Below, piece by piece: positions 1 through 64,000 of a DNA stretch of 64,000 nucleotides; position 1 is the first letter of the stretch; each line of letters opens with the position of its first letter. The stretch spans positions 2,728,001 through 2,792,000 of the forward strand of contig NZ_OY787469.1 of assembly GCF_963678835.1 (NCBI RefSeq), read 5' to 3'. The notes beneath the pieces are model-generated. The model was not told where the DNA came from and searched no databases. It saw only the letters and a list, made by a program, of their open reading frames with translations. Both the position numbers and the translations under genes were made by a program. This DNA comes from an uncultured Desulfuromonas sp. (lineage in GTDB: Bacteria > Desulfobacterota > Desulfuromonadia > Desulfuromonadales > Desulfuromonadaceae).

Positions 1-61
1 GCGTGTGACGAGGATGATTGTGGCGGGTTCGGTTGAAAACCTGCAGCCGCGGTGACTTCAT
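1..61 (-). CDS. Possible 5' fragment of a gene leaving the window
   Basis: On the minus strand an ATG at 61-59 follows a good ribosome binding site (CAGGAG, 6-nt spacing). The frame stays open to the window edge, giving 20 codons that start MKSPRLQVFN. The fragment is too short to recognise. It would be divergent from nothing in view and lies upstream of the small mobile element at 271-451. Only the start signal supports it; chance is a real alternative. Confidence 0.35.
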   Translation of the reverse strand, partial: MKSPRLQVFNRTRHNHPRHT

Positions 62-270
62 GAGGAACTCCTGACATCAAGTGCAAGGTATAAATGGTGA
101 CGGTGCGCACGATGCCCGAAGTTTATGTGGATGGGATTGGATTTATGTAACGGTGCGGTTAGATTGGCTAATAAAAGACGGTGCAACGATTAGCATGATG
201 TTTGATTTGTGCGATCTGTTGGAACGATTAACCAACCCCTTTCAAGACCGACATAAACACGCTCGAAAAC

Positions 271-451
271 GAATGGCACTAGTTTAAGGGAAAGAGCAGC
301 AAAAACGGGACTGTCCCCGCACGGGGGCTGTCCCAGGCTTTTGCGGTGCAAACCACCAGCGTTCCATAGCCCGTAAACATCTGGGACAGCCCCAGGTAGG
401 GCTTGGGACAGTCCCGAGTTTACTACAGAATCGCTTAAACTAGCGCCATTC
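271..451. mobile_element. MITE-like element with terminal inverted repeats and target duplication
   Basis: The 181-bp element has 18-bp terminal inverted repeats, GAATGGCACTAGTTTAAG at 271-288 and its complement at 434-451, with one mismatch. An identical 11-mer, CGCTCGAAAAC, lies directly outside each end (260-270 and 452-462), as expected of a target-site duplication. Inside is a second pair of inverted arms, 306-335 and 382-416, built from GGGACTGTCCC and GGGGCTGTCCCA blocks. No ORF is large enough for a transposase, so any movement must be in trans. It ends two bases from the stop codon of the GGDEF/EAL gene. The rest of the 62-463 gap holds nothing I recognise. Confidence 0.75.
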
Positions 452-463
452 CGCTCGAAAACG

Positions 464-3400
464 TTATGCTTGATCTACCGATGTCTCGACCGGCGAAAAC
501 CAGGTGATCCCCTCACAATTGACGCAACGGCATTGACGACGATGCATAAATTTTTCAAAGTCAGCCACCGGCAATGGCCGGCTGCTGAAGTAGCCCTGGA
601 TGTACGTACAGTGATGATCGTGAAGTAAAGTGACATGCTCTTCCGTCTCAACACCCTCCGCAGTCACCTTGAGATTCAGGCTGCGTGCCAGGGCCAGAAT
701 CGACAGGACAACATTGGTGCTGTCGCGCGAGTCCGGCACTTCAAACATAAAGGAACGGTCGATTTTGAGAATATCAAGGGGAAGACGGGTCAAATAACTT
801 AACGACGAATAGCCGGTGCCGAAATCGTCGATGGAGATTTCAACTCCCAGTTCGCGCAACGATTGGAGAATCTGCACCGTATCATCGATATTCTCAATAA
901 TCATGCCCTCCGTGATCTCCAGCTCAAGCGCTTCGGCGGGCAAGTGTGATTCCTCGAGAATATCGTTGACCAAGCGCGGCAGGTAATCGAGATCAAATTG
1001 GGCGGGAGACAGGTTGACGCCCACATGGAAATCAGGATGGACCTGCCGCCAGAGCTGAGCCTGTTGACAAGCCTGGCGCAGCACCCATTCACCAATAGGC
1101 AGAATCAGCCCGGTCTGCTCGGCAATGGGGATAAAGCGATCCGGAGGTACCATGCCATCACGGCTATGCCAGCGCAGCAGTGCTTCAGCGCCGACAATCA
1201 TGCCGTCTTTGAGTCTTATTTTAGGTTGGTAGTAGAGCTCAAATTCTTCATTGTCTAACGCCTCGCGCAACATTTCGGCCAGGTTCATCCGCTCAACCAC
1301 CCGATCGCTCATCTCCTGCTCATAATAACTGAAACTGTTCCGTCGAATATCCTTGATCGAGTAGAGAGCGATATTGGCATTCTTGAGCAATTCGGACACC
1401 GTTTCGCCATCATCGGGAGCCACGGCAATCCCGACACTGGTGGTCAGGCTGATCCGTTGTGCGCCGATGACAAAGGGCGACTCAACGCACTCAAACAGTT
1501 CATCCAATAACGATCTGACCCGCTGTTTGCGCAGAATAAAAGCAAATTCGTCACCACCAATCCGGGCAACAAAGGCATTGTCATGACTGCACACTGTCAG
1601 GCGTTCGGCAAACATCTGCAGCAACTTATCAGCCAGCACCGGGCCAAGCGACTCATTGATCAGCTTGAAGGCATTGAGATCGAGTGCCATCACCGCCAGG
1701 TTGCAGGCTTCGTCGCAGGTTGTCAGATACTCTTCGAGCTGACGCGAAAAAGAAAGCCGATTTGGCAGACCGGTCAACGCGTCGAAATAGGCCAGCTGGT
1801 GCAACTGGCGTTCGGCTTCTTTGATTTGACTGATATCGGACGAAATAGAGAAGAAGTTTTTGATCGAACCATCGTGATCACGAATGGTGTCAATGGCCAC
1901 CCAGGAAACGTACGTTTCACCGTCTTTGCGGCGGTTCCACACCTCCCCTTCCCAGTGGCCCGTATCGATAAGTTGTTTCCACATCTGAGCGAAAAACGCA
2001 CCGTCATGATGATCAGACTGTAACAATCGCGGATTCTGCCCAAGGACTTCACCACGTGAGTAACCAGTGATGGATATAAACGCCTGGTTGACTTCAATGA
2101 TCTGATTACGCCGATCAGTGACAATGATCGCTTCAGCGGCATTTTCAAACACCTTGGTGATCAACTTCAGGCGCCGCTCAGCCGCCAGAGATTCAGTCAC
2201 ATCACGACCAAAGCCGATGAAATTATCGATCTGACCACATTCATCGTATTCGAAGATGGCATCCCATAAAAACTGTCGCACCCTGCCGTCACGCATTTTC
2301 AGCGGCGCATGGAAATCACCGGTAAATTCACCTTGGGCCATGGCTTTGGCAATATAACCGCTGAGCTGTTCCGCCGTGGCCGGTGACGTAAACAGATTGA
2401 AAAAATTTTCCTGGAGGACATCTTCCCGTGCATAGCCGGTGGCTTTTTCCGCGGCCTGGTTAAACAGAATAATGCTTGAGGTGTGATCAATACCAATCAC
2501 CACCAGACCGGAGTGTTCAATCATGTCGGAAAAGCGCTTTTCCTGCTGAAAGCGAATTTGATCACCAACATGCAGACGTTCAAGCATCTCATTGATCGTA
2601 TTGCCGATCACAGCAACTTCATCGTCGCCATCAACCTCAATAACCATGGCCTGATCCGGTGTCGGGGTTCGACCGATTTTCTCCAACCCCTGATCAAGTT
2701 GCACCAGACGGGAGAGAACCAGCACATCAAGGATCATCTGAGTGATGAACACCATAACGACGCTGGCAAAAGCAAACAGACCGAAAAAAGCCCACAAGTT
2801 GTGCCGGCTGAACTCACGCATAAAACGGAAGCTCCCCGAGCGCAGAACAAAGGTGTCGTGACCATGAAGATCGCTGAGTGATTTTTTCAGGCAGTTGTAA
2901 GACACATCGGGACACGAACTCGGAGCCTCTTCAGCCAGGGTCATCCCGGCGTGCATCTGCAGCTCATTGTTAACCCGTTGCCAGAACGCATCTGCCAACA
3001 GCAGACCAACAGCCACCGTCGCCACGGAAGATGTGTCATCGTCACCATAAACTATGGGACGTGTCACCAGCAGCAGCGGTTGATCTTCAAAACGAACAAG
3101 ACCATGTTGTTCCTGCCGTGTCGCCAGAGAAACCTGCTCTGAAACATAAGCAAAAAGGTCGCCATTGTAGCCATCAAGCGCATGAAAGGCTTGTTGAAAC
3201 ACAGGGGTTTGAGCAGAATCGACAATCAGGACAAAATCAACGGGCAGCGTGTCAAAAAAAGCCAAGGGCAGAGTGTTGTCATTATTGCCTTGGACACCAT
3301 GCCAAAACGGATCGAGAACGGAAATGGAATGGGCGATGTTAACCAGATTATTTTCTTTTTCCTGCAACAGATTTTCCACCCGCAGCAGGGCTTCGTTGCC

Positions 3401-3529
3401 AAACTGAGTTTCCGCCCTATCGATGTTCTTTTCATTGAACAGCTTCAGACTGAAGACAAACACGCAGGTGAGAATCACCAGGGTCATCAGAATTCCGAGA
3501 AACGTTTTGGCACGTATCGACAACGTCAT
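464..3529 (-). CDS. Membrane-bound GGDEF/EAL protein with two PAS domains
   Basis: This protein probably makes and/or breaks c-di-GMP in response to a periplasmic cue. In order it has TM1 (about 5-30), a CHASE4-like periplasmic region (about 30-240), TM2 (about 245-270), HAMP, two PAS domains (about 330-570), GGDEF (about 590-745, motif IGGDEF near 657) and EAL (about 765-1010, motif AEALLRW near 781, plus DDFGTGYSS). Both catalytic motifs look intact. The inhibitory RxxD site before GGDEF is missing (SHDNA in that stretch). The frame is open from a TTG at 3541, but I chose the ATG at 3529, which has GTGGA upstream and leaves a better N-terminal anchor. The gene stands alone: the repeat block is upstream and the small mobile element abuts its stop codon. 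Confidence 0.9.
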   Translation of the reverse strand: MTLSIRAKTFLGILMTLVILTCVFVFSLKLFNEKNIDRAETQFGNEALLRVENLLQEKENNLVNIAHSISVLDPFWHGVQGNNDNTLPLAFFDTLPVDFVLIVDSAQTPVFQQAFHALDGYNGDLFAYVSEQVSLATRQEQHGLVRFEDQPLLLVTRPIVYGDDDTSSVATVAVGLLLADAFWQRVNNELQMHAGMTLAEEAPSSCPDVSYNCLKKSLSDLHGHDTFVLRSGSFRFMREFSRHNLWAFFGLFAFASVVMVFITQMILDVLVLSRLVQLDQGLEKIGRTPTPDQAMVIEVDGDDEVAVIGNTINEMLERLHVGDQIRFQQEKRFSDMIEHSGLVVIGIDHTSSIILFNQAAEKATGYAREDVLQENFFNLFTSPATAEQLSGYIAKAMAQGEFTGDFHAPLKMRDGRVRQFLWDAIFEYDECGQIDNFIGFGRDVTESLAAERRLKLITKVFENAAEAIIVTDRRNQIIEVNQAFISITGYSRGEVLGQNPRLLQSDHHDGAFFAQMWKQLIDTGHWEGEVWNRRKDGETYVSWVAIDTIRDHDGSIKNFFSISSDISQIKEAERQLHQLAYFDALTGLPNRLSFSRQLEEYLTTCDEACNLAVMALDLNAFKLINESLGPVLADKLLQMFAERLTVCSHDNAFVARIGGDEFAFILRKQRVRSLLDELFECVESPFVIGAQRISLTTSVGIAVAPDDGETVSELLKNANIALYSIKDIRRNSFSYYEQEMSDRVVERMNLAEMLREALDNEEFELYYQPKIRLKDGMIVGAEALLRWHSRDGMVPPDRFIPIAEQTGLILPIGEWVLRQACQQAQLWRQVHPDFHVGVNLSPAQFDLDYLPRLVNDILEESHLPAEALELEITEGMIIENIDDTVQILQSLRELGVEISIDDFGTGYSSLSYLTRLPLDILKIDRSFMFEVPDSRDSTNVVLSILALARSLNLKVTAEGVETEEHVTLLHDHHCTYIQGYFSSRPLPVADFEKFMHRRQCRCVNCEGITWFSPVETSVDQA

Positions 3530-3790
3530 GAATTTCCACAAAATAAAATAATACAGGATCCGCTTCTCTTTGATCCCTACCGGCTTCTGTCAGGAGAAAC
3601 GATTCCAGCACAATTTGCCATAAAGACTAAATACAACCATCCTGATTTCAAAGAGAAAACACGTTAACAAACTTCATCATAGCGATAAAGGCTTATGAGA
3701 ACAAGCGCAATTATTAAAATATAGCCACGTTAATCTTTTACAGTTTGACTAAAACCATCCATAACCGCTAACAACATAAACGTGACCTAT

Positions 3791-3863
3791 CAATGACCAA
3801 AACAATTCGCGAATAAATTCGTTCTTACAGGTGGTCACTTCGATGCCAAAATTGACTGTGTTC
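3791..3863. repeat. REPIN-like repeat, copy A (truncated)
   Basis: This is the right half of the repeat seen at 3915-4056 and 47248-47381. It keeps the CAATGACC start, the AATTCGCGAATAAATTCG core and the AAAATTGACTGTGTTCA end. It lacks the left GTAGGAGCGG arm, and GTTCTTACAG replaces GCTCCTACAG. It sits in the 810-bp gene-free stretch 3530-4339. Confidence 0.7.
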
Positions 3864-3914
3864 AAGTATTAGCGCCCCACTGCGAAAGATATTGCGCAAC
3901 AGGGCAAGACTAGG

Positions 3915-4056
3915 ACGTCAGCATGTTTAAAATTGTCCATTGTAGGAGCGGCTTCAGCCGCGAATTCCCAGCATGATAAGGAGCAATGACCAGAACACGT
4001 CGCGAATAAATTCGCTCCTACAGAGGCTCTTTCCGATGACAAAATTGACTGTGTTC
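3915..4056. repeat. REPIN-like palindromic repeat, copy B
   Basis: An outer inverted pair, TGTAGGAGCG near 3940 and CGCTCCTACA near 4013-4022, flanks a small hairpin GCGGCTTCAGCCGC and the string AATTCGCG or its relatives. This is two REP-like palindromes facing each other. The unit continues right to a conserved end, GACAAAATTGACTGTGTTC. Copy C at 47248-47381 matches along its whole length in the same orientation. Confidence 0.8.
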
Positions 4057-4060
4057 GGGT

Positions 4061-4199
4061 GGTAAAAAAGTCCCATCCGGGGATTTTTCAATGACGAAAA
4101 CCGAAAATGCGATTTCCGTCTTGCTTACAAAATCAAGGACTTGAAAACCTGACCTTGATTTTTGTCGCCCGTCCATGGACTCCACAGTCTGTTTTCAAC
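4061..4199 (-). repeat. 139-bp structured intergenic element, copy 1 (inverted)
   Basis: The reverse complement of this stretch aligns end to end, I estimate at about 80% identity, with 47098-47236. Shared landmarks are CCATGGACGGGCG, TTTCAAGTCCTTGAT, AGCAAGACGGAAATCGCATT and TCCCCGGAYGGGACTTTT. It contains a long hairpin (TCAAGG / CCTTGA with flanking A/T pairs) and a second one formed by AAAGTCCC / GGGGATTTTT. Both copies lie directly next to a REPIN-like repeat. There is no ORF. It could be a non-autonomous mobile element or a structured RNA. Confidence 0.7.
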
Positions 4200-4339
4200 A
4201 GCCTGCTGGAACACGCACATTGAACCACTCAACATGCCTTTCAATCACCCGCCATTTGTAGTATAAGGATGTGTTTTACATGGGAGCACTTTCCTTTGGC
4301 TCCATTGACTGTTGATGTTCTGAACGGAAAATTCAATTC

Positions 4340-7300
4340 ATGCACTCTGAATCTACTCAGCTCCCCGCTGTTGCCATTGTCGGAATAGGCGGCATCTTTC
4401 CCCAAGCCCCGACTCTGGAACACTTCTGGTCCATTATTCGCAATGGTGTTGCCACAGCCTCCCAGCCGCCCAAAGGACGCTGGCAGCTACCGGTTGATGA
4501 AGCCTACCATCCTGAAGAAGGCAAAGCGGATTGCGTTTACTCGAAAAAAGCCTGTTTTGTCGACGATTTCACTCTTGATCTGCCCTTTGATCAATTGAAT
4601 GTCGACGAAAATCTGGTTGAGCAGTTAGACCCGCTTTTCCAGCTCTTGCTGCAAGCCGGTGTGACGGCCTGGCAGGAAGGCAATATGGCCCAGATCGATC
4701 CGCAACGTATGGGCGTTATTGTCGGCAATTTGGCACTGCCCAGTGAAACCGCCTCAAAATTGGCTCAGGACTATGTCGGTCGGACAATTTATGAACAACT
4801 GTTCGACCAGCAGCTCGAAGCCAGCACATCGCCGCTCAACCGCTACATGACCGGACTGCCCGCTGCGGTGCTCGGCAAAGCCCTTGGGCTGGGCGGCACC
4901 TGCTTCACCCTGGATGCGGCCTGTGCCTCGTCGTTGTATGCCATCAAACTGGCGGTTGATGAGCTGCAATCGGGTCGCGCTGACGCCATGCTCACCGGCG
5001 GTGTTGCCCGCCCCGACTCGCAATATACCCAGATGGGTTTTTCTCAATTGCATGCCCTGTCTCCCACCGGCGTGTGCGCACCGTTTGACCAATCGGGAAA
5101 CGGGTTGGTCGTTGGTGAAGGGGCCGGGGTACTGCTGCTTAAACGTACCGAAGATGCCTTGCGCGATGGTGACCATATTTACGCCCAGATTGCCGGTATC
5201 GGCCTGTCCAACGACATCGGCGGCAGTCTGCTGGCACCCATGTCGGAAGGTCAGCTGCGCGCCATGCGCGCCGCCTACCAACAGGCCGGTTGGCAACCAC
5301 AGGATGTCGATCACATCGAATGCCACGCCACCGGCACCCCGGTTGGTGATGCCGTTGAATTTGCCAGTCTCAAGCAGCTCTGGCAGGACCAGGCCAGCGA
5401 TCACCGCTGTGTTATCGGCTCGGTCAAATCGAATATCGGCCACCTGCTCACCGCTGCCGGATCGGCTGCAGTGATCAAAACCCTGCTGGCGCTCAAGCAT
5501 CAGCAACTGCCACCCACCGCCGGATTTCAGCAGGCCGGTGAACAGATGGGCATGGAAGACAGCCCGTTTGACGTGTTACCCACCTGTCAACCCTGGCACC
5601 GCAGCCAAACACGCCCACGGCGGGCCGCAGTCAGTGCGTTTGGTTTCGGCGGCATCAATGCCCACCTGTTACTTGAAGAATGGATGGAGAACCGTTCTCT
5701 GCCAACTACGGCCAGTCCTCAGCATTCGTGTGAGCCGATCGCCATTGTCGGTCTGGATGTGCGGCTGGCCGAGCATGCCGACACTGCGGCCTTTCGCCGC
5801 AACTGGCTGGCTGATCAGGAGGAGCCGCCCTTTTCCTCGCCTGAGCATTGGTACGGCGCTAAAACGAGCCAATGGTTTAAACAGGAATTTTCACAGCAAA
5901 ACAGCGGATCGGGACACTACCTTGATCAGGTTGCGGTACAGCCGGGAGCTTTCCGCATTCCGCCCACCGAACTCAAGGAGATGTTGCCACGCCAGGCCCT
6001 GATGCTGAAAAGTGCAGCAGCAGCTCTGGATGACGCCGGACTCAAAGATCACGACCACCTCAATACCGGGGTGTTTGTCGGCACCGGCCTGGATCTTAAT
6101 GCCACCAGCTTCAGCCTGCGCTGGGGCTTGCCGGAACGGGTGCGGCTTTGGGCCGCGCAAAACGGTAGTGACTTGGACCAGCAACAACTGGAACAGTGGT
6201 GTGATGCACTGCGTGACGCCGTTTGCCCGCCGTTGACCGCCAACCGCACCATGGGAGCCCTGGGCAGCGTGGTTGCCAGCCGCATTGCGCGTGAATTCAA
6301 ATGCGGTGGTTCCTGCTTTACCATAGCCGCTGAAGAAAACTCGGCCATTCAGGCCCTGCAACTGGCCACAGAAGCGTTGCGGCGCAACGATGTAAAGGTG
6401 GCAATTGTCGGTGGGGTCGACCTGCCCGGCGACATCCGCGCCCAACTCAGTGCCAGCCGTCTTGCCGACCTGACATCGATCAATGAAGGGGCCTGTTGCG
6501 TGATACTGATGCCCCTGTCTGAGGCTGAGCAACAGGGACACACCATTTACGCGCGCGTCACAGACGTGTCGACAACGTCAGCAGCGAATGACAATTTCAC
6601 CGCACCGCAAGCCGCTGCAATCGCCCGACTGACGGAGACAACCGACACAGCCTATGTGGATCACATTGCCTCGAACACGTCGGCACTGAACCTTTTGCGG
6701 CACCAGATTCAGCCATCCTGGCCTGTGTCCAGCTCAGAACGGTATGGCCACAGCGGTGAAGCCGCCGGACTTGTCGGCGTCATTGCCGCAGCGCTGTCTC
6801 TGCACCAGCGTATCTTGCCTGCCTCGTCAAACAACAACGCCCGCTACTGGCTGCACAATCGCCAGGAGGGACCGCGTCGGGCTCTGGTAACCAGTGCCGC
6901 TACCGGCGGACTATTGGCCGCCGTACGCCTTGAAGAGGATGACCGCTACGAAGCCCCACTACCAGGGCGCTTGCCTGCATCCGCCTTGAACCGCGCCCTG
7001 TTTGCTGTCCATGGGTCAACGCCGGGCCACCTGCTCAGCAAACTGACGGAACTGGAGCAGTGGCTGCACCGTCAGGACCAGACAGCCGTTGCCCCAGTAG
7101 CCTTGCAGTGGCGCCTCAGTTCGCAACCGGACAATACACCGGGACTGGCCCTGACTCTGGTGTGCGAAAACTTGACGGAACTCAACCAACAGATCGCTTT
7201 TGCTCGCGAGCATCTGACACATCACCCGGATCAACGTCTCGACGGCCGCGGCGGTGCGCGCCTTCCGGCCTGCGCCCGTGACAATGTATTTTACAATCCA

Positions 7301-10300
7301 ACTCCGTTGGCCAATCAGGGTCAGATAGCCTTTGTCTTTCCCGGTTCCGGCAATCAGTTCCCCCACATGGGACGGGAATTGGGCCTGTTGTGGCCGGAGA
7401 TCTTTGAGCAGCAACATCGCGACAACCAGCGCCTCAAAGACCAGTTTCAACCGCACCTGTTCTGGAACGGCACCGACCGCGAACAGATCGAGCAGGATCA
7501 CAACGGCATGATCATCGCCCACGTGGCATTGTGTACCGCCTTGAGTGATCTGGTTCGGCGTCTCAGCGTGTCGCCACAGGCGGCCCTCGGCTACAGTCTC
7601 GGTGAATCATCCAGCCTGTTTTCCCTGCAAGCCTGGCAACAGCGCGATGCCATGCTTGAGCGGATTGAAGCGTCGCCCTTGTTTACCCGCGATCTCGGTG
7701 GCCCGTGTGACAGCGCGCGTCAGCTGTGGCACTTGCCGGACGATGAGGGGGTCGATTGGACACTGGGTATTGTCCCCGTCGCTGCCAACCAGGTTGAACA
7801 AACACTGCAGAACCGTGAACGGGTCTATTTGCTGATCATCAACACCCCGCAAGAATGCGTCATCGGTGGACAGCGCAGCGCGGTTGAGGCGCTGGTGGCA
7901 GACCTTGGTTGTCCGTTTATCGAACTGAAGGGCGTCACCACGGTCCACTGCCCGGTGCCGACCATGGTGGCCAAGCCTTATCACGATCTGCACTTGTTCC
8001 CAACCACCCCGCCGCAGGACGTCCGTTTCTACAGTTGCGCCAGCGGCCAACCCTACACCCCGGATACGGAAAGCTGTGCGGCGGCCATCCTCGCCCAGGC
8101 AGTGGATCGTATCGATTTTGTTCGTGTCATTGAAAACGCTTACAACGACGGCGTACGCCTGTTTATTGAAACCGGCAGCGGCAATTCATGCTCAAGAATG
8201 ATTCCACGTATCCTCGGCGATCGTCCCCATATGATGCGACCGGTGCATGTTGACAATCAGCCCATGGGCGTCACCATCACTCGGCTAATGGCACAACTGA
8301 TCGCCGAAGGTGTTGAGTGCGATCAATCGCTGTTGGAGCAGGACGCGAAAGAGCTGCTGAAGCCCGCCGACAAACCGACCAATGCCGTCATCCTCACGAA
8401 TGGCCGGGCGAACTTGACTTTGCCGCCCCGCCCAATGGAACAGCAGAACTCTTACGATGTATCACCATCACCGGCGCGTCCACACGTGACACCGCAACCG
8501 TCACTGAGCAAGCCGATTTCTGCGTCACAGCCGGTCACGAGTCCGTTGTTTGCCACCATGAGCCGCACCCAGCACCACCATGCGGCCTGCCACGACACCT
8601 TTCTCGGTCTGTCGGAGCAGATTCAGCAGCTCATGCAACGCAACCTGGAACTGCAAAAACAACTGCGTGCCCATCTGCCCGAAGAGCCCCAACCGGCCAC
8701 ACAAGCGCAACCGGCTCTTACGGCAACAACCGCGGTCGCACCGCAGCAGGCTGTGGCTTTTGACCGTGACATGTGCATGGAGTTTGCCATCGGTTCCATC
8801 GCCGCCATGCTCGGTCCTCGCTTTGCGCCCATCGACGACCATCCGACACGGGTACGCTTACCCGATGAACCGCTGATGTTGGTGGACCGGATCATCAAGG
8901 TGGAGGGGAAACCCTGCTCCATGAGCCATGGCCGGGTGATCACAGAACACGATGTGACGGCGGACCGCTGGTACCTCGACGGCGAGCGCATCCCCACCTG
9001 TGTTGCGGTAGAAGCCGGTCAGGCCGACCTGTTTTTGTCCGGCTATCTGGGCATTGATTTTCACACCAAAGGTCATGCGGTTTATCGTCTGCTCGACGCC
9101 ATTGTCGAATTTCACAGTGAATTGCCCAAGCCCGGTGATGTGATCCGTTACGATATTCGCATTGAGCGCTTCTTCCGCCAAGGCGACACCTGGCTGTTCC
9201 GCTTTGAGTTCGACAGTACCGTCAACGGCCAACCGCTGATGACCATGCGCAACGGCTGTGCCGGATTCTTCTCCCAGCAGGAACTCGATGCCGGTAAAGG
9301 GATCGTCCACACCAAGTTCGACCTGATGCAACAACAGGGCAAGCGACCGGCCGACTGGCAGGAGCCGGTGGCCATGGTCCGTGAAAGCTACAATGCTGAG
9401 CAGATCACGGCGTTGCGCCACGGCGATCTGGTGACCTGCTTCGGCAACGCGTTTAAGGCTCTGACGATCGGCACCCCTTACACTCTGCCCAGCGGTCACC
9501 TCGAACTGGTCGACCGGGTCACGGAAATCATTCCGGGTGGCGGGCGTTTTGGTCTGGGACAGATCCTCGCCGAGATGGACATTCAGCCGGACGACTGGTT
9601 TCTCACCTGCCATTTCTGCGACGACAATGTCATGCCCGGCACCCTGATGTACGAGTGCTGCCTGCACACATTGCGCATTTACCTGATGCGCATGGGCTGG
9701 GTCACGGCTGAAGGGGAAGCGGTCTGGCAACCGGTTCCCGGAGTTGGCAGCCAACTCAAGTGTCGTGGTCAAGTCACAGAGCACACCAAAACCGTCACCT
9801 ACGAAGTCACCCTGAAGGAGTTGGGCTACCGCCCGGAGCCTTACGCCATTGTCGATGCTTTGATGTATGCCGACGACAAGCCGGTTGTCGAGATCATCAA
9901 CATGTCGGTGCGTCTGAGCGGTGTCACTCGTGAGGCGATGCAACAACGCTGGCACGCGGCCCCGCAGGTTGAAAGATCGGTGATCAAACCGGCCATTTAC
10001 GACTATGACAGCATTCTCGCCTACTCGAATGGCAATCCGTCTGAAGCGTTTGGCGAACCCTATAAGATCTTTGATCAACAACGGCGCATCGCCCGTCTGC
10101 CACGACCGCCGTTCCAGTTTCTCGACCGGGTGACTGACGTTCGTGCCGAAGCGTGGAAGATGGAAGCCGGCGGCACCATTGAAGCGCAATATGATGTACC
10201 CAGCGATGCCTGGTATTTCAGTGAAGAACGCACCGGTCAGATGCCATTCAGTGTGCTGCTGGAGATCGCCCTGCAACCGTGCGGCTGGATGGCCGCCTAT

Positions 10301-11071
10301 GTTGGCTCAGCCCTGACCAGTGACATTGACCTGTGCTTCCGCAATCTGGATGGCAATGCCGTCCAGCACCGTGCGGTCACACCGCAGACCGGCACCTTGA
10401 CCACCACGGTCAAACTGACTCGGGTGTCCAGCAGCGGCGGCATGATCATTCAGAGTTACGATTTTCAAGTGGAAGACCAACACGGTGTGGTGTACAGCGG
10501 TGATACCGTATTCGGCTTTTTCACCGAACACGCCCTCGCCAACCAGATCGGTATTCGCGACGCGGCCCTGCATCAGCCGACACCGCGAGAGGAACAACAC
10601 GGAGTAACGCTGCCCTACCCGAACCAGGCGCCGTTCCCGGATGAAAAACTGCGCATGATTGATGAAATTGCCCTGTTCGCTGCTGACGGCGGCCCGCACC
10701 AGTTGGGCTACATTCGCGGCACCAAACAGGTCGACCCCGCTGAATGGTTTTTCCAGGCTCATTTTTACCAGGACCCGGTCTGCCCCGGCTCACTGGGCCT
10801 TGAGTCCTTCCAGCAGTTGCTCAAGTATGTTGCCGGCCAGCGCTGGGCGTGTGATGAACACACGGTCTTCGAACCGATCACCCTCAATCATCACCACCAC
10901 TGGATGTACCGCGGCCAGATCATCCCAACCAACGATGTCGTGACAGTGGAAGCAGTCATTACAGCTGTGGATGATGAACAGAAGATTGTGACGGCAGATG
11001 GTTTTCTGCAGGTTGACGGCAAAGTGATTTACCAGATGAAATCATTTTCGCTGCGCATGTCACAACCTTGA
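4340..11071 (+). CDS. PfaC-like polyunsaturated-lipid synthase subunit, KS-CLF-AT-DH-DH
   Basis: A 2243-residue iterative type I fatty acid/polyketide synthase of the PUFA (Pfa) family. Order: ketosynthase 8-445 with the triad Cys195 (DAACASS), His329 (HATGTP) and His368 (NIGH); a second KS-like unit 464-865 in which Glu666 occupies the Cys position, so a chain-length factor; an acyltransferase about 993-1300 with Ser1086 (GYSLGES) and His1203 (HCP); a Gln/Pro-rich linker; then four hotdog folds forming two FabA-like dehydratases (about 1480-2243) with His1758 and His2141 in WF..CHF / WFFQAHF...CPG motifs. There is no ACP (no GxDS) and no ketoreductase or enoyl reductase. PfaA- and PfaD-type partners must be elsewhere. 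An AT placed between CLF and DH recalls myxobacterial Pfa3. The start has only a weak upstream GGA. It stands alone. Confidence 0.9.
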   Translation: MHSESTQLPAVAIVGIGGIFPQAPTLEHFWSIIRNGVATASQPPKGRWQLPVDEAYHPEEGKADCVYSKKACFVDDFTLDLPFDQLNVDENLVEQLDPLFQLLLQAGVTAWQEGNMAQIDPQRMGVIVGNLALPSETASKLAQDYVGRTIYEQLFDQQLEASTSPLNRYMTGLPAAVLGKALGLGGTCFTLDAACASSLYAIKLAVDELQSGRADAMLTGGVARPDSQYTQMGFSQLHALSPTGVCAPFDQSGNGLVVGEGAGVLLLKRTEDALRDGDHIYAQIAGIGLSNDIGGSLLAPMSEGQLRAMRAAYQQAGWQPQDVDHIECHATGTPVGDAVEFASLKQLWQDQASDHRCVIGSVKSNIGHLLTAAGSAAVIKTLLALKHQQLPPTAGFQQAGEQMGMEDSPFDVLPTCQPWHRSQTRPRRAAVSAFGFGGINAHLLLEEWMENRSLPTTASPQHSCEPIAIVGLDVRLAEHADTAAFRRNWLADQEEPPFSSPEHWYGAKTSQWFKQEFSQQNSGSGHYLDQVAVQPGAFRIPPTELKEMLPRQALMLKSAAAALDDAGLKDHDHLNTGVFVGTGLDLNATSFSLRWGLPERVRLWAAQNGSDLDQQQLEQWCDALRDAVCPPLTANRTMGALGSVVASRIAREFKCGGSCFTIAAEENSAIQALQLATEALRRNDVKVAIVGGVDLPGDIRAQLSASRLADLTSINEGACCVILMPLSEAEQQGHTIYARVTDVSTTSAANDNFTAPQAAAIARLTETTDTAYVDHIASNTSALNLLRHQIQPSWPVSSSERYGHSGEAAGLVGVIAAALSLHQRILPASSNNNARYWLHNRQEGPRRALVTSAATGGLLAAVRLEEDDRYEAPLPGRLPASALNRALFAVHGSTPGHLLSKLTELEQWLHRQDQTAVAPVALQWRLSSQPDNTPGLALTLVCENLTELNQQIAFAREHLTHHPDQRLDGRGGARLPACARDNVFYNPTPLANQGQIAFVFPGSGNQFPHMGRELGLLWPEIFEQQHRDNQRLKDQFQPHLFWNGTDREQIEQDHNGMIIAHVALCTALSDLVRRLSVSPQAALGYSLGESSSLFSLQAWQQRDAMLERIEASPLFTRDLGGPCDSARQLWHLPDDEGVDWTLGIVPVAANQVEQTLQNRERVYLLIINTPQECVIGGQRSAVEALVADLGCPFIELKGVTTVHCPVPTMVAKPYHDLHLFPTTPPQDVRFYSCASGQPYTPDTESCAAAILAQAVDRIDFVRVIENAYNDGVRLFIETGSGNSCSRMIPRILGDRPHMMRPVHVDNQPMGVTITRLMAQLIAEGVECDQSLLEQDAKELLKPADKPTNAVILTNGRANLTLPPRPMEQQNSYDVSPSPARPHVTPQPSLSKPISASQPVTSPLFATMSRTQHHHAACHDTFLGLSEQIQQLMQRNLELQKQLRAHLPEEPQPATQAQPALTATTAVAPQQAVAFDRDMCMEFAIGSIAAMLGPRFAPIDDHPTRVRLPDEPLMLVDRIIKVEGKPCSMSHGRVITEHDVTADRWYLDGERIPTCVAVEAGQADLFLSGYLGIDFHTKGHAVYRLLDAIVEFHSELPKPGDVIRYDIRIERFFRQGDTWLFRFEFDSTVNGQPLMTMRNGCAGFFSQQELDAGKGIVHTKFDLMQQQGKRPADWQEPVAMVRESYNAEQITALRHGDLVTCFGNAFKALTIGTPYTLPSGHLELVDRVTEIIPGGGRFGLGQILAEMDIQPDDWFLTCHFCDDNVMPGTLMYECCLHTLRIYLMRMGWVTAEGEAVWQPVPGVGSQLKCRGQVTEHTKTVTYEVTLKELGYRPEPYAIVDALMYADDKPVVEIINMSVRLSGVTREAMQQRWHAAPQVERSVIKPAIYDYDSILAYSNGNPSEAFGEPYKIFDQQRRIARLPRPPFQFLDRVTDVRAEAWKMEAGGTIEAQYDVPSDAWYFSEERTGQMPFSVLLEIALQPCGWMAAYVGSALTSDIDLCFRNLDGNAVQHRAVTPQTGTLTTTVKLTRVSSSGGMIIQSYDFQVEDQHGVVYSGDTVFGFFTEHALANQIGIRDAALHQPTPREEQHGVTLPYPNQAPFPDEKLRMIDEIALFAADGGPHQLGYIRGTKQVDPAEWFFQAHFYQDPVCPGSLGLESFQQLLKYVAGQRWACDEHTVFEPITLNHHHHWMYRGQIIPTNDVVTVEAVITAVDDEQKIVTADGFLQVDGKVIYQMKSFSLRMSQP

Positions 11072-11141
11072 AAACACTTTATATTTGCGCTACAACTACC
11101 TTGATTTAAAAGACTATTAGGAATTATAGACAACCTTACCC

Positions 11142-11169
11142 TTGAAAGATCACGTTAAAGTGGTACGAT
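11142..11169 (+). promoter_or_regulatory. Sigma-70 promoter for the triheme lipoprotein gene
   Basis: TTGAAA at 11142-11147, a 16-nt spacer and TACGAT at 11164-11169, followed by a leader of about 35 nt to the start codon at 11211. Read by eye from consensus. Confidence 0.55.
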
Positions 11170-11210
11170 AGTTTTATTTAATCTTATTGAGAACACACAG
11201 GAGGAGATTT

Positions 11211-11699
11211 ATGATTCGATGGATGATCATTATGACGGTTTTGCTGTTGTCAATGACCGCCTGCAGTTCGGATGAAACCCCGACCCCGCATGCGGCCTCC
11301 TTAAGCAAGGCCATCCAGGAAGCCCCGCAGCCGGCCGAAGAACCACAAGTTGTGGTCACGGAACCGGAAACAACCACTGAAAAATCAGTCGAACATGCCG
11401 TGCCAATGCCCTCTTCCGACTGCTCAGTAGCGGAGTTCAAGCATTCCGAGGTGAAGAAGCCGACGGCTGAACAACCCACGACGTCGATTGTCTCCGTGGA
11501 GTTGCAATGTAATTTTGGTCCGGTTCTTTTCAATCACCGAGACCATGTCGAGATGATGAGTTGTGACACATGCCACACCAGCGATCCACCAAGCAAAATC
11601 ACTAAAAGCAAAAAAGAGTTTCACGCCACCTGCCGCGGCTGCCATGCCGACAATGGTGCCGGACCGACGAAATGTCGCGATTGCCACAACCGCGAATAA
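11211..11699 (+). CDS. Triheme cytochrome c7-type lipoprotein
   Basis: 162 residues. The N-terminus is a lipoprotein signal with lipobox LSMTAC, so the protein should be lipid-anchored after export. A low-complexity Pro/Glu/Thr tether (about 25-90) leads to a compact C-terminal cytochrome domain with three CxxCH motifs (CDTCH, CRGCH, CRDCH) and the HRDHVE histidine pair typical of class III cytochromes (c3/c7). Probable role: electron carrier tethered to a membrane. I chose the ATG at 11211 because AGGAGGAG lies just upstream, not an earlier in-frame start at 11187. It has its own promoter and a terminator at 11714. Confidence 0.85.
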   Translation: MIRWMIIMTVLLLSMTACSSDETPTPHAASLSKAIQEAPQPAEEPQVVVTEPETTTEKSVEHAVPMPSSDCSVAEFKHSEVKKPTAEQPTTSIVSVELQCNFGPVLFNHRDHVEMMSCDTCHTSDPPSKITKSKKEFHATCRGCHADNGAGPTKCRDCHNRE

Positions 11700-11713
11700 A
11701 CCATGGATCCAGA

Positions 11714-11750
11714 CGAAAACGCCGGCAGAATTATTCTGTCGGCGGTTTCG
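11714..11750. terminator. Bidirectional terminator-like hairpin
   Basis: CGAAA..GCCGGCAGAA, a short AT loop, then TTCTGTCGGCGGTTTCG form an imperfect stem. It lies 14 nt after the cytochrome stop and 16 nt from the stop of the convergent small membrane protein gene, so it can serve both. Confidence 0.6.
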
Positions 11751-11766
11751 TCACACCCGTTACAAA

Positions 11767-12003
11767 TCAAATCCGTTTTCCCTGATGCAACGACGTCCGC
11801 TTACGCGCTTTACGCTTACGAGCGGCACGACTTTTCCCCACATCAGACCCCCTGAAAATCTTGATGATCTTTTCCCAAAAATACGCCAGAATAAACAGCG
11901 CTGCAAACGGAAGGTATTGATACCAGGCCAGGGGAGTCAAAACCGACACAAAAAACACCACGACAATCAGGGCGATCGCGCCCACGATGGAATACACAGC
12001 CAT
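11767..12003 (-). CDS. Small two-helix membrane protein with basic tail
   Basis: 78 residues starting at the ATG at 12003, preceded by ACGAGGTG. A longer reading upstream from 12132 is unlikely because it overlaps the start of the divergent gene at 12077. Two hydrophobic helices (about 4-22 and 28-44) are followed by a strongly basic C-terminus rich in Arg and Lys (RKRKARKR). I do not recognise a family. The tail should lie in the cytoplasm and could touch nucleic acid or acidic lipid. Confidence 0.65.
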   Translation of the reverse strand: MAVYSIVGAIALIVVVFFVSVLTPLAWYQYLPFAALFILAYFWEKIIKIFRGSDVGKSRAARKRKARKRTSLHQGKRI

Positions 12004-12076
12004 TTTGTTCACCTCGTTTTCATTACATAACACATGAGGCCAAGCCTCAGGACTCAGCGCACTACGCAGGAGACCC

Positions 12077-12598
12077 ATGCTCAATCTTAACCGCACCGAA
12101 CAACAATATATCGAACGTGCCCAACACATCAACCTTCATGATATCGATTACGACTCATTACTGAAACATCGTTCGCATCACACCTATTCCGCCCTGGGTA
12201 TTGGCGCCTGTTTTTTTATGGTTGGTATTCTGTTGTTTGTTGCTGAAATTCTGCCGGATGTTCCCAGTATCGGTTCCATTCCCGTAACCATGATTCTGCT
12301 CACCGGTCTGATGGTCATCTTTTACGCCTTGCGTTATCAAAGAGAAATTGAAACCCGCGTCACCTACGATATTCTACAACGAATTCAGGCCATTGAAGGA
12401 CACGACGGTTTTCTGTGGCGCATGAACACGATCATCAATGCCTATTGTCAGGAGCGGTACGGCGGCCTACCGGAGAGCATTCAGCAATTGCAAATTTCCT
12501 CTCAGGCGGGCGGGATTGAGATGAGTGAAATTCGCCTGTACAAAGATGTTCTTAATAATACCATTAACTGGTACCGGAACAATATGCCGGAGGATTAA
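12077..12598 (+). CDS. Unknown two-TM membrane protein
   Basis: 173 residues. A short His-rich N-terminus is followed by two hydrophobic helices (about 38-60 and 68-86), then a soluble helical C-terminal domain of about 85 residues ending NWYRNNMPED. The start is supported by AGGAG six bases upstream. I do not recognise a family. It is divergent from the small membrane protein gene at 11767-12003, with 73 bp between the two starts. Confidence 0.7.
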   Translation: MLNLNRTEQQYIERAQHINLHDIDYDSLLKHRSHHTYSALGIGACFFMVGILLFVAEILPDVPSIGSIPVTMILLTGLMVIFYALRYQREIETRVTYDILQRIQAIEGHDGFLWRMNTIINAYCQERYGGLPESIQQLQISSQAGGIEMSEIRLYKDVLNNTINWYRNNMPED

Positions 12599-12752
12599 AC
12601 GCGGTTCTGAACATTTTGCATTTTGACTTCGCTCTCATGTTCTTTGCGATTCGCAACGCGAACATTTGCTTCGCTAGACATGACTTCCATTGCGACACCC
12701 TGTGCTGCGGATCGGGAGAGCTGGGTTGATGGACAAAAGGAACGCGTAACGG

Positions 12753-13850
12753 TTACAGAGTCTTGCGAAACTTGGTTGCGGCAATCGTCAGAAAACCCAC
12801 GGCGTGGACCATCTCCCACAGGATCTGCTGCCACAGATCAACCACTCCGGCTCCTTTGATCACCACGCCGGTAATCGCTTCAAACCCCCAACGCATTGGA
12901 TTGAGATAGGTCAAATACTGAACAACCTGCGGCATATTGTTGACCGGAAAGAGATAGCCACTGAGCAATGCACAGGGCATCATGATGAAGAACGCCGTTA
13001 AAAGCGCCTGTTGCTGAGTGTGGGAAATGGTGCTGATCAGCAGTGCCAATCCCAGATAGGAGAGGATATTCAGGCCGACGACAAAGATTAATACAACCAC
13101 ACTCCCCTTGATGGTAATACCGAACACCACCCGTGCCAGCACAAACATCATGGTCGTGGTCAGATAACCGGTCAGAAAAAACGGCAAGGTCTTGCCGATA
13201 ATGAACTCAAAACGGCCAATGGGCGTGACCATCACCTGCTCAATGGTACCAATCTCTTTTTCGCGAACAATGGCAATACTGGTCAGCAAGATGCTGGTGA
13301 CCAGAACCATCAGCGTGATCAGCCCCGGCACATAAAAGTTGCGGCTGTCGAGATTGACGTTGAACAGATTGCGCGGCACCAATTCAACAGCGGGCTCAAT
13401 ATGGGCGGTTAGAGCGCGATTGTAGCGCTGCAGCACGCTGCTGGCGTAGTTAAACATAATACCGGAGTCGTTGCTCATGGTGCCGTCGGCGATCAACTGG
13501 ACGGCCACTGTTTTTCCCGATTCCAGATCGCGAGCGGTTCCGGCGGCAAACATCAGAATGCCCCGCACATCACCACGGTCCAACAACTGGCGAGCCTGAG
13601 CCAATGAATCGGCCATGCCATACACCTTAAAATAGCCGGAGGCGATAAAATCATCGGTGATCTCGCGGGTGACCACGGACCGGTCGGCATCGACAATGAC
13701 CAGATCGATGTTTTTGACATCCAGAGTCAGAGCAAAGGAGAACACCAGCAGTTGCACCAAGGGGAAACCGAACACAATAATGCGCATTTTCGGATCACGC
13801 AGCATCTGCTTGAGCTCTTTGACCAGCATGGCTTTGAGTTTGAGAATCAT
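12753..13850 (-). CDS. ybhR: ABC-2 type permease YbhR
   Basis: 365 residues: one TM helix (about 24-45), a large periplasmic domain (about 46-175), then a cluster of five TM helices, the layout of ABC-2 exporter permeases. The motif REKEIGTIEQVMVTP after the periplasmic loop is typical of the YhhJ/YbhR/YbhS family. It is the last gene of the cecR-ybhGFSR operon, with one base between the ybhS stop and its ATG. With YbhS it should form the membrane channel driven by YbhF. In E. coli the orthologous system exports cationic drugs and affects Na+/Li+ tolerance. Confidence 0.88.
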   Translation of the reverse strand: MILKLKAMLVKELKQMLRDPKMRIIVFGFPLVQLLVFSFALTLDVKNIDLVIVDADRSVVTREITDDFIASGYFKVYGMADSLAQARQLLDRGDVRGILMFAAGTARDLESGKTVAVQLIADGTMSNDSGIMFNYASSVLQRYNRALTAHIEPAVELVPRNLFNVNLDSRNFYVPGLITLMVLVTSILLTSIAIVREKEIGTIEQVMVTPIGRFEFIIGKTLPFFLTGYLTTTMMFVLARVVFGITIKGSVVVLIFVVGLNILSYLGLALLISTISHTQQQALLTAFFIMMPCALLSGYLFPVNNMPQVVQYLTYLNPMRWGFEAITGVVIKGAGVVDLWQQILWEMVHAVGFLTIAATKFRKTL

Positions 13851-13851
13851 G

Positions 13852-14988
13852 TCAGTTCAACCTCAGTTTCAGCGCCCGATTGGCAATAAACACCATCACG
13901 GCGGCATACAGGGTCAACAGCACAAAATTGCTCACCATCATCTCCAGCCCCACCCCTTTGAGATAAATACTGCGCAGCATGGCGATAAAGTAACGGGCGG
14001 GGAAAACATACGTCAGAATACGGATCGGCAACGGCATATTGGCGATCGTGAAAACAAAACCACTCAGCACCAGCGTTGGTAAAAAGCCGGTTATCAGGGC
14101 AATCTGGTTGGCGACCACCTGTTTTTTCAGCACGATACTCAGTACCAGTCCGTAAAACAGCACGCCGACGAGGAACAGCGACGCGACCAGCAAGACCAGC
14201 GCCGGTTCGCCACGCAACGGCACATCAAACAGCCATTGACCGAGACCGGCGGCGATCAGAACATCGACGATACCGATAAAGTAGAGCGGTATCGCCTTGC
14301 CCAGAGTCAACTCCAGACGACGAATCGGCGTACTGATCAGTTGCTCCATCGTACCGGTCTCCCATTCACGGGCCACAGTAACACTGGCCAGCATGGATGC
14401 GATCACCACCATAACAATGGCAATAATGCCGGGAACGATATTGTAGGTGCTGACCAGGCCCTGGTTGTACCAGGCGCGCATATGACCCTCAACCTGCCCC
14501 ACCCGGATCTCGCTGCCGAGACGACGACTGCGCTCGACCAGGACCTGCTGACTGTACAGCCAGCCCAACGCCTGGGCGTAACCGAGAGCCAAGCGACCGA
14601 TGTTGGCATCACTGCCGTCGACAATCAGTTGCACCTGAGCGGTCTTTCCTTGTTCAATATGACGGGCAAAATCACGCTCGATGAGCAACGCCACCAGAAT
14701 GCGGCGCTGGCGCATGGCGCTCTGAACTTCGTCGAGTGTTTGCAACGAGTATTCAATAGAGAAATAGCTCGAACCGTCAAATTGACTGACCAGATCACGA
14801 CTTTGTGGCGACATGGAGCGATCAATCACAGCCGTCGGCACCTGATTGAGGTCCATATTCAGCGCATAGGCAAACAACGCCAGCAACAGCACCGGGATGG
14901 CGACAGCCAACGCCAGACTGCGCCAATCGCGCAGAATATGGATAAATTCTTTGACCACCACGGCCTTGAGTCGCTGCAGATTAATCAT
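13852..14988 (-). CDS. ybhS: ABC-2 type permease YbhS
   Basis: 378 residues from the ATG at 14988, which overlaps the ybhF stop (ATGATTAA). The frame is also open from a TTG at 15006, but the overlap is the more usual arrangement. Architecture matches YbhR: TM1, a large periplasmic domain, then five C-terminal TM helices, with WETGTMEQLISTPI after the loop. It is the partner permease, forming a heterodimer with YbhR. Confidence 0.88.
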   Translation of the reverse strand: MINLQRLKAVVVKEFIHILRDWRSLALAVAIPVLLLALFAYALNMDLNQVPTAVIDRSMSPQSRDLVSQFDGSSYFSIEYSLQTLDEVQSAMRQRRILVALLIERDFARHIEQGKTAQVQLIVDGSDANIGRLALGYAQALGWLYSQQVLVERSRRLGSEIRVGQVEGHMRAWYNQGLVSTYNIVPGIIAIVMVVIASMLASVTVAREWETGTMEQLISTPIRRLELTLGKAIPLYFIGIVDVLIAAGLGQWLFDVPLRGEPALVLLVASLFLVGVLFYGLVLSIVLKKQVVANQIALITGFLPTLVLSGFVFTIANMPLPIRILTYVFPARYFIAMLRSIYLKGVGLEMMVSNFVLLTLYAAVMVFIANRALKLRLN

Positions 14989-16876
14989 CGCTACGTGCCT
15001 GTTCAATTAAACGGATAAACACATCTTCCATGCTCGGCTCTGTAACAGAGACCTGTGCGGCCACCTGCTGTTGACGGAAAAACGCTTCCATTTGCCTCTG
15101 GCCTTGCTGTGCATCACGCACCGTCACATGCAATCCTGCCCCAAACAGCGCCACATCCGTGATCTGATCAAGGTCGGCAACCGCATCCAGCCATTGCTGG
15201 GGTCGCTCTACGGCAACCTGAAGCAGCAGGCCATCATGATGCTGACTCTTTAATTGCGCCGCAGATCCGGAAGCGATCATTGCGCCGCGATAGATCAAGG
15301 CCAAACGGTCGCAATACTCAGCCTCTTCCATGTAATGGGTGCTGACAAACACGGTCACGCCGTGATCGGCCAGCTCGTTGATAATCTCCCAGAACAGCCG
15401 ACGACTGGCCGGGTCCGCACCACTGGTCGGCTCATCGAGAAACACGATGGACGGTGCATGGAGAATGGCGCAGGCCAACGCCAACCGTTGCCGCCAGCCA
15501 CCGGCAAGATCCGCAGTCGGTTCAGAGCGGCGTTGTTCAAGTCCGGACAATTGCAGCGCCCAATCGCGCCGCTTGGCCAGATGGGTGCCGGACAAGCCAT
15601 AGATACCGCCGTAAAAGTCAATATTTTCCACCACCCGCAAATCTTCATAGAGCGAGAACTTCTGGCTCATGTAGCCAATGCGGGTTTTAATTCGCTCGCC
15701 CTGACGCTGAACATCAAAACCAGCCACCTGACCGCGCCCGGCACTGGGCGTCAACAGTCCGCACAACATGCGGATGGTCGTACTTTTTCCGGCCCCGTTC
15801 GGCCCGAGAAAGCCAAAGATCTCACCGTACGGCACATCCAGAGTAATTTTGTCGACGGCGGTAAAACTGCCAAAGGTTCGTGTCAGATCCTCCGTAATTA
15901 CAGCACTGCCTTGCGGGCTGTCGATCCCCTGAGCCACCTGACTGAGCAAGGCATCTTTCTCGCTGTCCGCAGGTTGCAGGGTCATAAATATATCTTCAAG
16001 CTGGGCACGCTCCTGAACAATATTCTTGGCATCCGGTAACCAGCGACGCAGTTGAGTCATCATGGCTTGCGAGTCGTCGCAACGCACCCTGACCCGGTCG
16101 CCGTAGAGATGTATCTGGTCGGAATCAAGATGCTGCTTGAGAATCCGTGCCGACTCAATACAGCGCGAACACGATACCGAAACAATATGCAGCCCGCTCT
16201 CTTCCACCACCTGTGCGGGCGTTCCTTCGCGGATCAACTGTCCCTGATGCAACAGACCGACCCGTTCACAACGCTCGGCTTCATCGAGATAGGCGGTGCT
16301 GACAATGATGGTCATGCCTTCGCCAACCAGTTCATAGAGGATGCGCCAGAAATCGCGGCGACTGACCGGATCGACGCCGTTGGTTGGTTCATCAAGCAAC
16401 AACACCTGGGGTTTATGGATCAGGGCACAGATCAGCTGGAGTTTTTGTTTCATGCCACCGGACAGTTGACCGGCACGCCGCTGACGGAACGGACGCATGG
16501 TGCTGAAATCAAGCAGCAGTTCGGTGCGCTCGCGGCGTTCCGCGCCACTCATGCCGTAAAGATCGGCATAAAAGCGGATGTTTTCATCAACCGTCAGATC
16601 GGGATAAAGGGCAAAACGCTGACTCATATAAGCCATGCGATCTTTGACCTGCTCCTGCTGTGAGGTTGACGAAAAGCCGCTGATAAACGCTTCGCCGCTA
16701 TCCGGTCGCAACAGGCCACTGAGCATGCGCAATGTTGTCGTCTTACCGGCACCATCGGGACCGATCAGACCGTAGATGGTGCCGCGCCCCACCTGAAGAG
16801 CAAGTGACTGCACGGCAACAAGCGGACCAAACACTTTTTTCAGCCCCCGGGCTTCAACAGCCCACGCGTCACTCAT
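14981..16876 (-). CDS. ybhF: Tandem ABC ATPase YbhF
   Basis: 631 residues with two complete nucleotide-binding domains. NBD1 (about 5-235) has Walker A GPDGAGKTTT, signature LSGGMKQKL and Walker B LLLDEPTNG. NBD2 (about 325-545) has Walker A GPNGAGKST, Walker B VFLDEPTSG, and the signature altered to LAGGWRQRL, so the two ATP sites are probably unequal. C-terminal extensions follow each NBD. The fused double ATPase is the hallmark of YbhF, which powers YbhS and YbhR. The ATG overlaps the ybhG stop by four bases (ATGA), indicating translational coupling. Confidence 0.9.
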   Translation of the reverse strand: MSDAWAVEARGLKKVFGPLVAVQSLALQVGRGTIYGLIGPDGAGKTTTLRMLSGLLRPDSGEAFISGFSSTSQQEQVKDRMAYMSQRFALYPDLTVDENIRFYADLYGMSGAERRERTELLLDFSTMRPFRQRRAGQLSGGMKQKLQLICALIHKPQVLLLDEPTNGVDPVSRRDFWRILYELVGEGMTIIVSTAYLDEAERCERVGLLHQGQLIREGTPAQVVEESGLHIVSVSCSRCIESARILKQHLDSDQIHLYGDRVRVRCDDSQAMMTQLRRWLPDAKNIVQERAQLEDIFMTLQPADSEKDALLSQVAQGIDSPQGSAVITEDLTRTFGSFTAVDKITLDVPYGEIFGFLGPNGAGKSTTIRMLCGLLTPSAGRGQVAGFDVQRQGERIKTRIGYMSQKFSLYEDLRVVENIDFYGGIYGLSGTHLAKRRDWALQLSGLEQRRSEPTADLAGGWRQRLALACAILHAPSIVFLDEPTSGADPASRRLFWEIINELADHGVTVFVSTHYMEEAEYCDRLALIYRGAMIASGSAAQLKSQHHDGLLLQVAVERPQQWLDAVADLDQITDVALFGAGLHVTVRDAQQGQRQMEAFFRQQQVAAQVSVTEPSMEDVFIRLIEQARSDD

Positions 16877-17904
16877 GGCGACTCCAGGAGGATCTGTCCT
16901 TCAACAGGCATCCCCGGTTTCAGCTCGTGCTGCGGATTTGCCAAGGTAATTTTAACGCGGTACATAAAATTGATCCGCTCACGATAGGTTTGCACCGACT
17001 TGGGAGTAAACTCCGCTTCGTCAGAAATATAGGTGACCACACCGTTGAAATCACGCTCAGGCCAACTGTCACTGCGAATCACCGCTTTCTGACCAAGTTG
17101 AATACGGCCAAGATCTGTTTCACTGACATACACCCGCGCCCACACCTCATCGAGAACGGCTGCGGTAAAAATGACACTGCCCGGTTGAACGTATTCCCCC
17201 TCTTCAGCCGGCCGGGTGAGAATGGTGCCATCAAGCGGTGCGTTAAGATGGGTATAGGTCAGTTGCTGCTGCGCCTGCGCCGTCGTCTGCGCAGCCACTT
17301 TCACCTGGGCCTGAGCAGCCAAGATCGCCTCATTGCGCGAGCCTTCGACCGCCAGACTTAACCGTTCCTTGGCCTGGGCAACAGCCGCCCGCGCCTGTTT
17401 TACATGCTGTTGTGCAGTTTTCAAGGCGGTCTGGTACAGCTCCAGAGTGCGGCGGCTGGTGCCACCCTCTTCATAAAGTTTGGAGAAACGCTGTTCATCG
17501 AGTTGCGCCTGTTCGAGTTCGGCCTGACTGGCCTGCTCTGCAGCCCGCGCTTCATTCATTGCCGCCTGGGCTTCGCGAATCTGTTGAGTGCGACTGCCGG
17601 CCAGCACCTCATCAAGTACGGTCTGCTGATAATCGCGTTGCGCTTCGGCCACGGCGACCGCCAGAGTTTCATCACTGTCCTCAAGCACTGCGAGTTGTTG
17701 CCCCTGTTTGATCTGGTCACCTTCATCAACATACAGCTCACGAAGACGACCGGGAATCTTAAACGACAAATCAACCTCCGTGGTTTCGATCATACCGGAA
17801 ACCAGAACACGATCTTGCGGAACCGTCTCGCGACTGTTGACGATGACAAAACCCACAGCGGCACCGATAACAAGAATCAGCGGCACCAAGAGTATCTTTT
17901 TCAT
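16873..17904 (-). CDS. ybhG: HlyD-family periplasmic adaptor YbhG
   Basis: 343 residues. An N-terminal signal anchor (about 4-22) is followed by a biotinyl-lipoyl-like half motif (DEGDQIKQGQQLAVL), a long Ala/Gln/Glu-rich coiled-coil hairpin (about 75-190), the second lipoyl half (LNAPLDGTILTRPAEEGEYV) and a beta-barrel. It should link the inner-membrane YbhFSR exporter to an outer-membrane duct. The start at 17904 has GAGGAGG upstream and overlaps the cecR stop (ATGA), so an earlier start inside cecR is rejected. Confidence 0.9.
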   Translation of the reverse strand: MKKILLVPLILVIGAAVGFVIVNSRETVPQDRVLVSGMIETTEVDLSFKIPGRLRELYVDEGDQIKQGQQLAVLEDSDETLAVAVAEAQRDYQQTVLDEVLAGSRTQQIREAQAAMNEARAAEQASQAELEQAQLDEQRFSKLYEEGGTSRRTLELYQTALKTAQQHVKQARAAVAQAKERLSLAVEGSRNEAILAAQAQVKVAAQTTAQAQQQLTYTHLNAPLDGTILTRPAEEGEYVQPGSVIFTAAVLDEVWARVYVSETDLGRIQLGQKAVIRSDSWPERDFNGVVTYISDEAEFTPKSVQTYRERINFMYRVKITLANPQHELKPGMPVEGQILLESP

Positions 17905-18533
17905 AACCCCTCCTCTTTCAGGCCACACAGACCGTGCAGGGAAAATTGGTAAATATGTTCAGCGTGACGCTCAATCTCTTCACGATCTTTACCGAGCGTA
18001 AACCCAGAACGACTCATCACCTCATGGGCGATAAACGGATACAGGCATTGTCCGGCAACACTGGTGGCAATACGGATCAGTTCGACCGGTTGCCGTGGAC
18101 CAACAAACTCTCGCACTACATCGACCATGGTCAAAATCATCGGTTGAATATGGCGTTGAAACAGTTTTTCAAAGGCCGGTGACGGTGCGGTCAACTCCCG
18201 CGCCATCAGTCGTACCCGCGAGCGATCACGGCCGAGGCCGTCACCACCAATCAGGCGATGCAGCAACAGGCGAATCATCTGGCGCAAGCGCTGCTCAGCC
18301 GACATGCCGGGTTTCAGGTAGTCTGTCATGGGGTAGCGGTCAAAAGCTTCGCCGATCACCTGATCAAGGAGGACTTCATACAGACCGTTTTTGTTTTTGT
18401 AGTGGTAATGAACCAGGGCAACACTGACACCTGACTTGGCGCAGATATCACGAATCGTTGTGGCCTTAAAGCCTTTATCGGCAAATAATTTCAGTGCCGC
18501 CTGTTCAATGCGCTGCTTTGCGGGACATTTCAT
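17901..18533 (-). CDS. cecR: TetR-family repressor CecR
   Basis: 210 residues. The N-terminal TetR helix-turn-helix spans about 7-55 (FKATTIRDICAKSGVSVALV, HYHYKNK). The rest matches the larger CecR/YbiH-type ligand domain. It is the first gene of cecR-ybhG-ybhF-ybhS-ybhR, the same order as in E. coli. Probable role: repressor of its own operon, released by a drug. I use the ATG at 18533 (AGGA seven bases upstream); a GTG at 18539 is the alternative. Operator and promoter lie directly upstream. Confidence 0.88.
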   Translation of the reverse strand: MKCPAKQRIEQAALKLFADKGFKATTIRDICAKSGVSVALVHYHYKNKNGLYEVLLDQVIGEAFDRYPMTDYLKPGMSAEQRLRQMIRLLLHRLIGGDGLGRDRSRVRLMARELTAPSPAFEKLFQRHIQPMILTMVDVVREFVGPRQPVELIRIATSVAGQCLYPFIAHEVMSRSGFTLGKDREEIERHAEHIYQFSLHGLCGLKEEGL

Positions 18534-18542
18534 CTTCACATC

Positions 18543-18558
18543 CTAAACAATTGTTTAG
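18543..18558. promoter_or_regulatory. Operator: 16-bp perfect palindrome
   Basis: CTAAACAATTGTTTAG is fully self-complementary. It lies 4 nt downstream of the -10 box (around the likely transcription start) and 9 nt upstream of the cecR ATG, ideal for autorepression by the TetR-family product. Confidence 0.75.
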
Positions 18559-18562
18559 TTTC

Positions 18563-18591
18563 AGACTAGCGCACTTTCTGTCATGGCGCAA
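18563..18591 (-). promoter_or_regulatory. Sigma-70 promoter of the cecR-ybhGFSR operon
   Basis: On the minus strand: TTGCGC (18591-18586), a 17-nt spacer, TAGTCT (18568-18563). The operator palindrome follows immediately. Confidence 0.65.
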
Positions 18592-18700
18592 GTAACAGAA
18601 AACATCCTTTGTATAGGGTGTTTGTTGGCAGTCGGCGGAAAATTGTACGACAAGGGGATCGTGTTCTACGGTAAAAAAGAGCGTCGAAAGAAGGACACAA

Positions 18701-18732
18701 AAAAGCGGAGCAACTGTAGTTGCTCCGCTTTT
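18701..18732 (-). terminator. Rho-independent terminator after tRNA-Glu
   Basis: AAAAGCGGAGCAACT and AGTTGCTCCGCTTTT form a perfect 15-bp stem around a 2-base loop. Read on the minus strand it ends in a run of six T, 22 nt past the tRNA 3' end. Confidence 0.85.
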
Positions 18733-18753
18733 CGCCCCGTTAGGGGATGTGGA

Positions 18754-18831
<78 letters not shown>

Positions 18832-18903
18832 ATATATGTAAAATCGGGAAAACCCGAATTTTTCAGGAGCTTGTGGAGATCTGCTCTCCCTGAAAACGCG
18901 CTG

Positions 18904-18932
18904 ATAATAATGAACATTGCCGGTCAGGTCAA
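18904..18932 (-). promoter_or_regulatory. Sigma-70 promoter of tRNA-Glu
   Basis: On the minus strand: TTGACC (18932-18927), a 17-nt spacer, TATTAT (18909-18904). It gives a 5' leader of roughly 65 nt that contains a small hairpin (AAATTCGGGTTTTCCCGATTTT-like, about 18840-18862). Confidence 0.7.
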
Positions 18933-19126
18933 GACAAAAAAACGACGAATGTTTTTTTTACATCCAAAGGACAACACAGACGCTGGCACAGCAGGGCTTT
19001 CTACGATAATTGCCACTGCGAACCGTTGACCCTTTCGCGATTTTTCTTCTCAATATGGACAACCAAGATGGGTTCCGCTACTATTATTGAGAAAGCCCCC
19101 TTACTTGCTTGGAGAAGGAATGCCGC

Positions 19127-19492
19127 ATGAATGAAAAACGTCACTATGCTCGTGTCAATTTCGTTGAACAGGCTCTCCTGCGTTATGCTGATCACTCGCA
19201 GGAAGTCACCTTGCACGACCTCTCTCTTAAAGGGGCATTAATAGAACTGGCCCAACCTGTAGAAAACGATCTGACCGGCTCTCCATGTCACCTGTCGCTA
19301 CGTCTGGCTGACAGCAGCATTGTTCTTGAATTTGACGCGCAGGTGGCTCATACAGAGGCAACAGCAATGGGCATGACCTTCACAAGCATGGACAGCGACA
19401 GCATTACGCATCTGCGCCGGTTGCTGGAACTCAATACCGGCAATCCGGAAGAGATTGATCGGGAACTGAGTTATATGATTCAGAACCGCTGA
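19127..19492 (+). CDS. PilZ-domain protein (c-di-GMP receptor)
   Basis: 121 residues, essentially one PilZ domain. The c-di-GMP binding signatures are visible: the basic start EKRHYARV (RxxxR) and DLSLKGALIE ([DN]xSxxG). Such single-domain PilZ proteins bind c-di-GMP and act on a partner protein, often in motility or export. The ATG at 19127 follows GGAGAAGGA; an upstream TTG at 19109 is less likely. No operon partner is visible, since the next gene is on the other strand. Confidence 0.82.
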   Translation: MNEKRHYARVNFVEQALLRYADHSQEVTLHDLSLKGALIELAQPVENDLTGSPCHLSLRLADSSIVLEFDAQVAHTEATAMGMTFTSMDSDSITHLRRLLELNTGNPEEIDRELSYMIQNR

Positions 19493-19515
19493 TTGCCAAC
19501 ACGTCTGGGCAACCG

Positions 19516-20334
19516 TCATTTGGTTCCCGGTTCGACAGTACTCCACCCTTTGGACTTTGCAAGTTCCATCAGTTGCTCGCTTCGCAAGTGACAGTCGGTC
19601 AGCCCCATAACCTCTTGACCCGGCAATGCGTAATCTGATGCCGGCCACACACCTTCAGCAGTGGGATCAATGCCGTCCGGCACAGCAATCCCTTCAAGCA
19701 ATTCATAAATGCCATCCATATCGGCCTCAACACCGATCACCTCGCAATCGGCACAACGCGCCAGATAAAGAACCTGTCGGCATTGCATCTGTTCCGGCGG
19801 ATAGCCCCACTCCCAGTAAACATTGACGGGGAAATAGCGCCACCCCTTCTGGCCGGCAACCGTTACAGGCTGCACAAAACACAACACAACGCTGGCCTCA
19901 TAAACGCTTTCATCAAGAGGGACACCTTCCGGTTTCACTGCATACAGGCGCAAAGGGCGCTCAGAATTCCAATGCTGTTCAATGAAATCCGCTGCAGCGG
20001 CAATATTGTTATGAAACGTCAGGCAGGGATACATGGCCGCATCCTTGCCTTGCAACCAGGAGGGATCAGCGCCAAGGAGATCAACGCCAACAGCCATCTG
20101 TTGCTCAGCGCTCTCTGCCAGTTCCTGTGCATTCAGTCCACAACGGCTGACAAGCTGTTGCCAGCGGGCGGCATCCAGTGATGGTGGCAGCTCCACACTC
20201 TGGCCACCTCCAGAACAACCAGGAGCCGGAGCGTCAGGCAGATGCGCGCGACGCCGTCCGGCAATATAACTGACAACCCCACCCAAGAGACATAAGATCA
20301 CGGCACTCCAGATCAGATAGGCAAACCACTGCAT
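19516..20334 (-). CDS. Unknown membrane-anchored protein
   Basis: 272 residues. One N-terminal TM helix (about 5-25) is followed by a basic stretch and a soluble cytoplasmic region with no motif I recognise. A cysteine pair (ARCADCEV) and several Trp/Tyr-rich segments (YWEWGYPPEQ) are visible in the second half. The start has AGGAGG upstream. It is convergent with the PilZ gene. I cannot assign a function. Confidence 0.6.
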   Translation of the reverse strand: MQWFAYLIWSAVILCLLGGVVSYIAGRRRAHLPDAPAPGCSGGGQSVELPPSLDAARWQQLVSRCGLNAQELAESAEQQMAVGVDLLGADPSWLQGKDAAMYPCLTFHNNIAAAADFIEQHWNSERPLRLYAVKPEGVPLDESVYEASVVLCFVQPVTVAGQKGWRYFPVNVYWEWGYPPEQMQCRQVLYLARCADCEVIGVEADMDGIYELLEGIAVPDGIDPTAEGVWPASDYALPGQEVMGLTDCHLRSEQLMELAKSKGWSTVEPGTK

Positions 20335-20587
20335 CGGCGTCCTCCTTTATCATTCAATACAAGACCTTCAAAATCATGAAACCCAAAACCCGTTGCACAT
20401 CAACACATTGGACGATGACACAACAAAACCGGACACTAGCAAATTGTCTACGGTTGAGCAATGCAATTTCCTTGCACACCGGGGCGCTTTCTGACAATAT
20501 GCAGCGCGACCCGTTCCACAGGCTGTTGACAAAATGTGTTCGACAGCGCTGTGTATTCATTTCAATCCAAAGCACGGAAGGTTTCTC

Positions 20588-20980
20588 ATGCTGACAACCC
20601 GGGATCAGCAGGCGGTTTTCCTGCTGGCGCATGTCGTTATTCGTGATCGTAATCTGTCAGTGGCGGCATTGAAAAGCGGTCAGGACATTCACCATCGCAC
20701 CCCTGGTCGGCCAACCATGTTGGACTGGGCGATGGACTACATCCTGACACTGCCCGATGACATGGGAGATCAGGAGTTGCTCCACAATCTGCACCTGAAT
20801 CCATCGCATCAGTGGACACCGGAACAGGCCCGACGCGTCGCTACCGTACATAAAAGTTTTTACCAGCGCCTCACCGATCAACGTATTTACGCCATCGGCG
20901 TAAAATGGCTGAACTCTCAAGGCCGGTTGATCCTCCAGCAATATGCACTGAGTCAGGCTTCTGCACAGACCTGCCAGTAA
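20588..20980 (+). CDS. Unknown small soluble protein upstream of ole genes
   Basis: 130 residues from the ATG at 20588, preceded by GGAAGG. No signal peptide, TM helix or recognised motif; it looks like a small helical cytoplasmic protein. Only 38 bp separate its stop from the oleA start, with no terminator between, so it may be cotranscribed with oleABCD. A possible -35 TTGACA lies at about 20527, with only a weak -10. Confidence 0.6.
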   Translation: MLTTRDQQAVFLLAHVVIRDRNLSVAALKSGQDIHHRTPGRPTMLDWAMDYILTLPDDMGDQELLHNLHLNPSHQWTPEQARRVATVHKSFYQRLTDQRIYAIGVKWLNSQGRLILQQYALSQASAQTCQ

Positions 20981-21018
20981 TTTTCAATAAATCGAGCAAC
21001 ACAACACGCAAAACGGTT

Positions 21019-22062
21019 ATGAACTACCAAAACGTTTATATTAACGCCATCAATTACGAACTTCCGCCGGTAGTCGTCTCCTCACAGGAGCTTGAACATC
21101 GCCTGGCACCGTTGTATGAGGCGCTGCATATGCCTCTTGGGCAGCTCCAGGCCCTCACCGGCATTCGCGAGCGGCGCTGGTGGCAACCGAACACCCTGTT
21201 GTCACAAGGTGCGATTGCTGCCGGACACAAAGCACTCACCGCAGCAGATGTCCCGGCTGAGGCGATCGGCGCCATCACCTATGCCGGTGTGTGCCGCGAA
21301 TTGTTTGAACCGGCGACCGCCTGCCGGGTGGCCGATGGCCTGGGTATTGGTGGCGAAGCCCTGATTTACGACACCAGCAATGCCTGCCTTGGGGTTCTCA
21401 ACGGCATCCTCGATATGGCCAACCGCATTGAACTCGGCCAGATTCGCGCCGGGATAGTTGTGTCGTGTGAGAGTGCTCGCGAACTTAACGAGGTGACCAT
21501 TCGCCGTATGCTTAAAGAACAGGATATGGCGCTGTTTTCCCGCTCTGTCGCTACGTTGACCGGCGGCTCTGGGGCCGTAGCCGTACTGCTGACCGATGGC
21601 TCGTTCAACAGTCCGCAGTCGCATAAACTGCTTGGCGGGGTCGCGTTGGCGGCACCACAACATCACCACCTGTGCCGCTGGGGAGTTGAGGAAACGGCTC
21701 AAGATCAGCTGCGTCAGTTTATGAATACTGATGCCGTAGCTGTGATGAACAATGGCGTACAACTGGGCCTCGATACGTGGAAAAAGTTTTTGCCGACCAT
21801 CGGCTGGAGTGAAACGGACATCGATCGTGTTATCTGCCACCAGGTCGGCTCCGCCCACCAGACCACCATTCTCAAGACCCTGGATATTGATGTTCGCAAA
21901 GACTTCACCACCTTTGAGTTTCTCGGCAATATCGGCACGGTGTCACTACCGATCACCGCAGCCATTGCCGCTGAGCGCGGTATCCTTAAAGCCGGTGACC
22001 GGACGGCCCTGCTGGGAATCGGCAGCGGCCTGAACTGCATGATGCTGGGAGTACAATGGTGA
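21019..22062 (+). CDS. oleA: OleA, head-to-head acyl-CoA condensing thiolase
   Basis: 347 residues of the thiolase/FabH superfamily. OleA joins two fatty acyl-CoAs in a decarboxylation-free Claisen condensation to a beta-keto acid. Visible are the nucleophile Cys123 (NACLGV), the ICHQVGSAHQ histidine and the FLGNIGTVS asparagine of the catalytic triad, and Glu residues in CRELFEPAT where the partner-chain general base is expected. FabH is the main alternative, but the following oleB, oleC and oleD settle the assignment. The gene overlaps oleB by 7 bp. Confidence 0.93.
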   Translation: MNYQNVYINAINYELPPVVVSSQELEHRLAPLYEALHMPLGQLQALTGIRERRWWQPNTLLSQGAIAAGHKALTAADVPAEAIGAITYAGVCRELFEPATACRVADGLGIGGEALIYDTSNACLGVLNGILDMANRIELGQIRAGIVVSCESARELNEVTIRRMLKEQDMALFSRSVATLTGGSGAVAVLLTDGSFNSPQSHKLLGGVALAAPQHHHLCRWGVEETAQDQLRQFMNTDAVAVMNNGVQLGLDTWKKFLPTIGWSETDIDRVICHQVGSAHQTTILKTLDIDVRKDFTTFEFLGNIGTVSLPITAAIAAERGILKAGDRTALLGIGSGLNCMMLGVQW

Positions 22063-22937
22063 AACGACTGCTGCCTTTTCAAGGAAACACGCTGACTCTG
22101 GCCAACAATCTGCGTTACCACTATCTGGATGAGGGCCAGGGAGATCCTGTCGTCATGGTACACGGCAACCCGAGCTGGTGTTACTATTACCGTCATCTGG
22201 CGGTTGCGTTGTCAGCGAGCCACCAGGTCATTGTTCCAGACCATATCGGCTGCGGCCTGTCGGATAAACCCGACGACTCTCGCTACCGTTACACCCTTGA
22301 ACAGCGTATTGACGATCTCGAAACCCTGTTGGACCATCTCCAGATCAAAGAAAACATTACCCTGGTGGTTCACGATTGGGGCGGCATGATTGGCATGGCC
22401 TATGCCACCCGCTACCCAGAGCGGATCAAGCGCTGCGTCGTGCTCAACACCGGAGCCTTTCACCTGCCACCCTCCAAACCGCTGCCAAAAGCACTGAAAC
22501 TGTGTCGCGACAGCAAACTTGGCGCATTTCTGGTGCGCGGGTTCAACGCCTTCAGCCGTGGCGCAGCCTGGGTCGGCTGCAAGATCAATCCCATGCCACC
22601 GGCCCTGCGTGCCGCTTACATGGCCCCGTACAATACCTGGAACAATCGCATTGCCACCTTGCGCTTTGTTCAGGACATTCCTCTTGACCCATCAGACCGT
22701 GCCTATGCCGAAGTCAGCCGGGTCGCGGACAATCTCCACCTGCTGGCGGACAAACCCATGTTTATCGGCTGGGGTGAAAAAGACTTCGTTTTTGACCACC
22801 ATTTTCTTGCCGAATGGCAGAAACGGTTTCCCAACGCCCAGTATCATACCTGGCCACGTGGCGGCCATTACATCCTTGAAGATGTCGGCGACGAACTGAT
22901 CCCATTGATCTGCCGATTCATTCAGGAAACAAAGTGA
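22056..22937 (+). CDS. oleB: OleB, alpha/beta-hydrolase beta-lactone decarboxylase
   Basis: 293 residues with an alpha/beta-hydrolase fold close to haloalkane dehalogenases. Visible are the HGNPSWCYYYR oxyanion region (36-46), the nucleophile Asp107 in HDWGG and the C-terminal GGHY histidine. In characterised ole systems OleB removes CO2 from the beta-lactone made by OleC, giving a cis olefin. The ATG at 22056 overlaps the oleA stop, so translation is probably coupled. Confidence 0.92.
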   Translation: MVKRLLPFQGNTLTLANNLRYHYLDEGQGDPVVMVHGNPSWCYYYRHLAVALSASHQVIVPDHIGCGLSDKPDDSRYRYTLEQRIDDLETLLDHLQIKENITLVVHDWGGMIGMAYATRYPERIKRCVVLNTGAFHLPPSKPLPKALKLCRDSKLGAFLVRGFNAFSRGAAWVGCKINPMPPALRAAYMAPYNTWNNRIATLRFVQDIPLDPSDRAYAEVSRVADNLHLLADKPMFIGWGEKDFVFDHHFLAEWQKRFPNAQYHTWPRGGHYILEDVGDELIPLICRFIQETK

Positions 22938-22948
22938 CATAAGAAACC

Positions 22949-24610
22949 ATGATGGATTGTGACCTGACCGAAAACCTTGCCATTCATCTGACTCGTCGTG
23001 CCGAACAACAGCCTTATACGGCGGCGGTTATTTTTCCAGAGGGGCGCGACCGTGATGGTCACGTCAGCTATACCCACCTCACCTATCAACAGCTCGAACA
23101 ACAAAGCAACCGCATTGCCTGCGCATTGAGCCAATACGGCGTTCGCTGTGGTGACCGCACGGTCCTGATGGTGAAACCGAGTCTGAATTTCTTCTCGCTG
23201 ACCTTTGCCTTGTTCAAATTGGGCGCTATTCCAGTGCTTATCGATCCGGGCATGGGTGTTAAAAACATCAAGCAGTGTCTGGAAGAGGTACAGCCGGACG
23301 TATTCATCGGCATCGACAAAGCCCATGTGGCGCGCCTGCTGCTCGGCTGGGGAAAAAAGTCGCTGCGCCTGGCCATCACCACCGGCATTTCACTGCGCTC
23401 GACAGTGCCGACGTTGCGCACGTTAGTACAGAGAGTTGCCGAGGCGGTACCATTCACCGCCCACCAACCGCAGAAAAATGAAACGGCTGCGATCCTGTTC
23501 ACCAGTGGCAGCACCGGTCCCCCCAAAGGGGCGATCTACACCCATACCAACTTCAATGCCCAGATTGCCGCCCTCAAACAGCTGTATGCCATTGAACCGG
23601 GCGAGATCGACCTGTGTACCTTTCCGCTGTTTGCTTTGTTTGCTCCGGCTCTTGGCATGACGGCAGTGATTCCCGACATGGATGCCACCCGTCCGGCCCA
23701 GGTCAATCCGCAACGCATTTTTGAAGCTATTGATAACTTCGGCGTCACCAATATGTTCGGCTCTCCGGCCCTGCTGCGGCGTGTCGCTCAACAGGGTCTG
23801 CTCCAGCACAAACAGTTGCCGACCCTTAACCGGGTGATTTCCGCCGGAGCGCCGGTGCCGGCAACAGTGCTTGAGCAGTTCACCTCAATGATGGCGCCCG
23901 AAGCAAAAATCTACACCCCTTACGGAGCCACCGAATCACTGCCGGTCTGTTCAATTGACAGCACCACGTTGCTGGGAGAAACCCGTTATCTGTCGGATCA
24001 GGGCAAGGGAACCTGCGTCGGTCAAGCCATTATCGATGTGCAGATCATTGCCATTGATGATGAGCCCATTGAACATTGGACAGAGGATCTGACCGTCGCG
24101 GATGGCGTTATCGGCGAAATCTGTGTACGCGGTCCCCAGGTAACCAGCGGCTATTTCAACCGTGAACAATCCAATAAACGCTCCAAGATCTTTGTGGAGG
24201 ATGGCAGCTTCTACCACCGCATGGGCGATGTCGGTTATCGTGATGACCAGGGGCGCATCTGGTTCTGCGGTCGTAAGGATCATCGTGTTGAACACAATGG
24301 CGAAACTCTGTTCAGCATCCCCTGCGAAGCGGTGTTCAACACCCATGGCGATGTGTTTCGTACAGCACTGGTCGGTCTCGGCAGCCGCCCCAATCAACGG
24401 GCAGTGTTGTGCGTCGAGCTGAATCCGGGCATCGGTAAAGAGCGTCACGACTCCATTCGTCAGCAGTTACGTGACATTCAGAACAACTACCCTCATACCC
24501 AGGCCATCGACACGATTCTGTTTCACCCCCGTTTTCCGGTGGACATCCGGCATAACGCCAAGATTTTCCGAGAAAAACTGGCGGTGTGGGCGGCCAAGGA
24601 GGTGTCATGA
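22949..24610 (+). CDS. oleC: OleC, beta-lactone synthetase (ANL superfamily)
   Basis: 553 residues of the acyl-adenylate-forming family. The ATP-binding loop TSGSTGPPKGA starts near 184, and YTPYGATESLP (A5) and MGDVGYRDDQGR (A7) are clear. OleC converts the beta-hydroxy acid from OleD to a beta-lactone using ATP. It lies 11 bp after oleB and overlaps the oleD start by 4 bp (ATGA). Confidence 0.93.
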   Translation: MMDCDLTENLAIHLTRRAEQQPYTAAVIFPEGRDRDGHVSYTHLTYQQLEQQSNRIACALSQYGVRCGDRTVLMVKPSLNFFSLTFALFKLGAIPVLIDPGMGVKNIKQCLEEVQPDVFIGIDKAHVARLLLGWGKKSLRLAITTGISLRSTVPTLRTLVQRVAEAVPFTAHQPQKNETAAILFTSGSTGPPKGAIYTHTNFNAQIAALKQLYAIEPGEIDLCTFPLFALFAPALGMTAVIPDMDATRPAQVNPQRIFEAIDNFGVTNMFGSPALLRRVAQQGLLQHKQLPTLNRVISAGAPVPATVLEQFTSMMAPEAKIYTPYGATESLPVCSIDSTTLLGETRYLSDQGKGTCVGQAIIDVQIIAIDDEPIEHWTEDLTVADGVIGEICVRGPQVTSGYFNREQSNKRSKIFVEDGSFYHRMGDVGYRDDQGRIWFCGRKDHRVEHNGETLFSIPCEAVFNTHGDVFRTALVGLGSRPNQRAVLCVELNPGIGKERHDSIRQQLRDIQNNYPHTQAIDTILFHPRFPVDIRHNAKIFREKLAVWAAKEVS

Positions 24611-25581
24611 TTATTCTGGTGACCGGAGGTGGTGGTTTTCTCGGCACGGCCATCGTTCGCAAGCTTCGTCAACAGGGGCATCAGGTGCGCAGCTATTCGC
24701 GTCGCCACTATTCTCACCTTGAGCAGATGGATGTCCAGCAATTCAGCGGTGACCTGACCGAGGTGAACACGCTTAAAAACGCGGTCAGTGGTTGCGATAT
24801 CGTCTACCATGTTGCGGCAAAAGCCGGTATCTGGGGGGACTACGCCGACTACTATCAAGCCAATGTGGTGGGCACGGAAAATGTTATCCGTGCCTGTCGT
24901 GACTGTGGTGTCAGCAAGCTGGTCTATACCAGCTCACCCAGTGTTATCTTCAATGGCGAATCCATGGAAGGCGTTGATGAATCACAGCCCTACCCTGACC
25001 ATTACGAAACCGCCTATCCACAAACCAAGGCGCTGGCCGAACAACGGGTCATTGCTGCCAACGGTGAATCTCTGGCCACGGTTTCGCTGCGACCACACCT
25101 GATCTGGGGGCCGGGTGACAACCATCTCACCCCACGCATCATTGAAGGCGGCCGTCGAGGCAAGCTGCGTCGCATCGGCAGGCAGGATCACCTGGTTGAC
25201 TGCATCTATGTGGAGAATGCCGCCGATGCGCATCTTCTGGCCGGTGAAAAGATTGCCATCGGTAGCCCTATCAGTGGAAAATGCTATTTTATTTCCCAGG
25301 ATGACCCCCGTTACTTGTGGGATATTGTCAATGGTATTCTGGCAACACAGGGCATTGATCCGGTCTGTAAAACCGTGCCACGCCGGTTGGCTTACACGCT
25401 GGGCAGTGTATGTGAAATGGTCTTCCGGGTACTACAATTGAAACAGGAACCACCGATGACCCGCTTTGTGGCCAAGGAATTATCAACAGCACACTGGTTT
25501 TCCATGGATGCGGCAAAAAAAGAGTTGGGTTTTCAACCGAAAATTTCGATTGAAGAGGGGCTTGAACAGTTAAAATACTGA
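24607..25581 (+). CDS. oleD: OleD, NADPH-dependent 2-alkyl-3-ketoalkanoic acid reductase
   Basis: 324 residues, an extended short-chain dehydrogenase. The Rossmann motif TGGGGFLG is at 6-13, the catalytic pair Tyr137/Lys141 in YPQTK, and the serine in VYTSSPSV. It reduces the OleA product to the beta-hydroxy acid used by OleC. I use the ATG at 24607 (GGAGGTG upstream) inside the end of oleC, not the in-frame start at 24586. It is the last gene of the operon. Confidence 0.92.
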   Translation: MIILVTGGGGFLGTAIVRKLRQQGHQVRSYSRRHYSHLEQMDVQQFSGDLTEVNTLKNAVSGCDIVYHVAAKAGIWGDYADYYQANVVGTENVIRACRDCGVSKLVYTSSPSVIFNGESMEGVDESQPYPDHYETAYPQTKALAEQRVIAANGESLATVSLRPHLIWGPGDNHLTPRIIEGGRRGKLRRIGRQDHLVDCIYVENAADAHLLAGEKIAIGSPISGKCYFISQDDPRYLWDIVNGILATQGIDPVCKTVPRRLAYTLGSVCEMVFRVLQLKQEPPMTRFVAKELSTAHWFSMDAAKKELGFQPKISIEEGLEQLKY

Positions 25582-25750
25582 AAAGATACAATTGTATACA
25601 AACGACAACATTATGCCCGTTTAAACGTTTTTCCATGTTGTAACTCTTTGTAAATATTAAACCTTTTCTATTTGCCTATTTTTTATGCAATTCGTCAATT
25701 CCTTCGTAAAACGAGGAGTTTAGCTTTTTATTCAGGTAGTTTTCCAGAAG

Positions 25751-25771
25751 TTATCCACAGCCTCTGTGGAT
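25751..25771. repeat. Hairpin containing a DnaA-box-like 9-mer
   Basis: ATCCACAG, three bases, CTGTGGAT is a perfect 8-bp inverted repeat. The left arm reads TTATCCACA, the DnaA-box consensus. It is a single site 32 bp before a DUF2835 gene. A palindromic regulatory site, or chance, is likelier than an origin. Confidence 0.4.
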
Positions 25772-25802
25772 CACGGTTTTCCATCTCAGGAGGGCCCGAT
25801 TT

Positions 25803-26021
25803 ATGACACGAACCACCTTTTCTCTTAACATTTCTGTTGACAATTATTTGCGTTACTATCAGGGCTCAGCAACCTGGATTCGCATTCAGGCCGACAACGG
25901 TCAGATGCTCAAACTTCCCGCCAGCAACTTTCGTAAATTTCTCACCCACTCGGGAATCCACGGCCGGTTTATGATCGAATTTGATGATCAGCTTAAGCTG
26001 GTCGGCCTGACAAAGCTCTGA
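25803..26021 (+). CDS. DUF2835-family small protein
   Basis: 72 residues covering the whole family length. The recognisable core is FSLNISVDNYLRYYQG near the start, FRKFLTHSGIHGRF, and the end LVGLTKL. DUF2835 proteins are small, soluble and uncharacterised. AGGAGG lies upstream of the ATG. The next gene is an exported cytochrome 101 bp downstream, with a possible sigma-54 promoter between them. Confidence 0.8.
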   Translation: MTRTTFSLNISVDNYLRYYQGSATWIRIQADNGQMLKLPASNFRKFLTHSGIHGRFMIEFDDQLKLVGLTKL

Positions 26022-26045
26022 ACGAAACAGTACTCCTCTGAACTC

Positions 26046-26061
26046 TGGCAAAGTTTGTGCA
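26046..26061 (+). promoter_or_regulatory. Candidate sigma-54 promoter for the octaheme gene
   Basis: TGGCAAAGTTTGTGCA has GG and GC separated by exactly 10 bases and matches TGGCAC-N5-TTGCA at most key positions. It lies 61 bp upstream of the octaheme cytochrome ATG. A sigma-54 activator is encoded convergently just beyond that gene. Confidence 0.45.
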
Positions 26062-26122
26062 ATATCTGCAAGATCATTTACAGATTACCCACATTACGGC
26101 TCTAAAATTTCGGAGGAAAACG

Positions 26123-27364
26123 ATGACTGCAGGTCCACGTACATCGTTCATTGTTCTACTGCTGACGCTGCTTACCAGCTTCCCGGCGGTGGCCGGAGAT
26201 TATCTTAATTCAGCACATGGCAACACGAGCTATGGTGTTAATCGCCTTGGCAGCCCTTACGTAGCAGGCAACTGTGCCCACTGTCATGAACAACACGCAT
26301 CCATTGACGGTAACGAACCCTCTCCGGTCACGGATGGCACGCCGACCAAACATGCCCTGTTCACAACGGCCTACACCTCGGCAACTGACAATTTCTGCGT
26401 CGAATGTCACGATGGAACAACCCGTGTTGCCAACACAGCAATCATCAATCACAGTTACAGCTACCGTGCCGGGGGCCTGACGACTGATTTCGCCAGTTCC
26501 ATCAAAGATATTTTTGATCTTGATTCCCTGGATATCGCGTCAACCCACAATCTTGACGATATCAAAACCCTGCTGTCTTCTGCGGCCATTGGCATCCCAT
26601 GGGGATACAGCAGCACATCCCACCCGTGTGAAGGCTGCCATAACCCCCATGCGGTTCAGGGCGACCCGGCCAACTCGGATACCGGTCGAAAAACCGCCGG
26701 AAATCGCGGTTATCCGCTATCGCGTCCCAGCCAGCACCGTCCGTTGTCCGGATGGGGTGTCTGGGGAGACGACAGCACGGAAAGGATGTCAACCTATGCC
26801 GCAGCCGGGCGATACCAGGCCCCCTACTACGACGGTTCAACATCCAACCATGAGCCGGAAAACACCACCACGGACGACGGTTCCAACCTGACCGACATCA
26901 ATACATTCTGTACCGATTGCCACAATGCGACGAACGCTATCTACAGCACGACCCTCGGCCGTCCACTGTATAAATTTAACTGGTCCATTGAGATGCACGG
27001 CAAAGGCAGTGCGCTTGATCTGCCGGCAAAAACCGAATGCCAACCACCATTCATCGACAGTAACCAGGGCAGTTACATTCTGGCCTGTACCGATTGCCAC
27101 GAAGCGCACGGATCACCGAACATCTTTTTAATTCGTCCTCGTGTCAACAACAATGCTGTCTCTCTGCCTGTCGGCACCACCTATTGGGGGGAGCTGTGCG
27201 GCAGTTGCCATGCAGCGACCTCAGACCTTCGAGCCTTCCATCACCAGGCGAATGACGGCTATGCCTGTACGGATTGCCATGAAAGCGGGAAAGGTCCACA
27301 GGTTAACAACTGTACCGGCTGCCACTTTCACGGCAGCTATAACAGCACCTACCGTCTGTTCTGA
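26123..27364 (+). CDS. Exported octaheme cytochrome c
   Basis: 413 residues with a cleavable signal peptide (about 1-25, ending AVAG). Eight CxxCH motifs: CAHCH, CVECH, CEGCH, CTDCH, CTDCH, CGSCH, CTDCH, CTGCH. The N-terminal pattern SAHGN...GNCAHCHEQHAS recurs in many Geobacter-group exported cytochromes. The middle (about 190-270) is heme-free and rich in Thr, Ser and Asn. The start was chosen for GGAGG upstream; an earlier in-frame start at 26057 lacks one. Predicted periplasmic or extracellular; the redox partner is unknown. Confidence 0.88.
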   Translation: MTAGPRTSFIVLLLTLLTSFPAVAGDYLNSAHGNTSYGVNRLGSPYVAGNCAHCHEQHASIDGNEPSPVTDGTPTKHALFTTAYTSATDNFCVECHDGTTRVANTAIINHSYSYRAGGLTTDFASSIKDIFDLDSLDIASTHNLDDIKTLLSSAAIGIPWGYSSTSHPCEGCHNPHAVQGDPANSDTGRKTAGNRGYPLSRPSQHRPLSGWGVWGDDSTERMSTYAAAGRYQAPYYDGSTSNHEPENTTTDDGSNLTDINTFCTDCHNATNAIYSTTLGRPLYKFNWSIEMHGKGSALDLPAKTECQPPFIDSNQGSYILACTDCHEAHGSPNIFLIRPRVNNNAVSLPVGTTYWGELCGSCHAATSDLRAFHHQANDGYACTDCHESGKGPQVNNCTGCHFHGSYNSTYRLF

Positions 27365-27381
27365 GGATGAAAGGACATTTT

Positions 27382-27420
27382 ACGCACAACGGGGAAGGAT
27401 CAGCCTTCCCCGTTGTGCGT
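27382..27420. terminator. Bidirectional terminator
   Basis: Perfect 17-bp stem, ACGCACAACGGGGAAGG / CCTTCCCCGTTGTGCGT, loop of 5. It lies between the convergent octaheme and response-regulator genes. Confidence 0.75.
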
Positions 27421-27452
27421 TACCTCGATCAATCTCAGACACATATCGTCCG

Positions 27453-28865
27453 TTAATTCAAACCAAACTTTTTCATCCGATAGCGAATGGTATCACGGCT
27501 CATCCCCAGACAATTGGCCGCTTTAGTCTGGTTGCCATCATAACGCTGCAGAGCCTGTTGGATCAGCATTTTCTCAACTTCATCCAGGGTAATCCCATTG
27601 GGCGGTAGAGTAATTCCCATGCCGGGGGTGTCTGTCGAAGCAGGCGCATCGTTTTGCGCAGCTTGATCGGTAATCAGATCGTGGGTCGGGTGACGAATTT
27701 CCGGGGGTAAAAAGCTTGGTGTCAACAAAGGTGCCGGATCAAGCATCATGATCCGCTCAATGGTGTTGCGCAATTCACGGACATTTCCCGGCCAATCGTA
27801 CTGCTTTAAATAGGCCATGGTTTCCTTTTCCACCCCCTGCACTTTCTTGCCGTATTCCGCATTTAACCGGCCAACGAAATATTCCACCAGACTGGGGATG
27901 CAATCAATGCGCTCGCGCAATGGCGGCAGATAAATACACATGACATTAAGGCGATAGTACAGGTCGCCACGGAACAACCCTTTTTCCACCAGGGCAGGAA
28001 GATCCTGGTTGGTTGCCGTGACAATCCGGACATTGGCTTCAAGATTGGTACGACCACCAACCCGTCTGTACCGTCGCGTTTCAATCACCTTGAGGATCTT
28101 GGTTTGCATGGCTAAGGGCATGTCACCGATTTCATCAAGGAAGACCGTACCGCCGTCCGCGCATTCAAAGATGCCCTCTTCACGTTGAGAGGCATCAGTG
28201 AATGCCCCTTTTTCATGACCAAACAGTTCGTTCTCGAGCAGATTATCGGGGATTGCCGCGCAGTTGACATCGATAAACGGCGCCTCCGCACGCGAGCTGT
28301 GCATATGAATCGCTCGCGCAACCAGTTCCTTTCCCGTGCCGCTTTCACCAAGAACCAGAATGGTTTTGCAGTCACTTTCAGCGCAAATTTTGGTCATCTT
28401 GAACACTTCAATCATCTTGGCCGATGAGCCGACCAGTTGGTCAAAATCGTTCTGACGCCGCAAAATTCGTTTGGTGGTCGTGGTCTGCTTTTTCAGGCGA
28501 CGCTTGTCGAGAATCTGACGAACACGGTGTTCGATCACATCAAGATTGAAAGGCTTACCGATATATTCATCGGCACCGAGTTTCAGGGACTTGACCGTGG
28601 AATCGAGATCGGCGTTGGCCGTAATCATAATGATCACGACCTGTTCATCCTGCTCTTTGAATTCCTGCAACAGTTCCATGCCGTTGGCATCTGGAAGAGC
28701 GATATCCAGCAAAATCATTTCCGGCTGAAATGAGGCAAATTTGCTGCGCGCCTCAGCACCGGTCGCCGCCGATGCAACGACATAGCCAGCATCTTCAAGC
28801 ATTTCGACCAGTGACCAGTTAATCAGTTTTTCATCATCAACAACAAGAATGCGCTCACTATTCAT
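27453..28865 (-). CDS. Sigma-54 dependent response regulator (NtrC family)
   Basis: 470 residues: receiver 1-120 with phosphoacceptor Asp54 and Lys104; AAA+ domain about 140-380 with Walker A GESGTGKE (173-180) and the sigma-54 contact loop reading GAFTDA instead of GAFTGA; C-terminal Fis-type helix-turn-helix about 425-470 (NQTKAANCLGMSRDTIRYRM). It should activate sigma-54 promoters on phosphorylation. No kinase gene adjoins it; the nearest kinase gene is at 50077. GGGAGG lies upstream of the ATG at a long spacing. Its place between cytochrome genes suggests local control. Confidence 0.93.
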   Translation of the reverse strand: MNSERILVVDDEKLINWSLVEMLEDAGYVVASAATGAEARSKFASFQPEMILLDIALPDANGMELLQEFKEQDEQVVIIMITANADLDSTVKSLKLGADEYIGKPFNLDVIEHRVRQILDKRRLKKQTTTTKRILRRQNDFDQLVGSSAKMIEVFKMTKICAESDCKTILVLGESGTGKELVARAIHMHSSRAEAPFIDVNCAAIPDNLLENELFGHEKGAFTDASQREEGIFECADGGTVFLDEIGDMPLAMQTKILKVIETRRYRRVGGRTNLEANVRIVTATNQDLPALVEKGLFRGDLYYRLNVMCIYLPPLRERIDCIPSLVEYFVGRLNAEYGKKVQGVEKETMAYLKQYDWPGNVRELRNTIERIMMLDPAPLLTPSFLPPEIRHPTHDLITDQAAQNDAPASTDTPGMGITLPPNGITLDEVEKMLIQQALQRYDGNQTKAANCLGMSRDTIRYRMKKFGLN

Positions 28866-29314
28866 GGGGCAGCCAACCTCCCGCCCGGTTCATGCCACTG
28901 TGGGCGGAACCGTCAGATAAGATCAAAAACGACCAGTCAACACAACACCCGTCTCACCCAGGTGTTTGAATTATTCCCTGTCTCTTCGCGAATCCGACAG
29001 TGTGAGAGAATTTGGTTTCATTGTTGCAATTTCTCATGAACAACAAATGACGCTACTGGTGTTTGCAAAAAGCCAACCATGTTGAGTCTTCAATGAAGAA
29101 TCCGTTAATTGATCGCTCATGTCATAACGACAGAGTCCTCAACTAGGCTTTTTTACATCTGAAATTGATGATGACCGGCGCGTCTTATTCAACAAACAAA
29201 CTCGGTGCCTTATGGGATAACCACTTCGACCGTCCCAGAGGCATTTAACGCACAACAGCGCCAACAAAGTGGGGCATATCACCCACTTTATCATGAAAGA
29301 AGGAGCGGCAACGG
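28866..29314. other. Divergent regulatory gap
   Basis: 449 bp between the divergent response-regulator and NHL genes, with no believable ORF. A sigma-54-like site reads toward the NHL gene at 29013-29028 (TGGTTTCATTGTTGCA, GG-N10-GC, perfect TTGCA). It lies 287 bp from the start codon, so a long leader would be needed. Otherwise I see nothing clear. Confidence 0.4.
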
Positions 29315-30304
29315 GTGGAATCAGCACAGTGCGAAAAAAAAAATAAATATTTTTTTCCACCGCTACTTTTTCTCGGTGTGCTTTTCGGACTCATGCAGAT
29401 TTGTGCCGCTGAATGTGTGGCCCAAACCCAGATCAACACGATCCGCCTGGTGGAAACACGTCATGTTGATGACAATGAGCAGCCCTTGTCCTACCCGACA
29501 ACGATCGCCTATGACGCCACGCGTGACGAAATTATTGCCACGGATGCCGGCAAATCGCAGCTGGTTGTTTTTAATAACGAGTTGTTTCCTATCGCCAGTC
29601 TTGATCAGGGGCGCGGCATTATGGGGGTAACCAGTTGCCTGCCAACCAAAGAGGGACTTTACGTCACCTGCGGCAGCACAGAGGGTGGTGACGGCTACAT
29701 CGCTTTGGTCAACAAGGCGTTTATTATTGAAAAAAAAATTCGTCCGGCACAGCTCAACCCGCAATTGGGCAAGTTTACTGCAACACGGCTGATTGCAAAT
29801 ACGAACAATCGTTTCTACGTACTCAGTGTTGAGAGAAGCTCAGTCAGTGTTTTTGGTCAAAACTGGCTCTATCAACACGACATTATTCCCAAGGATGAAA
29901 AACTCGGCATTCCGGAACCCGCCTCGATTCAGGCGCTGGATTGTGACAATCAGGGGAATTTGTACTTTCTCAGTGAGGAGCGCGGCCGAGTGTTTGTGTA
30001 CGATCTGCACGAAAAGTTTCTCTATAAGTTTGGAGAAAAAGGCGGCGCAGAACGCAAGCTGGCGCGACCGCGAGGCATCAGCGTCGACAGCAAAAACCGC
30101 CGTCTGTACATCGTCGACTACCTGCGCCACACGGTTTCTTCCTACACCCTGGAGGGAGACTATCTGTTCGAGATCGGTGGCAAAGGCAATCGTCCCGGCT
30201 GGTTTCTCTACCCGACGGATGTCACCGTCGACATGGAAGGAAATATTTATATTACAGACACATTTAACCATCGTATTCAGGAGTTTTCAATTACGGCGCA
30301 ATAA
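29315..30304 (+). CDS. Exported NHL-repeat beta-propeller protein
   Basis: 329 residues. A hydrophobic signal segment (about 13-33) is followed by NHL-type blades; the clearest are GAERKLARPRGISVDSKNRR, LYIVDYLRHTV and GWFLYPTDVTVDMEGNIYITD. NHL propellers are protein-interaction platforms and commonly accompany multiheme cytochromes in this bacterial group. The start is a GTG at 29315 with AAGGAG 10 nt upstream. Codons 7-10 run through a stretch of ten A and are followed by a run of seven T, so this is a slippery region. It is the first gene of the main cytochrome series. Confidence 0.82.
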   Translation: MESAQCEKKNKYFFPPLLFLGVLFGLMQICAAECVAQTQINTIRLVETRHVDDNEQPLSYPTTIAYDATRDEIIATDAGKSQLVVFNNELFPIASLDQGRGIMGVTSCLPTKEGLYVTCGSTEGGDGYIALVNKAFIIEKKIRPAQLNPQLGKFTATRLIANTNNRFYVLSVERSSVSVFGQNWLYQHDIIPKDEKLGIPEPASIQALDCDNQGNLYFLSEERGRVFVYDLHEKFLYKFGEKGGAERKLARPRGISVDSKNRRLYIVDYLRHTVSSYTLEGDYLFEIGGKGNRPGWFLYPTDVTVDMEGNIYITDTFNHRIQEFSITAQ

Positions 30305-30376
30305 CGTTGACCGTAGTTTATCGCATTGTGTCAAGGATGTTGACACGCCATGAAATTCAACTTTCAGGAGGAAAAC

Positions 30377-31159
30377 ATGATGAGACGTGCCACAATCTTT
30401 GTGTTGAGTCTGACCCTGCTGTCGCTGACGACATCAGGAGCTTTGGCCGACCCACTCCCTTTGAGCACAGACGACTGTGCCAAATGTCACGACGAGGTCG
30501 TTACCGACGTCACAACACGAGGAAGCAAGCACAACACCGCCGTCACCTGTCTCGATTGCCACCTGGAGCATCCGCCCAAAGGAACGGACGTGATTCCGGC
30601 CTGCTCCATGTGCCATGATCCGGCGGAAAAAACCCACTACACCATTGACAACTGCATCGGCTGTCACCACCCGCACTACCCTCTTGAGATCGACCTTGAT
30701 AAAGCCGGTACCGTCAAACCGGTGTGTATCAGCTGTCATGAAAACGAGGGAACCCAGCTGGTTGAGTACCCCAGCATGCACAGTGAACTGGACTGTAAGG
30801 AATGCCACTTGGCCCATGGTCAGTTCCTGCCCTGTCTGGAGTGTCACGAGCCGCACACCGAAGAGATGATTTATGAGGATTGCATCACCTGTCACCAACC
30901 GCATAAGCCGACGGTCGTCAAGTACCCGGACAACATCCAATCAGCCTACTGTGCCGGTTGCCATGAGACGGAAACCGCCGTGCTGGCCCAAAACACCACC
31001 AAGCACCATGACTTAAGCTGCGCCTACTGCCATAAGATGCAGCACAAGATGGTACCGCTGTGCACCACCTGCCACGGCACACCGCATGATGCCGCTCTGC
31101 ACACGAAATTTCCGGACTGCATCAGTTGCCATATCGATCCACACGGCTTGGAGAAATAA
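30377..31159 (+). CDS. Exported dodecaheme cytochrome c (first of tandem pair)
   Basis: 260 residues with a Sec signal peptide (cut near ALA-DP) and twelve CxxCH motifs, about one heme per 19 residues, so almost the whole mature chain wraps hemes. The ATG at 30377 has AGGAGG upstream. It resembles the periplasmic dodecaheme partners of porin-cytochrome conduits. It is clearly related to the next gene (shared spacing and the motif YPSxHS.L.C..CH), pointing to tandem duplication. With the barrel gene at 32231 it could form a conduit through the outer membrane. Confidence 0.88.
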   Translation: MMRRATIFVLSLTLLSLTTSGALADPLPLSTDDCAKCHDEVVTDVTTRGSKHNTAVTCLDCHLEHPPKGTDVIPACSMCHDPAEKTHYTIDNCIGCHHPHYPLEIDLDKAGTVKPVCISCHENEGTQLVEYPSMHSELDCKECHLAHGQFLPCLECHEPHTEEMIYEDCITCHQPHKPTVVKYPDNIQSAYCAGCHETETAVLAQNTTKHHDLSCAYCHKMQHKMVPLCTTCHGTPHDAALHTKFPDCISCHIDPHGLEK

Positions 31160-31212
31160 TCCGGCGATAGACTGTTAACACCTATCTATCTGTTGTTATG
31201 AAGAGGAGACCC

Positions 31213-32094
31213 ATGAAACGAATCAAAAGACATCTCAGCGTATTTATCGCCGTCGCATTTATCGCCGGCATCTGGGGCTGCGTTGAACCAACCAACAGCT
31301 CTCTGGTGACCTCAGTCGCCCAGGCCAAGTCGCATGATAAAGAGGAGAAAAGTCCTTATGAGCAGGATGTGAAGCCTCTGACAACACTTGATTGTGCCCG
31401 TTGTCACTATTCCGTGTTTGAAATCATCCGCGACAATGGCGGCAAGCACCAGCTTGACTGCCAGTTCTGCCACGAAACATTCCACACCTATCGCCCGGAC
31501 AAGAATTGGAGCGACGTGGTCCCCCAATGCACCACCTGTCATGGCGAAATCCACGGCCCGACATTCCTTGACTGCCTGAGCTGTCATGGCAATGCCCATA
31601 TGCCGATTGCCGGTTTGACCAACATGGCAACCCTGGAAAAAGACTGCGCCAATTGCCATACGGCTCAGTCGGCTGAAGTCACCCAGTATCCCAGCGCTCA
31701 CAGCAAGGTGGCTTGCAGCGATTGCCACCACACCCAGCACGGCTACAAGCCCGATTGTGTGGAATGTCATGAGCAGCCTCACGCCGACTATGTGAACAAC
31801 GATTCCTGCGTGGGCTGCCATCCGGTCCATAAGCCGCTGGAAATTCGCTACACCGAAGAGACTCCCAATGGTGTCTGTGCGACCTGTCATGAAGAGATCA
31901 ATTCACGGTTGCTCAGTACCCACAAAAAGCACGCATCTTTACAGTGTGCCTATTGTCACCAGGAGACCCACGGTAACATTCCGCAATGCCAGGATTGCCA
32001 TGGTCTGCCGCACAGCAAGGGGATGCTCGACAAATTCAATGGCTGCACGGATTGCCACTTTGATCCACATGCACTGGTTCTCCCCGGCCATTAA
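31213..32094 (+). CDS. Dodecaheme cytochrome c, probable lipoprotein (second of pair)
   Basis: 293 residues with twelve CxxCH motifs. The signal sequence ends GIWGCVEP; Trp before Gly-Cys is unusual for a lipobox, but lipidation at that Cys is plausible. A charged tether (about 45-60) precedes the heme region. It is paralogous to the gene 53 bp upstream. The start at 31213 has AAGAGGAG upstream. Probable surface or periplasmic electron carrier paired with the downstream beta-barrel. A hairpin at 32127 separates it from that barrel gene. Confidence 0.87.
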   Translation: MKRIKRHLSVFIAVAFIAGIWGCVEPTNSSLVTSVAQAKSHDKEEKSPYEQDVKPLTTLDCARCHYSVFEIIRDNGGKHQLDCQFCHETFHTYRPDKNWSDVVPQCTTCHGEIHGPTFLDCLSCHGNAHMPIAGLTNMATLEKDCANCHTAQSAEVTQYPSAHSKVACSDCHHTQHGYKPDCVECHEQPHADYVNNDSCVGCHPVHKPLEIRYTEETPNGVCATCHEEINSRLLSTHKKHASLQCAYCHQETHGNIPQCQDCHGLPHSKGMLDKFNGCTDCHFDPHALVLPGH

Positions 32095-32126
32095 TGATGA
32101 TGGTGTCACATCTGTGGCACACGCCC

Positions 32127-32156
32127 TGCTCCGCCACCGCTCGCGGTGGCGGAGCA
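32127..32156 (+). terminator. Strong hairpin between cytochrome and barrel genes
   Basis: TGCTCCGCCACCG and CGGTGGCGGAGCA pair perfectly (13 bp) around a tetraloop. There is no long T run after it, so it may act as an attenuator or mRNA end stabiliser rather than a full stop. Confidence 0.6.
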
Positions 32157-32230
32157 CTGATGTTATTTCATGTGATTGAATCGACGGGTTACACCCTTTT
32201 TATCCCGATAACCCGGATGCTTGAATTCTT

Positions 32231-34270
32231 ATGTCGTTATTGCAGGGTATAAAAAAGATTGTCGCACCCTTGTCGCTGGTACTGCTGTTTGCCGTCGAAG
32301 CTGCGCCATCCCCATTGCATCTCACCGGCAACTGGAGCCAGCCCTATGGCGATGACAGTGACCAGTGGAAGTTGGGCCAGAGCTACAATCTGGATCTGAG
32401 CAATGATCTGACCTCCGCCCTGCGCGTTTCGGCCAACATGCGCTATACCACGAACAAAAAGAAAGATTCAGCAGACACGGAAACCCTGTCACCGTCGATT
32501 CTCATCGGCCTCAATAACGACCTGTTCAGCCTAAGTCTTAACGGCATGGAGAACCGCCGCAAGGTTGAAGATGAACCGACAACCATCAACCGGAGCTGGA
32601 GTACGACATTTATCAGCTCCCTTGATGAACGCTACTGGCCGCAACTGCGTCTCAACTACAGCCAGAACACAACAACGAATGATACCTCACCGAAAACGAG
32701 TGATCAGCAGTCGGATATTTTTGATTCGAGTTTTAAATACAAGTGGCGATTCCTGTCATTTCTCTACGATTTTTCCAACAGTATCGACACCAATAAAATT
32801 GAAGACACCGAGAATGAAAACACCAATCATTCCACACGTATTCAGTGGCAGGACACCTATTGGAACAACCGCTTGAGTGTCATTGCCTCGCACAAGTACA
32901 GCCACGACAAAAACACCATTACAGCCACATCAAACAGCAGTCAGATCAGCCGCCCGCTTCTGCCCAGTGCCGGGATCGCCAGCCTCGATGACACACCGTC
33001 AGACGATCCATTGGCGTCGGAACCGGCGTTGATCGACAATGACCTGTTTACGGCAACCAGCGTTGAGCTGCTGCAGCCGACGGAAACGGTCAATGTCGGG
33101 GTACAGATCAATCTGGAGAGCTTCAATGAGTTGATTTTTTATCTTGATCGCGAAATCGATGCGACAACGCAAAGCCGTTTGAGCTGGAGCTTTTATGGCA
33201 GCCTCAACAACGATGACTGGTCACCGGTCACCACACCTGCAACCATCATTTACTCGGTTGAGGACGGCCGCACTCTGGTCACTGTTGAATTTTCATCAGC
33301 GGTTGAAAACCTGCGCTATGTCAAGGCCGTTGTCACATCAACAGCGGGTGTCAGTACCGCCTTTATTACCGAAATCGATGTCAACCAACTGGTGACACTG
33401 GCACCGGGAGACAGCTCTTTGACCACGCTGACCCGCACTCATTTGAGCCAGGGCAGCATCAGTTTCAGACCATGGGATCAGTGGAATTTGGGCTATACCT
33501 TCAACCGCAACGACACCGATTCAGACAGTCGCGCACAATCGCTTCAGTTCAATCAGACACTCAACAGCGCCCTCAATCTCAACCGGTACTTTGCCCTGGC
33601 CATGAGTGTCACGGAAACCACCGATGACATCAAAGACCAGGACACCATCAAAAATCGCTCCTACGCCCTCTCCTATCGGGCCACGCCGCTTAACAGTTTG
33701 AGTTTCTCTCTGGGGGGAACACGTACGGAACATTTTATCGACAGCAGCCTCAACAGCCGCTCCGACACATTGAACAGCCATCTGTCAGCGACCCTGTTTC
33801 CCGACCTGACGGCCGGGCTGTCGACAAACTGGACCCGCAGTCAGGATAAAGAGAATAACGAGGAAACCACCAGTTGGGACTATCGGTTCGACATTGCCGC
33901 GCGTTTTACCGATTCGTTTAATCTGTCAGCCAGTTACACCTATCGCAACAATGATGACGGCAGCAGCGACAACAATTACGAAATCAACACCGTCTATCGA
34001 CCATCGACGTATATTTCGCTGACAACGGGCTATAAGCGCAACGACACAACAGATAATCTCTATTCAACACTGAATTTCCGCCTGACTCAAAAAATTCAGA
34101 CCGATTTTCGTTATGCCTATCTCAAGGCGGACACAACAGTACAATCGGCCAGTTTCAACCTGACCTGGAATGTAAGTACGATTTTAAATCTCCGCCAGAG
34201 TCTGGCCTGGGCGGATGAGGGAGAAGAACAGACCTGGTCCGGCTTGACGACTCTCAACTACAATTTCTGA
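32231..34270 (+). CDS. Outer-membrane beta-barrel with discoidin-like insert
   Basis: 679 residues. A signal peptide (about 1-25) is followed by repeated amphipathic strands ending in Tyr-Asn-Phe, the usual C-terminal strand of outer-membrane barrels. Strands such as LTSALRVSANMRYTT and FNLSASYTYRNN flank a segment at about 267-390 that looks like a beta-sandwich of the F5/8 type C (discoidin) kind: LQPTETVNVGVQINL, LSWSFYGSLNNDDW, VENLRYVKAVV. The barrel would be the pore of a porin-cytochrome conduit with the two dodecaheme proteins. There is no good Shine-Dalgarno before the ATG. Confidence 0.8.
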   Translation: MSLLQGIKKIVAPLSLVLLFAVEAAPSPLHLTGNWSQPYGDDSDQWKLGQSYNLDLSNDLTSALRVSANMRYTTNKKKDSADTETLSPSILIGLNNDLFSLSLNGMENRRKVEDEPTTINRSWSTTFISSLDERYWPQLRLNYSQNTTTNDTSPKTSDQQSDIFDSSFKYKWRFLSFLYDFSNSIDTNKIEDTENENTNHSTRIQWQDTYWNNRLSVIASHKYSHDKNTITATSNSSQISRPLLPSAGIASLDDTPSDDPLASEPALIDNDLFTATSVELLQPTETVNVGVQINLESFNELIFYLDREIDATTQSRLSWSFYGSLNNDDWSPVTTPATIIYSVEDGRTLVTVEFSSAVENLRYVKAVVTSTAGVSTAFITEIDVNQLVTLAPGDSSLTTLTRTHLSQGSISFRPWDQWNLGYTFNRNDTDSDSRAQSLQFNQTLNSALNLNRYFALAMSVTETTDDIKDQDTIKNRSYALSYRATPLNSLSFSLGGTRTEHFIDSSLNSRSDTLNSHLSATLFPDLTAGLSTNWTRSQDKENNEETTSWDYRFDIAARFTDSFNLSASYTYRNNDDGSSDNNYEINTVYRPSTYISLTTGYKRNDTTDNLYSTLNFRLTQKIQTDFRYAYLKADTTVQSASFNLTWNVSTILNLRQSLAWADEGEEQTWSGLTTLNYNF

Positions 34271-34326
34271 GGAACATTTATTGCATAAACCAACAAATGA
34301 CCCTGTTAAAACGAAGTGAGGTTAAC

Positions 34327-34896
34327 GTGAACGATGCCATTCGCCTGCTACTGATTGCCGTTCTGCTTTGTGCGGGATGCGCCCAAACCGGCCATCATTA
34401 CACCGACCCGGCGGTCGGCCTGGGCTATATCAAAAAAATTGCCATCCTGCCGCTGGAAAACTTCACGGCGCGCAAGGGCATTGAGGAACGAAGTCGCGAG
34501 CTGCTGACCACCCGCATTCTCGGCCACGGCCTGTATGAAGTTGTGGAAAAGGGGGAACTGCACCGTTTCCTGCGTGATGAGATCCGCTCCAACGAAAAAG
34601 AGCTGATCGACCAGCGTGTTGCCAAACGGATGGCACGCGAATTCAATATCGAAGCGTATATCGCCGGATCTGTGGATGAATTCACCGAGGTGCGCAATGG
34701 ATCTTATACCTACCCCGAAATTGCCATCAGTCTGCGTATGGTGGACATTAAGACCGGCAATGTGGTTTGGAAAGCAAGCCATCATGCTAACGGTTACAGT
34801 ACGGTCGGCCGTCTGCTCGGTTTGACCGCCGAAGATACCAACAGTGTCCTGTTTCGCCTGATTGATGATCTGTTGGCAACATTAAGCGAGAGTTGA
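34327..34896 (+). CDS. CsgG-like lipoprotein 1
   Basis: 189 residues from the GTG at 34327 (GAGG upstream), which puts the lipoprotein signal LLIAVLLCAGC at the N-terminus; an in-frame ATG at 34297 would add ten polar residues before it. The mature part resembles the CsgG/lipoprotein-NLPA-like alpha/beta fold: KKIAILPLENFTA, then RELLTTRILGHGLYEVVEKGE, FNIEAYIAGSVDEF and SLRMVDIKTGNVVWKASH. CsgG itself is the curli export pore. This chain is shorter and lacks clear pore strands, so it is more likely a periplasmic assembly lipoprotein. Confidence 0.75.
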   Translation: MNDAIRLLLIAVLLCAGCAQTGHHYTDPAVGLGYIKKIAILPLENFTARKGIEERSRELLTTRILGHGLYEVVEKGELHRFLRDEIRSNEKELIDQRVAKRMAREFNIEAYIAGSVDEFTEVRNGSYTYPEIAISLRMVDIKTGNVVWKASHHANGYSTVGRLLGLTAEDTNSVLFRLIDDLLATLSES

Positions 34897-36398
34897 TGAT
34901 GTTGAGAGCGTTTGTGTCCATCTGCTTTATCTGTCTGACCGTGAGCGTCCTGGTGGTGACGTCTGCATCGGCATATCGCCTTGCCGTGATGCCGATCCAC
35001 GATCTGACGGCATCGCGTAGCGGTTTGGACGTTACATTGACAAAACAGCTCTCGGACGTTTTTCAGCAACAGGGCCTTGATGTCATCCCCTACCACAAGA
35101 TGCTCACGTTTCTCGTTGACAACAGCATCCGTCGCAGTGGCGAGATCGATTCACTCACGGTGCGCCGTCTGGCCCAACAGCTTAACAGCGACGGTGTGTT
35201 GCTTACGACCATCACTGAACGCACCACTCAGCATCAGCCTAAAATCGCCATGACACTAGTGCTGGTCGATGGCCAAAGCGGCGAACAGGTTTGGGGCGCT
35301 ACAGTATGCGATCACATCAATGACAGTCAACCGCTGCTGGGAATCGGCCGATTGGAGAACGACGACGACCTCAAACACCATTCGTTGCGCTCCATCGCGG
35401 CCATGCTCAGTGCCAAAATTCCCGACATGCCGCAACGCGAAGCATCATTGCCCGACTACCGGATTACCGATATCGACCTTAAACCGGCGTTGGTGCGCAA
35501 CGGCAACCCGGTGTTCTGCCGAGTTCAGATTAAGTTTCTCAACCAGAGCCCCACCTATCTCGAAATGGAAACCAGCGCCGGCAGCACCATTTTGCGTAAA
35601 AGTCGAATCCCCAACTGTTATGAAGGACAGGTCGCAACCAGCCTACGAAACGGCAGCCACCCTGTTCATCTGAAGATTCACTGGTCCAAGGACAAGCTCG
35701 ATACCGTGGACACCCTGACTCGCTATCATGTGGCCAATACGCCGCCACCGCTGAAAATGCATGTCACCACCGGATTAAACATAGAAGAAACCTATGCCTT
35801 TTCCGACAGCGTGGTCATTCTGCCACGACTCGAAGAAGACCGCCCCCTGGACCGCTGGCAGTTAATGATCAAAGATCGTGAGGGAAAAACAATTCTCACT
35901 GAAGGCAAAAACGCATCATTGCCCGAACGCCTTGAATGGCGTGGCACGGATGCCTACAACCAACGCCTTGAAACCGGGCGCTACACCATGATCATGCAGG
36001 TCTGGGACGTTGCCGGAAACCGTAATCAGGTGGCCACAAAGTTTTATCTGCAACCCGCCAACCAGGACATGATCAATATCAGCCAGGTTCAAATCGACGG
36101 CAAAAATTATCTAAAACTGCGTCCAGCACAAGACCAACTGGTACCGGTCGAACAATGGTCGCTGGAGTTGGAAACGCCCGAGGGCAACTCCGTCTATAAC
36201 AAAACCGGCTGGGAGCTGCCATCACTGGTGGCAATTCCGGTCAATCTGGAGGCAGAGCGACTGATTTGCAGCGTGCAGGCTTTGGATCGTCTGGGCAACA
36301 ATGTCGAGATCAAAACCGCTCAGTTGGATCTGAGCAGCGCGCATGATCGAGTGGCGCAACGGCCGTCACAAAACCCCATCTGGTCTGCGGATTTTTGA
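34896..36398 (+). CDS. Exported protein, CsgG-like domain plus Ig-like repeats
   Basis: 500 residues, signal peptide about 1-25 (ASA). The N-terminal domain (about 28-185) follows the same pattern as its neighbours: YRLAVMPIHDLTA, LTKQLSDVFQQQGLDVIPY, LVDGQSGEQVWGA. The C-terminal two thirds are beta-rich; the segment near 350-385 (RLETGRYTMIMQVWDVAGN) resembles a FlgD-type Ig-like fold. Start at the ATG overlapping the previous stop (TGATGATG). The function is unknown. The context suggests a periplasmic scaffold for export or assembly of surface cytochromes. Confidence 0.72.
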   Translation: MMLRAFVSICFICLTVSVLVVTSASAYRLAVMPIHDLTASRSGLDVTLTKQLSDVFQQQGLDVIPYHKMLTFLVDNSIRRSGEIDSLTVRRLAQQLNSDGVLLTTITERTTQHQPKIAMTLVLVDGQSGEQVWGATVCDHINDSQPLLGIGRLENDDDLKHHSLRSIAAMLSAKIPDMPQREASLPDYRITDIDLKPALVRNGNPVFCRVQIKFLNQSPTYLEMETSAGSTILRKSRIPNCYEGQVATSLRNGSHPVHLKIHWSKDKLDTVDTLTRYHVANTPPPLKMHVTTGLNIEETYAFSDSVVILPRLEEDRPLDRWQLMIKDREGKTILTEGKNASLPERLEWRGTDAYNQRLETGRYTMIMQVWDVAGNRNQVATKFYLQPANQDMINISQVQIDGKNYLKLRPAQDQLVPVEQWSLELETPEGNSVYNKTGWELPSLVAIPVNLEAERLICSVQALDRLGNNVEIKTAQLDLSSAHDRVAQRPSQNPIWSADF

Positions 36399-36399
36399 C

Positions 36400-37002
36400 A
36401 TGGTGCGTCTATTTGTTCTTGCCCTACTCTGCAGCTTATTAACCGCCTGCGCCGGAAAACCACCGACAACGACGGAAGTTCCCGGCCAGCATAAATCAGC
36501 CGGATTTTGCCGGATTACCGTGCTGCCTTTTGCCAACGATACCGATGAACCAAGACTGGGGTTGATCGCCGAAAAGATCTGTCAGACCGAGCTGTTACAG
36601 CGTGAAGCTCAAGTAGTTAATGAAGCGGATGTCCGTCTTTTTCTACACAAGCGACAGGTCTTCACCTCCGAGTTGACTCAACACGGCAGCACAGAACTGT
36701 ATGCCGCCTTTGCCAAAGAGCTTAAAACGCAAGGGATCATCCGCGGTCGAATTCTCACGCTGGATGAAGAGAAAAAACAGGGCGAAATTGTTCCTGTCAT
36801 CACCCTGCAACTGGAATTGATCAATGCCATGGATGGGCAATTAATTGTCAGTTCTTTTCTGCGTCGCAGCGGTGAAGATTATCGCACCATTCTTCATTAC
36901 GGTGTCATTCGCACCCGTAGCGAATTGATCCGGCAGATCATTGCCGAAATTTTTAACGACTGGATAGCGCGAGGAGTTGTGAGTTGTCAAAAATCTGCCT
37001 GA
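36400..37002 (+). CDS. CsgG-like lipoprotein 2
   Basis: 200 residues from the ATG at 36400, one base after the previous stop. The lipoprotein signal has lipobox LLTAC. The mature part repeats the family plan: RITVLPFANDTDEPRLG, CQTELLQREAQVVNEADV, ELKTQGIIRGRIL and TLQLELINAMDGQLIVSS. It is distantly related to the lipoprotein at 34327. The end overlaps the next gene by 19 bp, so the group 34327-38603 is tightly coupled. Confidence 0.74.
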   Translation: MVRLFVLALLCSLLTACAGKPPTTTEVPGQHKSAGFCRITVLPFANDTDEPRLGLIAEKICQTELLQREAQVVNEADVRLFLHKRQVFTSELTQHGSTELYAAFAKELKTQGIIRGRILTLDEEKKQGEIVPVITLQLELINAMDGQLIVSSFLRRSGEDYRTILHYGVIRTRSELIRQIIAEIFNDWIARGVVSCQKSA

Positions 37003-38603
37003 AAATCTGCCTGACCACCCTGATCTGTCTGTTATGGATGGGGAGCGCAAGCCATGCCCTGTTCTGGCAGGATCCACCGCTTGTCACCATCAATGACCAA
37101 TCCTGGAATCGTCAAGACTTCCTCAACTGGTGGCCGGAATGGAAAGAGCCGGGCATGGAACAACCGCAAAGTCCGGATGACTTCATCGACTGGATACTTC
37201 TCTCTGATGAAGCGGAGCAGATGCAGCTGTATGATGAACCGCGTTTCAAGCAAAAAGTGCATACCTTCTTGAAGGTTCGCTCACTGATGATGCTAAAAAA
37301 TGAGGAAGTGGATGAAAAAATCTCCGTCAGTGATGAGGAGATCGATCGCATCTATCACCGTGATTATACACCGTTGCTCAAATTACGTTCCATTGAACTG
37401 GACAGCGAGAAACAATGCGCTGCGTTTATGCAGGCGGTCAGTCAAGGATTATCCAGCGACGAGGTTCTCAGCGATCCGGCGTTAAAACTGCCGCAAACAG
37501 GCTTATCTGAACCGATTGTTCAACGCCCCAACCAGTTACCACCGCATGTTCGCACCTTGTACGAACAAGACCCACAAACCCGTTACCTGCCGGCTTACAG
37601 TTATCAGGATCGTTGGTTTATTCTCGAGATTATGCAACGTGACCCAGGCAATGACAATGATCGGGCCAATGTCGCTGAATCCATCATCTATAAACTGCGT
37701 AAAGACAAACAACGTGAGCTGACCGGGCAGCTCAATCTGCGTTTAATGGAAAAGTATCAGGTCCAGATGGACGAGGAAGGGATGAAACGGATCCATGAAG
37801 ACGGCCCGGAAGAGGATGTCGCCGAGGCGGCCATGATTACGTTTCCTGATTTCACCATCACCGGACAGATTCTCTACAAAAACGCGCTGAGTCACTATCA
37901 GCGTTTCGGCGGCAAAGAGATGAAAGACACCTCGTTTGAGGAGATTGTCCAGCGCGTTGCCAACGATATTGTGGCTCAATCGCTCACCAGCAAGGAAGCG
38001 CTCAATCGCCACTACGAGTCAAAGCCGCCTTTTCAGTCGGTGTACTTTTTTTACCAGCGCCATCGCCTGATCCGGGAACTGGAAAACAAACTGATCCTGC
38101 CCTACACCGAGGTCAGTGACGAGGAGCTGACACGTTATTACAACGAACATCGTGACGACTATGCCTATCCGGTGCGAGTTCGCTACGTCAGCGTGGAAAC
38201 GCGCAACGAAAAAATGGCCCTGAAATTGCGTGAAGATTTGCGTCAAGGCGCTGATTTTTATCAGACCTTATCACCGTTATCCCCCGCAGGCATTGAAACG
38301 AAAACAACACCGCTGGCCCATCTTATCCCGGAAATGCAGGACTTAATTGACCGTTTACAGCCGGGGCAAGCCGACATGTTAGAGGTGGATGGCTACTTCC
38401 ACTTTATCCGCTTAATTGAGGAACCTAAGGTGGATTACAAGCCATTTGACCAGATCCGCGATGTCTTGAAAGCGCAGCTGACACAGGCGAAGTTCACAGA
38501 ACGCCGCGCTGATCTGATTGCGCAACTGCGCCAACGCACGACAATTACCGTGAATCAAAATCAATGGCAACGCTGTCTCAATGAACTCAACAAGGGGCAA
38601 TAA
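36984..38603 (+). CDS. PpiC/SurA-type peptidyl-prolyl isomerase
   Basis: 539 residues. A signal peptide (about 1-26) is followed by helical SurA-like chaperone segments (about 60-130, 290-370) and a parvulin-like region (about 380-490) with YAYPVRVRYVSVETRN, LREDLRQGADFYQTL and PGQADMLEVDGYFHFIRL. Likely a periplasmic folding factor. The start is a TTG at 36984 with GAGGAG seven bases upstream, inside the end of the previous gene. Isomerase genes of this type accompany extracellular cytochromes in Geobacter, which suggests a role in folding or secreting them. Confidence 0.83.
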   Translation: MSKICLKICLTTLICLLWMGSASHALFWQDPPLVTINDQSWNRQDFLNWWPEWKEPGMEQPQSPDDFIDWILLSDEAEQMQLYDEPRFKQKVHTFLKVRSLMMLKNEEVDEKISVSDEEIDRIYHRDYTPLLKLRSIELDSEKQCAAFMQAVSQGLSSDEVLSDPALKLPQTGLSEPIVQRPNQLPPHVRTLYEQDPQTRYLPAYSYQDRWFILEIMQRDPGNDNDRANVAESIIYKLRKDKQRELTGQLNLRLMEKYQVQMDEEGMKRIHEDGPEEDVAEAAMITFPDFTITGQILYKNALSHYQRFGGKEMKDTSFEEIVQRVANDIVAQSLTSKEALNRHYESKPPFQSVYFFYQRHRLIRELENKLILPYTEVSDEELTRYYNEHRDDYAYPVRVRYVSVETRNEKMALKLREDLRQGADFYQTLSPLSPAGIETKTTPLAHLIPEMQDLIDRLQPGQADMLEVDGYFHFIRLIEEPKVDYKPFDQIRDVLKAQLTQAKFTERRADLIAQLRQRTTITVNQNQWQRCLNELNKGQ

Positions 38604-40538
38604 ATGATGAATCGATGGTTCCCATCTTTTTTGATCGTTCTTTGTATGTTGTTACTCAGCTATGGCTGTTCCGGGTCCAGAGGCTCAGCCAGACGAGTCG
38701 TTAAAGACTGTCTCGACTGCCATGCTGAATATCAGACGATGTTGCAGCACGATCGTCTGCATGATCCTCTCAAAGGGGGAACCTGCAACGGCTGTCATCG
38801 TAACCACGGGCTACTCGGCGGGGTTTACCTCAATACCGCTGAAAATGAACTCTGTTTCAAATGCCACCAGCAGATCACCTCAACGGCTGAGGATGCCGTC
38901 GTCCATCAACCGGTTGCCAAAGGCAACTGCGCGCCGTGCCATGATCCGCACGGCAACAGCAACGACGCCCTGCTGGTCAAGAGTGGACGCGATTTATGCA
39001 CCACCTGCCATGACGAGTCGTTATTCTCCGGACGCGTTCGGCATCAACCGGTGGATCAAAGCTGCGGCACCTGTCATGCCCCCCACTTCTCGATGCATCC
39101 GAATCGCCTGACTCAGGAAGAAAGCGCACAATGTCTGACCTGTCATGACAACAAGGCCCAGATAAAGCAGCATCACAGCGGCTATCAGGTCACCACAGGC
39201 TGCAGTTCCTGCCACACGGTTCACTCGTCCAATCGTGAGGGACTGTTGCGATCAAGCATCCATCAACCCATTCTTGAAGGGGATTGTTCCGGCTGTCATG
39301 TCAGCTCGCAAGACCCATCACCGTTTGACCTGGTTCGCCAGGGTGCTGATTTGTGCCTCGGCTGTCACGAGGCCCTGCAACAAGATATGGCCCATGAGAG
39401 CAGTCACCAACCCGTCAAAGACGGTGACTGTTTCAGCTGCCATAACCCTCACGCCAGTAATCATGACAATCTGCTGATGCAAGCCCCTGAAACCTTGTGT
39501 TTTCAATGCCATGACCGGGAGAAAAAGCAAACCAGTCAACATCCGGCGTATTCCACCGGGCAATGTCTGGGTTGTCACACCCCGCACCGTTCGCCCACAA
39601 ACCAACCGGCGCTGCTGCGGGCGCCACTCAACAGCTTGTGCGCCTCCTGTCATGAACAGGGCCAACAAAACCTGCGGGTTTCCCATGCCCCGGTCAGTGA
39701 CACAGCCTGCGATACCTGTCACGCGCCCCATGGCAGCACACAGCCATCGCTGCTGGTCGAGCCACAACAGGAGCTGTGTTTAGACTGCCACGAAACCATG
39801 CGTGAACCGTTAGCCCGTCTCAACCTGCATGCCCCGGCAGCGACCAACGATTGCTCCGGTTGCCATCAACCACACGGCAGCAACAACCGCAATCTGCTTG
39901 AAAAACGGGGCGCAGCGCTGTGCGCCACCTGCCATGAAGAAACCGAAGAGATGCGTTTGCATGGCCCGACCCACAGCCCGTTTAAACAGGGGCAATGCCA
40001 AACCTGCCATGACCCACATGCCAGTAATTATGCCGGTCTGACCGTCAAGGACACCAATGCCATCTGTTTTGACTGCCATCAGGATTTGGTCAAGAACAAA
40101 AAAACGCATCAGCATTCACCGTTTGCCCAAGGCAACTGCACCACCTGCCACCATCCACACGGCAGCGGCTATGTTGCCAACCTCAAACAGGCCTTACCCG
40201 ATTTGTGCCTGAGCTGTCACGATGTCGATCATTACTGGGCCACAGGGGTCGCTCATGAACCGGCTCGTCAGGGACAATGCACCGCCTGTCACAATGTTCA
40301 TCAGTCAGATCGCCCTCACTTGCTGACCATGGACGTTGACCGTCTCTGTCAACAATGCCATGAAGAATCGCCCCAGCAACTGGCTGTCCACCACGGTGGG
40401 ATCGCTCCCGGAGGAGATCGTTGTCTGAGTTGTCACGACAGCCACGGCGGTCAGGACCGCTCTTTGACATTTCCGATTAAACACCAGCCTTTTGCAGAGA
40501 AGAACTGCCAGGCCTGCCACCAGGGAGGGACACACTGA
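38604..40538 (+). CDS. 26-heme cytochrome c, probable lipoprotein
   Basis: 644 residues with 26 CxxCH motifs by my count, arranged as repeated doubled-CxxCH units of the pattern CxxCHxPHxS....LL......LCxxCH. The signal ends LLLSYGCSGS, a possible lipobox. The long near-regular array suggests an extended molecular wire. From memory, Geobacter sulfurreducens encodes a 26-heme protein next to a smaller one near omcS. It begins at the stop of the isomerase gene and its own stop overlaps the next ATG (TGATG), so the two cytochromes are translationally coupled. Confidence 0.9.
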   Translation: MMNRWFPSFLIVLCMLLLSYGCSGSRGSARRVVKDCLDCHAEYQTMLQHDRLHDPLKGGTCNGCHRNHGLLGGVYLNTAENELCFKCHQQITSTAEDAVVHQPVAKGNCAPCHDPHGNSNDALLVKSGRDLCTTCHDESLFSGRVRHQPVDQSCGTCHAPHFSMHPNRLTQEESAQCLTCHDNKAQIKQHHSGYQVTTGCSSCHTVHSSNREGLLRSSIHQPILEGDCSGCHVSSQDPSPFDLVRQGADLCLGCHEALQQDMAHESSHQPVKDGDCFSCHNPHASNHDNLLMQAPETLCFQCHDREKKQTSQHPAYSTGQCLGCHTPHRSPTNQPALLRAPLNSLCASCHEQGQQNLRVSHAPVSDTACDTCHAPHGSTQPSLLVEPQQELCLDCHETMREPLARLNLHAPAATNDCSGCHQPHGSNNRNLLEKRGAALCATCHEETEEMRLHGPTHSPFKQGQCQTCHDPHASNYAGLTVKDTNAICFDCHQDLVKNKKTHQHSPFAQGNCTTCHHPHGSGYVANLKQALPDLCLSCHDVDHYWATGVAHEPARQGQCTACHNVHQSDRPHLLTMDVDRLCQQCHEESPQQLAVHHGGIAPGGDRCLSCHDSHGGQDRSLTFPIKHQPFAEKNCQACHQGGTH

Positions 40539-41719
40539 TGAATTATCGCAGTTGGATTATGTTGTCGCTGCTTCCAGCCCTGGTTTTGGTCAGTGTGAGT
40601 AACTCATTCGCTGCCTCGCACTGTTTCCAATGCCACGACCCAGCCCTTTTTAACGGTAAGGTAACCCATGCACCGGTCGCCAAAAACAAATGTGACCAGT
40701 GCCATAATCCACATCTGGCCAAATTTGACGGTCTGTTGCTCAAACAGGGCAGCCAGCTGTGCTTTCAATGTCACGATACCTTTGAGGCCAACGTTTTTCG
40801 CAAAAAAGTTGTTCATCAACCGGTCGCCGAGGGGCAATGCAGTGCCTGTCATGAACCACACGCTTCGGCAACATCGGGCCTGTTAAAACGCTCCATGTCC
40901 GAGTTGTGTCTGACCTGTCATAACGATATTGACGAGCAACCGGGTAAAAGCCACCCACCGTTTGCCAAAGGGCAATGCGCCACCTGTCATTTGCCCCACT
41001 CCGGTGATCGGCGCGCCCTGCTTAAAGCGGATAACAGCGCGGTGTGTTTGAGCTGTCATCAATCGAGCCCGGCATTGCGCCGTCAACACCTTAACCGCTC
41101 GTTGGACGGTGTCGACTGTCTGGAATGTCACCAGCCCCACAAATCGCAACAGGTCAGCCTGCTGCGGGAGAACCTCCATCAACCGTTTGCTGAGGGCAAG
41201 TGTCAGAGTTGTCACTCGCGCAACAACGACCTGAGTTTGTGTCTGAGCTGTCATGAACAGATTCTGACGTCGTTCAACCACCAATTCAGCCACCGGGTGG
41301 TCGGCTCTCAAACCAATGGATGTTTCAATTGCCACAGTCCCCATGCCAGTCGTCAACAGGGGTTGATCAAACAGGCACCGGGCCAGGCATGTCGCCAATG
41401 TCACGCAGGAAAATTTGAGCGCCGCGCCACAAGCCTTTATGTGCATCCTGAGGCCAACAACTGTGTGACCTGTCATCAGCTGCACGGCTCCGATCTGCCG
41501 GCCATGCGCAAAAAAGATAACGACTCGGCCTGTGTTGACTGCCATGAGCGTCACAGCAATTTCAGCCATCCGATGGGGGATAAAGCGCGTGATCCCCGTA
41601 ATGGCCAACCGATGAATTGTATCTCCTGTCATGATCCCTGTAACGGCACGATGTTTAAGTACAACCTCAGGGGAACCAGCGATAAGGGTTTGTGTATCCT
41701 GTGTCATGCCGGATATTAG
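40538..41719 (+). CDS. Exported 16-heme cytochrome c
   Basis: 393 residues, signal peptide about 1-25 (SFA-AS), 16 CxxCH motifs in the same doubled-CxxCH pattern as its upstream neighbour, with linkers such as HQPVAEGQC and LLKQGSQLC. It looks like a shorter relative of the 26-heme protein. The last hemes (CISCH, CILCH) sit in a less regular C-terminal segment. Predicted periplasmic or surface electron carrier working with the 26-heme protein. It is followed 10 bp later by an NHL gene. Confidence 0.9.
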   Translation: MNYRSWIMLSLLPALVLVSVSNSFAASHCFQCHDPALFNGKVTHAPVAKNKCDQCHNPHLAKFDGLLLKQGSQLCFQCHDTFEANVFRKKVVHQPVAEGQCSACHEPHASATSGLLKRSMSELCLTCHNDIDEQPGKSHPPFAKGQCATCHLPHSGDRRALLKADNSAVCLSCHQSSPALRRQHLNRSLDGVDCLECHQPHKSQQVSLLRENLHQPFAEGKCQSCHSRNNDLSLCLSCHEQILTSFNHQFSHRVVGSQTNGCFNCHSPHASRQQGLIKQAPGQACRQCHAGKFERRATSLYVHPEANNCVTCHQLHGSDLPAMRKKDNDSACVDCHERHSNFSHPMGDKARDPRNGQPMNCISCHDPCNGTMFKYNLRGTSDKGLCILCHAGY

Positions 41720-41729
41720 GAGGGACACT

Positions 41730-42671
41730 ATGCGTTTATTTTCATCCCAACAACGAAAGACGGACAGCGTCGACATGAGCGTGATCCACAAAAAAAACAG
41801 CACCAGGTTGACCCAACACCTGCTCTGTCTGGCTCTGCTGCTGTTGGTTCCGGCGCTGGTTTGTGCCAAGGCGCCATCCTGGCACAGCAGTCTGTCATTC
41901 CCCAAAGAGATGGCCATTGATGCGCCATCGGGATTGGTAATCGATCAGGCCCGCAAACGCTATTACGTCATCGATTATAACGCCGACCAGTTGGTGTCGT
42001 TTGATGAGCAAGGCCAATTGATCGATCGCTTTGATGCCATGGGCCGCCTGAAAAAACCGGTCAGCATGGCCTTTGGCGCACCCGGCAAGATGTGGGTGGT
42101 TCAACGCAGCACCAACGAACTGTTGTCTATCGACTTGAACAGTCGTGATGTGCGCCGCTTCAATGTGAGTAAAACGAGTGGCCAGCCGATGCTGATTGAC
42201 CGCGTGGCTACGGATGACCAGCAACGGCTTTATGTTGCCGACAGTCACAGTGGCCGGATCTTTCGCTTGGACGACAACCTCAAAATCACCACCATTTTTG
42301 CAGGAAAACGCGACAGCCAGCTGATCGATTTTAAAATTTCCGGCTCCACCTTGTATGCTCTGGACAGCCAGCATCAGCAATTACACAGCTTTACTCTGGA
42401 TGGCCAGCACAAGGACACGATTGCCCTTAAAGGGGATCTGGATCGGCCGGTTTCCTTTGTCTTGGATTCGCACGGCATGATCTACATCCTCGACCGGCCA
42501 CAAGGCAAAATTGCCGTCTTCACGGCAAAGGGGCTGTTCAAGTACGACTTTTGCCACCGCGGCGCCCGGCGTGGCCAGTTAAATTATCCCAGTGAACTGC
42601 ACATGGACTGGCAGGACCGTCTGTGTGTGGTCAATCAGGGCAATGATCGCATTGAGGTTTTTAAACACTGA
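41730..42671 (+). CDS. Exported NHL-repeat protein
   Basis: 313 residues from the ATG at 41730 (AGGAGGG upstream; the upstream in-frame extension overlaps the cytochrome). After a signal segment (about 28-47) come at least five NHL/propeller blades, e.g. PSGLVIDQARKRYYVIDYNA, RVATDDQQRLYVADSHSG and YPSELHMDWQDRLCVVNQGN. It has no heme motif. It is the second NHL gene of the locus, directly upstream of an OmcS-like cytochrome, so a scaffold or docking role is likely. Confidence 0.82.
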   Translation: MRLFSSQQRKTDSVDMSVIHKKNSTRLTQHLLCLALLLLVPALVCAKAPSWHSSLSFPKEMAIDAPSGLVIDQARKRYYVIDYNADQLVSFDEQGQLIDRFDAMGRLKKPVSMAFGAPGKMWVVQRSTNELLSIDLNSRDVRRFNVSKTSGQPMLIDRVATDDQQRLYVADSHSGRIFRLDDNLKITTIFAGKRDSQLIDFKISGSTLYALDSQHQQLHSFTLDGQHKDTIALKGDLDRPVSFVLDSHGMIYILDRPQGKIAVFTAKGLFKYDFCHRGARRGQLNYPSELHMDWQDRLCVVNQGNDRIEVFKH

Positions 42672-42693
42672 TCCTCTCGGATCATCAACGGTG

Positions 42694-43806
42694 ATGATGA
42701 TGTCAGCCAATCGAAGAATAAAAGCAGTTGAACAGGTGACAACGAGAAGAGTCCACGCCCTTTCCGGTCTCATCGCGGTTTTTTTGTGCCTGTTCGCAAC
42801 GATGACACACGCGAAGGTCACCGGTCCCTGCTCCAACTGCCACACCATGCACAACAGTCAGAACAACAGTCTGGTCAACAGTTCCGGACCAAACCATTCT
42901 CTGCTGGTCAACGACTGTGTCGGTTGTCATACCGGTGCCAACAGCCAAGGCGGCTCCACCCCCTTCGTTCACAACACCGGCACGGTTGATTACAACACCT
43001 CCGGCATTGAGGGAGATACGCTGGCTGGCGGCACATTCAAATATGTGGCAACCAGTGACTACAAAGGACACAACGTTGCAGGCATTGCTAATCCCGATCT
43101 GACCTTGTCGGCCCCTCCTGGATTTGATGGCGGACGCCCGGCGGCCGATGCTACCACCCCAGGTGGCGGCCTGTGGTCAAACCAGCAGATCACCTGTGCC
43201 GGCACCTACGGTTGTCACGGCAACCATGCCACGACCGACCCGTATCAGGCGATTTACGGCGGACATCACAAGAACAGGCAGGGCACGGCGATCACAGCGC
43301 CGGGGACGGCACCTGAAGATGGCTACCGGCTGCTGGTCGGCATTGCCGGGTATGAAGATCCTGAGTGGGAATTTACACCAACTGCCGCGCTGCATAATCA
43401 GTACAAAGGGGTGGATGATGCCGGTCAGTACAGTGACACATCGACCATCAGTTATTTTTGCTCGCAATGTCACGGTCAGTACCACAATCCATCAGCGAAT
43501 TTGAGCACCGGGGGCGGCTCCCCCTGGCTGCGCCATCCGACAGATTACGACATGGGCAATACCGACCTTGATTCCGAATACCGCAACTATGGCGACATCG
43601 GCAATTCCTATTTGCCCGCCACACCGCTGGCCAGTGCTTCGGTGGCCAGTGTGAAAAGTACTGTGACCTTTGCCGATGACACCATCGTCAACTGCCTATC
43701 CTGCCACCGTGCTCACGGCTCCAATTATTATAAAGCCATGCGCTGGGGCTATGCTGAAAGCAATGATGGCGGGTTATGCTCCAACTGTCATACCAGTAAG
43801 GATTAA
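42694..43806 (+). CDS. OmcS-like multiheme cytochrome, candidate nanowire subunit
   Basis: About 370 residues; ATG codons at 42694, 42697 and 42700 compete, none with a good Shine-Dalgarno. Signal about 20-45 (THA-KV). Five canonical motifs: CSNCH followed by TMHNSQ, CVGCH, CSQCH, CLSCHRAH, and CSNCH four residues from the end. At the place of a third heme is CAGTYGCH, a CX5CH variant (Cys168, Cys174, His175). The order and the flanks TMHNS, CLSCHRAH and a C-terminal CxxCH...KD match Geobacter OmcS, a six-heme filament-forming cytochrome, as I recall it. Related to the gene at 47665. Confidence 0.85.
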   Translation: MMMSANRRIKAVEQVTTRRVHALSGLIAVFLCLFATMTHAKVTGPCSNCHTMHNSQNNSLVNSSGPNHSLLVNDCVGCHTGANSQGGSTPFVHNTGTVDYNTSGIEGDTLAGGTFKYVATSDYKGHNVAGIANPDLTLSAPPGFDGGRPAADATTPGGGLWSNQQITCAGTYGCHGNHATTDPYQAIYGGHHKNRQGTAITAPGTAPEDGYRLLVGIAGYEDPEWEFTPTAALHNQYKGVDDAGQYSDTSTISYFCSQCHGQYHNPSANLSTGGGSPWLRHPTDYDMGNTDLDSEYRNYGDIGNSYLPATPLASASVASVKSTVTFADDTIVNCLSCHRAHGSNYYKAMRWGYAESNDGGLCSNCHTSKD

Positions 43807-43855
43807 ACCGGCCAGGGACAATATGTGTAACTCTTGCAGATTTAATGGAAATTCC

Positions 43856-45244
43856 ATGAACTATTTTCGATGGCGAAATCTGATCCCAACGGTTCTGGCT
43901 GTGATATTTCTGGCAGCGTGTCAACCGTTAGGCGTTGAAACTCCGGCCCAACGCCGTTCTGCAACGGACAGCATGGTGTCGGTGTACCTCAATTACACAT
44001 CTAAACCGGATTTCCGCCTTGAAATTCAGGACCTGGAGTTTCGAACCAAAGAGATCTGGCTGCCCTGCCGTGGCAATGCTTCTGACACCAGACGTTCCAG
44101 TCGCCAACACCTGATTGCGTTGGATGCTCTTCCGGCAGCACAGTACGATCAAATCCGGTTTCGCGTTGAACTCTATTCCGAGCAGAACACGCTCCTGCGC
44201 ACGGAGCAGGTCTCTCTGGGCATCCCCAACCATTTACGTCTCAAACCATCGGGGAGCCAGTGTCTGTTTTTACACTGTCGATTGTCCCCGTACACGCTTG
44301 ACCGCCCACTTCCGGAGCAATTTGTTGTTGAAAATCAGGTCGCACCGTTGGCGGACAATCTGCTTTACGCCCTGTGCCCTGACCTGTCAACGGTTTATAT
44401 CATCCGCACCGACCAATTTACCGTCACCGCCGCCTACCCGCTCCAGGGACAAATCAGCGACATGGTGGTCGATAACGACCGGCGACTGATCTATTTTCTC
44501 GACCGTCAACGCCAGCAGATTCAACGCTGGGACGGTATCTCACAACAGATGACCGACCGCATTCCCTTGCCCATGACGCAAAGCCCTGAGGGGCTGGAGA
44601 TCTCCCCGGACGGGGAATTTTTATTCGTCACCGATACCGTCAACCGTCAATTGCTCAAAATTGACGCTGAGAACGGGACCCGGTTGGCTCAAGTCAACAT
44701 CGGTCATGAACCATCGCAGCCCTACTGGTTCGAGCACAATGGTCAGGCACGCTTGGCGGTAATCTCTCTTGGCGACCAACAACTGCATCTGGTCAGTGCC
44801 GACAGCCTGGCCACCATTGCTGAAGTGACGGCAGGACAACAACCGTATGAAACCCTGTATGCCAACAATGCCCTGTTTGTCAGCGACAGTTTCGACTATC
44901 AGATCCTGCAACTGGATCCCGACAGTGGCGTTCTTCAGGCGCGCATTCCCACCATGGGCCGCCCCATGGCCATGCTTGATGACACCATTCAACGCAATGT
45001 CATCATTGCTGAACAAGCCCGCTCAGGGCTGGCGTTACTGCCCTACGGGCAACAGTTGATTGCCCGGCACATTGCGGCAGGTGCGGCACCCCACGATCTG
45101 GCCATCTCCAACAAACGCCGTCTGCTGTACATTGCTGATGAAATCAACCATTCGATTGTTGTCCTTGATTTGCCATCGGAAAAAATCATCCAGACAATAG
45201 AAGTCGGGTCAACCCCGGATGTCATCATGGTTCAGGAGCCTTGA
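43856..45244 (+). CDS. Beta-propeller lipoprotein (YVTN type)
   Basis: 462 residues with an excellent lipobox (VIFLAACQ). The N-terminal domain (about 30-150) is beta-rich and unrecognised. From about 165 on come repeated YVTN/quinoprotein-like propeller blades: SDMVVDNDRRLIYFLDR, LEISPDGEFLFVTDTVN, DLAISNKRRLLYIADEIN and IIQTIEVGSTPDVIM. Probably anchored to the outer membrane and used as a binding platform near the OmcS-like cytochrome. An alternative ATG at 43823 has a fair AGGGA upstream but would put eleven extra residues before the signal. Confidence 0.8.
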   Translation: MNYFRWRNLIPTVLAVIFLAACQPLGVETPAQRRSATDSMVSVYLNYTSKPDFRLEIQDLEFRTKEIWLPCRGNASDTRRSSRQHLIALDALPAAQYDQIRFRVELYSEQNTLLRTEQVSLGIPNHLRLKPSGSQCLFLHCRLSPYTLDRPLPEQFVVENQVAPLADNLLYALCPDLSTVYIIRTDQFTVTAAYPLQGQISDMVVDNDRRLIYFLDRQRQQIQRWDGISQQMTDRIPLPMTQSPEGLEISPDGEFLFVTDTVNRQLLKIDAENGTRLAQVNIGHEPSQPYWFEHNGQARLAVISLGDQQLHLVSADSLATIAEVTAGQQPYETLYANNALFVSDSFDYQILQLDPDSGVLQARIPTMGRPMAMLDDTIQRNVIIAEQARSGLALLPYGQQLIARHIAAGAAPHDLAISNKRRLLYIADEINHSIVVLDLPSEKIIQTIEVGSTPDVIMVQEP

Positions 45245-45246
45245 AC

Positions 45247-46467
45247 ATGCACGACCTGCTCAAACAATTTTATGTCATCGTTGTGTCGGTACTCTGCCTG
45301 TTGTTGCTGACAGCACTGACCTGTCAGGCCAATGATGCGCTATGCCTCGACTGTCATGACGAGATTAAACAGGTCATCGACGAAAGTTATTATGTTCACG
45401 AACCGGTACGTGCCTACAAATGTCGCGTCTGTCATGCCCGCGACGCATTTGAACCATCAATACCGGTATCGCAGCCGGAGCCGAACAATAATTATGTGCT
45501 GGCCTACCAGCAAACCACCCCCCATGAGGAACAACCAATCACCTGGCTGGTGGAAAATTTCACGCCGGCTCTTCATCAATCGGCCCTGATCAAGCAACGC
45601 AAACTCAAAGATCGCCTGATCCTCGATCTCTGGTATCAACAGGCGGGGAAAAAAAACTATCAGTTCGACACTCCCAGCCTGAAGACATTGGAAACGCAAA
45701 CGCCCCGCTACCAGATGCTTGACATCGACAACCTGTATCTCACCGATTTCGATACCCGTTTGGTGCCGCGTGCCACCCTGCACTGGAACACCAATGAACC
45801 AAGCCGATGTACGACAAGTTACGGGAACAACACTCTGGATGTGGTGTATGAAGAAGACGATCTGTACCTTTATGACCATCACCTTGATCTGCGTAATTTC
45901 ACCGAGGGGGGCTATGTGGTGGAGATCACATGTCGTGACCCCTATCGACGTGTGAAAACCACCGAGCGGTTCAACCTCCTGACATTACCGGTTCGTGAAC
46001 AACAGATTGTCGCCCCCGCGGTCGATGAAGACCGGATCACCCTGAAGAACCTCCAGGGTAAATTGTGGATCGAAGTAGAATCACACCAGCCAGCCAGTTT
46101 GTCGGTTGGTGTTCAGAACGTCGGCAATAGCCAACAAGCGGTGGAAGCACCACTGTCACAAGCCGTCAAAGACACCAACGCTCTTGATGGTGAAAGCTCA
46201 GAAGACGAACATATCACTTTAAATACACTGCTTTATACGACCACCCAGGTCTGCCACAAATGCCACACCGGCCTGGAATCTGGACAATCGCATCCGGTCA
46301 ATGTGCTGCCGCCGTTGAATATGATTGTTCCCCCGGAATACAAACGTCTTAAAGATGGCAAAATCAGTTGCATGACCTGCCATACGGCGCATGGCAGTAA
46401 CACCGAACATCGACTGATCAAGAAATCCCCCAAAGCTCTGTGTACGGGATGTCATACAAATTATTAA
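45247..46467 (+). CDS. Exported pentaheme cytochrome with non-heme middle domain
   Basis: 406 residues, signal peptide about 1-28. Two CxxCH motifs lie at the N-terminus (CLDCH, CRVCH) and three at the C-terminus (CHKCH, CMTCH, CTGCH). The 230-residue middle is heme-free and beta-rich (RATLHWNTNEPSRCTTSYGN, YVVEITCRDPYRRV), like fibronectin type III/Ig folds. This splits the hemes into two clusters separated by a rigid spacer. AGGAG lies upstream of the ATG at 45247, just after the propeller lipoprotein stop. Confidence 0.85.
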   Translation: MHDLLKQFYVIVVSVLCLLLLTALTCQANDALCLDCHDEIKQVIDESYYVHEPVRAYKCRVCHARDAFEPSIPVSQPEPNNNYVLAYQQTTPHEEQPITWLVENFTPALHQSALIKQRKLKDRLILDLWYQQAGKKNYQFDTPSLKTLETQTPRYQMLDIDNLYLTDFDTRLVPRATLHWNTNEPSRCTTSYGNNTLDVVYEEDDLYLYDHHLDLRNFTEGGYVVEITCRDPYRRVKTTERFNLLTLPVREQQIVAPAVDEDRITLKNLQGKLWIEVESHQPASLSVGVQNVGNSQQAVEAPLSQAVKDTNALDGESSEDEHITLNTLLYTTTQVCHKCHTGLESGQSHPVNVLPPLNMIVPPEYKRLKDGKISCMTCHTAHGSNTEHRLIKKSPKALCTGCHTNY

Positions 46468-46512
46468 ACGATTTTGCAGTATTACTGACCATAACAGAAC
46501 GAGGAATCCTCC

Positions 46513-47067
46513 ATGACTGCTGAAAAATTCAAACGCAAACTGGTCAACCTGAATGTGAAACGTCGCTTGCAGCTCTGGTTGCTGATCCGCATCGGCGGCA
46601 TCATCATTCTGACCTCCATCATTTCCGCATTGATCCTCTACGGCTATGCTCGGCACGAAACCATCAACACCTTCTATCAGGCGCACATTAAAATTCGCCG
46701 TGTCAGTGATCTGCTGTTACCGGTTGTGCTGTCCGGGTCAGCGATCAGTCTGATCAGCGGAGCGCTGCTGGCGTTATTTCTGCCACAAAAAATTGCCGGA
46801 CCGCTTTACCGCATCGAACAAGAACTTACCAAGGTTAAGGCTGGAGATTTTCGAACTAAAATCAAACTGCGGACCAAAGACACCCTGGTTAATTTCGCCA
46901 GTGAAATCAACGACACCATCGCAACCGTGGATCATCGTTTAAGTGACATGCAAAAAGCCATAAACAGTCTTGACGACAATGAAATACTCCCACAGGACAC
47001 ACGTGAAAAAATTGACGAGGTCAAACGGTTGCTCAATGACTGCAAAACCACACTGAACAATCACTGA
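46513..47067 (+). CDS. HAMP-only membrane protein
   Basis: 184 residues. Two TM helices (about 22-45 and 68-92) bracket a short periplasmic loop of about 25 residues. A HAMP-like region (about 93-145: PQKIAGPLYRIEQELTKVKA, GDFRTKIKLRTKD) and a terminal coiled coil follow. There is no kinase, cyclase or methyl-accepting domain. GAGGAAT precedes the ATG. It ends the co-directional cytochrome series. It may pass a signal to, or modulate, another membrane protein. Confidence 0.75.
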   Translation: MTAEKFKRKLVNLNVKRRLQLWLLIRIGGIIILTSIISALILYGYARHETINTFYQAHIKIRRVSDLLLPVVLSGSAISLISGALLALFLPQKIAGPLYRIEQELTKVKAGDFRTKIKLRTKDTLVNFASEINDTIATVDHRLSDMQKAINSLDDNEILPQDTREKIDEVKRLLNDCKTTLNNH

Positions 47068-47097
47068 TCATCATCAGGCTCCGTTTCTATCAGACTG

Positions 47098-47236
47098 GTG
47101 AAAAACAGACTGTCGAGCCCATGGACGGGCGGTCAACATCAAGGACAGGGTTTCAAGTCCTTGATGTTGTGAGCAAGACGGAAATCGCATTTTCAGCCTG
47201 CGTCGTTGGAAAATCCCCGGACGGGACTTTTCCAAC
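47098..47236 (+). repeat. 139-bp structured intergenic element, copy 2
   Basis: Homologous in reverse orientation to 4061-4199. It contains a perfect 13-bp hairpin, CAACATCAAGGAC (47134-47146) with GTCCTTGATGTTG (47157-47169), and a second stem GGAAAATCCCC / GGGACTTTTCC near 47208-47234. In the other copy a C-G pair of the first stem becomes A-T on both sides, which fits selection for, or inheritance of, structure. It lies 30 bp after the HAMP gene. Confidence 0.7.
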
Positions 47237-47247
47237 ATCCTGCCAGT

Positions 47248-47381
47248 ACGTCTGCATAATTGAAATTATCTCTTGTCGGAGCGGCTTCAGCCGCGAATTC
47301 CCCTCATGAAAAGGATCAATGACCAGAGCAATTCGCGAATAAATTCGCTCCTACAGGGGGGAGCACTCCGATGACAAAATT
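47248..47381. repeat. REPIN-like palindromic repeat, copy C
   Basis: Same unit as 3915-4056: ACGTCTGCAT start, GTCGGAGCGGCTTCAGCCGC hairpin arm, AATTCGCGAATAAATTCGCT core, CTCCTACAG arm and GACAAAATTGACGGTGTTC end. With the 139-bp element it fills the first half of the 597-bp gap 47068-47664. The second half holds the promoter and leader of the cytochrome gene at 47665. Confidence 0.8.
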
Positions 47382-47465
47382 GACGGTGTTCAAGGACTCG
47401 CATCGCCATGCTCAAACAAACGGAGCCTTTCTCTCTCCCCCGTCCTCTGCTATTCGGCACGCTTC

Positions 47466-47494
47466 TTGATATTTAAATACCCAACAGCATAAAT
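47466..47494 (+). promoter_or_regulatory. Candidate sigma-70 promoter of the stand-alone OmcS-like gene
   Basis: TTGATA at 47466-47471, a 17-nt spacer and ATAAAT at 47489-47494. It would give a leader of about 165 nt containing the hairpin at 47519. Confidence 0.45.
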
Positions 47495-47518
47495 CGCTGG
47501 CATGAACACGTTAAATGG

Positions 47519-47552
47519 GTGTTATTGCTCACCCCATAGGGGCAGATAACAC
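47519..47552 (+). promoter_or_regulatory. Leader hairpin upstream of the OmcS-like gene
   Basis: GTGTTAT (47519-47525) pairs with ATAACAC (47546-47552), and within it CCCC-ATA-GGGG forms an inner stem. It lies 112 nt before the start codon, in a leader that is long for this window. I could not match it to a known riboswitch; the conserved core of the GEMM c-di-GMP class is not visible. Confidence 0.45.
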
Positions 47553-47664
47553 ATGTGCGTCAAACAGCGACACAAAAGCATAAGCATAGCATATTGGAAA
47601 TGAAAGAAAGATCGTTCTAGGCAATATTAGACACAAACTGCCACAACACTTCAGGAGGGGAAAA

Positions 47665-48750
47665 ATGAAAACTTCACGGCTTGGTTTGCTACTCATCGTC
47701 ACACTGGTTCTTTGGAGTTCCAGTGCTCTGGCGAGCGTCAGCGGTTCCTGTGCCAACTGTCATACCATGCACGCCACTGACGGTGCCGGCAATACTCTTG
47801 CCGGTGGCGCCAAAGGTTCTTTGACCATCGGCGGCTGCGTCGGTTGTCATACTGGTGATAATGAAGCGGCGGACGGTGCGTCTGCCGGTGCCGGCGGTGT
47901 TCCTTACGTGATGGACACGGCTGCACCAACGTACGGTCCGGAATACTCCGGTGGTTCGTTGGTTGCCAACACCAACACACTGGCAGGCGGAAGCTTCTGG
48001 TGGGTTGGTAAATCTGCTGGAAACGATGCGACTAAAGGGCACAACGTAACAACAGACGACCTGTGTGATTTTGACATGGACGCTCCGGGTCGCCGCGACG
48101 GTGACCAAGTTGCATTCACCTCGGGTGCCCCCCTGACCTGTGCCGGTACCATGGGCTGCCACGGTGACCGCAGCGTCGATGGCGACTATGCCAGTATCAG
48201 CGGTGCTCATCACGGATCATCGTCAACAACAGTTGACGACAGCTTCCGCTTCCTCGACGGTATTGCCGGCACTGAAGCCCCAGACTGGGAGTACGCCGCA
48301 GCCATTAACAACCACAACAGCTATAAAGCTCAAGCACGCAGTGAAGCGTCCTCCATGGCCGACGGTGGTGACACCATCAGCTCCCTGTGTGGTCAATGCC
48401 ATGGCGATTTCCACAGCGGCACCGACACGGTATCCGATGGCAGTGCTTGGTTGCGTCACCCGACCGACATCGTTCTTCCGACTGGTGAATATGCGTCCTA
48501 CGCGTCTATCCCGGACGAATCCGGTATCTACAACATCATCGCCCCGGTTGGCGTCGCCACCCCTGTTGCCGCAACAGAGGATGTGACCCTGGCCAACTCT
48601 GTTGTTACCTGCATCTCCTGCCATCGCGCACACGGTTCTCCATATGCCGACCTGCTGCGTTGGGACTATGCCAACATCAGCGCCGGTTCTCCCATCGGTG
48701 GTGTTGACAACAACGGCTGCTTCGCCTGCCATACCAGCAAGGATGGTTAG
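47665..48750 (+). CDS. Stand-alone OmcS-like multiheme cytochrome, candidate nanowire subunit
   Basis: 361 residues, signal peptide about 1-24 (ALA-SV), strong AGGAGGGG before the ATG. Motifs in order: CANCH followed by TMHAT, CVGCH, then CAGTMGCH (CX5CH; Cys159, Cys165, His166), CGQCH, CISCHRAHG, and CFACHTSKDG at the very end. This is the plan of the gene at 42694, and I recall the same flanks in Geobacter OmcS. The chain is rich in Gly, Ala, Ser and Thr with few charges. Its own promoter, long leader and clean terminator suggest high expression, as expected for a filament subunit. Confidence 0.87.
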   Translation: MKTSRLGLLLIVTLVLWSSSALASVSGSCANCHTMHATDGAGNTLAGGAKGSLTIGGCVGCHTGDNEAADGASAGAGGVPYVMDTAAPTYGPEYSGGSLVANTNTLAGGSFWWVGKSAGNDATKGHNVTTDDLCDFDMDAPGRRDGDQVAFTSGAPLTCAGTMGCHGDRSVDGDYASISGAHHGSSSTTVDDSFRFLDGIAGTEAPDWEYAAAINNHNSYKAQARSEASSMADGGDTISSLCGQCHGDFHSGTDTVSDGSAWLRHPTDIVLPTGEYASYASIPDESGIYNIIAPVGVATPVAATEDVTLANSVVTCISCHRAHGSPYADLLRWDYANISAGSPIGGVDNNGCFACHTSKDG

Positions 48751-48777
48751 GTAAGAGTGACAGCAAACAGAACCAAT

Positions 48778-48804
48778 GGGGATGGGCATGTTTTGCCCAT
48801 CCCC
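48778..48804 (+). terminator. Rho-independent terminator
   Basis: GGGGATGGGCA and TGCCCATCCCC form a perfect 11-bp stem with a 5-base loop, followed by a T-rich tail (TTCTTTTCTCTTT). It ends the OmcS-like transcript 27 nt after its stop. Confidence 0.88.
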
Positions 48805-48855
48805 TTCTTTTCTCTTTAATACATGCCGTATCGGCTCAGAACCAGGGAGGGTCAT

Positions 48856-49977
48856 GTGACCAGCACCAACCGACAGATTACCATGACACTGAGTGCAGCA
48901 GGTGCTCTCAGTGCGATCATTGGCTATCTCTATCTGATTGAGAAATCGGAGCTGAGCGCTTCAACTCTGTTTCTGTTCATGCCGGTTGGTCTGACCTCTG
49001 CCGCTATCGCCGCCCTGCTTCTTGTTTGCCACCTGCGTTCCGACCGCCAGAACCGACAGCTATCGGACCAACAAAAATTGTTCAGTGATTTCATCCATCA
49101 TGCTCAGGACTTGATTCAAGTCGTTGACACCCGCGGCAACATTCTTTACGTCAACAACATTTGGCAAGAAACCCTTGGCTATACGCGTGCTGAGGCCTCG
49201 CGCATGAACATTTTTGACATCATTGCCGAGGATCATCAAAGTATCTGCCAATCCCGTTTTGCCGAACTTCTCAATGGCCAGTACAAGGGGTGCTTTGAGG
49301 TGACCTATCAAACACGGGACGGTCAATCCATCACCCTGGAAGGAAACTGCAGCTACAGCATCAAGAACGGCAAGCCCCATATGATTCGCGGTATCTTTCG
49401 TGACATCAGTCAGCGTCGTGAACAGGATGAACATATTCTGCAAATGGCCTATCACGACATGCTCACCAACCTGCCCAACCGTTTTCTGTTGAATGACCGC
49501 TTGTCCCAGGCAATATCCCAGGCACGACGCTATCATCAGAAAACCGCCCTGGTCTATGTGGACCTGGATAGCTTTAAACAAATCAACGACCATCATGGCC
49601 ATGCTGTTGGTGATATCCTGCTGCAGAAAACAGCACGACGCATGCAGGATTGCTTGCGGGAAAACGACACGGTTTCGCGCATCGGCGGTGATGAGTTTTT
49701 ACTCATTCTCACGGGCATCAGAGATCGCAACGACATCCCGAAAATTGTCGACAAGGTACGCATCGCCCTGGCAGCTCCCTACATCATCAACAGTCTGCGT
49801 ATCAATTCTTCTGCCAGCATGGGAACGGCCATCTATCCTTTGGATGGTGTTGACCCCGAAGCCTTGCTTAATCAAGCAGATCAAGCCATGTATATGGCAA
49901 AAAAACAAGGTGGAAACACCCATTGTTTCTATACTGAGAACACCCCGCCAAAAACAAAAGTTCTCCGTCTGGTCTAA
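48856..49977 (+). CDS. Membrane PAS-GGDEF diguanylate cyclase
   Basis: 373 residues: two TM helices (about 12-30 and 35-55), PAS (about 72-190), GGDEF (about 205-365). The active site IGGDEF is intact and is preceded by RENDTVSRI, giving the inhibitory RxxD site at the right distance, so a working, product-inhibited c-di-GMP synthase is expected. I chose the GTG at 48856 because GGGAGG lies just upstream; an in-frame ATG at 48823 lacks that and falls close to the terminator. It follows the cytochrome locus but should be a separate transcript. Confidence 0.88.
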   Translation: MTSTNRQITMTLSAAGALSAIIGYLYLIEKSELSASTLFLFMPVGLTSAAIAALLLVCHLRSDRQNRQLSDQQKLFSDFIHHAQDLIQVVDTRGNILYVNNIWQETLGYTRAEASRMNIFDIIAEDHQSICQSRFAELLNGQYKGCFEVTYQTRDGQSITLEGNCSYSIKNGKPHMIRGIFRDISQRREQDEHILQMAYHDMLTNLPNRFLLNDRLSQAISQARRYHQKTALVYVDLDSFKQINDHHGHAVGDILLQKTARRMQDCLRENDTVSRIGGDEFLLILTGIRDRNDIPKIVDKVRIALAAPYIINSLRINSSASMGTAIYPLDGVDPEALLNQADQAMYMAKKQGGNTHCFYTENTPPKTKVLRLV

Positions 49978-50040
49978 CCCCTAAGAACACCAAAAACCTG
50001 CCACGGCAACGGTACCCTTTCAGTGCATTTATGCTAAAAT

Positions 50041-50060
50041 AAGAAATCAATTGATTCCTT
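50041..50060. promoter_or_regulatory. Near-perfect 20-bp palindrome before the histidine kinase gene
   Basis: AAGAAATCAATTGATTCCTT differs from its own complement only at one mirrored position. It directly follows an extended -10-like TGCTAAAAT (50033-50041), so a protein bound here would block initiation. The ATG is 17 nt downstream. Confidence 0.45.
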
Positions 50061-50076
50061 ATCAGTGAGTGCATTT

Positions 50077-52206
50077 ATGTCCCTTAGATTTAAGATTTTG
50101 CTCATGTTATTCGCCACCTTGAGCATCTATGGCCTGATGGATTACACCGTCCATCGGTTGTTCGTCCTGCCGACTTTCCTCAACCAGGAACGCGCCCGCA
50201 TCGAAGAACATATCGACCATACCATGCAGATCCTCAGTTTTGAATTGCTGGGGCTGGATCGGTTATGCCGCGATTGGGCGGCCTGGGATGACAGCTACGC
50301 GTTTATGCAAAAGCAAGGACAGGATGAAGGCTATATTAAATCCAATCTTGTGCAGGCGACTTTTGAATACAACGCTCTGGATATGATCTGCTTTCTCGAT
50401 AACGACCACCATGTTATCTGGAAAGGCACCTCGGAGAAATACACCAGTGACGGTCAGGAAAGATTTCTTCAACCCTTCAGCCCCCTGCTGAAAGTGTCCG
50501 AGGATAATAGCGGCTTTATCATGACCGCTGCCGGGCCAATGATTCTGGCCTCACGTCCGATCAGCGACAGTGACGAAGCGGCCCCCTATATCGGTTTTCT
50601 GGTGATGGGCCGTCTGTTAATCGACAGTCCCATCATGGCTCTGAATCGGCACCTGCACGGCAGTGTTGAGTTTGTTCCGCCCCAACCCAGTGGTTTGATC
50701 AGTGACAAGAATCTCGAATTTCTCACATTGCGTGAAGATCCTGTCATTATGCCGCTCGGCAACACGCTTCACACATTCAAAATGGTGCGCGACATCAATC
50801 ATTTGCCCGCATTTATTGTGCATATGCAAACGGATCGTACGAGTGTTATCCACGGTCTCGAAACCATTTCTTACGATGCCTTCTCCAACGTATTTTCCGG
50901 ATTTATCACCATCGGAATTTTCGTGTTGTTTCTGCGCCGCAACGTCATCAAACCGATCAGCAAACTAACCCGTCATGTCAACAGCATCAACACCGCTGAA
51001 GATCTGCTGACGGTGCCATTAAAAACACCCAGCGACGATGAGATCGGTGTGCTCTGGCAAGGGTTTAACCAGATGGTTCACAGGCTGCAACGCGATCGAC
51101 TACGCCGCCTGGCTGCGGAAGAAGCGCTGCGCAGCAACGAAAAACGGATCCATGCCATTCTCGACACCGCTCCAGACGGCATTATCACCGTAGACCAGAA
51201 CGGTACCATTGAAAGCCTCAACCTGGCTGCGGCAAAAATGTTCGGCTACGACTCTGAAGAACTGATCGGAAAATCGATCAGCAAATTGGCTCAGGACGAA
51301 CACTCAGGGCGTTTGTTGCAGACCATAAAAAAATATCCGGAAACCAGTCATTACAAATGCTTTGATTCCGGTTGTGAAATGGCAGGACGAAAAATCGCCG
51401 GAGAGTTCATCCCGGTTCACATGCGTGCCAGCTCCGTTCAGATCGGCAGCGATACCCTGTTTGTCTGGATTGTTCGCGATATCTCTGAGCTTAAAGCGAT
51501 GCATGACGAGATTGCCCACAGCAAGCGCCTGGCCGCTATCGGCGAAATGGGCGCATCCATTGCCCATGAAATCCGCAACCCCTTGGCCGGTATTGGTGGT
51601 GCAGCCCAGATGCTGTTGAAAAGCGTCAAAGAAAATCCCCGCCAAGTGGCAATCCTCAACGAAATCATCATTCTGGTATTTCGCATCGAAAACACCGTCA
51701 ACCAGATGCTTGACTATGCCCGAGCCTGGACGCCAAATCAGACGCTGATTACCCCGATGCAGCTCCTTAAAGAAGTGGCCACTGAAGCCGAAACCATGGA
51801 AAATTTCGAACAGATCTCTTTTCAATTCAGTGGAGACGACTCAATTGCCATTCCGCTGGATGAAGACCTGATCCGTCAGGTGCTATGGAATTTGTTTAAA
51901 AATGGCGCTGAAGCCATGCCGGAAGGTGGCGAACTCACCTGCCATGTTCAGGCAGCACATGATGAACTGATCGTGACGATCCAGGACCACGGTATGGGCA
52001 TGGATGATGAAACAATAAAAAAACTCTTTACGCCGTTCTTTACAACCAAAATTTACGGCACCGGACTGGGGTTACCCATCTGTCAGCGCATTATTGAAGC
52101 CCACAAAGGCAGCATTACCGTCCACAGTGCCCTGGGTGAAGGGACAACCATCTCGTTGCGCTTCACCCTCACCGCCCAACCACGCCAGATTGAGGAGTTG
52201 AAATAG
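50077..52206 (+). CDS. CHASE4-PAS sensor histidine kinase
   Basis: 709 residues from the ATG at 50077; an in-frame GTG at 50065 is possible. TM1 (about 5-25), a CHASE4-like periplasmic domain (about 30-270), TM2 (about 275-295), HAMP, PAS (about 365-480), HisKA with phosphorylated His497 (SIAHEIRNPLAG), then HATPase: N box QVLWNLFKNGAEAMPEGG, G1 DHGMGMDDE, F box TPFFTTK, G2 GTGLGLP. The kinase core resembles NtrB-type kinases that pair with sigma-54 activators, so the orphan regulator at 27453 is a possible partner. No regulator adjoins it. Confidence 0.92.
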   Translation: MSLRFKILLMLFATLSIYGLMDYTVHRLFVLPTFLNQERARIEEHIDHTMQILSFELLGLDRLCRDWAAWDDSYAFMQKQGQDEGYIKSNLVQATFEYNALDMICFLDNDHHVIWKGTSEKYTSDGQERFLQPFSPLLKVSEDNSGFIMTAAGPMILASRPISDSDEAAPYIGFLVMGRLLIDSPIMALNRHLHGSVEFVPPQPSGLISDKNLEFLTLREDPVIMPLGNTLHTFKMVRDINHLPAFIVHMQTDRTSVIHGLETISYDAFSNVFSGFITIGIFVLFLRRNVIKPISKLTRHVNSINTAEDLLTVPLKTPSDDEIGVLWQGFNQMVHRLQRDRLRRLAAEEALRSNEKRIHAILDTAPDGIITVDQNGTIESLNLAAAKMFGYDSEELIGKSISKLAQDEHSGRLLQTIKKYPETSHYKCFDSGCEMAGRKIAGEFIPVHMRASSVQIGSDTLFVWIVRDISELKAMHDEIAHSKRLAAIGEMGASIAHEIRNPLAGIGGAAQMLLKSVKENPRQVAILNEIIILVFRIENTVNQMLDYARAWTPNQTLITPMQLLKEVATEAETMENFEQISFQFSGDDSIAIPLDEDLIRQVLWNLFKNGAEAMPEGGELTCHVQAAHDELIVTIQDHGMGMDDETIKKLFTPFFTTKIYGTGLGLPICQRIIEAHKGSITVHSALGEGTTISLRFTLTAQPRQIEELK

Positions 52207-52340
52207 ATGTCGGCGTGTGCGTTTCAAGTCTGGCGTCAGCATGGCTCTTGGTGGCCATTGACCACCTGTTTTCCTTGAAACAGGCACGGCCAAACGTGTG
52301 ACCTTTTATCCGTAAACCCGGTCTCCATCGAACACAAAAA

Positions 52341-52377
52341 TAAACCGGCCGCTGTTTTTTCAACAGCGGCCGGTTTA
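52341..52377. terminator. Bidirectional terminator
   Basis: TAAACCGGCCGCTGTT and AACAGCGGCCGGTTTA form a perfect 16-bp stem with a 5-base loop, between the convergent kinase and chemoreceptor genes; A- and T-rich flanks serve both directions. Confidence 0.85.
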
Positions 52378-52417
52378 TTTGTCGGTCTATTTTATATTTT
52401 CATCTCTTTTCAGATTC

Positions 52418-54619
52418 TCAATCGCCCCAGCCGATCTGCGGCGATTCCTGCGTTGGAGACGGAGCATTATTCACAGGGGCGGCTGAATTTCCAGTGACCT
52501 TGAATCGGCCCAGCATGGCACGCATATGCTCAGCCTGGCTGGACAACTCTTCAGCGGCCGCAGCCCCCTCTTCAGCACTGGCGGTATTCTGCTGAGTGAC
52601 CTGATCAATCTGGTTAAGACCCTCGTTAACTTGCGAGATCCCTTCAGCCTGCTCGTTGGCTGCGGTAGAGATCTCACAGATGAGAGCATCCATTTTTGAA
52701 ATACCCTGCATAATTTCCTGCAGAGAACCGGAGGTCCGTTCGGCAATCTGCGAGCCGTTGTTGGCTTTGGACACCGAACCTTCAATCAACTCAGCCGTTT
52801 CACTGGCAGCCTTAGCACTGCGCGCCGCTAAAGTCCGAACCTCTTCAGCGACAACAGCAAATCCTTTACCATGCTGACCGGCACGCGCGGCTTCAACCGC
52901 AGCATTCAACGCCAGCAAGTTGGTCTGAAAGGCAATCTCATCAATGACTTTGATAATCTTTGAAATATCCTGCCCCGCTTCATTGATCTCTTTCATCGCC
53001 TCAACCATGGCGTCCATATTGGTATTACCTTCATCCGCCGATTTTATCGCCGCGCCGGACAATTGGTTTGCCACTGTGGCATTGTCGGCATTTTGACGGG
53101 TCTGACTGGCAATTTCAGTCATTGAACTGGTAATCTCCTGCAGAGACGCCGCTTGCTCCGTTGCGCCCTGCGATAACGCCTGACTGACATCCGACACCTG
53201 CATGGAGCCGGAAACAATCTGACTGCTGGCGCCATTGACTTCAGAAACGAGGCTACCGAGACCAGCCACCATCTCCTGAAGAGCCTTACCAAATTCATCT
53301 TTTTCCGATGCCAGATGCACTTCAGGGGTCAGATCACCACCTGCAATGACTTTAGCCAGTTTCGCTTTATCAGCGAGACTGTCACACATGGCGTTCAGGC
53401 TGGCGGAGAGAACTCCCATCTCATCTTCTCGCTCAATATCGAGGCGCTGACTCAAATCGCCCAGAGCAATGGCTTCTGTGACACCAACAGCCTGACTGAG
53501 CGGTTTGGTGATGAAATTGGTCACCACCAGAACTATCCCCCCAATCAAGATCAGCAAGAACAGAGCGGCAAAAATACTTTTCTGCTCGATAGATGCCAGA
53601 GAGGCCAGACCAGTACTCTTGATGGACGCCAGACTCGTCAGTGTTTCACTGACATCTTCCGTCATCACCATCAGACCGGCCTGTTTACCGGAAAAATCCT
53701 TAATCGGAAAAACCGTTACATAATAGGTATCGACCAATTCCGAATGCAATGATCCCACACCGGCATTGAGGCGGTTGATATCCACCAGACGACTGACGAG
53801 TGATGAATTGGTTGATGCACATAAAACATACTTGCTGCCCAGTACCGGATATTTTTTCGCGTCTTGAAGTTTGGTGGCAATGGGCAACAGGTCGGCGTTC
53901 ATATACACGGAATAATTTTGCGTTGGAGCTGTTTTCGAAATTTTCAACAGGGCATTAAATGGCAACAGCACTTCCGCCGAACCAAGATGGCTGCCTGAAT
54001 CCTCAATCGGCACCAAACCACGAATGGCAAAACCACCCCGACCAACTTCAATGCCGCTGATCGGTTTGTGACGACCACTGTTTATTTCAAGAACAGTTTT
54101 ACGAAATCCTGTCAGGTCATCCGAGATATCAATCTTCTGACCATTGCGTTTGGTCTGCCAACCGTCGCGCCACAACCGCACCAGGCTACGCCCGGTCGGC
54201 AAGTGAAAATGAAGTTTTAGTTCAGCAAGACCGGTCTCTTTTTTAAAACCGGCGATAACCGGCTTAAACATTTCACGCAGTTGAACACGCGCTTGTTGCC
54301 CTGAATCATCGCTCTCGTCATCCAAGTTGCCGGAATGAGCGAGGCGGTAGGCCTCAACCACTCCGGGAAGTTGACTGAGGATAGCGGCTTGCTCCAGGGC
54401 TTTTCGTCCCATGCGATCAATATTGCCGTTAATATCTTGGACTTTAGCTGCGGTGTTAGCGACCAGGGACCGTTCAGAGAGCTGTTGGGTTGTCTGCGAC
54501 TGGCTGTCTACCAATAACGTGATGGCATTTTTCATGCCGAACATGCCGACAACAAAGGCAAAGATCAACACGCCAAAGACAGGCAATAGAAACTTGGTCC
54601 GGATTTTCTTTACGCGCAT
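52418..54619 (-). CDS. Methyl-accepting chemotaxis protein with large periplasmic sensor
   Basis: 733 residues: TM1 (about 10-32), a periplasmic Cache-like sensor (about 33-345; [20 protein letters not shown] and [16 protein letters not shown] are typical), TM2 (about 350-372), HAMP, then a cytoplasmic signalling hairpin whose tip [21 protein letters not shown] is the universal CheA/CheW contact. The C-terminus ends in a flexible tail (QIGWGD) that could tether methylation enzymes. TAGGAGG precedes the ATG. The gene stands alone, with no other che genes in the window. Confidence 0.92.
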
Positions 54620-54740
54620 AACATTCGCCTCCTAGAAAACGGTTGTTTTCCTTTTAATAATTAAAATAACAGCAATCCAGAAAATTGCATCACTTAAAAA
54701 ATTAATTAGTTACGCCAACATTAGAACGAAAAATCCATTA

Positions 54741-55253
54741 TCAATGAGAAGATAAATGACCAACGTCGCCTTCCGGCATTAATGCCTTGCGTTTGCGACG
54801 TCGACGCGAGCGAGCTTCTCCTCCTTCATTCAACGCCTGCTCAAAATCGGTTTCGGCAATAATCTCTGGAACCGTCACCGGCGTTCCATTATGATCCAGG
54901 GCCACAAACACAAGCAGTGAAGTCAGACACAACTGCTTCTCGCCGCTCATCAGATCTTCAGCAACCACTTTAACATAAACTTCCAACGAGGTCGTTCCGG
55001 TCCAACAGACGAATGATTCCAACGTCACCGCCTGACCAACGCGCACCGGGCAAAGAAATTCAACAGAATCAATAAATGCCGTCACGACAGAGGTGCGCGC
55101 ATGCCGCATGGCAGAAATACTGGCAACTTCATCGACATTGGCCATCATTTTTCCACCAAACAATGTTCCATGGGTATTGGCATCAGGAGGAAGCACAACG
55201 GAAGTTTTCGTGACCCGCGATTCACTGCACGCTTTTGCCCACTTTTCACTCAT
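54741..55253 (-). CDS. Acyl-CoA thioesterase (hotdog fold)
   Basis: 170 residues. The hotdog domain (about 15-130) has PDANTHGTLFGGKMMANVDE, the conserved active-site loop of the YciA/BACH group, and VEFLCPVRVGQAVTLES. It should cleave acyl-CoA to free acid and CoA. The C-terminal 40 residues are charged and contain a run of Arg/Lys (RSRRRRKRK) not usual in the family. AGGAGG lies upstream. Given the ole genes in the window, it could affect acyl-CoA supply; that is inference. Confidence 0.85.
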   Translation of the reverse strand: MSEKWAKACSESRVTKTSVVLPPDANTHGTLFGGKMMANVDEVASISAMRHARTSVVTAFIDSVEFLCPVRVGQAVTLESFVCWTGTTSLEVYVKVVAEDLMSGEKQLCLTSLLVFVALDHNGTPVTVPEIIAETDFEQALNEGGEARSRRRRKRKALMPEGDVGHLSSH

Positions 55254-55428
55254 AAGACCTCCTACGATAATTCATTTAACCTCACTCACATATTAACAAT
55301 CTCACCTGCAAAATATCAAGCGCTCTTTTGTGAGAATTGTTAAACAAAAAAAAGTCCCTTACGAACCCGCAAAGGACTAATATCATAGAAAAATTTTGAA
55401 GCTCAAACGTCACAAAACCGGCAGTAAC

Positions 55429-56295
55429 TCACTTATTCATTCTGGCCAGAACAGTTGCTTTTTCTTCTTGATATTCTTTACTCGAAATTAATCCATCTTC
55501 AAACAAGCTTTTTAAAAATTTGAGCTGTTGTTTGATCGCCTGCTGCTGTTGCCGACGAGTCATGGAGGGAGCATTTGTTTCAGCGCTCGCTTGCTGATTC
55601 GTAGCCTCCGGCGGCAAGGAAAGCGTCGTTTGTGGCAAGACAACAGCAACATACCGGTCTTCAACCATGAGATGGTCTTCAAACGTTTTCATATCCGCTT
55701 CAAGCCACATGGAAGACGGACTGCCGCCAGCCATTTTTTTCAGCTGTAATCCGGGTTTATCTACAACCAGCGGTGTTGCTGACCCGTCAAACGCAAGAGG
55801 ACTCAACTTGGCATACTGATGATACATTGCGGACGTTTCACTCGGTGCTCGCTTGGCATTGATAAAGCTGAAGGCGATGTTCACCTTGCTGTCGGGTGCA
55901 ACAAACATCACCCCTTCTGTTTTGCGACTGTTACTGAACAGGATCCCCTGTTTCTGGCCAAACGAGACAAAGCGCACCCACTGGTCTGGTGAGGCCTGTT
56001 GCAAAGCCTGCTGCAATGACGGTGCGAGTCGCTCAATTTCAACCGCCTGAAAGACCGCCATTGGTGCTTCTTTGCTGACAAGGCCTGACTCCCCCACATA
56101 GACCAGTTGTGCCAGAAGGTCTTTAATCTCATCCAGTTCCAGGTTATGGGGATGAGCAAAAGCCCTGTCATGCTGTTGTTCAAGGACAACAGCATGATGG
56201 TACTGTTTTGCAACAAAGGTCTGTCCCGACTGCAAATTGGCGCACGCGGTTAGTGCCAGCAGAACAACGCTCCAGATAACAGCATGTTTTTTCAT
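55429..56295 (-). CDS. Lipoprotein with C-terminal SHOCT domain
   Basis: 288 residues from the ATG at 56295 (GAGGTG upstream). The lipoprotein signal has lipobox LLALTAC. The central part (about 25-235) has no family I recognise. After a Gln-rich linker, the last 30 residues (LKFLKSLFEDGLISSKEYQE) are a clear SHOCT domain, a short helical oligomerisation or tethering unit. It lies just downstream of the porin gene on the same strand; an inverted repeat separates them. Confidence 0.75.
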   Translation of the reverse strand: MKKHAVIWSVVLLALTACANLQSGQTFVAKQYHHAVVLEQQHDRAFAHPHNLELDEIKDLLAQLVYVGESGLVSKEAPMAVFQAVEIERLAPSLQQALQQASPDQWVRFVSFGQKQGILFSNSRKTEGVMFVAPDSKVNIAFSFINAKRAPSETSAMYHQYAKLSPLAFDGSATPLVVDKPGLQLKKMAGGSPSSMWLEADMKTFEDHLMVEDRYVAVVLPQTTLSLPPEATNQQASAETNAPSMTRRQQQQAIKQQLKFLKSLFEDGLISSKEYQEEKATVLARMNK

Positions 56296-56363
56296 AATCA
56301 CCTCACGCAGAAAGCCATGTAACACAGCCCTTCAGAGGAGGGGCAAGCAGCCTCTGACTTACA

Positions 56364-56403
56364 AAGGCAAGCCTCTGCTCTGTTAAGGAGAAGGGCTTGC
56401 CTT
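56364..56403 (-). terminator. Weak terminator-like inverted repeat after porin gene
   Basis: AAGGCAAGCC (56364-56373) pairs with GGCTTGCCTT (56394-56403) around a 20-base loop, starting 8 nt past the porin stop on the minus strand. No T run follows, so readthrough into the SHOCT lipoprotein gene is possible. Confidence 0.4.
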
Positions 56404-56410
56404 GATCTTT

Positions 56411-57577
56411 TTAGAAGCTGACAATCGCGCCAAGAGCGATCGTTTTGGTTTCTTCCTCAGCATTGCCGATCGAAATCTCGTTGATGTTGTATTCACCAAC
56501 CAGTTTCAGACCTTCATTCACCGTATAGAAGATAGCACCGGTTTTGGTTTCATTTTCCCAATCCTCGACGCCGACATCGCCATCAAGCTCACTTTCGCCA
56601 TAGGATCCGACAAAGCGGAAGGCTCCGAGGGTGTAAGCAGCCTGAAGCAGATAGCCTTCAGAGTCCAGCTCATCACCATTGGCATCGACCACAGGAAGTC
56701 CCAGCGTTGTATCAACTCCGGCACCAAGTTCGAAACCGAGGCCACTGGCCTGATAACCGGAAGCATGAAGGGCCAGACCGGCAAAACTGGCACGGATGCC
56801 GTAAGAAACGCCGTTGGTATCGATGTCGTTATCATCGTTTTCGGAAGACTGGGTCAAGAAACCGGTCCACGCTGTGATGCCACCTTGTTTATAGGTGTAA
56901 TTGTAGGTCAGTTCGCCTTCAAAACGCGGGGCATGTTCTTCACCACCAACTGCGGTGCGTGACGGATCAACAACACCAATGGTCAATTTGAATCCTGCCA
57001 CTTGCGGTGAACGATACGTGATCTGTGCCGACGGGAACGGGTAGGTATAACCGGTACCGATGTTGCCAAAAGAGACCCCGTTTCCGTCAATCAACCCCAT
57101 CGTATCGCTGACATTTCCGTAACCAAGCAGGATTTCATCGAGAAAAATGTTGGAGCGATTAAAAATAGTGAAATCCTTACCGATCAGAATCTGGCCCCAA
57201 CTGCCATCAACAGTGCCGTAAAACTGGCGAGTATCGATGCCGGATTCGGTGACATTGTTATCGCTGTCATTAATCGTTACCCAGAAGGAGGCACGCCCTC
57301 CCAATTTCAGATCACCGATCTGCTTGCTGAAATTGAATCCAATCCAGTTGGGCAAAAAGCCCATCTTAACCCGTGACTGTTCACGGTCGGAGCCGGCAAT
57401 GGCTTCCATTGCAGCATTTTTATCACTGTCACTATGGACATAAAACGTGTTAAACGATCCATCAACGCTGAATGTTGTGGCATCCGCTTCGTAGAGTGTG
57501 AGGGCAGCAAACGCGGCCTGCCCACTCAACATAAAAATGATCGCTCCACAAACTACCCCCCAAAACAATTTACGCAT
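56411..57577 (-). CDS. Outer-membrane porin
   Basis: 388 residues, signal peptide about 1-25 (AFA-AL). The chain is a succession of short amphipathic beta strands with Gly/Asn/Asp-rich turns and ends IALGAIVSF, a typical barrel C-terminus. Segments such as WGQILIGKDFTIFNRS resemble the general-diffusion or phosphate-selective porins of Proteobacteria (porin_4-like). The ATG at 57577 has GGGAGAG upstream, preferred over the ATG at 57589. It is probably a major outer-membrane channel; substrate unknown. Confidence 0.85.
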   Translation of the reverse strand: MRKLFWGVVCGAIIFMLSGQAAFAALTLYEADATTFSVDGSFNTFYVHSDSDKNAAMEAIAGSDREQSRVKMGFLPNWIGFNFSKQIGDLKLGGRASFWVTINDSDNNVTESGIDTRQFYGTVDGSWGQILIGKDFTIFNRSNIFLDEILLGYGNVSDTMGLIDGNGVSFGNIGTGYTYPFPSAQITYRSPQVAGFKLTIGVVDPSRTAVGGEEHAPRFEGELTYNYTYKQGGITAWTGFLTQSSENDDNDIDTNGVSYGIRASFAGLALHASGYQASGLGFELGAGVDTTLGLPVVDANGDELDSEGYLLQAAYTLGAFRFVGSYGESELDGDVGVEDWENETKTGAIFYTVNEGLKLVGEYNINEISIGNAEEETKTIALGAIVSF

Positions 57578-57958
57578 ACTCTCTCCCATTTTGATTGATG
57601 TGACATTTTGGCATCATAAATTAACAACTAATTCATGACACAACCTCTCCTTAGTCATAAAAAAAGAACGACGTTTACATCGTTGTAAAACTTGAAAGGC
57701 TTCTAAGCCATGTTCATGCCAAAAACATCACATCATGATAAAACGGGAGTTTATTATATATTTTTACAAATATTGCACATTAAATGATTTAATTTGGACC
57801 ATAATGGAACAATTACCAAAAGCCACAAGAGACACAATGCGCCAATATGTGACACATCGTATACATTACGCACGATAATCATTAGATTCGCATCATTCGA
57901 TTATGGCAAATAAAACAACTTACTATTTTTATTAACAGCTCTTCGGAAAAATCAACAA
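57578..57958. other. AT-rich intergenic region upstream of porin
   Basis: 381 bp without a believable ORF, the most AT-rich stretch of this part of the window. An inverted pair ACGATGTAAACGTCGT-like near 57668-57684 could be a regulatory site. Several -10-like AT strings exist, but I cannot choose a promoter. Confidence 0.5.
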
Positions 57959-58870
57959 TCAGGGGTGATAGCGAAGATGATAAAGGCGGGTTTTACAGTG
58001 CGTTTTTTTTTCAGGAAAGTCCTCTCCTGAGTCCAGGCAGCCCAACCGTTCCGCACAGGGCAGATACGCGGCAATCAAGTCCTCAAGAAAGGATTCTTCA
58101 ACATGGGGACCATTGAGGCAAAGCACCAGCTCGCCACCGGGAACAACCCAGTTCGGAAGACGTTGCAACAGCTTTGGCCAATGGGTCTGGGCTGTAAAAC
58201 TCCGTCCCTGCTGGGCAGGAGGATCACAGACAATCAGATCAAAAGGAGCCAGTTTACGCATGCGGCTGTTACTGCGAAAAACCTCTACAGCCACAAAGCT
58301 GGCATCGCGCAGGTCATAGCCATTAAGTTGATGATTGGCGCGGCCAAGCTCTAGCGCACTGCGACTCATATCAACATTACACACGTTCCTGGCGCCACCC
58401 GCCAGTGCCGCGATGGAAAAGGAGCAGGTATAGGCAAACAGGTTGAGCACTTTTTTGCCTTGAGCCCGTTGACGAACTAGACGGCGGCCAAAAGCCATAT
58501 CCGGGAAAAAACCGAGGTTCTGCCCACGATCAAGCTGAAGATGGTAACGCAGGCCATCCTCGAGCGCCTCAGGATGATCCGGAGGATCGCCAGACACCAC
58601 ACGGACCGGACAGCCCTGTTGATAACGAAACTGCACCACCACGCAACGTGCGTCAACAATCAGCTCACGCAACTCGGCAGCAATCGCCTCAAGCCACGAG
58701 GCGTCGCGCTGCCGATACAAACAGATCAGGATCAGATGCGGGTGGTAATCGATGACCACATCGTCGTAGCCGGCAAAACATTGCCCACGGCCATAAAACA
58801 ACCGCCGACTTTCACCGTTGGCGGGGAGATGATGTTGTACTTCGGTTAACAGGGGCGACAATGGTTGCAT
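57959..58870 (-). CDS. SAM-dependent methyltransferase, RlmI/RlmK type
   Basis: 303 residues. A beta-rich N-terminal region (about 20-120) precedes a Rossmann methyltransferase domain. Motif I reads VLNLFAYTCSFSIAALAGGA (about 141-160), motif II VCNVDMSRSALELGR, and the catalytic DLIVCDPPAQQG. This matches the 23S rRNA cytosine-C5 methyltransferase group (RlmI, RlmK C-terminal part), though the chain is shorter and lacks an obvious PUA domain. The target is therefore uncertain. Followed upstream by a DUF4197 gene in the same direction, 8 bp apart. Confidence 0.82.
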   Translation of the reverse strand: MQPLSPLLTEVQHHLPANGESRRLFYGRGQCFAGYDDVVIDYHPHLILICLYRQRDASWLEAIAAELRELIVDARCVVVQFRYQQGCPVRVVSGDPPDHPEALEDGLRYHLQLDRGQNLGFFPDMAFGRRLVRQRAQGKKVLNLFAYTCSFSIAALAGGARNVCNVDMSRSALELGRANHQLNGYDLRDASFVAVEVFRSNSRMRKLAPFDLIVCDPPAQQGRSFTAQTHWPKLLQRLPNWVVPGGELVLCLNGPHVEESFLEDLIAAYLPCAERLGCLDSGEDFPEKKTHCKTRLYHLRYHP

Positions 58871-58878
58871 ACCTGTGG

Positions 58879-59613
58879 TCAGTCCTGCGCCGCAAAAACT
58901 TTTTTCAGCAGCTCGGTTGTCCGTTTGGCCGGGTCTTGGCGAATCTTGACCTCTTCAATGGCCAGCATGGTAAACACACCATCCTGAGCTTCATCGACAA
59001 TATACTGTTCAAGGTCAAATTGCGGCTTAGACGTGAACGGTAAGGCATTGTAGGCATTTACCAGTGTTGTGTAATAACCATACACACCAACTTCAGCCAT
59101 TTTGTCCTGCACAATGGGCTTGAACTTATCCGACAGTTGCGCGGAGGTCTTGTCACGAAAATAATCCGTGGCTGCCGTATTATCACCCTGTAAAATCCCC
59201 ATGGCATCGGTCAGAGTCATCGACGTGATGGCCTCCCAGAACACCCCTTTGGCTTCGCCGGAAGCACTCTCTGCTGCGCGATTCATGGCCACTTCAAACT
59301 CATCAACATACGAGCCCATACCGACACGACGCAATGTGGTGCTCACTTTCTGCAACGACTCGGGCATCGCAATACGGATCAGGGAATTTCCGAGAAAGCC
59401 GTCCTCAGTCGAGGTCAAAGAGACTGCGCGTTCACTGCCGACCCGCAGGGCTTCTTTGAGTCCTGAGGCAACGGTGGATTCGTCAAGGGCGCTGGCCGTG
59501 GTTGTCGAGGTGAGCAAACTCCCAAGCAATGGGGATTGGGCGACTTCAACACAACCGGTGCAGAGACTGATCATGACCGTGATAGCGGCTGCAAACCAAT
59601 AATTTCGTTTCAT
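58879..59613 (-). CDS. DUF4197-family lipoprotein
   Basis: 244 residues from the ATG at 59613 (GGAGGGA upstream; an ORF extension to 59682 is unlikely). The signal ends SLCTGC, a probable lipobox. The mature part matches DUF4197: VASGLKEALRVGSERAVSLT, NSLIRIAMPESLQKVSTTLR, VFWEAITSMTLTDAMGILQG and YFRDKTSAQLSDKFKPIV. The family is periplasmic and uncharacterised. It lies 8 bp before the methyltransferase gene and is probably cotranscribed with it. Confidence 0.85.
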   Translation of the reverse strand: MKRNYWFAAAITVMISLCTGCVEVAQSPLLGSLLTSTTTASALDESTVASGLKEALRVGSERAVSLTSTEDGFLGNSLIRIAMPESLQKVSTTLRRVGMGSYVDEFEVAMNRAAESASGEAKGVFWEAITSMTLTDAMGILQGDNTAATDYFRDKTSAQLSDKFKPIVQDKMAEVGVYGYYTTLVNAYNALPFTSKPQFDLEQYIVDEAQDGVFTMLAIEEVKIRQDPAKRTTELLKKVFAAQD

Positions 59614-59876
59614 TCTTCCCTCCTGTTCATCGTCCAACGACCTCCTTCGCATCAGCAAATGTTTTCTACTTGCTCCCCACATAACTTGTTTTTTCGGCCT
59701 ACTGAACCGGAGGATTGTAGTCCTTTTAGCAGAAACACCTTCTGAAAACAGCCTGGAAAACGACGTTTAACCGTCACGAACACATCACCTTCAACACGAT
59801 TTTAATATTGACAGAGCACTGCCTGGAACGCTACACAAAATCTTTCCTTTGCCATCACAGGATTTCACCACAACAC

Positions 59877-61406
59877 ATGCTACTCATCCACCCTCCCATC
59901 GCCAAAGCCTGTGAGCCGCCGGCGGGTCTCGCTATCCTGGCCGGAGTTCTGCGCGCCCATGGGCTGAACTGTCAGGTGATTGACTGCAATCTTGAAGCAC
60001 AGGAACATCTCATTCAAGCCCCTGCCGTTAGTGATGACACTTGGACGCGGCGGGCGAAAAAACATGCGTCGAGTAACCTTGAAACCATCCGCCAGCCTGC
60101 ACTGTATCACACGTTTTCCCGTTATCAACGCTGTGTTGCCGATCTCAATCGCGCCCTTAATCAGAGCAGCCAACAGGCGGCCATGACGTTGAGCAACTAT
60201 ACCGACAGCAGCTTTTCCTGCGTGCGCAGTGACGATCTGCTGGCCGCAGTGGAGCACCCGGAACAGAGTCCTTTCCATGACTATTTTATGAACCGCTTGC
60301 CCCAGGCTCTGGAAGAAAACGCACCGCAAGTCATCGGCATTTCTCTCAATTTTATGAGTCAGGCGGTTCCAACCTTTGCCATGATCGGTCTGCTGAAAAA
60401 AATCGCTCCACAACTGACCATCATTGTCGGTGGCGGATTGATGACATCCTGGATGCGCCACCCGAACTGGCAAAACCCTTTTTCTGGCTGCATTGATCAC
60501 TGTATTGATGGCCCTGGCGAATCCGCGTTGCTGAGACTGCTCGGTGTTCATCTCCAGCAAAACCGGACGGCCCCACCGGACTATTCAGTCCTGCCGATGG
60601 AGCGCTACTGGTCTCCGTCGCCCATTCTTCCTCTGGCAACATCCCGCGGCTGTTACTGGAACCGCTGCACCTTTTGCCCGGAACGCGCCGAACAAAACCC
60701 CTATCAGCCTCTGGCCGTGTCCAGCGTTGTTGAGCAACTCCAGCACTTGTGCAGCGAATGGCAACCGGGACTGGTTCATCTACTGGACAACGCAATTAGC
60801 CCGGCGCTGATTAATGCGCTGATTGCCCAGCCTCTGCCTGCCCCCTGGTACGGCTTTGCCCGAATCAGCGAACAATTAGCCGATCCCGACTATTGCCGGG
60901 CCTTACGACAATCCGGTTGTGTCATGATCAAGTTGGGCGTGGAGTCTGGAGAGAACCAGGTTCTGGAAAGCATGGATAAAGGCGTCACCGTCGAGCTGAC
61001 GGAACGGGTGCTGAACAGCCTCAAGCAGGCCGGCATCGCGACCTACGTCTATCTGCTGTTCGGCACGCCGAATGAAAATCTTGACGCTGCAGAAGCAACC
61101 CGCCAATTTATCTGCCGCAACCACGATGCCATCGGCTTTTTGAATCTGGCGATTTTCAACCTGCCGACCAACAGCCCGGATGCCCAACGTCTTGACCTAC
61201 GCCCGTTTTATCAGGGGGATTTGAGCCTCTACAGTGACTTTGACCATCCCAAAGGCTGGAATCGAGGTGAGGTGCGCCGCTTCATCGACAAACGGATTAA
61301 AAAACAACCGCTCATTGCGGAGATTCTACGACGCGATCCGCCGCAGTTCACCTCCAACCATGCCGCGTATTTTTGTTCAAAGCAAGGGTGGTCCGACGGG
61401 CGCTAA
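59877..61406 (+). CDS. B12-binding-type radical SAM protein
   Basis: 509 residues from the ATG at 59877; the frame is open from a TTG at 59808, but MLLIHPP is the usual N-terminus. The N-terminal half resembles a cobalamin-binding Rossmann domain (PPAGLAILAGVLRAHG, VIGISLNFMSQAVPTF, IIVGGG), without the DxHxxG motif, so cobalamin may not be bound base-off. The radical SAM half has the cluster motif CYWNRCTFC (about 258-266), then GVESGENQVLESMDKGVT and YLLFGTPNE. Reaction and substrate unknown; no pathway genes adjoin it. Confidence 0.82.
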   Translation: MLLIHPPIAKACEPPAGLAILAGVLRAHGLNCQVIDCNLEAQEHLIQAPAVSDDTWTRRAKKHASSNLETIRQPALYHTFSRYQRCVADLNRALNQSSQQAAMTLSNYTDSSFSCVRSDDLLAAVEHPEQSPFHDYFMNRLPQALEENAPQVIGISLNFMSQAVPTFAMIGLLKKIAPQLTIIVGGGLMTSWMRHPNWQNPFSGCIDHCIDGPGESALLRLLGVHLQQNRTAPPDYSVLPMERYWSPSPILPLATSRGCYWNRCTFCPERAEQNPYQPLAVSSVVEQLQHLCSEWQPGLVHLLDNAISPALINALIAQPLPAPWYGFARISEQLADPDYCRALRQSGCVMIKLGVESGENQVLESMDKGVTVELTERVLNSLKQAGIATYVYLLFGTPNENLDAAEATRQFICRNHDAIGFLNLAIFNLPTNSPDAQRLDLRPFYQGDLSLYSDFDHPKGWNRGEVRRFIDKRIKKQPLIAEILRRDPPQFTSNHAAYFCSKQGWSDGR

Positions 61407-61483
61407 TGTCCACGTCGTGTGGGCACCAAGGAGTGCTCAACGATGATGTTCGCTAAAAGAAAAACAAGTTAAACGAAGGGATT

Positions 61484-61744
61484 TTACAGCTTTGCCTCAG
61501 GCAACTCCGGCAAGCGGTTCAAGGCCGCAACATAACGCTGCAGATCAAACGATTCACCACTTTTCAGAACATCAAACACCTCGGAGATCACCACACAACC
61601 TATCAACTCACGTGCTTCCGGCTCCGGATAGCCTTCATTGACCAGACGGACCAGCGTTTCAGTCACCTCGGGCGGTTCATTGGTATCAATCTGTTCCTGG
61701 ACTACCTGGGCGATGGCATTTTCAATGCGGGGATGGACGTCCAT
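61484..61744 (-). CDS. Small unknown protein (DUF1841-like)
   Basis: 86 residues, acidic and helical, beginning MDVHPRIENAIAQVVQEQID and containing LVRLVNEGYPEPEARELIG, which recalls the C-terminal part of DUF1841 proteins in the Geobacter group. No signal peptide or TM helix. GGAGGG precedes the ATG. It is a single-gene transcript, convergent with the radical SAM gene. Function unknown. Confidence 0.65.
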   Translation of the reverse strand: MDVHPRIENAIAQVVQEQIDTNEPPEVTETLVRLVNEGYPEPEARELIGCVVISEVFDVLKSGESFDLQRYVAALNRLPELPEAKL

Positions 61745-61973
61745 GTTCCCTCCTGTAGAGATGGTAAAAGTTCTTTGTTCGGGGGCACAGACTAACCATC
61801 CAACCTGAAAAAATCAAGAAATTCTCCAGTGCCCTGTCTGGTGCGTTGATTGTAAGAATTCTGAGTTATTTTTTTCACTGTCAAGGCGTGCCACCGTCCG
61901 GTCCACCGGAAAATGCCAGGGCTTCCTTGGCGGAAAATGATTTTGTGACCACCACAACCGACAATAGGGCCTG

Positions 61974-62909
61974 TCAGGTATAGCTGCGCAGCAGATACAA
62001 AATCAGGGTATAACTCAAAGAGGACATGGCAGTGGACATCACAACAATCGATCCGGCCAGTTCGGCATCCCCTTTCATCTGTTGCGCCATGATAAAGGTA
62101 GCCATGGCTGTTGGCGCTGCCGACAGGAGCACTCCAACCTGCAGATCAAGCCCTGAGATCCCCAGATAGCGCAACAACAGATAGGCCAGCAACGGCATCC
62201 ACAACAACTTGGTGCCCATAGCCATGCCGGCACACACCAGATCACCACGCAAACGGTTGAGGGAAAAAGCCCCTCCCAGTGACAGCAACGCCAGCGGTAA
62301 GGTCATCCCCGTGGAAATCTTGAGACCGCGCTCAATCACAATCGGCAGCGGCCAGGAAAAATAACTCCAGACAATACCGGCACAGGCCGCAAGAATCAGC
62401 GGATTTTCAATCACCTGCATTGACCAGAATCTCCAGCCCTTGCCTTCACCAGCATGACGATGCGGCAACAGCAACGCTGAGACCGCCAGCAGATTGTAAA
62501 GCGGCACCAGAAAACCCATCAGTACGCTGGCACGCGTCAAGCCCTCATCACCGTGGGCATTAAAGACAATGGCCAGCCCCATATAGGCAAGATTGCCGCG
62601 AAAAGACCCCTGAGCAAAGGTCCCGAGCTTTGCCGGTGGATAGCGACGCCAGACCGCATAGGCATAGGACACGGCAAAACCGACAACCACACAGGCCATG
62701 GTGGCAAAGACGACCGAGGCATTAAAATTACGGCCAAAATCTGCCGTCGCAATTTTGTAAAACAACAGCAACGGCAGACAAACGTAATAGACCAGTCGAT
62801 TGATCTGGAACAAAAACGCTTCATCAATCAAGCGGATACGGCGGAGAAACCAGCCGAGTATAATCACCAGAAATACAGGTAAGACGATCTCAACAATGTC
62901 GAAAAACAT
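61974..62909 (-). CDS. AEC-family (auxin efflux carrier type) transporter
   Basis: 311 residues with about ten TM helices, arranged as two groups of five. Family features: PVFLVIILGWFLRRIRLIDE at the start, YYVCLPLLLFYKIA, QGSFRGNLAYMGLAI and a Gly-rich GAFSLNRL. Bacterial AEC proteins move malate, malonate or other organic anions, so the substrate here is open. The start is the ATG at 62909 with GGATGG upstream, rather than a TTG at 62921. Confidence 0.85.
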   Translation of the reverse strand: MFFDIVEIVLPVFLVIILGWFLRRIRLIDEAFLFQINRLVYYVCLPLLLFYKIATADFGRNFNASVVFATMACVVVGFAVSYAYAVWRRYPPAKLGTFAQGSFRGNLAYMGLAIVFNAHGDEGLTRASVLMGFLVPLYNLLAVSALLLPHRHAGEGKGWRFWSMQVIENPLILAACAGIVWSYFSWPLPIVIERGLKISTGMTLPLALLSLGGAFSLNRLRGDLVCAGMAMGTKLLWMPLLAYLLLRYLGISGLDLQVGVLLSAAPTAMATFIMAQQMKGDAELAGSIVVMSTAMSSLSYTLILYLLRSYT

Positions 62910-63108
62910 CAGGCCATCCAATAAATAAAATGATCAATGCAGCGTAGAAAGCACAACGCAGACAAAGAAGACGCGAGCCGTTAGTGTACCATAGCACCGG
63001 AACAACACCCGCTCAACAGACGGAACACAGTGCAGGGTTTCATCGAAAAGATATCAACGTTATACTGCAAAAATGTACTGAATTGACATGAACGGAAAAG
63101 GAGTAGCC

Positions 63109-64000
63109 ATGATTGAGCGTACCACCCTCAACCGTCATCACGATCCTGCCCTGAAAGCAGCGACCATGCCTGCACTGACGGGAGACAATGCCGAAAAAAA
63201 ACGTCAGGAACTTCTCGACTATTTCCGCACAACCTACGCCATTGAAGAGGCGCTGTTCGACACCTTGCGCTACGAGGAAAGTTTTTACCGACGAGCTGAC
63301 CCGTTGCGCCATCCGCTGGTTTTCTACTATGGCCACACAGCTGCATTTTACATCAATAAACTGGTGGTCGCCCGGCTGATCACGCAGCGTATCAATCCGC
63401 GCTTTGAATCCATTTTTGCCATCGGTGTCGATGAGATGTCGTGGGATGACCTGGATGAGACCCATTACGATTGGCCGACGGTTTCCGAGGTTACCAGTTA
63501 TCGTCGACAGGTCAAAGAACAGGTCGAAACACTCATCACCACCCTGCCCCTCGAATTACCCATCACCTGGGAGAGCCCCTGGTGGGCGCTGGTCATGGGC
63601 ATGGAACATCAGCGTATTCATCTGGAGACGTCGTCGGTGTTGATTCGCCAGCTGCCGTTGGAACTTCTCTGTGAGCCTCCCTTATGGCAGAGCGACCAGG
63701 ATCAGGGCAGTGCCCCGGAAAATACTCTGCGTAACATCGCCGGTGGAGAGGTCACGGTCGGCCGATCTCTCGATTCGCCTTATTACGGTTGGGACTGCGA
63801 ATATGGCGCTCAATCGTTGTCGATTGAACCGTTTGCCGTCAGTCAGTATCTGGTCAGTAATGGTGAATACCTCACCTTCGTCGAGCAAAACGGCTACAGC
63901 GAACAACGGTGGTGGAGTGATGAAGGCTGGCGCTGGTGTCAGTATCAACAGGCCACCATGCCGCGCTTCTGGCGCCAGACGGATGAGGGCTACAGATTAC
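63109..64000 (+). CDS. ovoA: OvoA, 5-histidylcysteine sulfoxide synthase (partial)
   Basis: The first 297 codons are in view; the gene runs past the window end. The N-terminal DinB-like domain has RHPLVFYYGHTAAFYINKLV and the very characteristic AIGVDEMSWDDLDETHYDWP. MEHQRIHLETSSVLIRQLP supplies the second pair of iron-binding histidines. From about 215 the FGE-sulfatase-like domain starts (GGEVTVGRSLDSPYYGWDCE). OvoA is an iron enzyme that joins cysteine to histidine using O2; its C-terminal methyltransferase would be beyond 64000. EgtB is the alternative, but the DEMSWDD stretch favours OvoA. AAAAGGAG precedes the ATG. Confidence 0.85.
   Translation, partial: MIERTTLNRHHDPALKAATMPALTGDNAEKKRQELLDYFRTTYAIEEALFDTLRYEESFYRRADPLRHPLVFYYGHTAAFYINKLVVARLITQRINPRFESIFAIGVDEMSWDDLDETHYDWPTVSEVTSYRRQVKEQVETLITTLPLELPITWESPWWALVMGMEHQRIHLETSSVLIRQLPLELLCEPPLWQSDQDQGSAPENTLRNIAGGEVTVGRSLDSPYYGWDCEYGAQSLSIEPFAVSQYLVSNGEYLTFVEQNGYSEQRWWSDEGWRWCQYQQATMPRFWRQTDEGYRL

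What the first reader, a model, noticed from the sequence alone, without database searches (positions are those of the whole stretch)
29315..48750. Contiguous locus that may build, export and wire a cytochrome nanowire
Seen: fourteen co-directional genes, 29315-47067, with tight spacing, encoding two NHL propellers, six multiheme cytochromes (12, 12, 26, 16, 6-type and 5 hemes), a beta-barrel, CsgG-like lipoproteins, an isomerase, a lipoprotein propeller and a HAMP protein, then a stand-alone OmcS-like gene. Known: OmcS-type hexaheme cytochromes polymerise into filaments in Geobacter. Inference: the whole set, not just the filament subunit, is one assembly and export system. How such filaments cross the outer membrane is still poorly understood, so the non-heme genes are the interesting part.
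Basis: partly seen in the sequence, partly recalled or inferred. Interest (0 to 1): 0.78.

Follow-up and report, generated by a model that had tools for sequence, protein, structure and literature searches.

The report
Osc-type cytochrome nanowire assembly locus
A run of sixteen genes in a Desulfuromonas-group bacterium includes the core of a gene set already published from Geobacter for making electricity-carrying protein filaments; here it likely folds, exports and wires such a filament, and its outer-membrane barrel is predicted to resemble one that elsewhere houses an electron wire.

Summary
In detail: fifteen (not fourteen) tightly packed co-directional genes plus a solitary OmcS-family gene at 47665. 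Barrel and isomerase co-occur in 67 of 271 class genomes (2+2 alone, 200 neither). 30 of 33 loci found by the isomerase alone carry an OmcS-family gene. New details: the 'CsgG-like' proteins match PelC, the lipoprotein of Pel export, best among solved structures; the barrel models with 28 strands and matches MtrB, an electron-conduit porin, best; OmcS-family proteins outside Geobacter-type loci carry CX5CH instead of CXXCH at heme site 3 (54 of 63, against 0 of 26); the 26- and 16-heme proteins are fused into one 42-heme protein in 4 of 25 loci. What looks like one barrel has two published roles, filament export and electron conduit, and this is testable. Filament formation here is unproven.

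The parts
29315..30304 (+). NHL1, six-bladed propeller, signal peptide (similar NHL gene lies near OmcS in several Geobacter-type loci)
   Evidence: Pfam NHL 9.3e-18; same place in relatives
30350..31159 (+). C12a, 12-heme cytochrome, secreted; accessory
   Evidence: 12 CXXCH; weak DmsE/MtrA-family similarity 3e-8, 33 against a cut-off of 192 bits
31198..32094 (+). C12b, 12-heme cytochrome, imperfect lipobox (IWGC); accessory
   Evidence: 12 CXXCH; TIGR03508 1e-8, below cut-off; lipobox regex met by 2 of 9 family members
32231..34270 (+). BARREL, inferred OscE (published OetI probably the same protein): predicted 28-strand outer-membrane barrel with an inserted beta domain about 238-389
   Evidence: AlphaFold2 pLDDT 87, pTM 0.64; best match MtrB 6r2q_B; F5/8C hits in 2 of 19 family members
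34297..34896 (+). Csg1, inferred OscF: PelC/LpoB-like lipoprotein
   Evidence: lipobox Cys invariant in 17 of 17; PelC 5t11 2.1e-9
34893..36398 (+). Csg2Ig: PelC/CsgG-like domain plus Ig-like tail, signal peptide without lipobox; corresponds to N half of Geobacter-type OscG
   Evidence: FlgD_ig 0.0011, below cut-off; domain mapping
36400..37002 (+). Csg3: PelC-like lipoprotein (LTAC lipobox; start inferred); corresponds to C half of Geobacter-type OscG
   Evidence: PelC 9h80 8.4e-6; lipobox Cys invariant in 16 of 16; domain mapping
36984..38603 (+). PPI, inferred OscH: large PpiC-type peptidyl-prolyl isomerase
   Evidence: Rotamase_2 6.5e-13; PrsA structure 4.7e-11
38604..40538 (+). C26, OscI: 26-heme cytochrome, possible lipoprotein (own lipobox SYGC is imperfect)
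   Evidence: 26 CXXCH; 26 hemes at the same place in Geobacter-type loci; GSU2495 26 heme = oscI; lipobox regex met by 25 of 32 family members
40538..41719 (+). C16, OscJ: 16-heme cytochrome
   Evidence: 16 CXXCH; fused to C26 as 42-heme protein in L067, L079, L083, L084
41775..42671 (+). NHL2, inferred GSU2493 equivalent: NHL propeller (start inferred)
   Evidence: NHL 2e-9; follows C16 in relatives
42694..43806 (+). OmcS1: OmcS-family putative filament subunit, 5 CXXCH + CX5CH (start inferred)
43856..45244 (+). PROP, OscD equivalent: propeller lipoprotein (start inferred, LAAC lipobox)
   Evidence: YNCE 4.4e-7; its family precedes the barrel in Geobacter-type loci
45241..46467 (+). C5: 5-heme cytochrome with non-heme middle part; accessory
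   Evidence: 5 CXXCH; present in only part of the copies
46513..47067 (+). HAMP-like membrane protein, two hydrophobic stretches seen by eye; accessory
   Evidence: read from sequence; no Pfam HAMP hit
47665..48750 (+). OmcS2: solitary OmcS-family putative filament subunit, 5 CXXCH + CX5CH

Best explanation
This is a Desulfuromonadales version of the published osc (omcS companion) locus, which likely folds, exports and electrically connects filaments of OmcS-family cytochromes. Inferred steps: (1) OmcS1 and OmcS2 are exported by Sec, heme-loaded, and folded with help from the OscH-type isomerase. (2) Three PelC-like domains (OscF equivalent plus a split OscG) probably form a lipoprotein ring under the outer membrane that feeds the OscE-type barrel. 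(3) That barrel, predicted to have 28 strands and to be most like MtrB, is the outer-membrane crossing point; whether filament, electrons or both cross it is not shown. (4) The 26-heme and 16-heme proteins likely act as one 42-heme wire linking periplasmic carriers to the filament base; the 12-heme pair is a clade-specific extra. (5) The propeller PROP steers filament morphology, as reported for OscD in Geobacter. Shown here: gene content, synteny, family membership and predicted folds. Not shown: polymerisation, export, electron flow.
Against: No filament has been seen from this organism in anything I read. Foldseek alone found no significant match for the OmcS1 model; single-sequence phmmer missed OmcS. 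Heme site 3 is CX5CH, whose heme attachment is untested. L064 carries OscH and an OmcS-family gene without the rest; L076 lacks the barrel. 5 of 50 genomes with Geobacter-type OmcS showed neither barrel nor OscH; searched 271 of the 277 genomes, so some of the five may not have been searched. 14 of 69 OscH genomes were not seen to hold an OmcS-family gene, but window-type OmcS was sought in only 40 genomes. The 2017 paper says these cytochromes are not expressed in metal respiration in several species, and OmcS is reported as not needed for Fe(III) oxide reduction (abstract start; passage). The osc letters of single genes were inferred from three stated locus tags, and no G. sulfurreducens sequence was in hand.
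Confidence: 0.8

Rival explanations
1. The locus is mainly a porin-cytochrome electron conduit (oet type): the barrel sheathes a multiheme wire as MtrB sheathes MtrA, the 26-/16-heme and 12-heme proteins pass electrons through it, and the OmcS-like proteins are soluble or surface terminal cytochromes rather than exported filaments; PelC-like proteins and isomerase only help assemble the conduit.
Confidence: 0.3
2. Two neighbouring operons with separate jobs: a conduit (29315-34270) and an osc block (34297-47067), brought together by chance or by co-expression.
For: 136 bp gap before the barrel; no 12-heme gene between propeller and barrel in the Geobacter-type copies.
Against: The barrel travels with the PelC-like genes, not with the 12-heme genes: 21 of 23 named loci with enough upstream sequence keep it, and it lies directly before OscF in all 11 Geobacter-type genomes fetched.
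Confidence: 0.1
3. The exported cargo is not the OmcS-like protein but something else (for example a polysaccharide, as PelC suggests), and the cytochromes merely ride along.
For: PelC is the closest solved relative of the lipoproteins; an F5/8C-like domain, a type often sugar-binding (recalled), is inserted in the barrel of some relatives.
Against: No glycosyltransferase or synthase recognised among the sixteen genes; OmcS-family genes in 30 of 33 loci.
Confidence: 0.05

Closest known systems
osc (omcS companion) operon of Geobacter sulfurreducens, including GSU2501-GSU2493 (Shen et al. 2025, not held; cited in PMC12977616 and PMC13194489)
   Same: Same core: propeller lipoprotein (OscD), barrel, PelC-like OscF, OscG, OscH isomerase, 26-heme OscI, 16-heme OscJ, NHL protein, OmcS-family genes; compared through relatives with Geobacter-type OmcS, not with G. 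sulfurreducens itself
   Different: Window: OscG split in two with an Ig tail on the first; propeller and OmcS genes moved downstream; extra 12-heme pair, 5-heme and HAMP-like genes; CX5CH instead of CXXCH at heme site 3; OscH only 15-18% identical to the Geobacter-type ones
Conserved operon of seep sulfate reducers (Skennerton et al. 2017, PMC5539420) and oetABI cassette (Murali et al. 2023, PMC10553843)
   Same: 16-heme and 26-heme cytochromes, isomerase, six-bladed propeller; barrel; OmcS-like genes; overlapping taxa (Desulfuromonadales, Geobacterales, Desulfobulbia, Thermodesulfobacteria)
   Different: The barrel is read there as an electron porin, not an exporter; I could not compare OetI sequences directly
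PelBC, outer-membrane exporter of Pel polysaccharide
   Same: PelC-like lipoproteins beside a barrel gene
   Different: Cargo; the barrel model aligns to PelB over only 240 residues, and PelB's barrel has fewer strands (recalled); here three paralogous PelC-like domains instead of one
MtrCAB / porin-cytochrome complexes
   Same: Large barrel next to multiheme cytochromes; MtrB is the best structural match
   Different: 28 modelled strands with an inserted domain; no clear MtrA above the family cut-off
OmcS nanowire subunit (6ef8)
   Same: Fold; CHTMH, GHN, RHP and SCHRAH motifs
   Different: Heme site 3 is CX5CH; CX2-5CH motifs are already printed for DA_402 of Desulfurivibrio (PMC12545173, legend)

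Membership tests
osc nanowire assembly locus | OmcS-family gene(s) in the block | tested here: met
   OmcS1, OmcS2; family profile to 6ef8 2.5e-26
osc nanowire assembly locus | barrel, OscF, OscG, OscH, 26-heme, 16-heme, NHL genes in this order | tested here: met
   against Geobacter-type loci; OscG split in two
osc nanowire assembly locus | OscD-type propeller lipoprotein in the block | tested here: met
   PROP profile hits the propeller in front of the barrel in Geobacter-type loci; in the window it lies downstream of OmcS1 instead, an arrangement that I do not treat as defining
osc nanowire assembly locus | needed for OmcS filament secretion | not testable with these tools
   reported for Geobacter in papers citing Shen et al. 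2025
OmcS filament subunit | OmcS fold | tested here: met
OmcS filament subunit | six CXXCH hemes | tested here: not met
   five CXXCH and one CX5CH; so filed as OmcS-family, not as OmcS
OmcS filament subunit | histidine for ligation between subunits (His16 of OmcS, role recalled) | tested here: met
   CHTMH histidine invariant in 25 of 25, aligned with OmcS; ligation itself not modelled
OmcS filament subunit | polymerises | not testable with these tools
   no oligomer modelling or microscopy
CsgG curli channel | CsgG family cut-off reached by the window protein 34297 | tested here: not met
   16.6 against cut-off 20.8 bits; no CsgG chain among PDB hits at E<=1; but 13 of 17 family members match CsgG at E<=0.01, best 2.8e-9
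PelC | sequence similarity to PelC structures | tested here: met
   5t11 2.1e-9, 9h80 1.2e-5; 9h80 8.4e-6
PelC | twelve-membered ring around PelB | not testable with these tools
   12 PelC chains in entries 5t11 and 9h80; no ring modelled here
MtrB-type porin | large barrel fold | tested here: inconclusive
OetI | sequence match to OetI | not tested
   OetI sequence not in hand; cassette content and taxa agree

The most novel reading that the evidence does not exclude
OscE and OetI are one protein with both published jobs: an MtrB-like, 28-strand barrel wide enough (about 4 nm if circular) for an OmcS-type filament, fed from below by a ring of three paralogous PelC-like domains (four sets of three would rebuild PelC's twelve), so the nanowire is extruded through the gate and stays plugged in it, with the 26+16-heme (fusible to 42-heme) wire as its periplasmic contact. 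Export gate and electrical socket are the same hole.
Probability: 0.18. Interest if true: 0.8.

Novelty: new variant of a known kind. Interest (0 to 1): 0.45.

Why it matters
Two literatures describe what looks like one locus with different roles for its barrel: secretion channel (osc) and electron porin (oet). Putting them together, with PelC-like lipoproteins, an MtrB-like barrel and a natural 42-heme fusion, makes the question of how cytochrome filaments cross the outer membrane and are plugged in directly testable, by separating export from electron flow in mutants. The CX5CH heme site marks a large OmcS-family group outside Geobacter-type loci, for which I met no filament structure.

Tried and rejected
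Riboswitch control: the only Rfam match at gathering thresholds in the window is a tRNA. Sigma-54 promoters: 8 sites at up to one mismatch, 8.5 expected. Single-sequence phmmer of OmcS2 to OmcS: no hit; a profile was needed. Foldseek of the OmcS1 model: nothing significant. CsgG-type pore for the lipoproteins: set aside in favour of PelC, though relatives do score as CsgG superfamily. Fusion survey at phylum level: 46 of 395 genomes matched at E<=1e-100, nearly all of the listed matches over the 26-heme part only; one match (G425, query 315-1020, open frame 1084 aa) may be another fusion and was not followed. L068, labelled Heimdallarchaeota, carries a Thermodesulfobacteria-like copy and I take it as a binning error (inference). 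Literature: Shen et al. 2025 is not held, so its content is known only through citing papers. No paper in the library holds 'CX5CH' together with 'heme', and none of the 10 papers listed holds '42 heme', '42-heme' or '42 haem'; but PMC12545173 prints 'CX2-5CH'.

Counting: I dropped ORFs without CxxCHxxH or GHN, ORFs under 250 aa and identical copies before counting 89 proteins; the window's own copies are not among them, and paralogues away from the clusters are. The tallies (30 of 33; 21 of 23 with 4.9 kb or more upstream; 4 fused of 25 with both cytochromes visible) are my reading of that table. The two-domain make-up of Geobacter-type OscG was tested on 4 of 11 genomes. The OmcS1 model begins 18 bases before the inferred start.

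Full report
What is there. Searches confirm fifteen co-directional genes between 29315 and 47067 and an OmcS-family gene at 47665-48750. With adjusted starts the gaps are -19 to +136 bp, then 597 bp. Heme motif counts are 12, 12, 26, 16, 5 and 5, and 5 in the last gene. Both OmcS-like proteins carry one further site, CAGTYGCH or CAGTMGCH (CX5CH).

Conservation. Of 40 genomes (own genome and relatives), 17 match OmcS2 at E<=0.001. I fetched 20 stretches; the four complete same-genus copies have all 16 genes in the same order. A profile of the isomerase found 33 named loci, titled as Desulfuromonadales, Thermodesulfobacteria, Desulfobulbaceae, Desulfurivibrionaceae, Nitrospirae, or only as Deltaproteobacteria or Proteobacteria. 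There, 30 of 33 carry an OmcS-family ORF (L066 a partial one, L064 without the rest of the block), and the barrel is present in 21 of the 23 loci with enough upstream sequence; L064 and L076 lack it. In 271 genomes of the class the barrel (E<=1e-25) and the isomerase (E<=1e-45) each occur in 69, together in 67, with 200 having neither. 66 of 76 isomerase hits have the barrel 1.8-5.0 kb upstream on the same strand; the other ten have no barrel on that contig. The genomes are related and the cut-offs were set, so the Fisher p value (1.4e-58) overstates the case. Within the genus the locus is patchy: 5 of 9 sampled same-genus genomes have the isomerase.

Identity with osc. Loci with Geobacter-type OmcS (50 of 277 genomes at E<=1e-30; best 73% identical) were fetched for 11 genomes, one of them (G114) nearer to the window by kinship. 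All 11 show propeller, barrel, PelC-like protein, a 364-433 aa protein, isomerase and 26-heme cytochrome in that order, followed by the 16-heme (15 motifs in L128) and NHL genes. In the 4 genomes tested, the 364-433 aa protein holds two PelC/CsgG-like domains. Published locus tags fit: GSU2501 oscC, GSU2495 oscI (26 heme), GSU2494 oscJ; the other letters follow by counting. The papers I read (passages and one section of PMC12977616; passages of PMC13194489) report, citing Shen et al. 2025, an eight-gene block linked to nanowire maturation and secretion, with OscH in folding, OscE, OscF and OscG in secretion and OscD in morphology. Shen et al. itself is not held. The same operon core was described in 2017 (passages of PMC5539420), and as the oet cassette in 2023 (one section and passages of PMC10553843), whose reference 33 is the 2017 paper.

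The wire. In L067, L079, L083 and L084 the 26-heme and 16-heme proteins are one ORF with 42 CXXCH and regular spacing through the joint; separate homologues align to its two halves. L083 and L084 look like near relatives. The N termini show lipobox-like ends, and 25 of 32 members of the 26-heme family meet a lipobox regex; the window's own box is imperfect. This suggests that the two proteins of the window act as one wire.

Judgement. The locus belongs to a known kind of system, in a clade-specific form. What is new is in the details, and in the fact that what looks like one barrel has been given two roles under two names. Those roles can be separated by experiment.

Noticed in passing
L067:2520-5558, L079:11610-14675, L083:11500-14619, L084:852-3956: 26-heme and 16-heme cytochromes fused into single 42-heme ORFs with lipobox-like N termini
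   Followed up: yes
window 26057-27364 +: 8-heme cytochrome with MtrC/MtrF-like domain hit (4.4e-15) just upstream of the locus
   Followed up: no
window 27453-28865 -: NtrC-family response regulator (read from sequence) facing away from the locus; possible regulator, but no sigma-54 site enrichment in the window
   Followed up: partly
window 48823-49977 and 50065-52206 +: PAS-GGDEF protein and a sensor histidine kinase directly after OmcS2 (read from sequence)
   Followed up: no
L038:13310, L055:16437, L062:17199, L063:15114, L068:6223, L081:17221: An 8-heme cytochrome of 434-589 aa sits between OmcS1 and the propeller in these relatives but not in the window
   Followed up: no
L068: Locus labelled Heimdallarchaeota with a Thermodesulfobacteria-like copy; probably a binning error
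   Followed up: no
G000:C1:3346068-3347096: A third OmcS-family paralogue in the genome, away from the locus, with six CXXCH plus a CX3CH motif
   Followed up: partly
window 4340-11071 +: Open frame of 2243 aa, not examined
   Followed up: no
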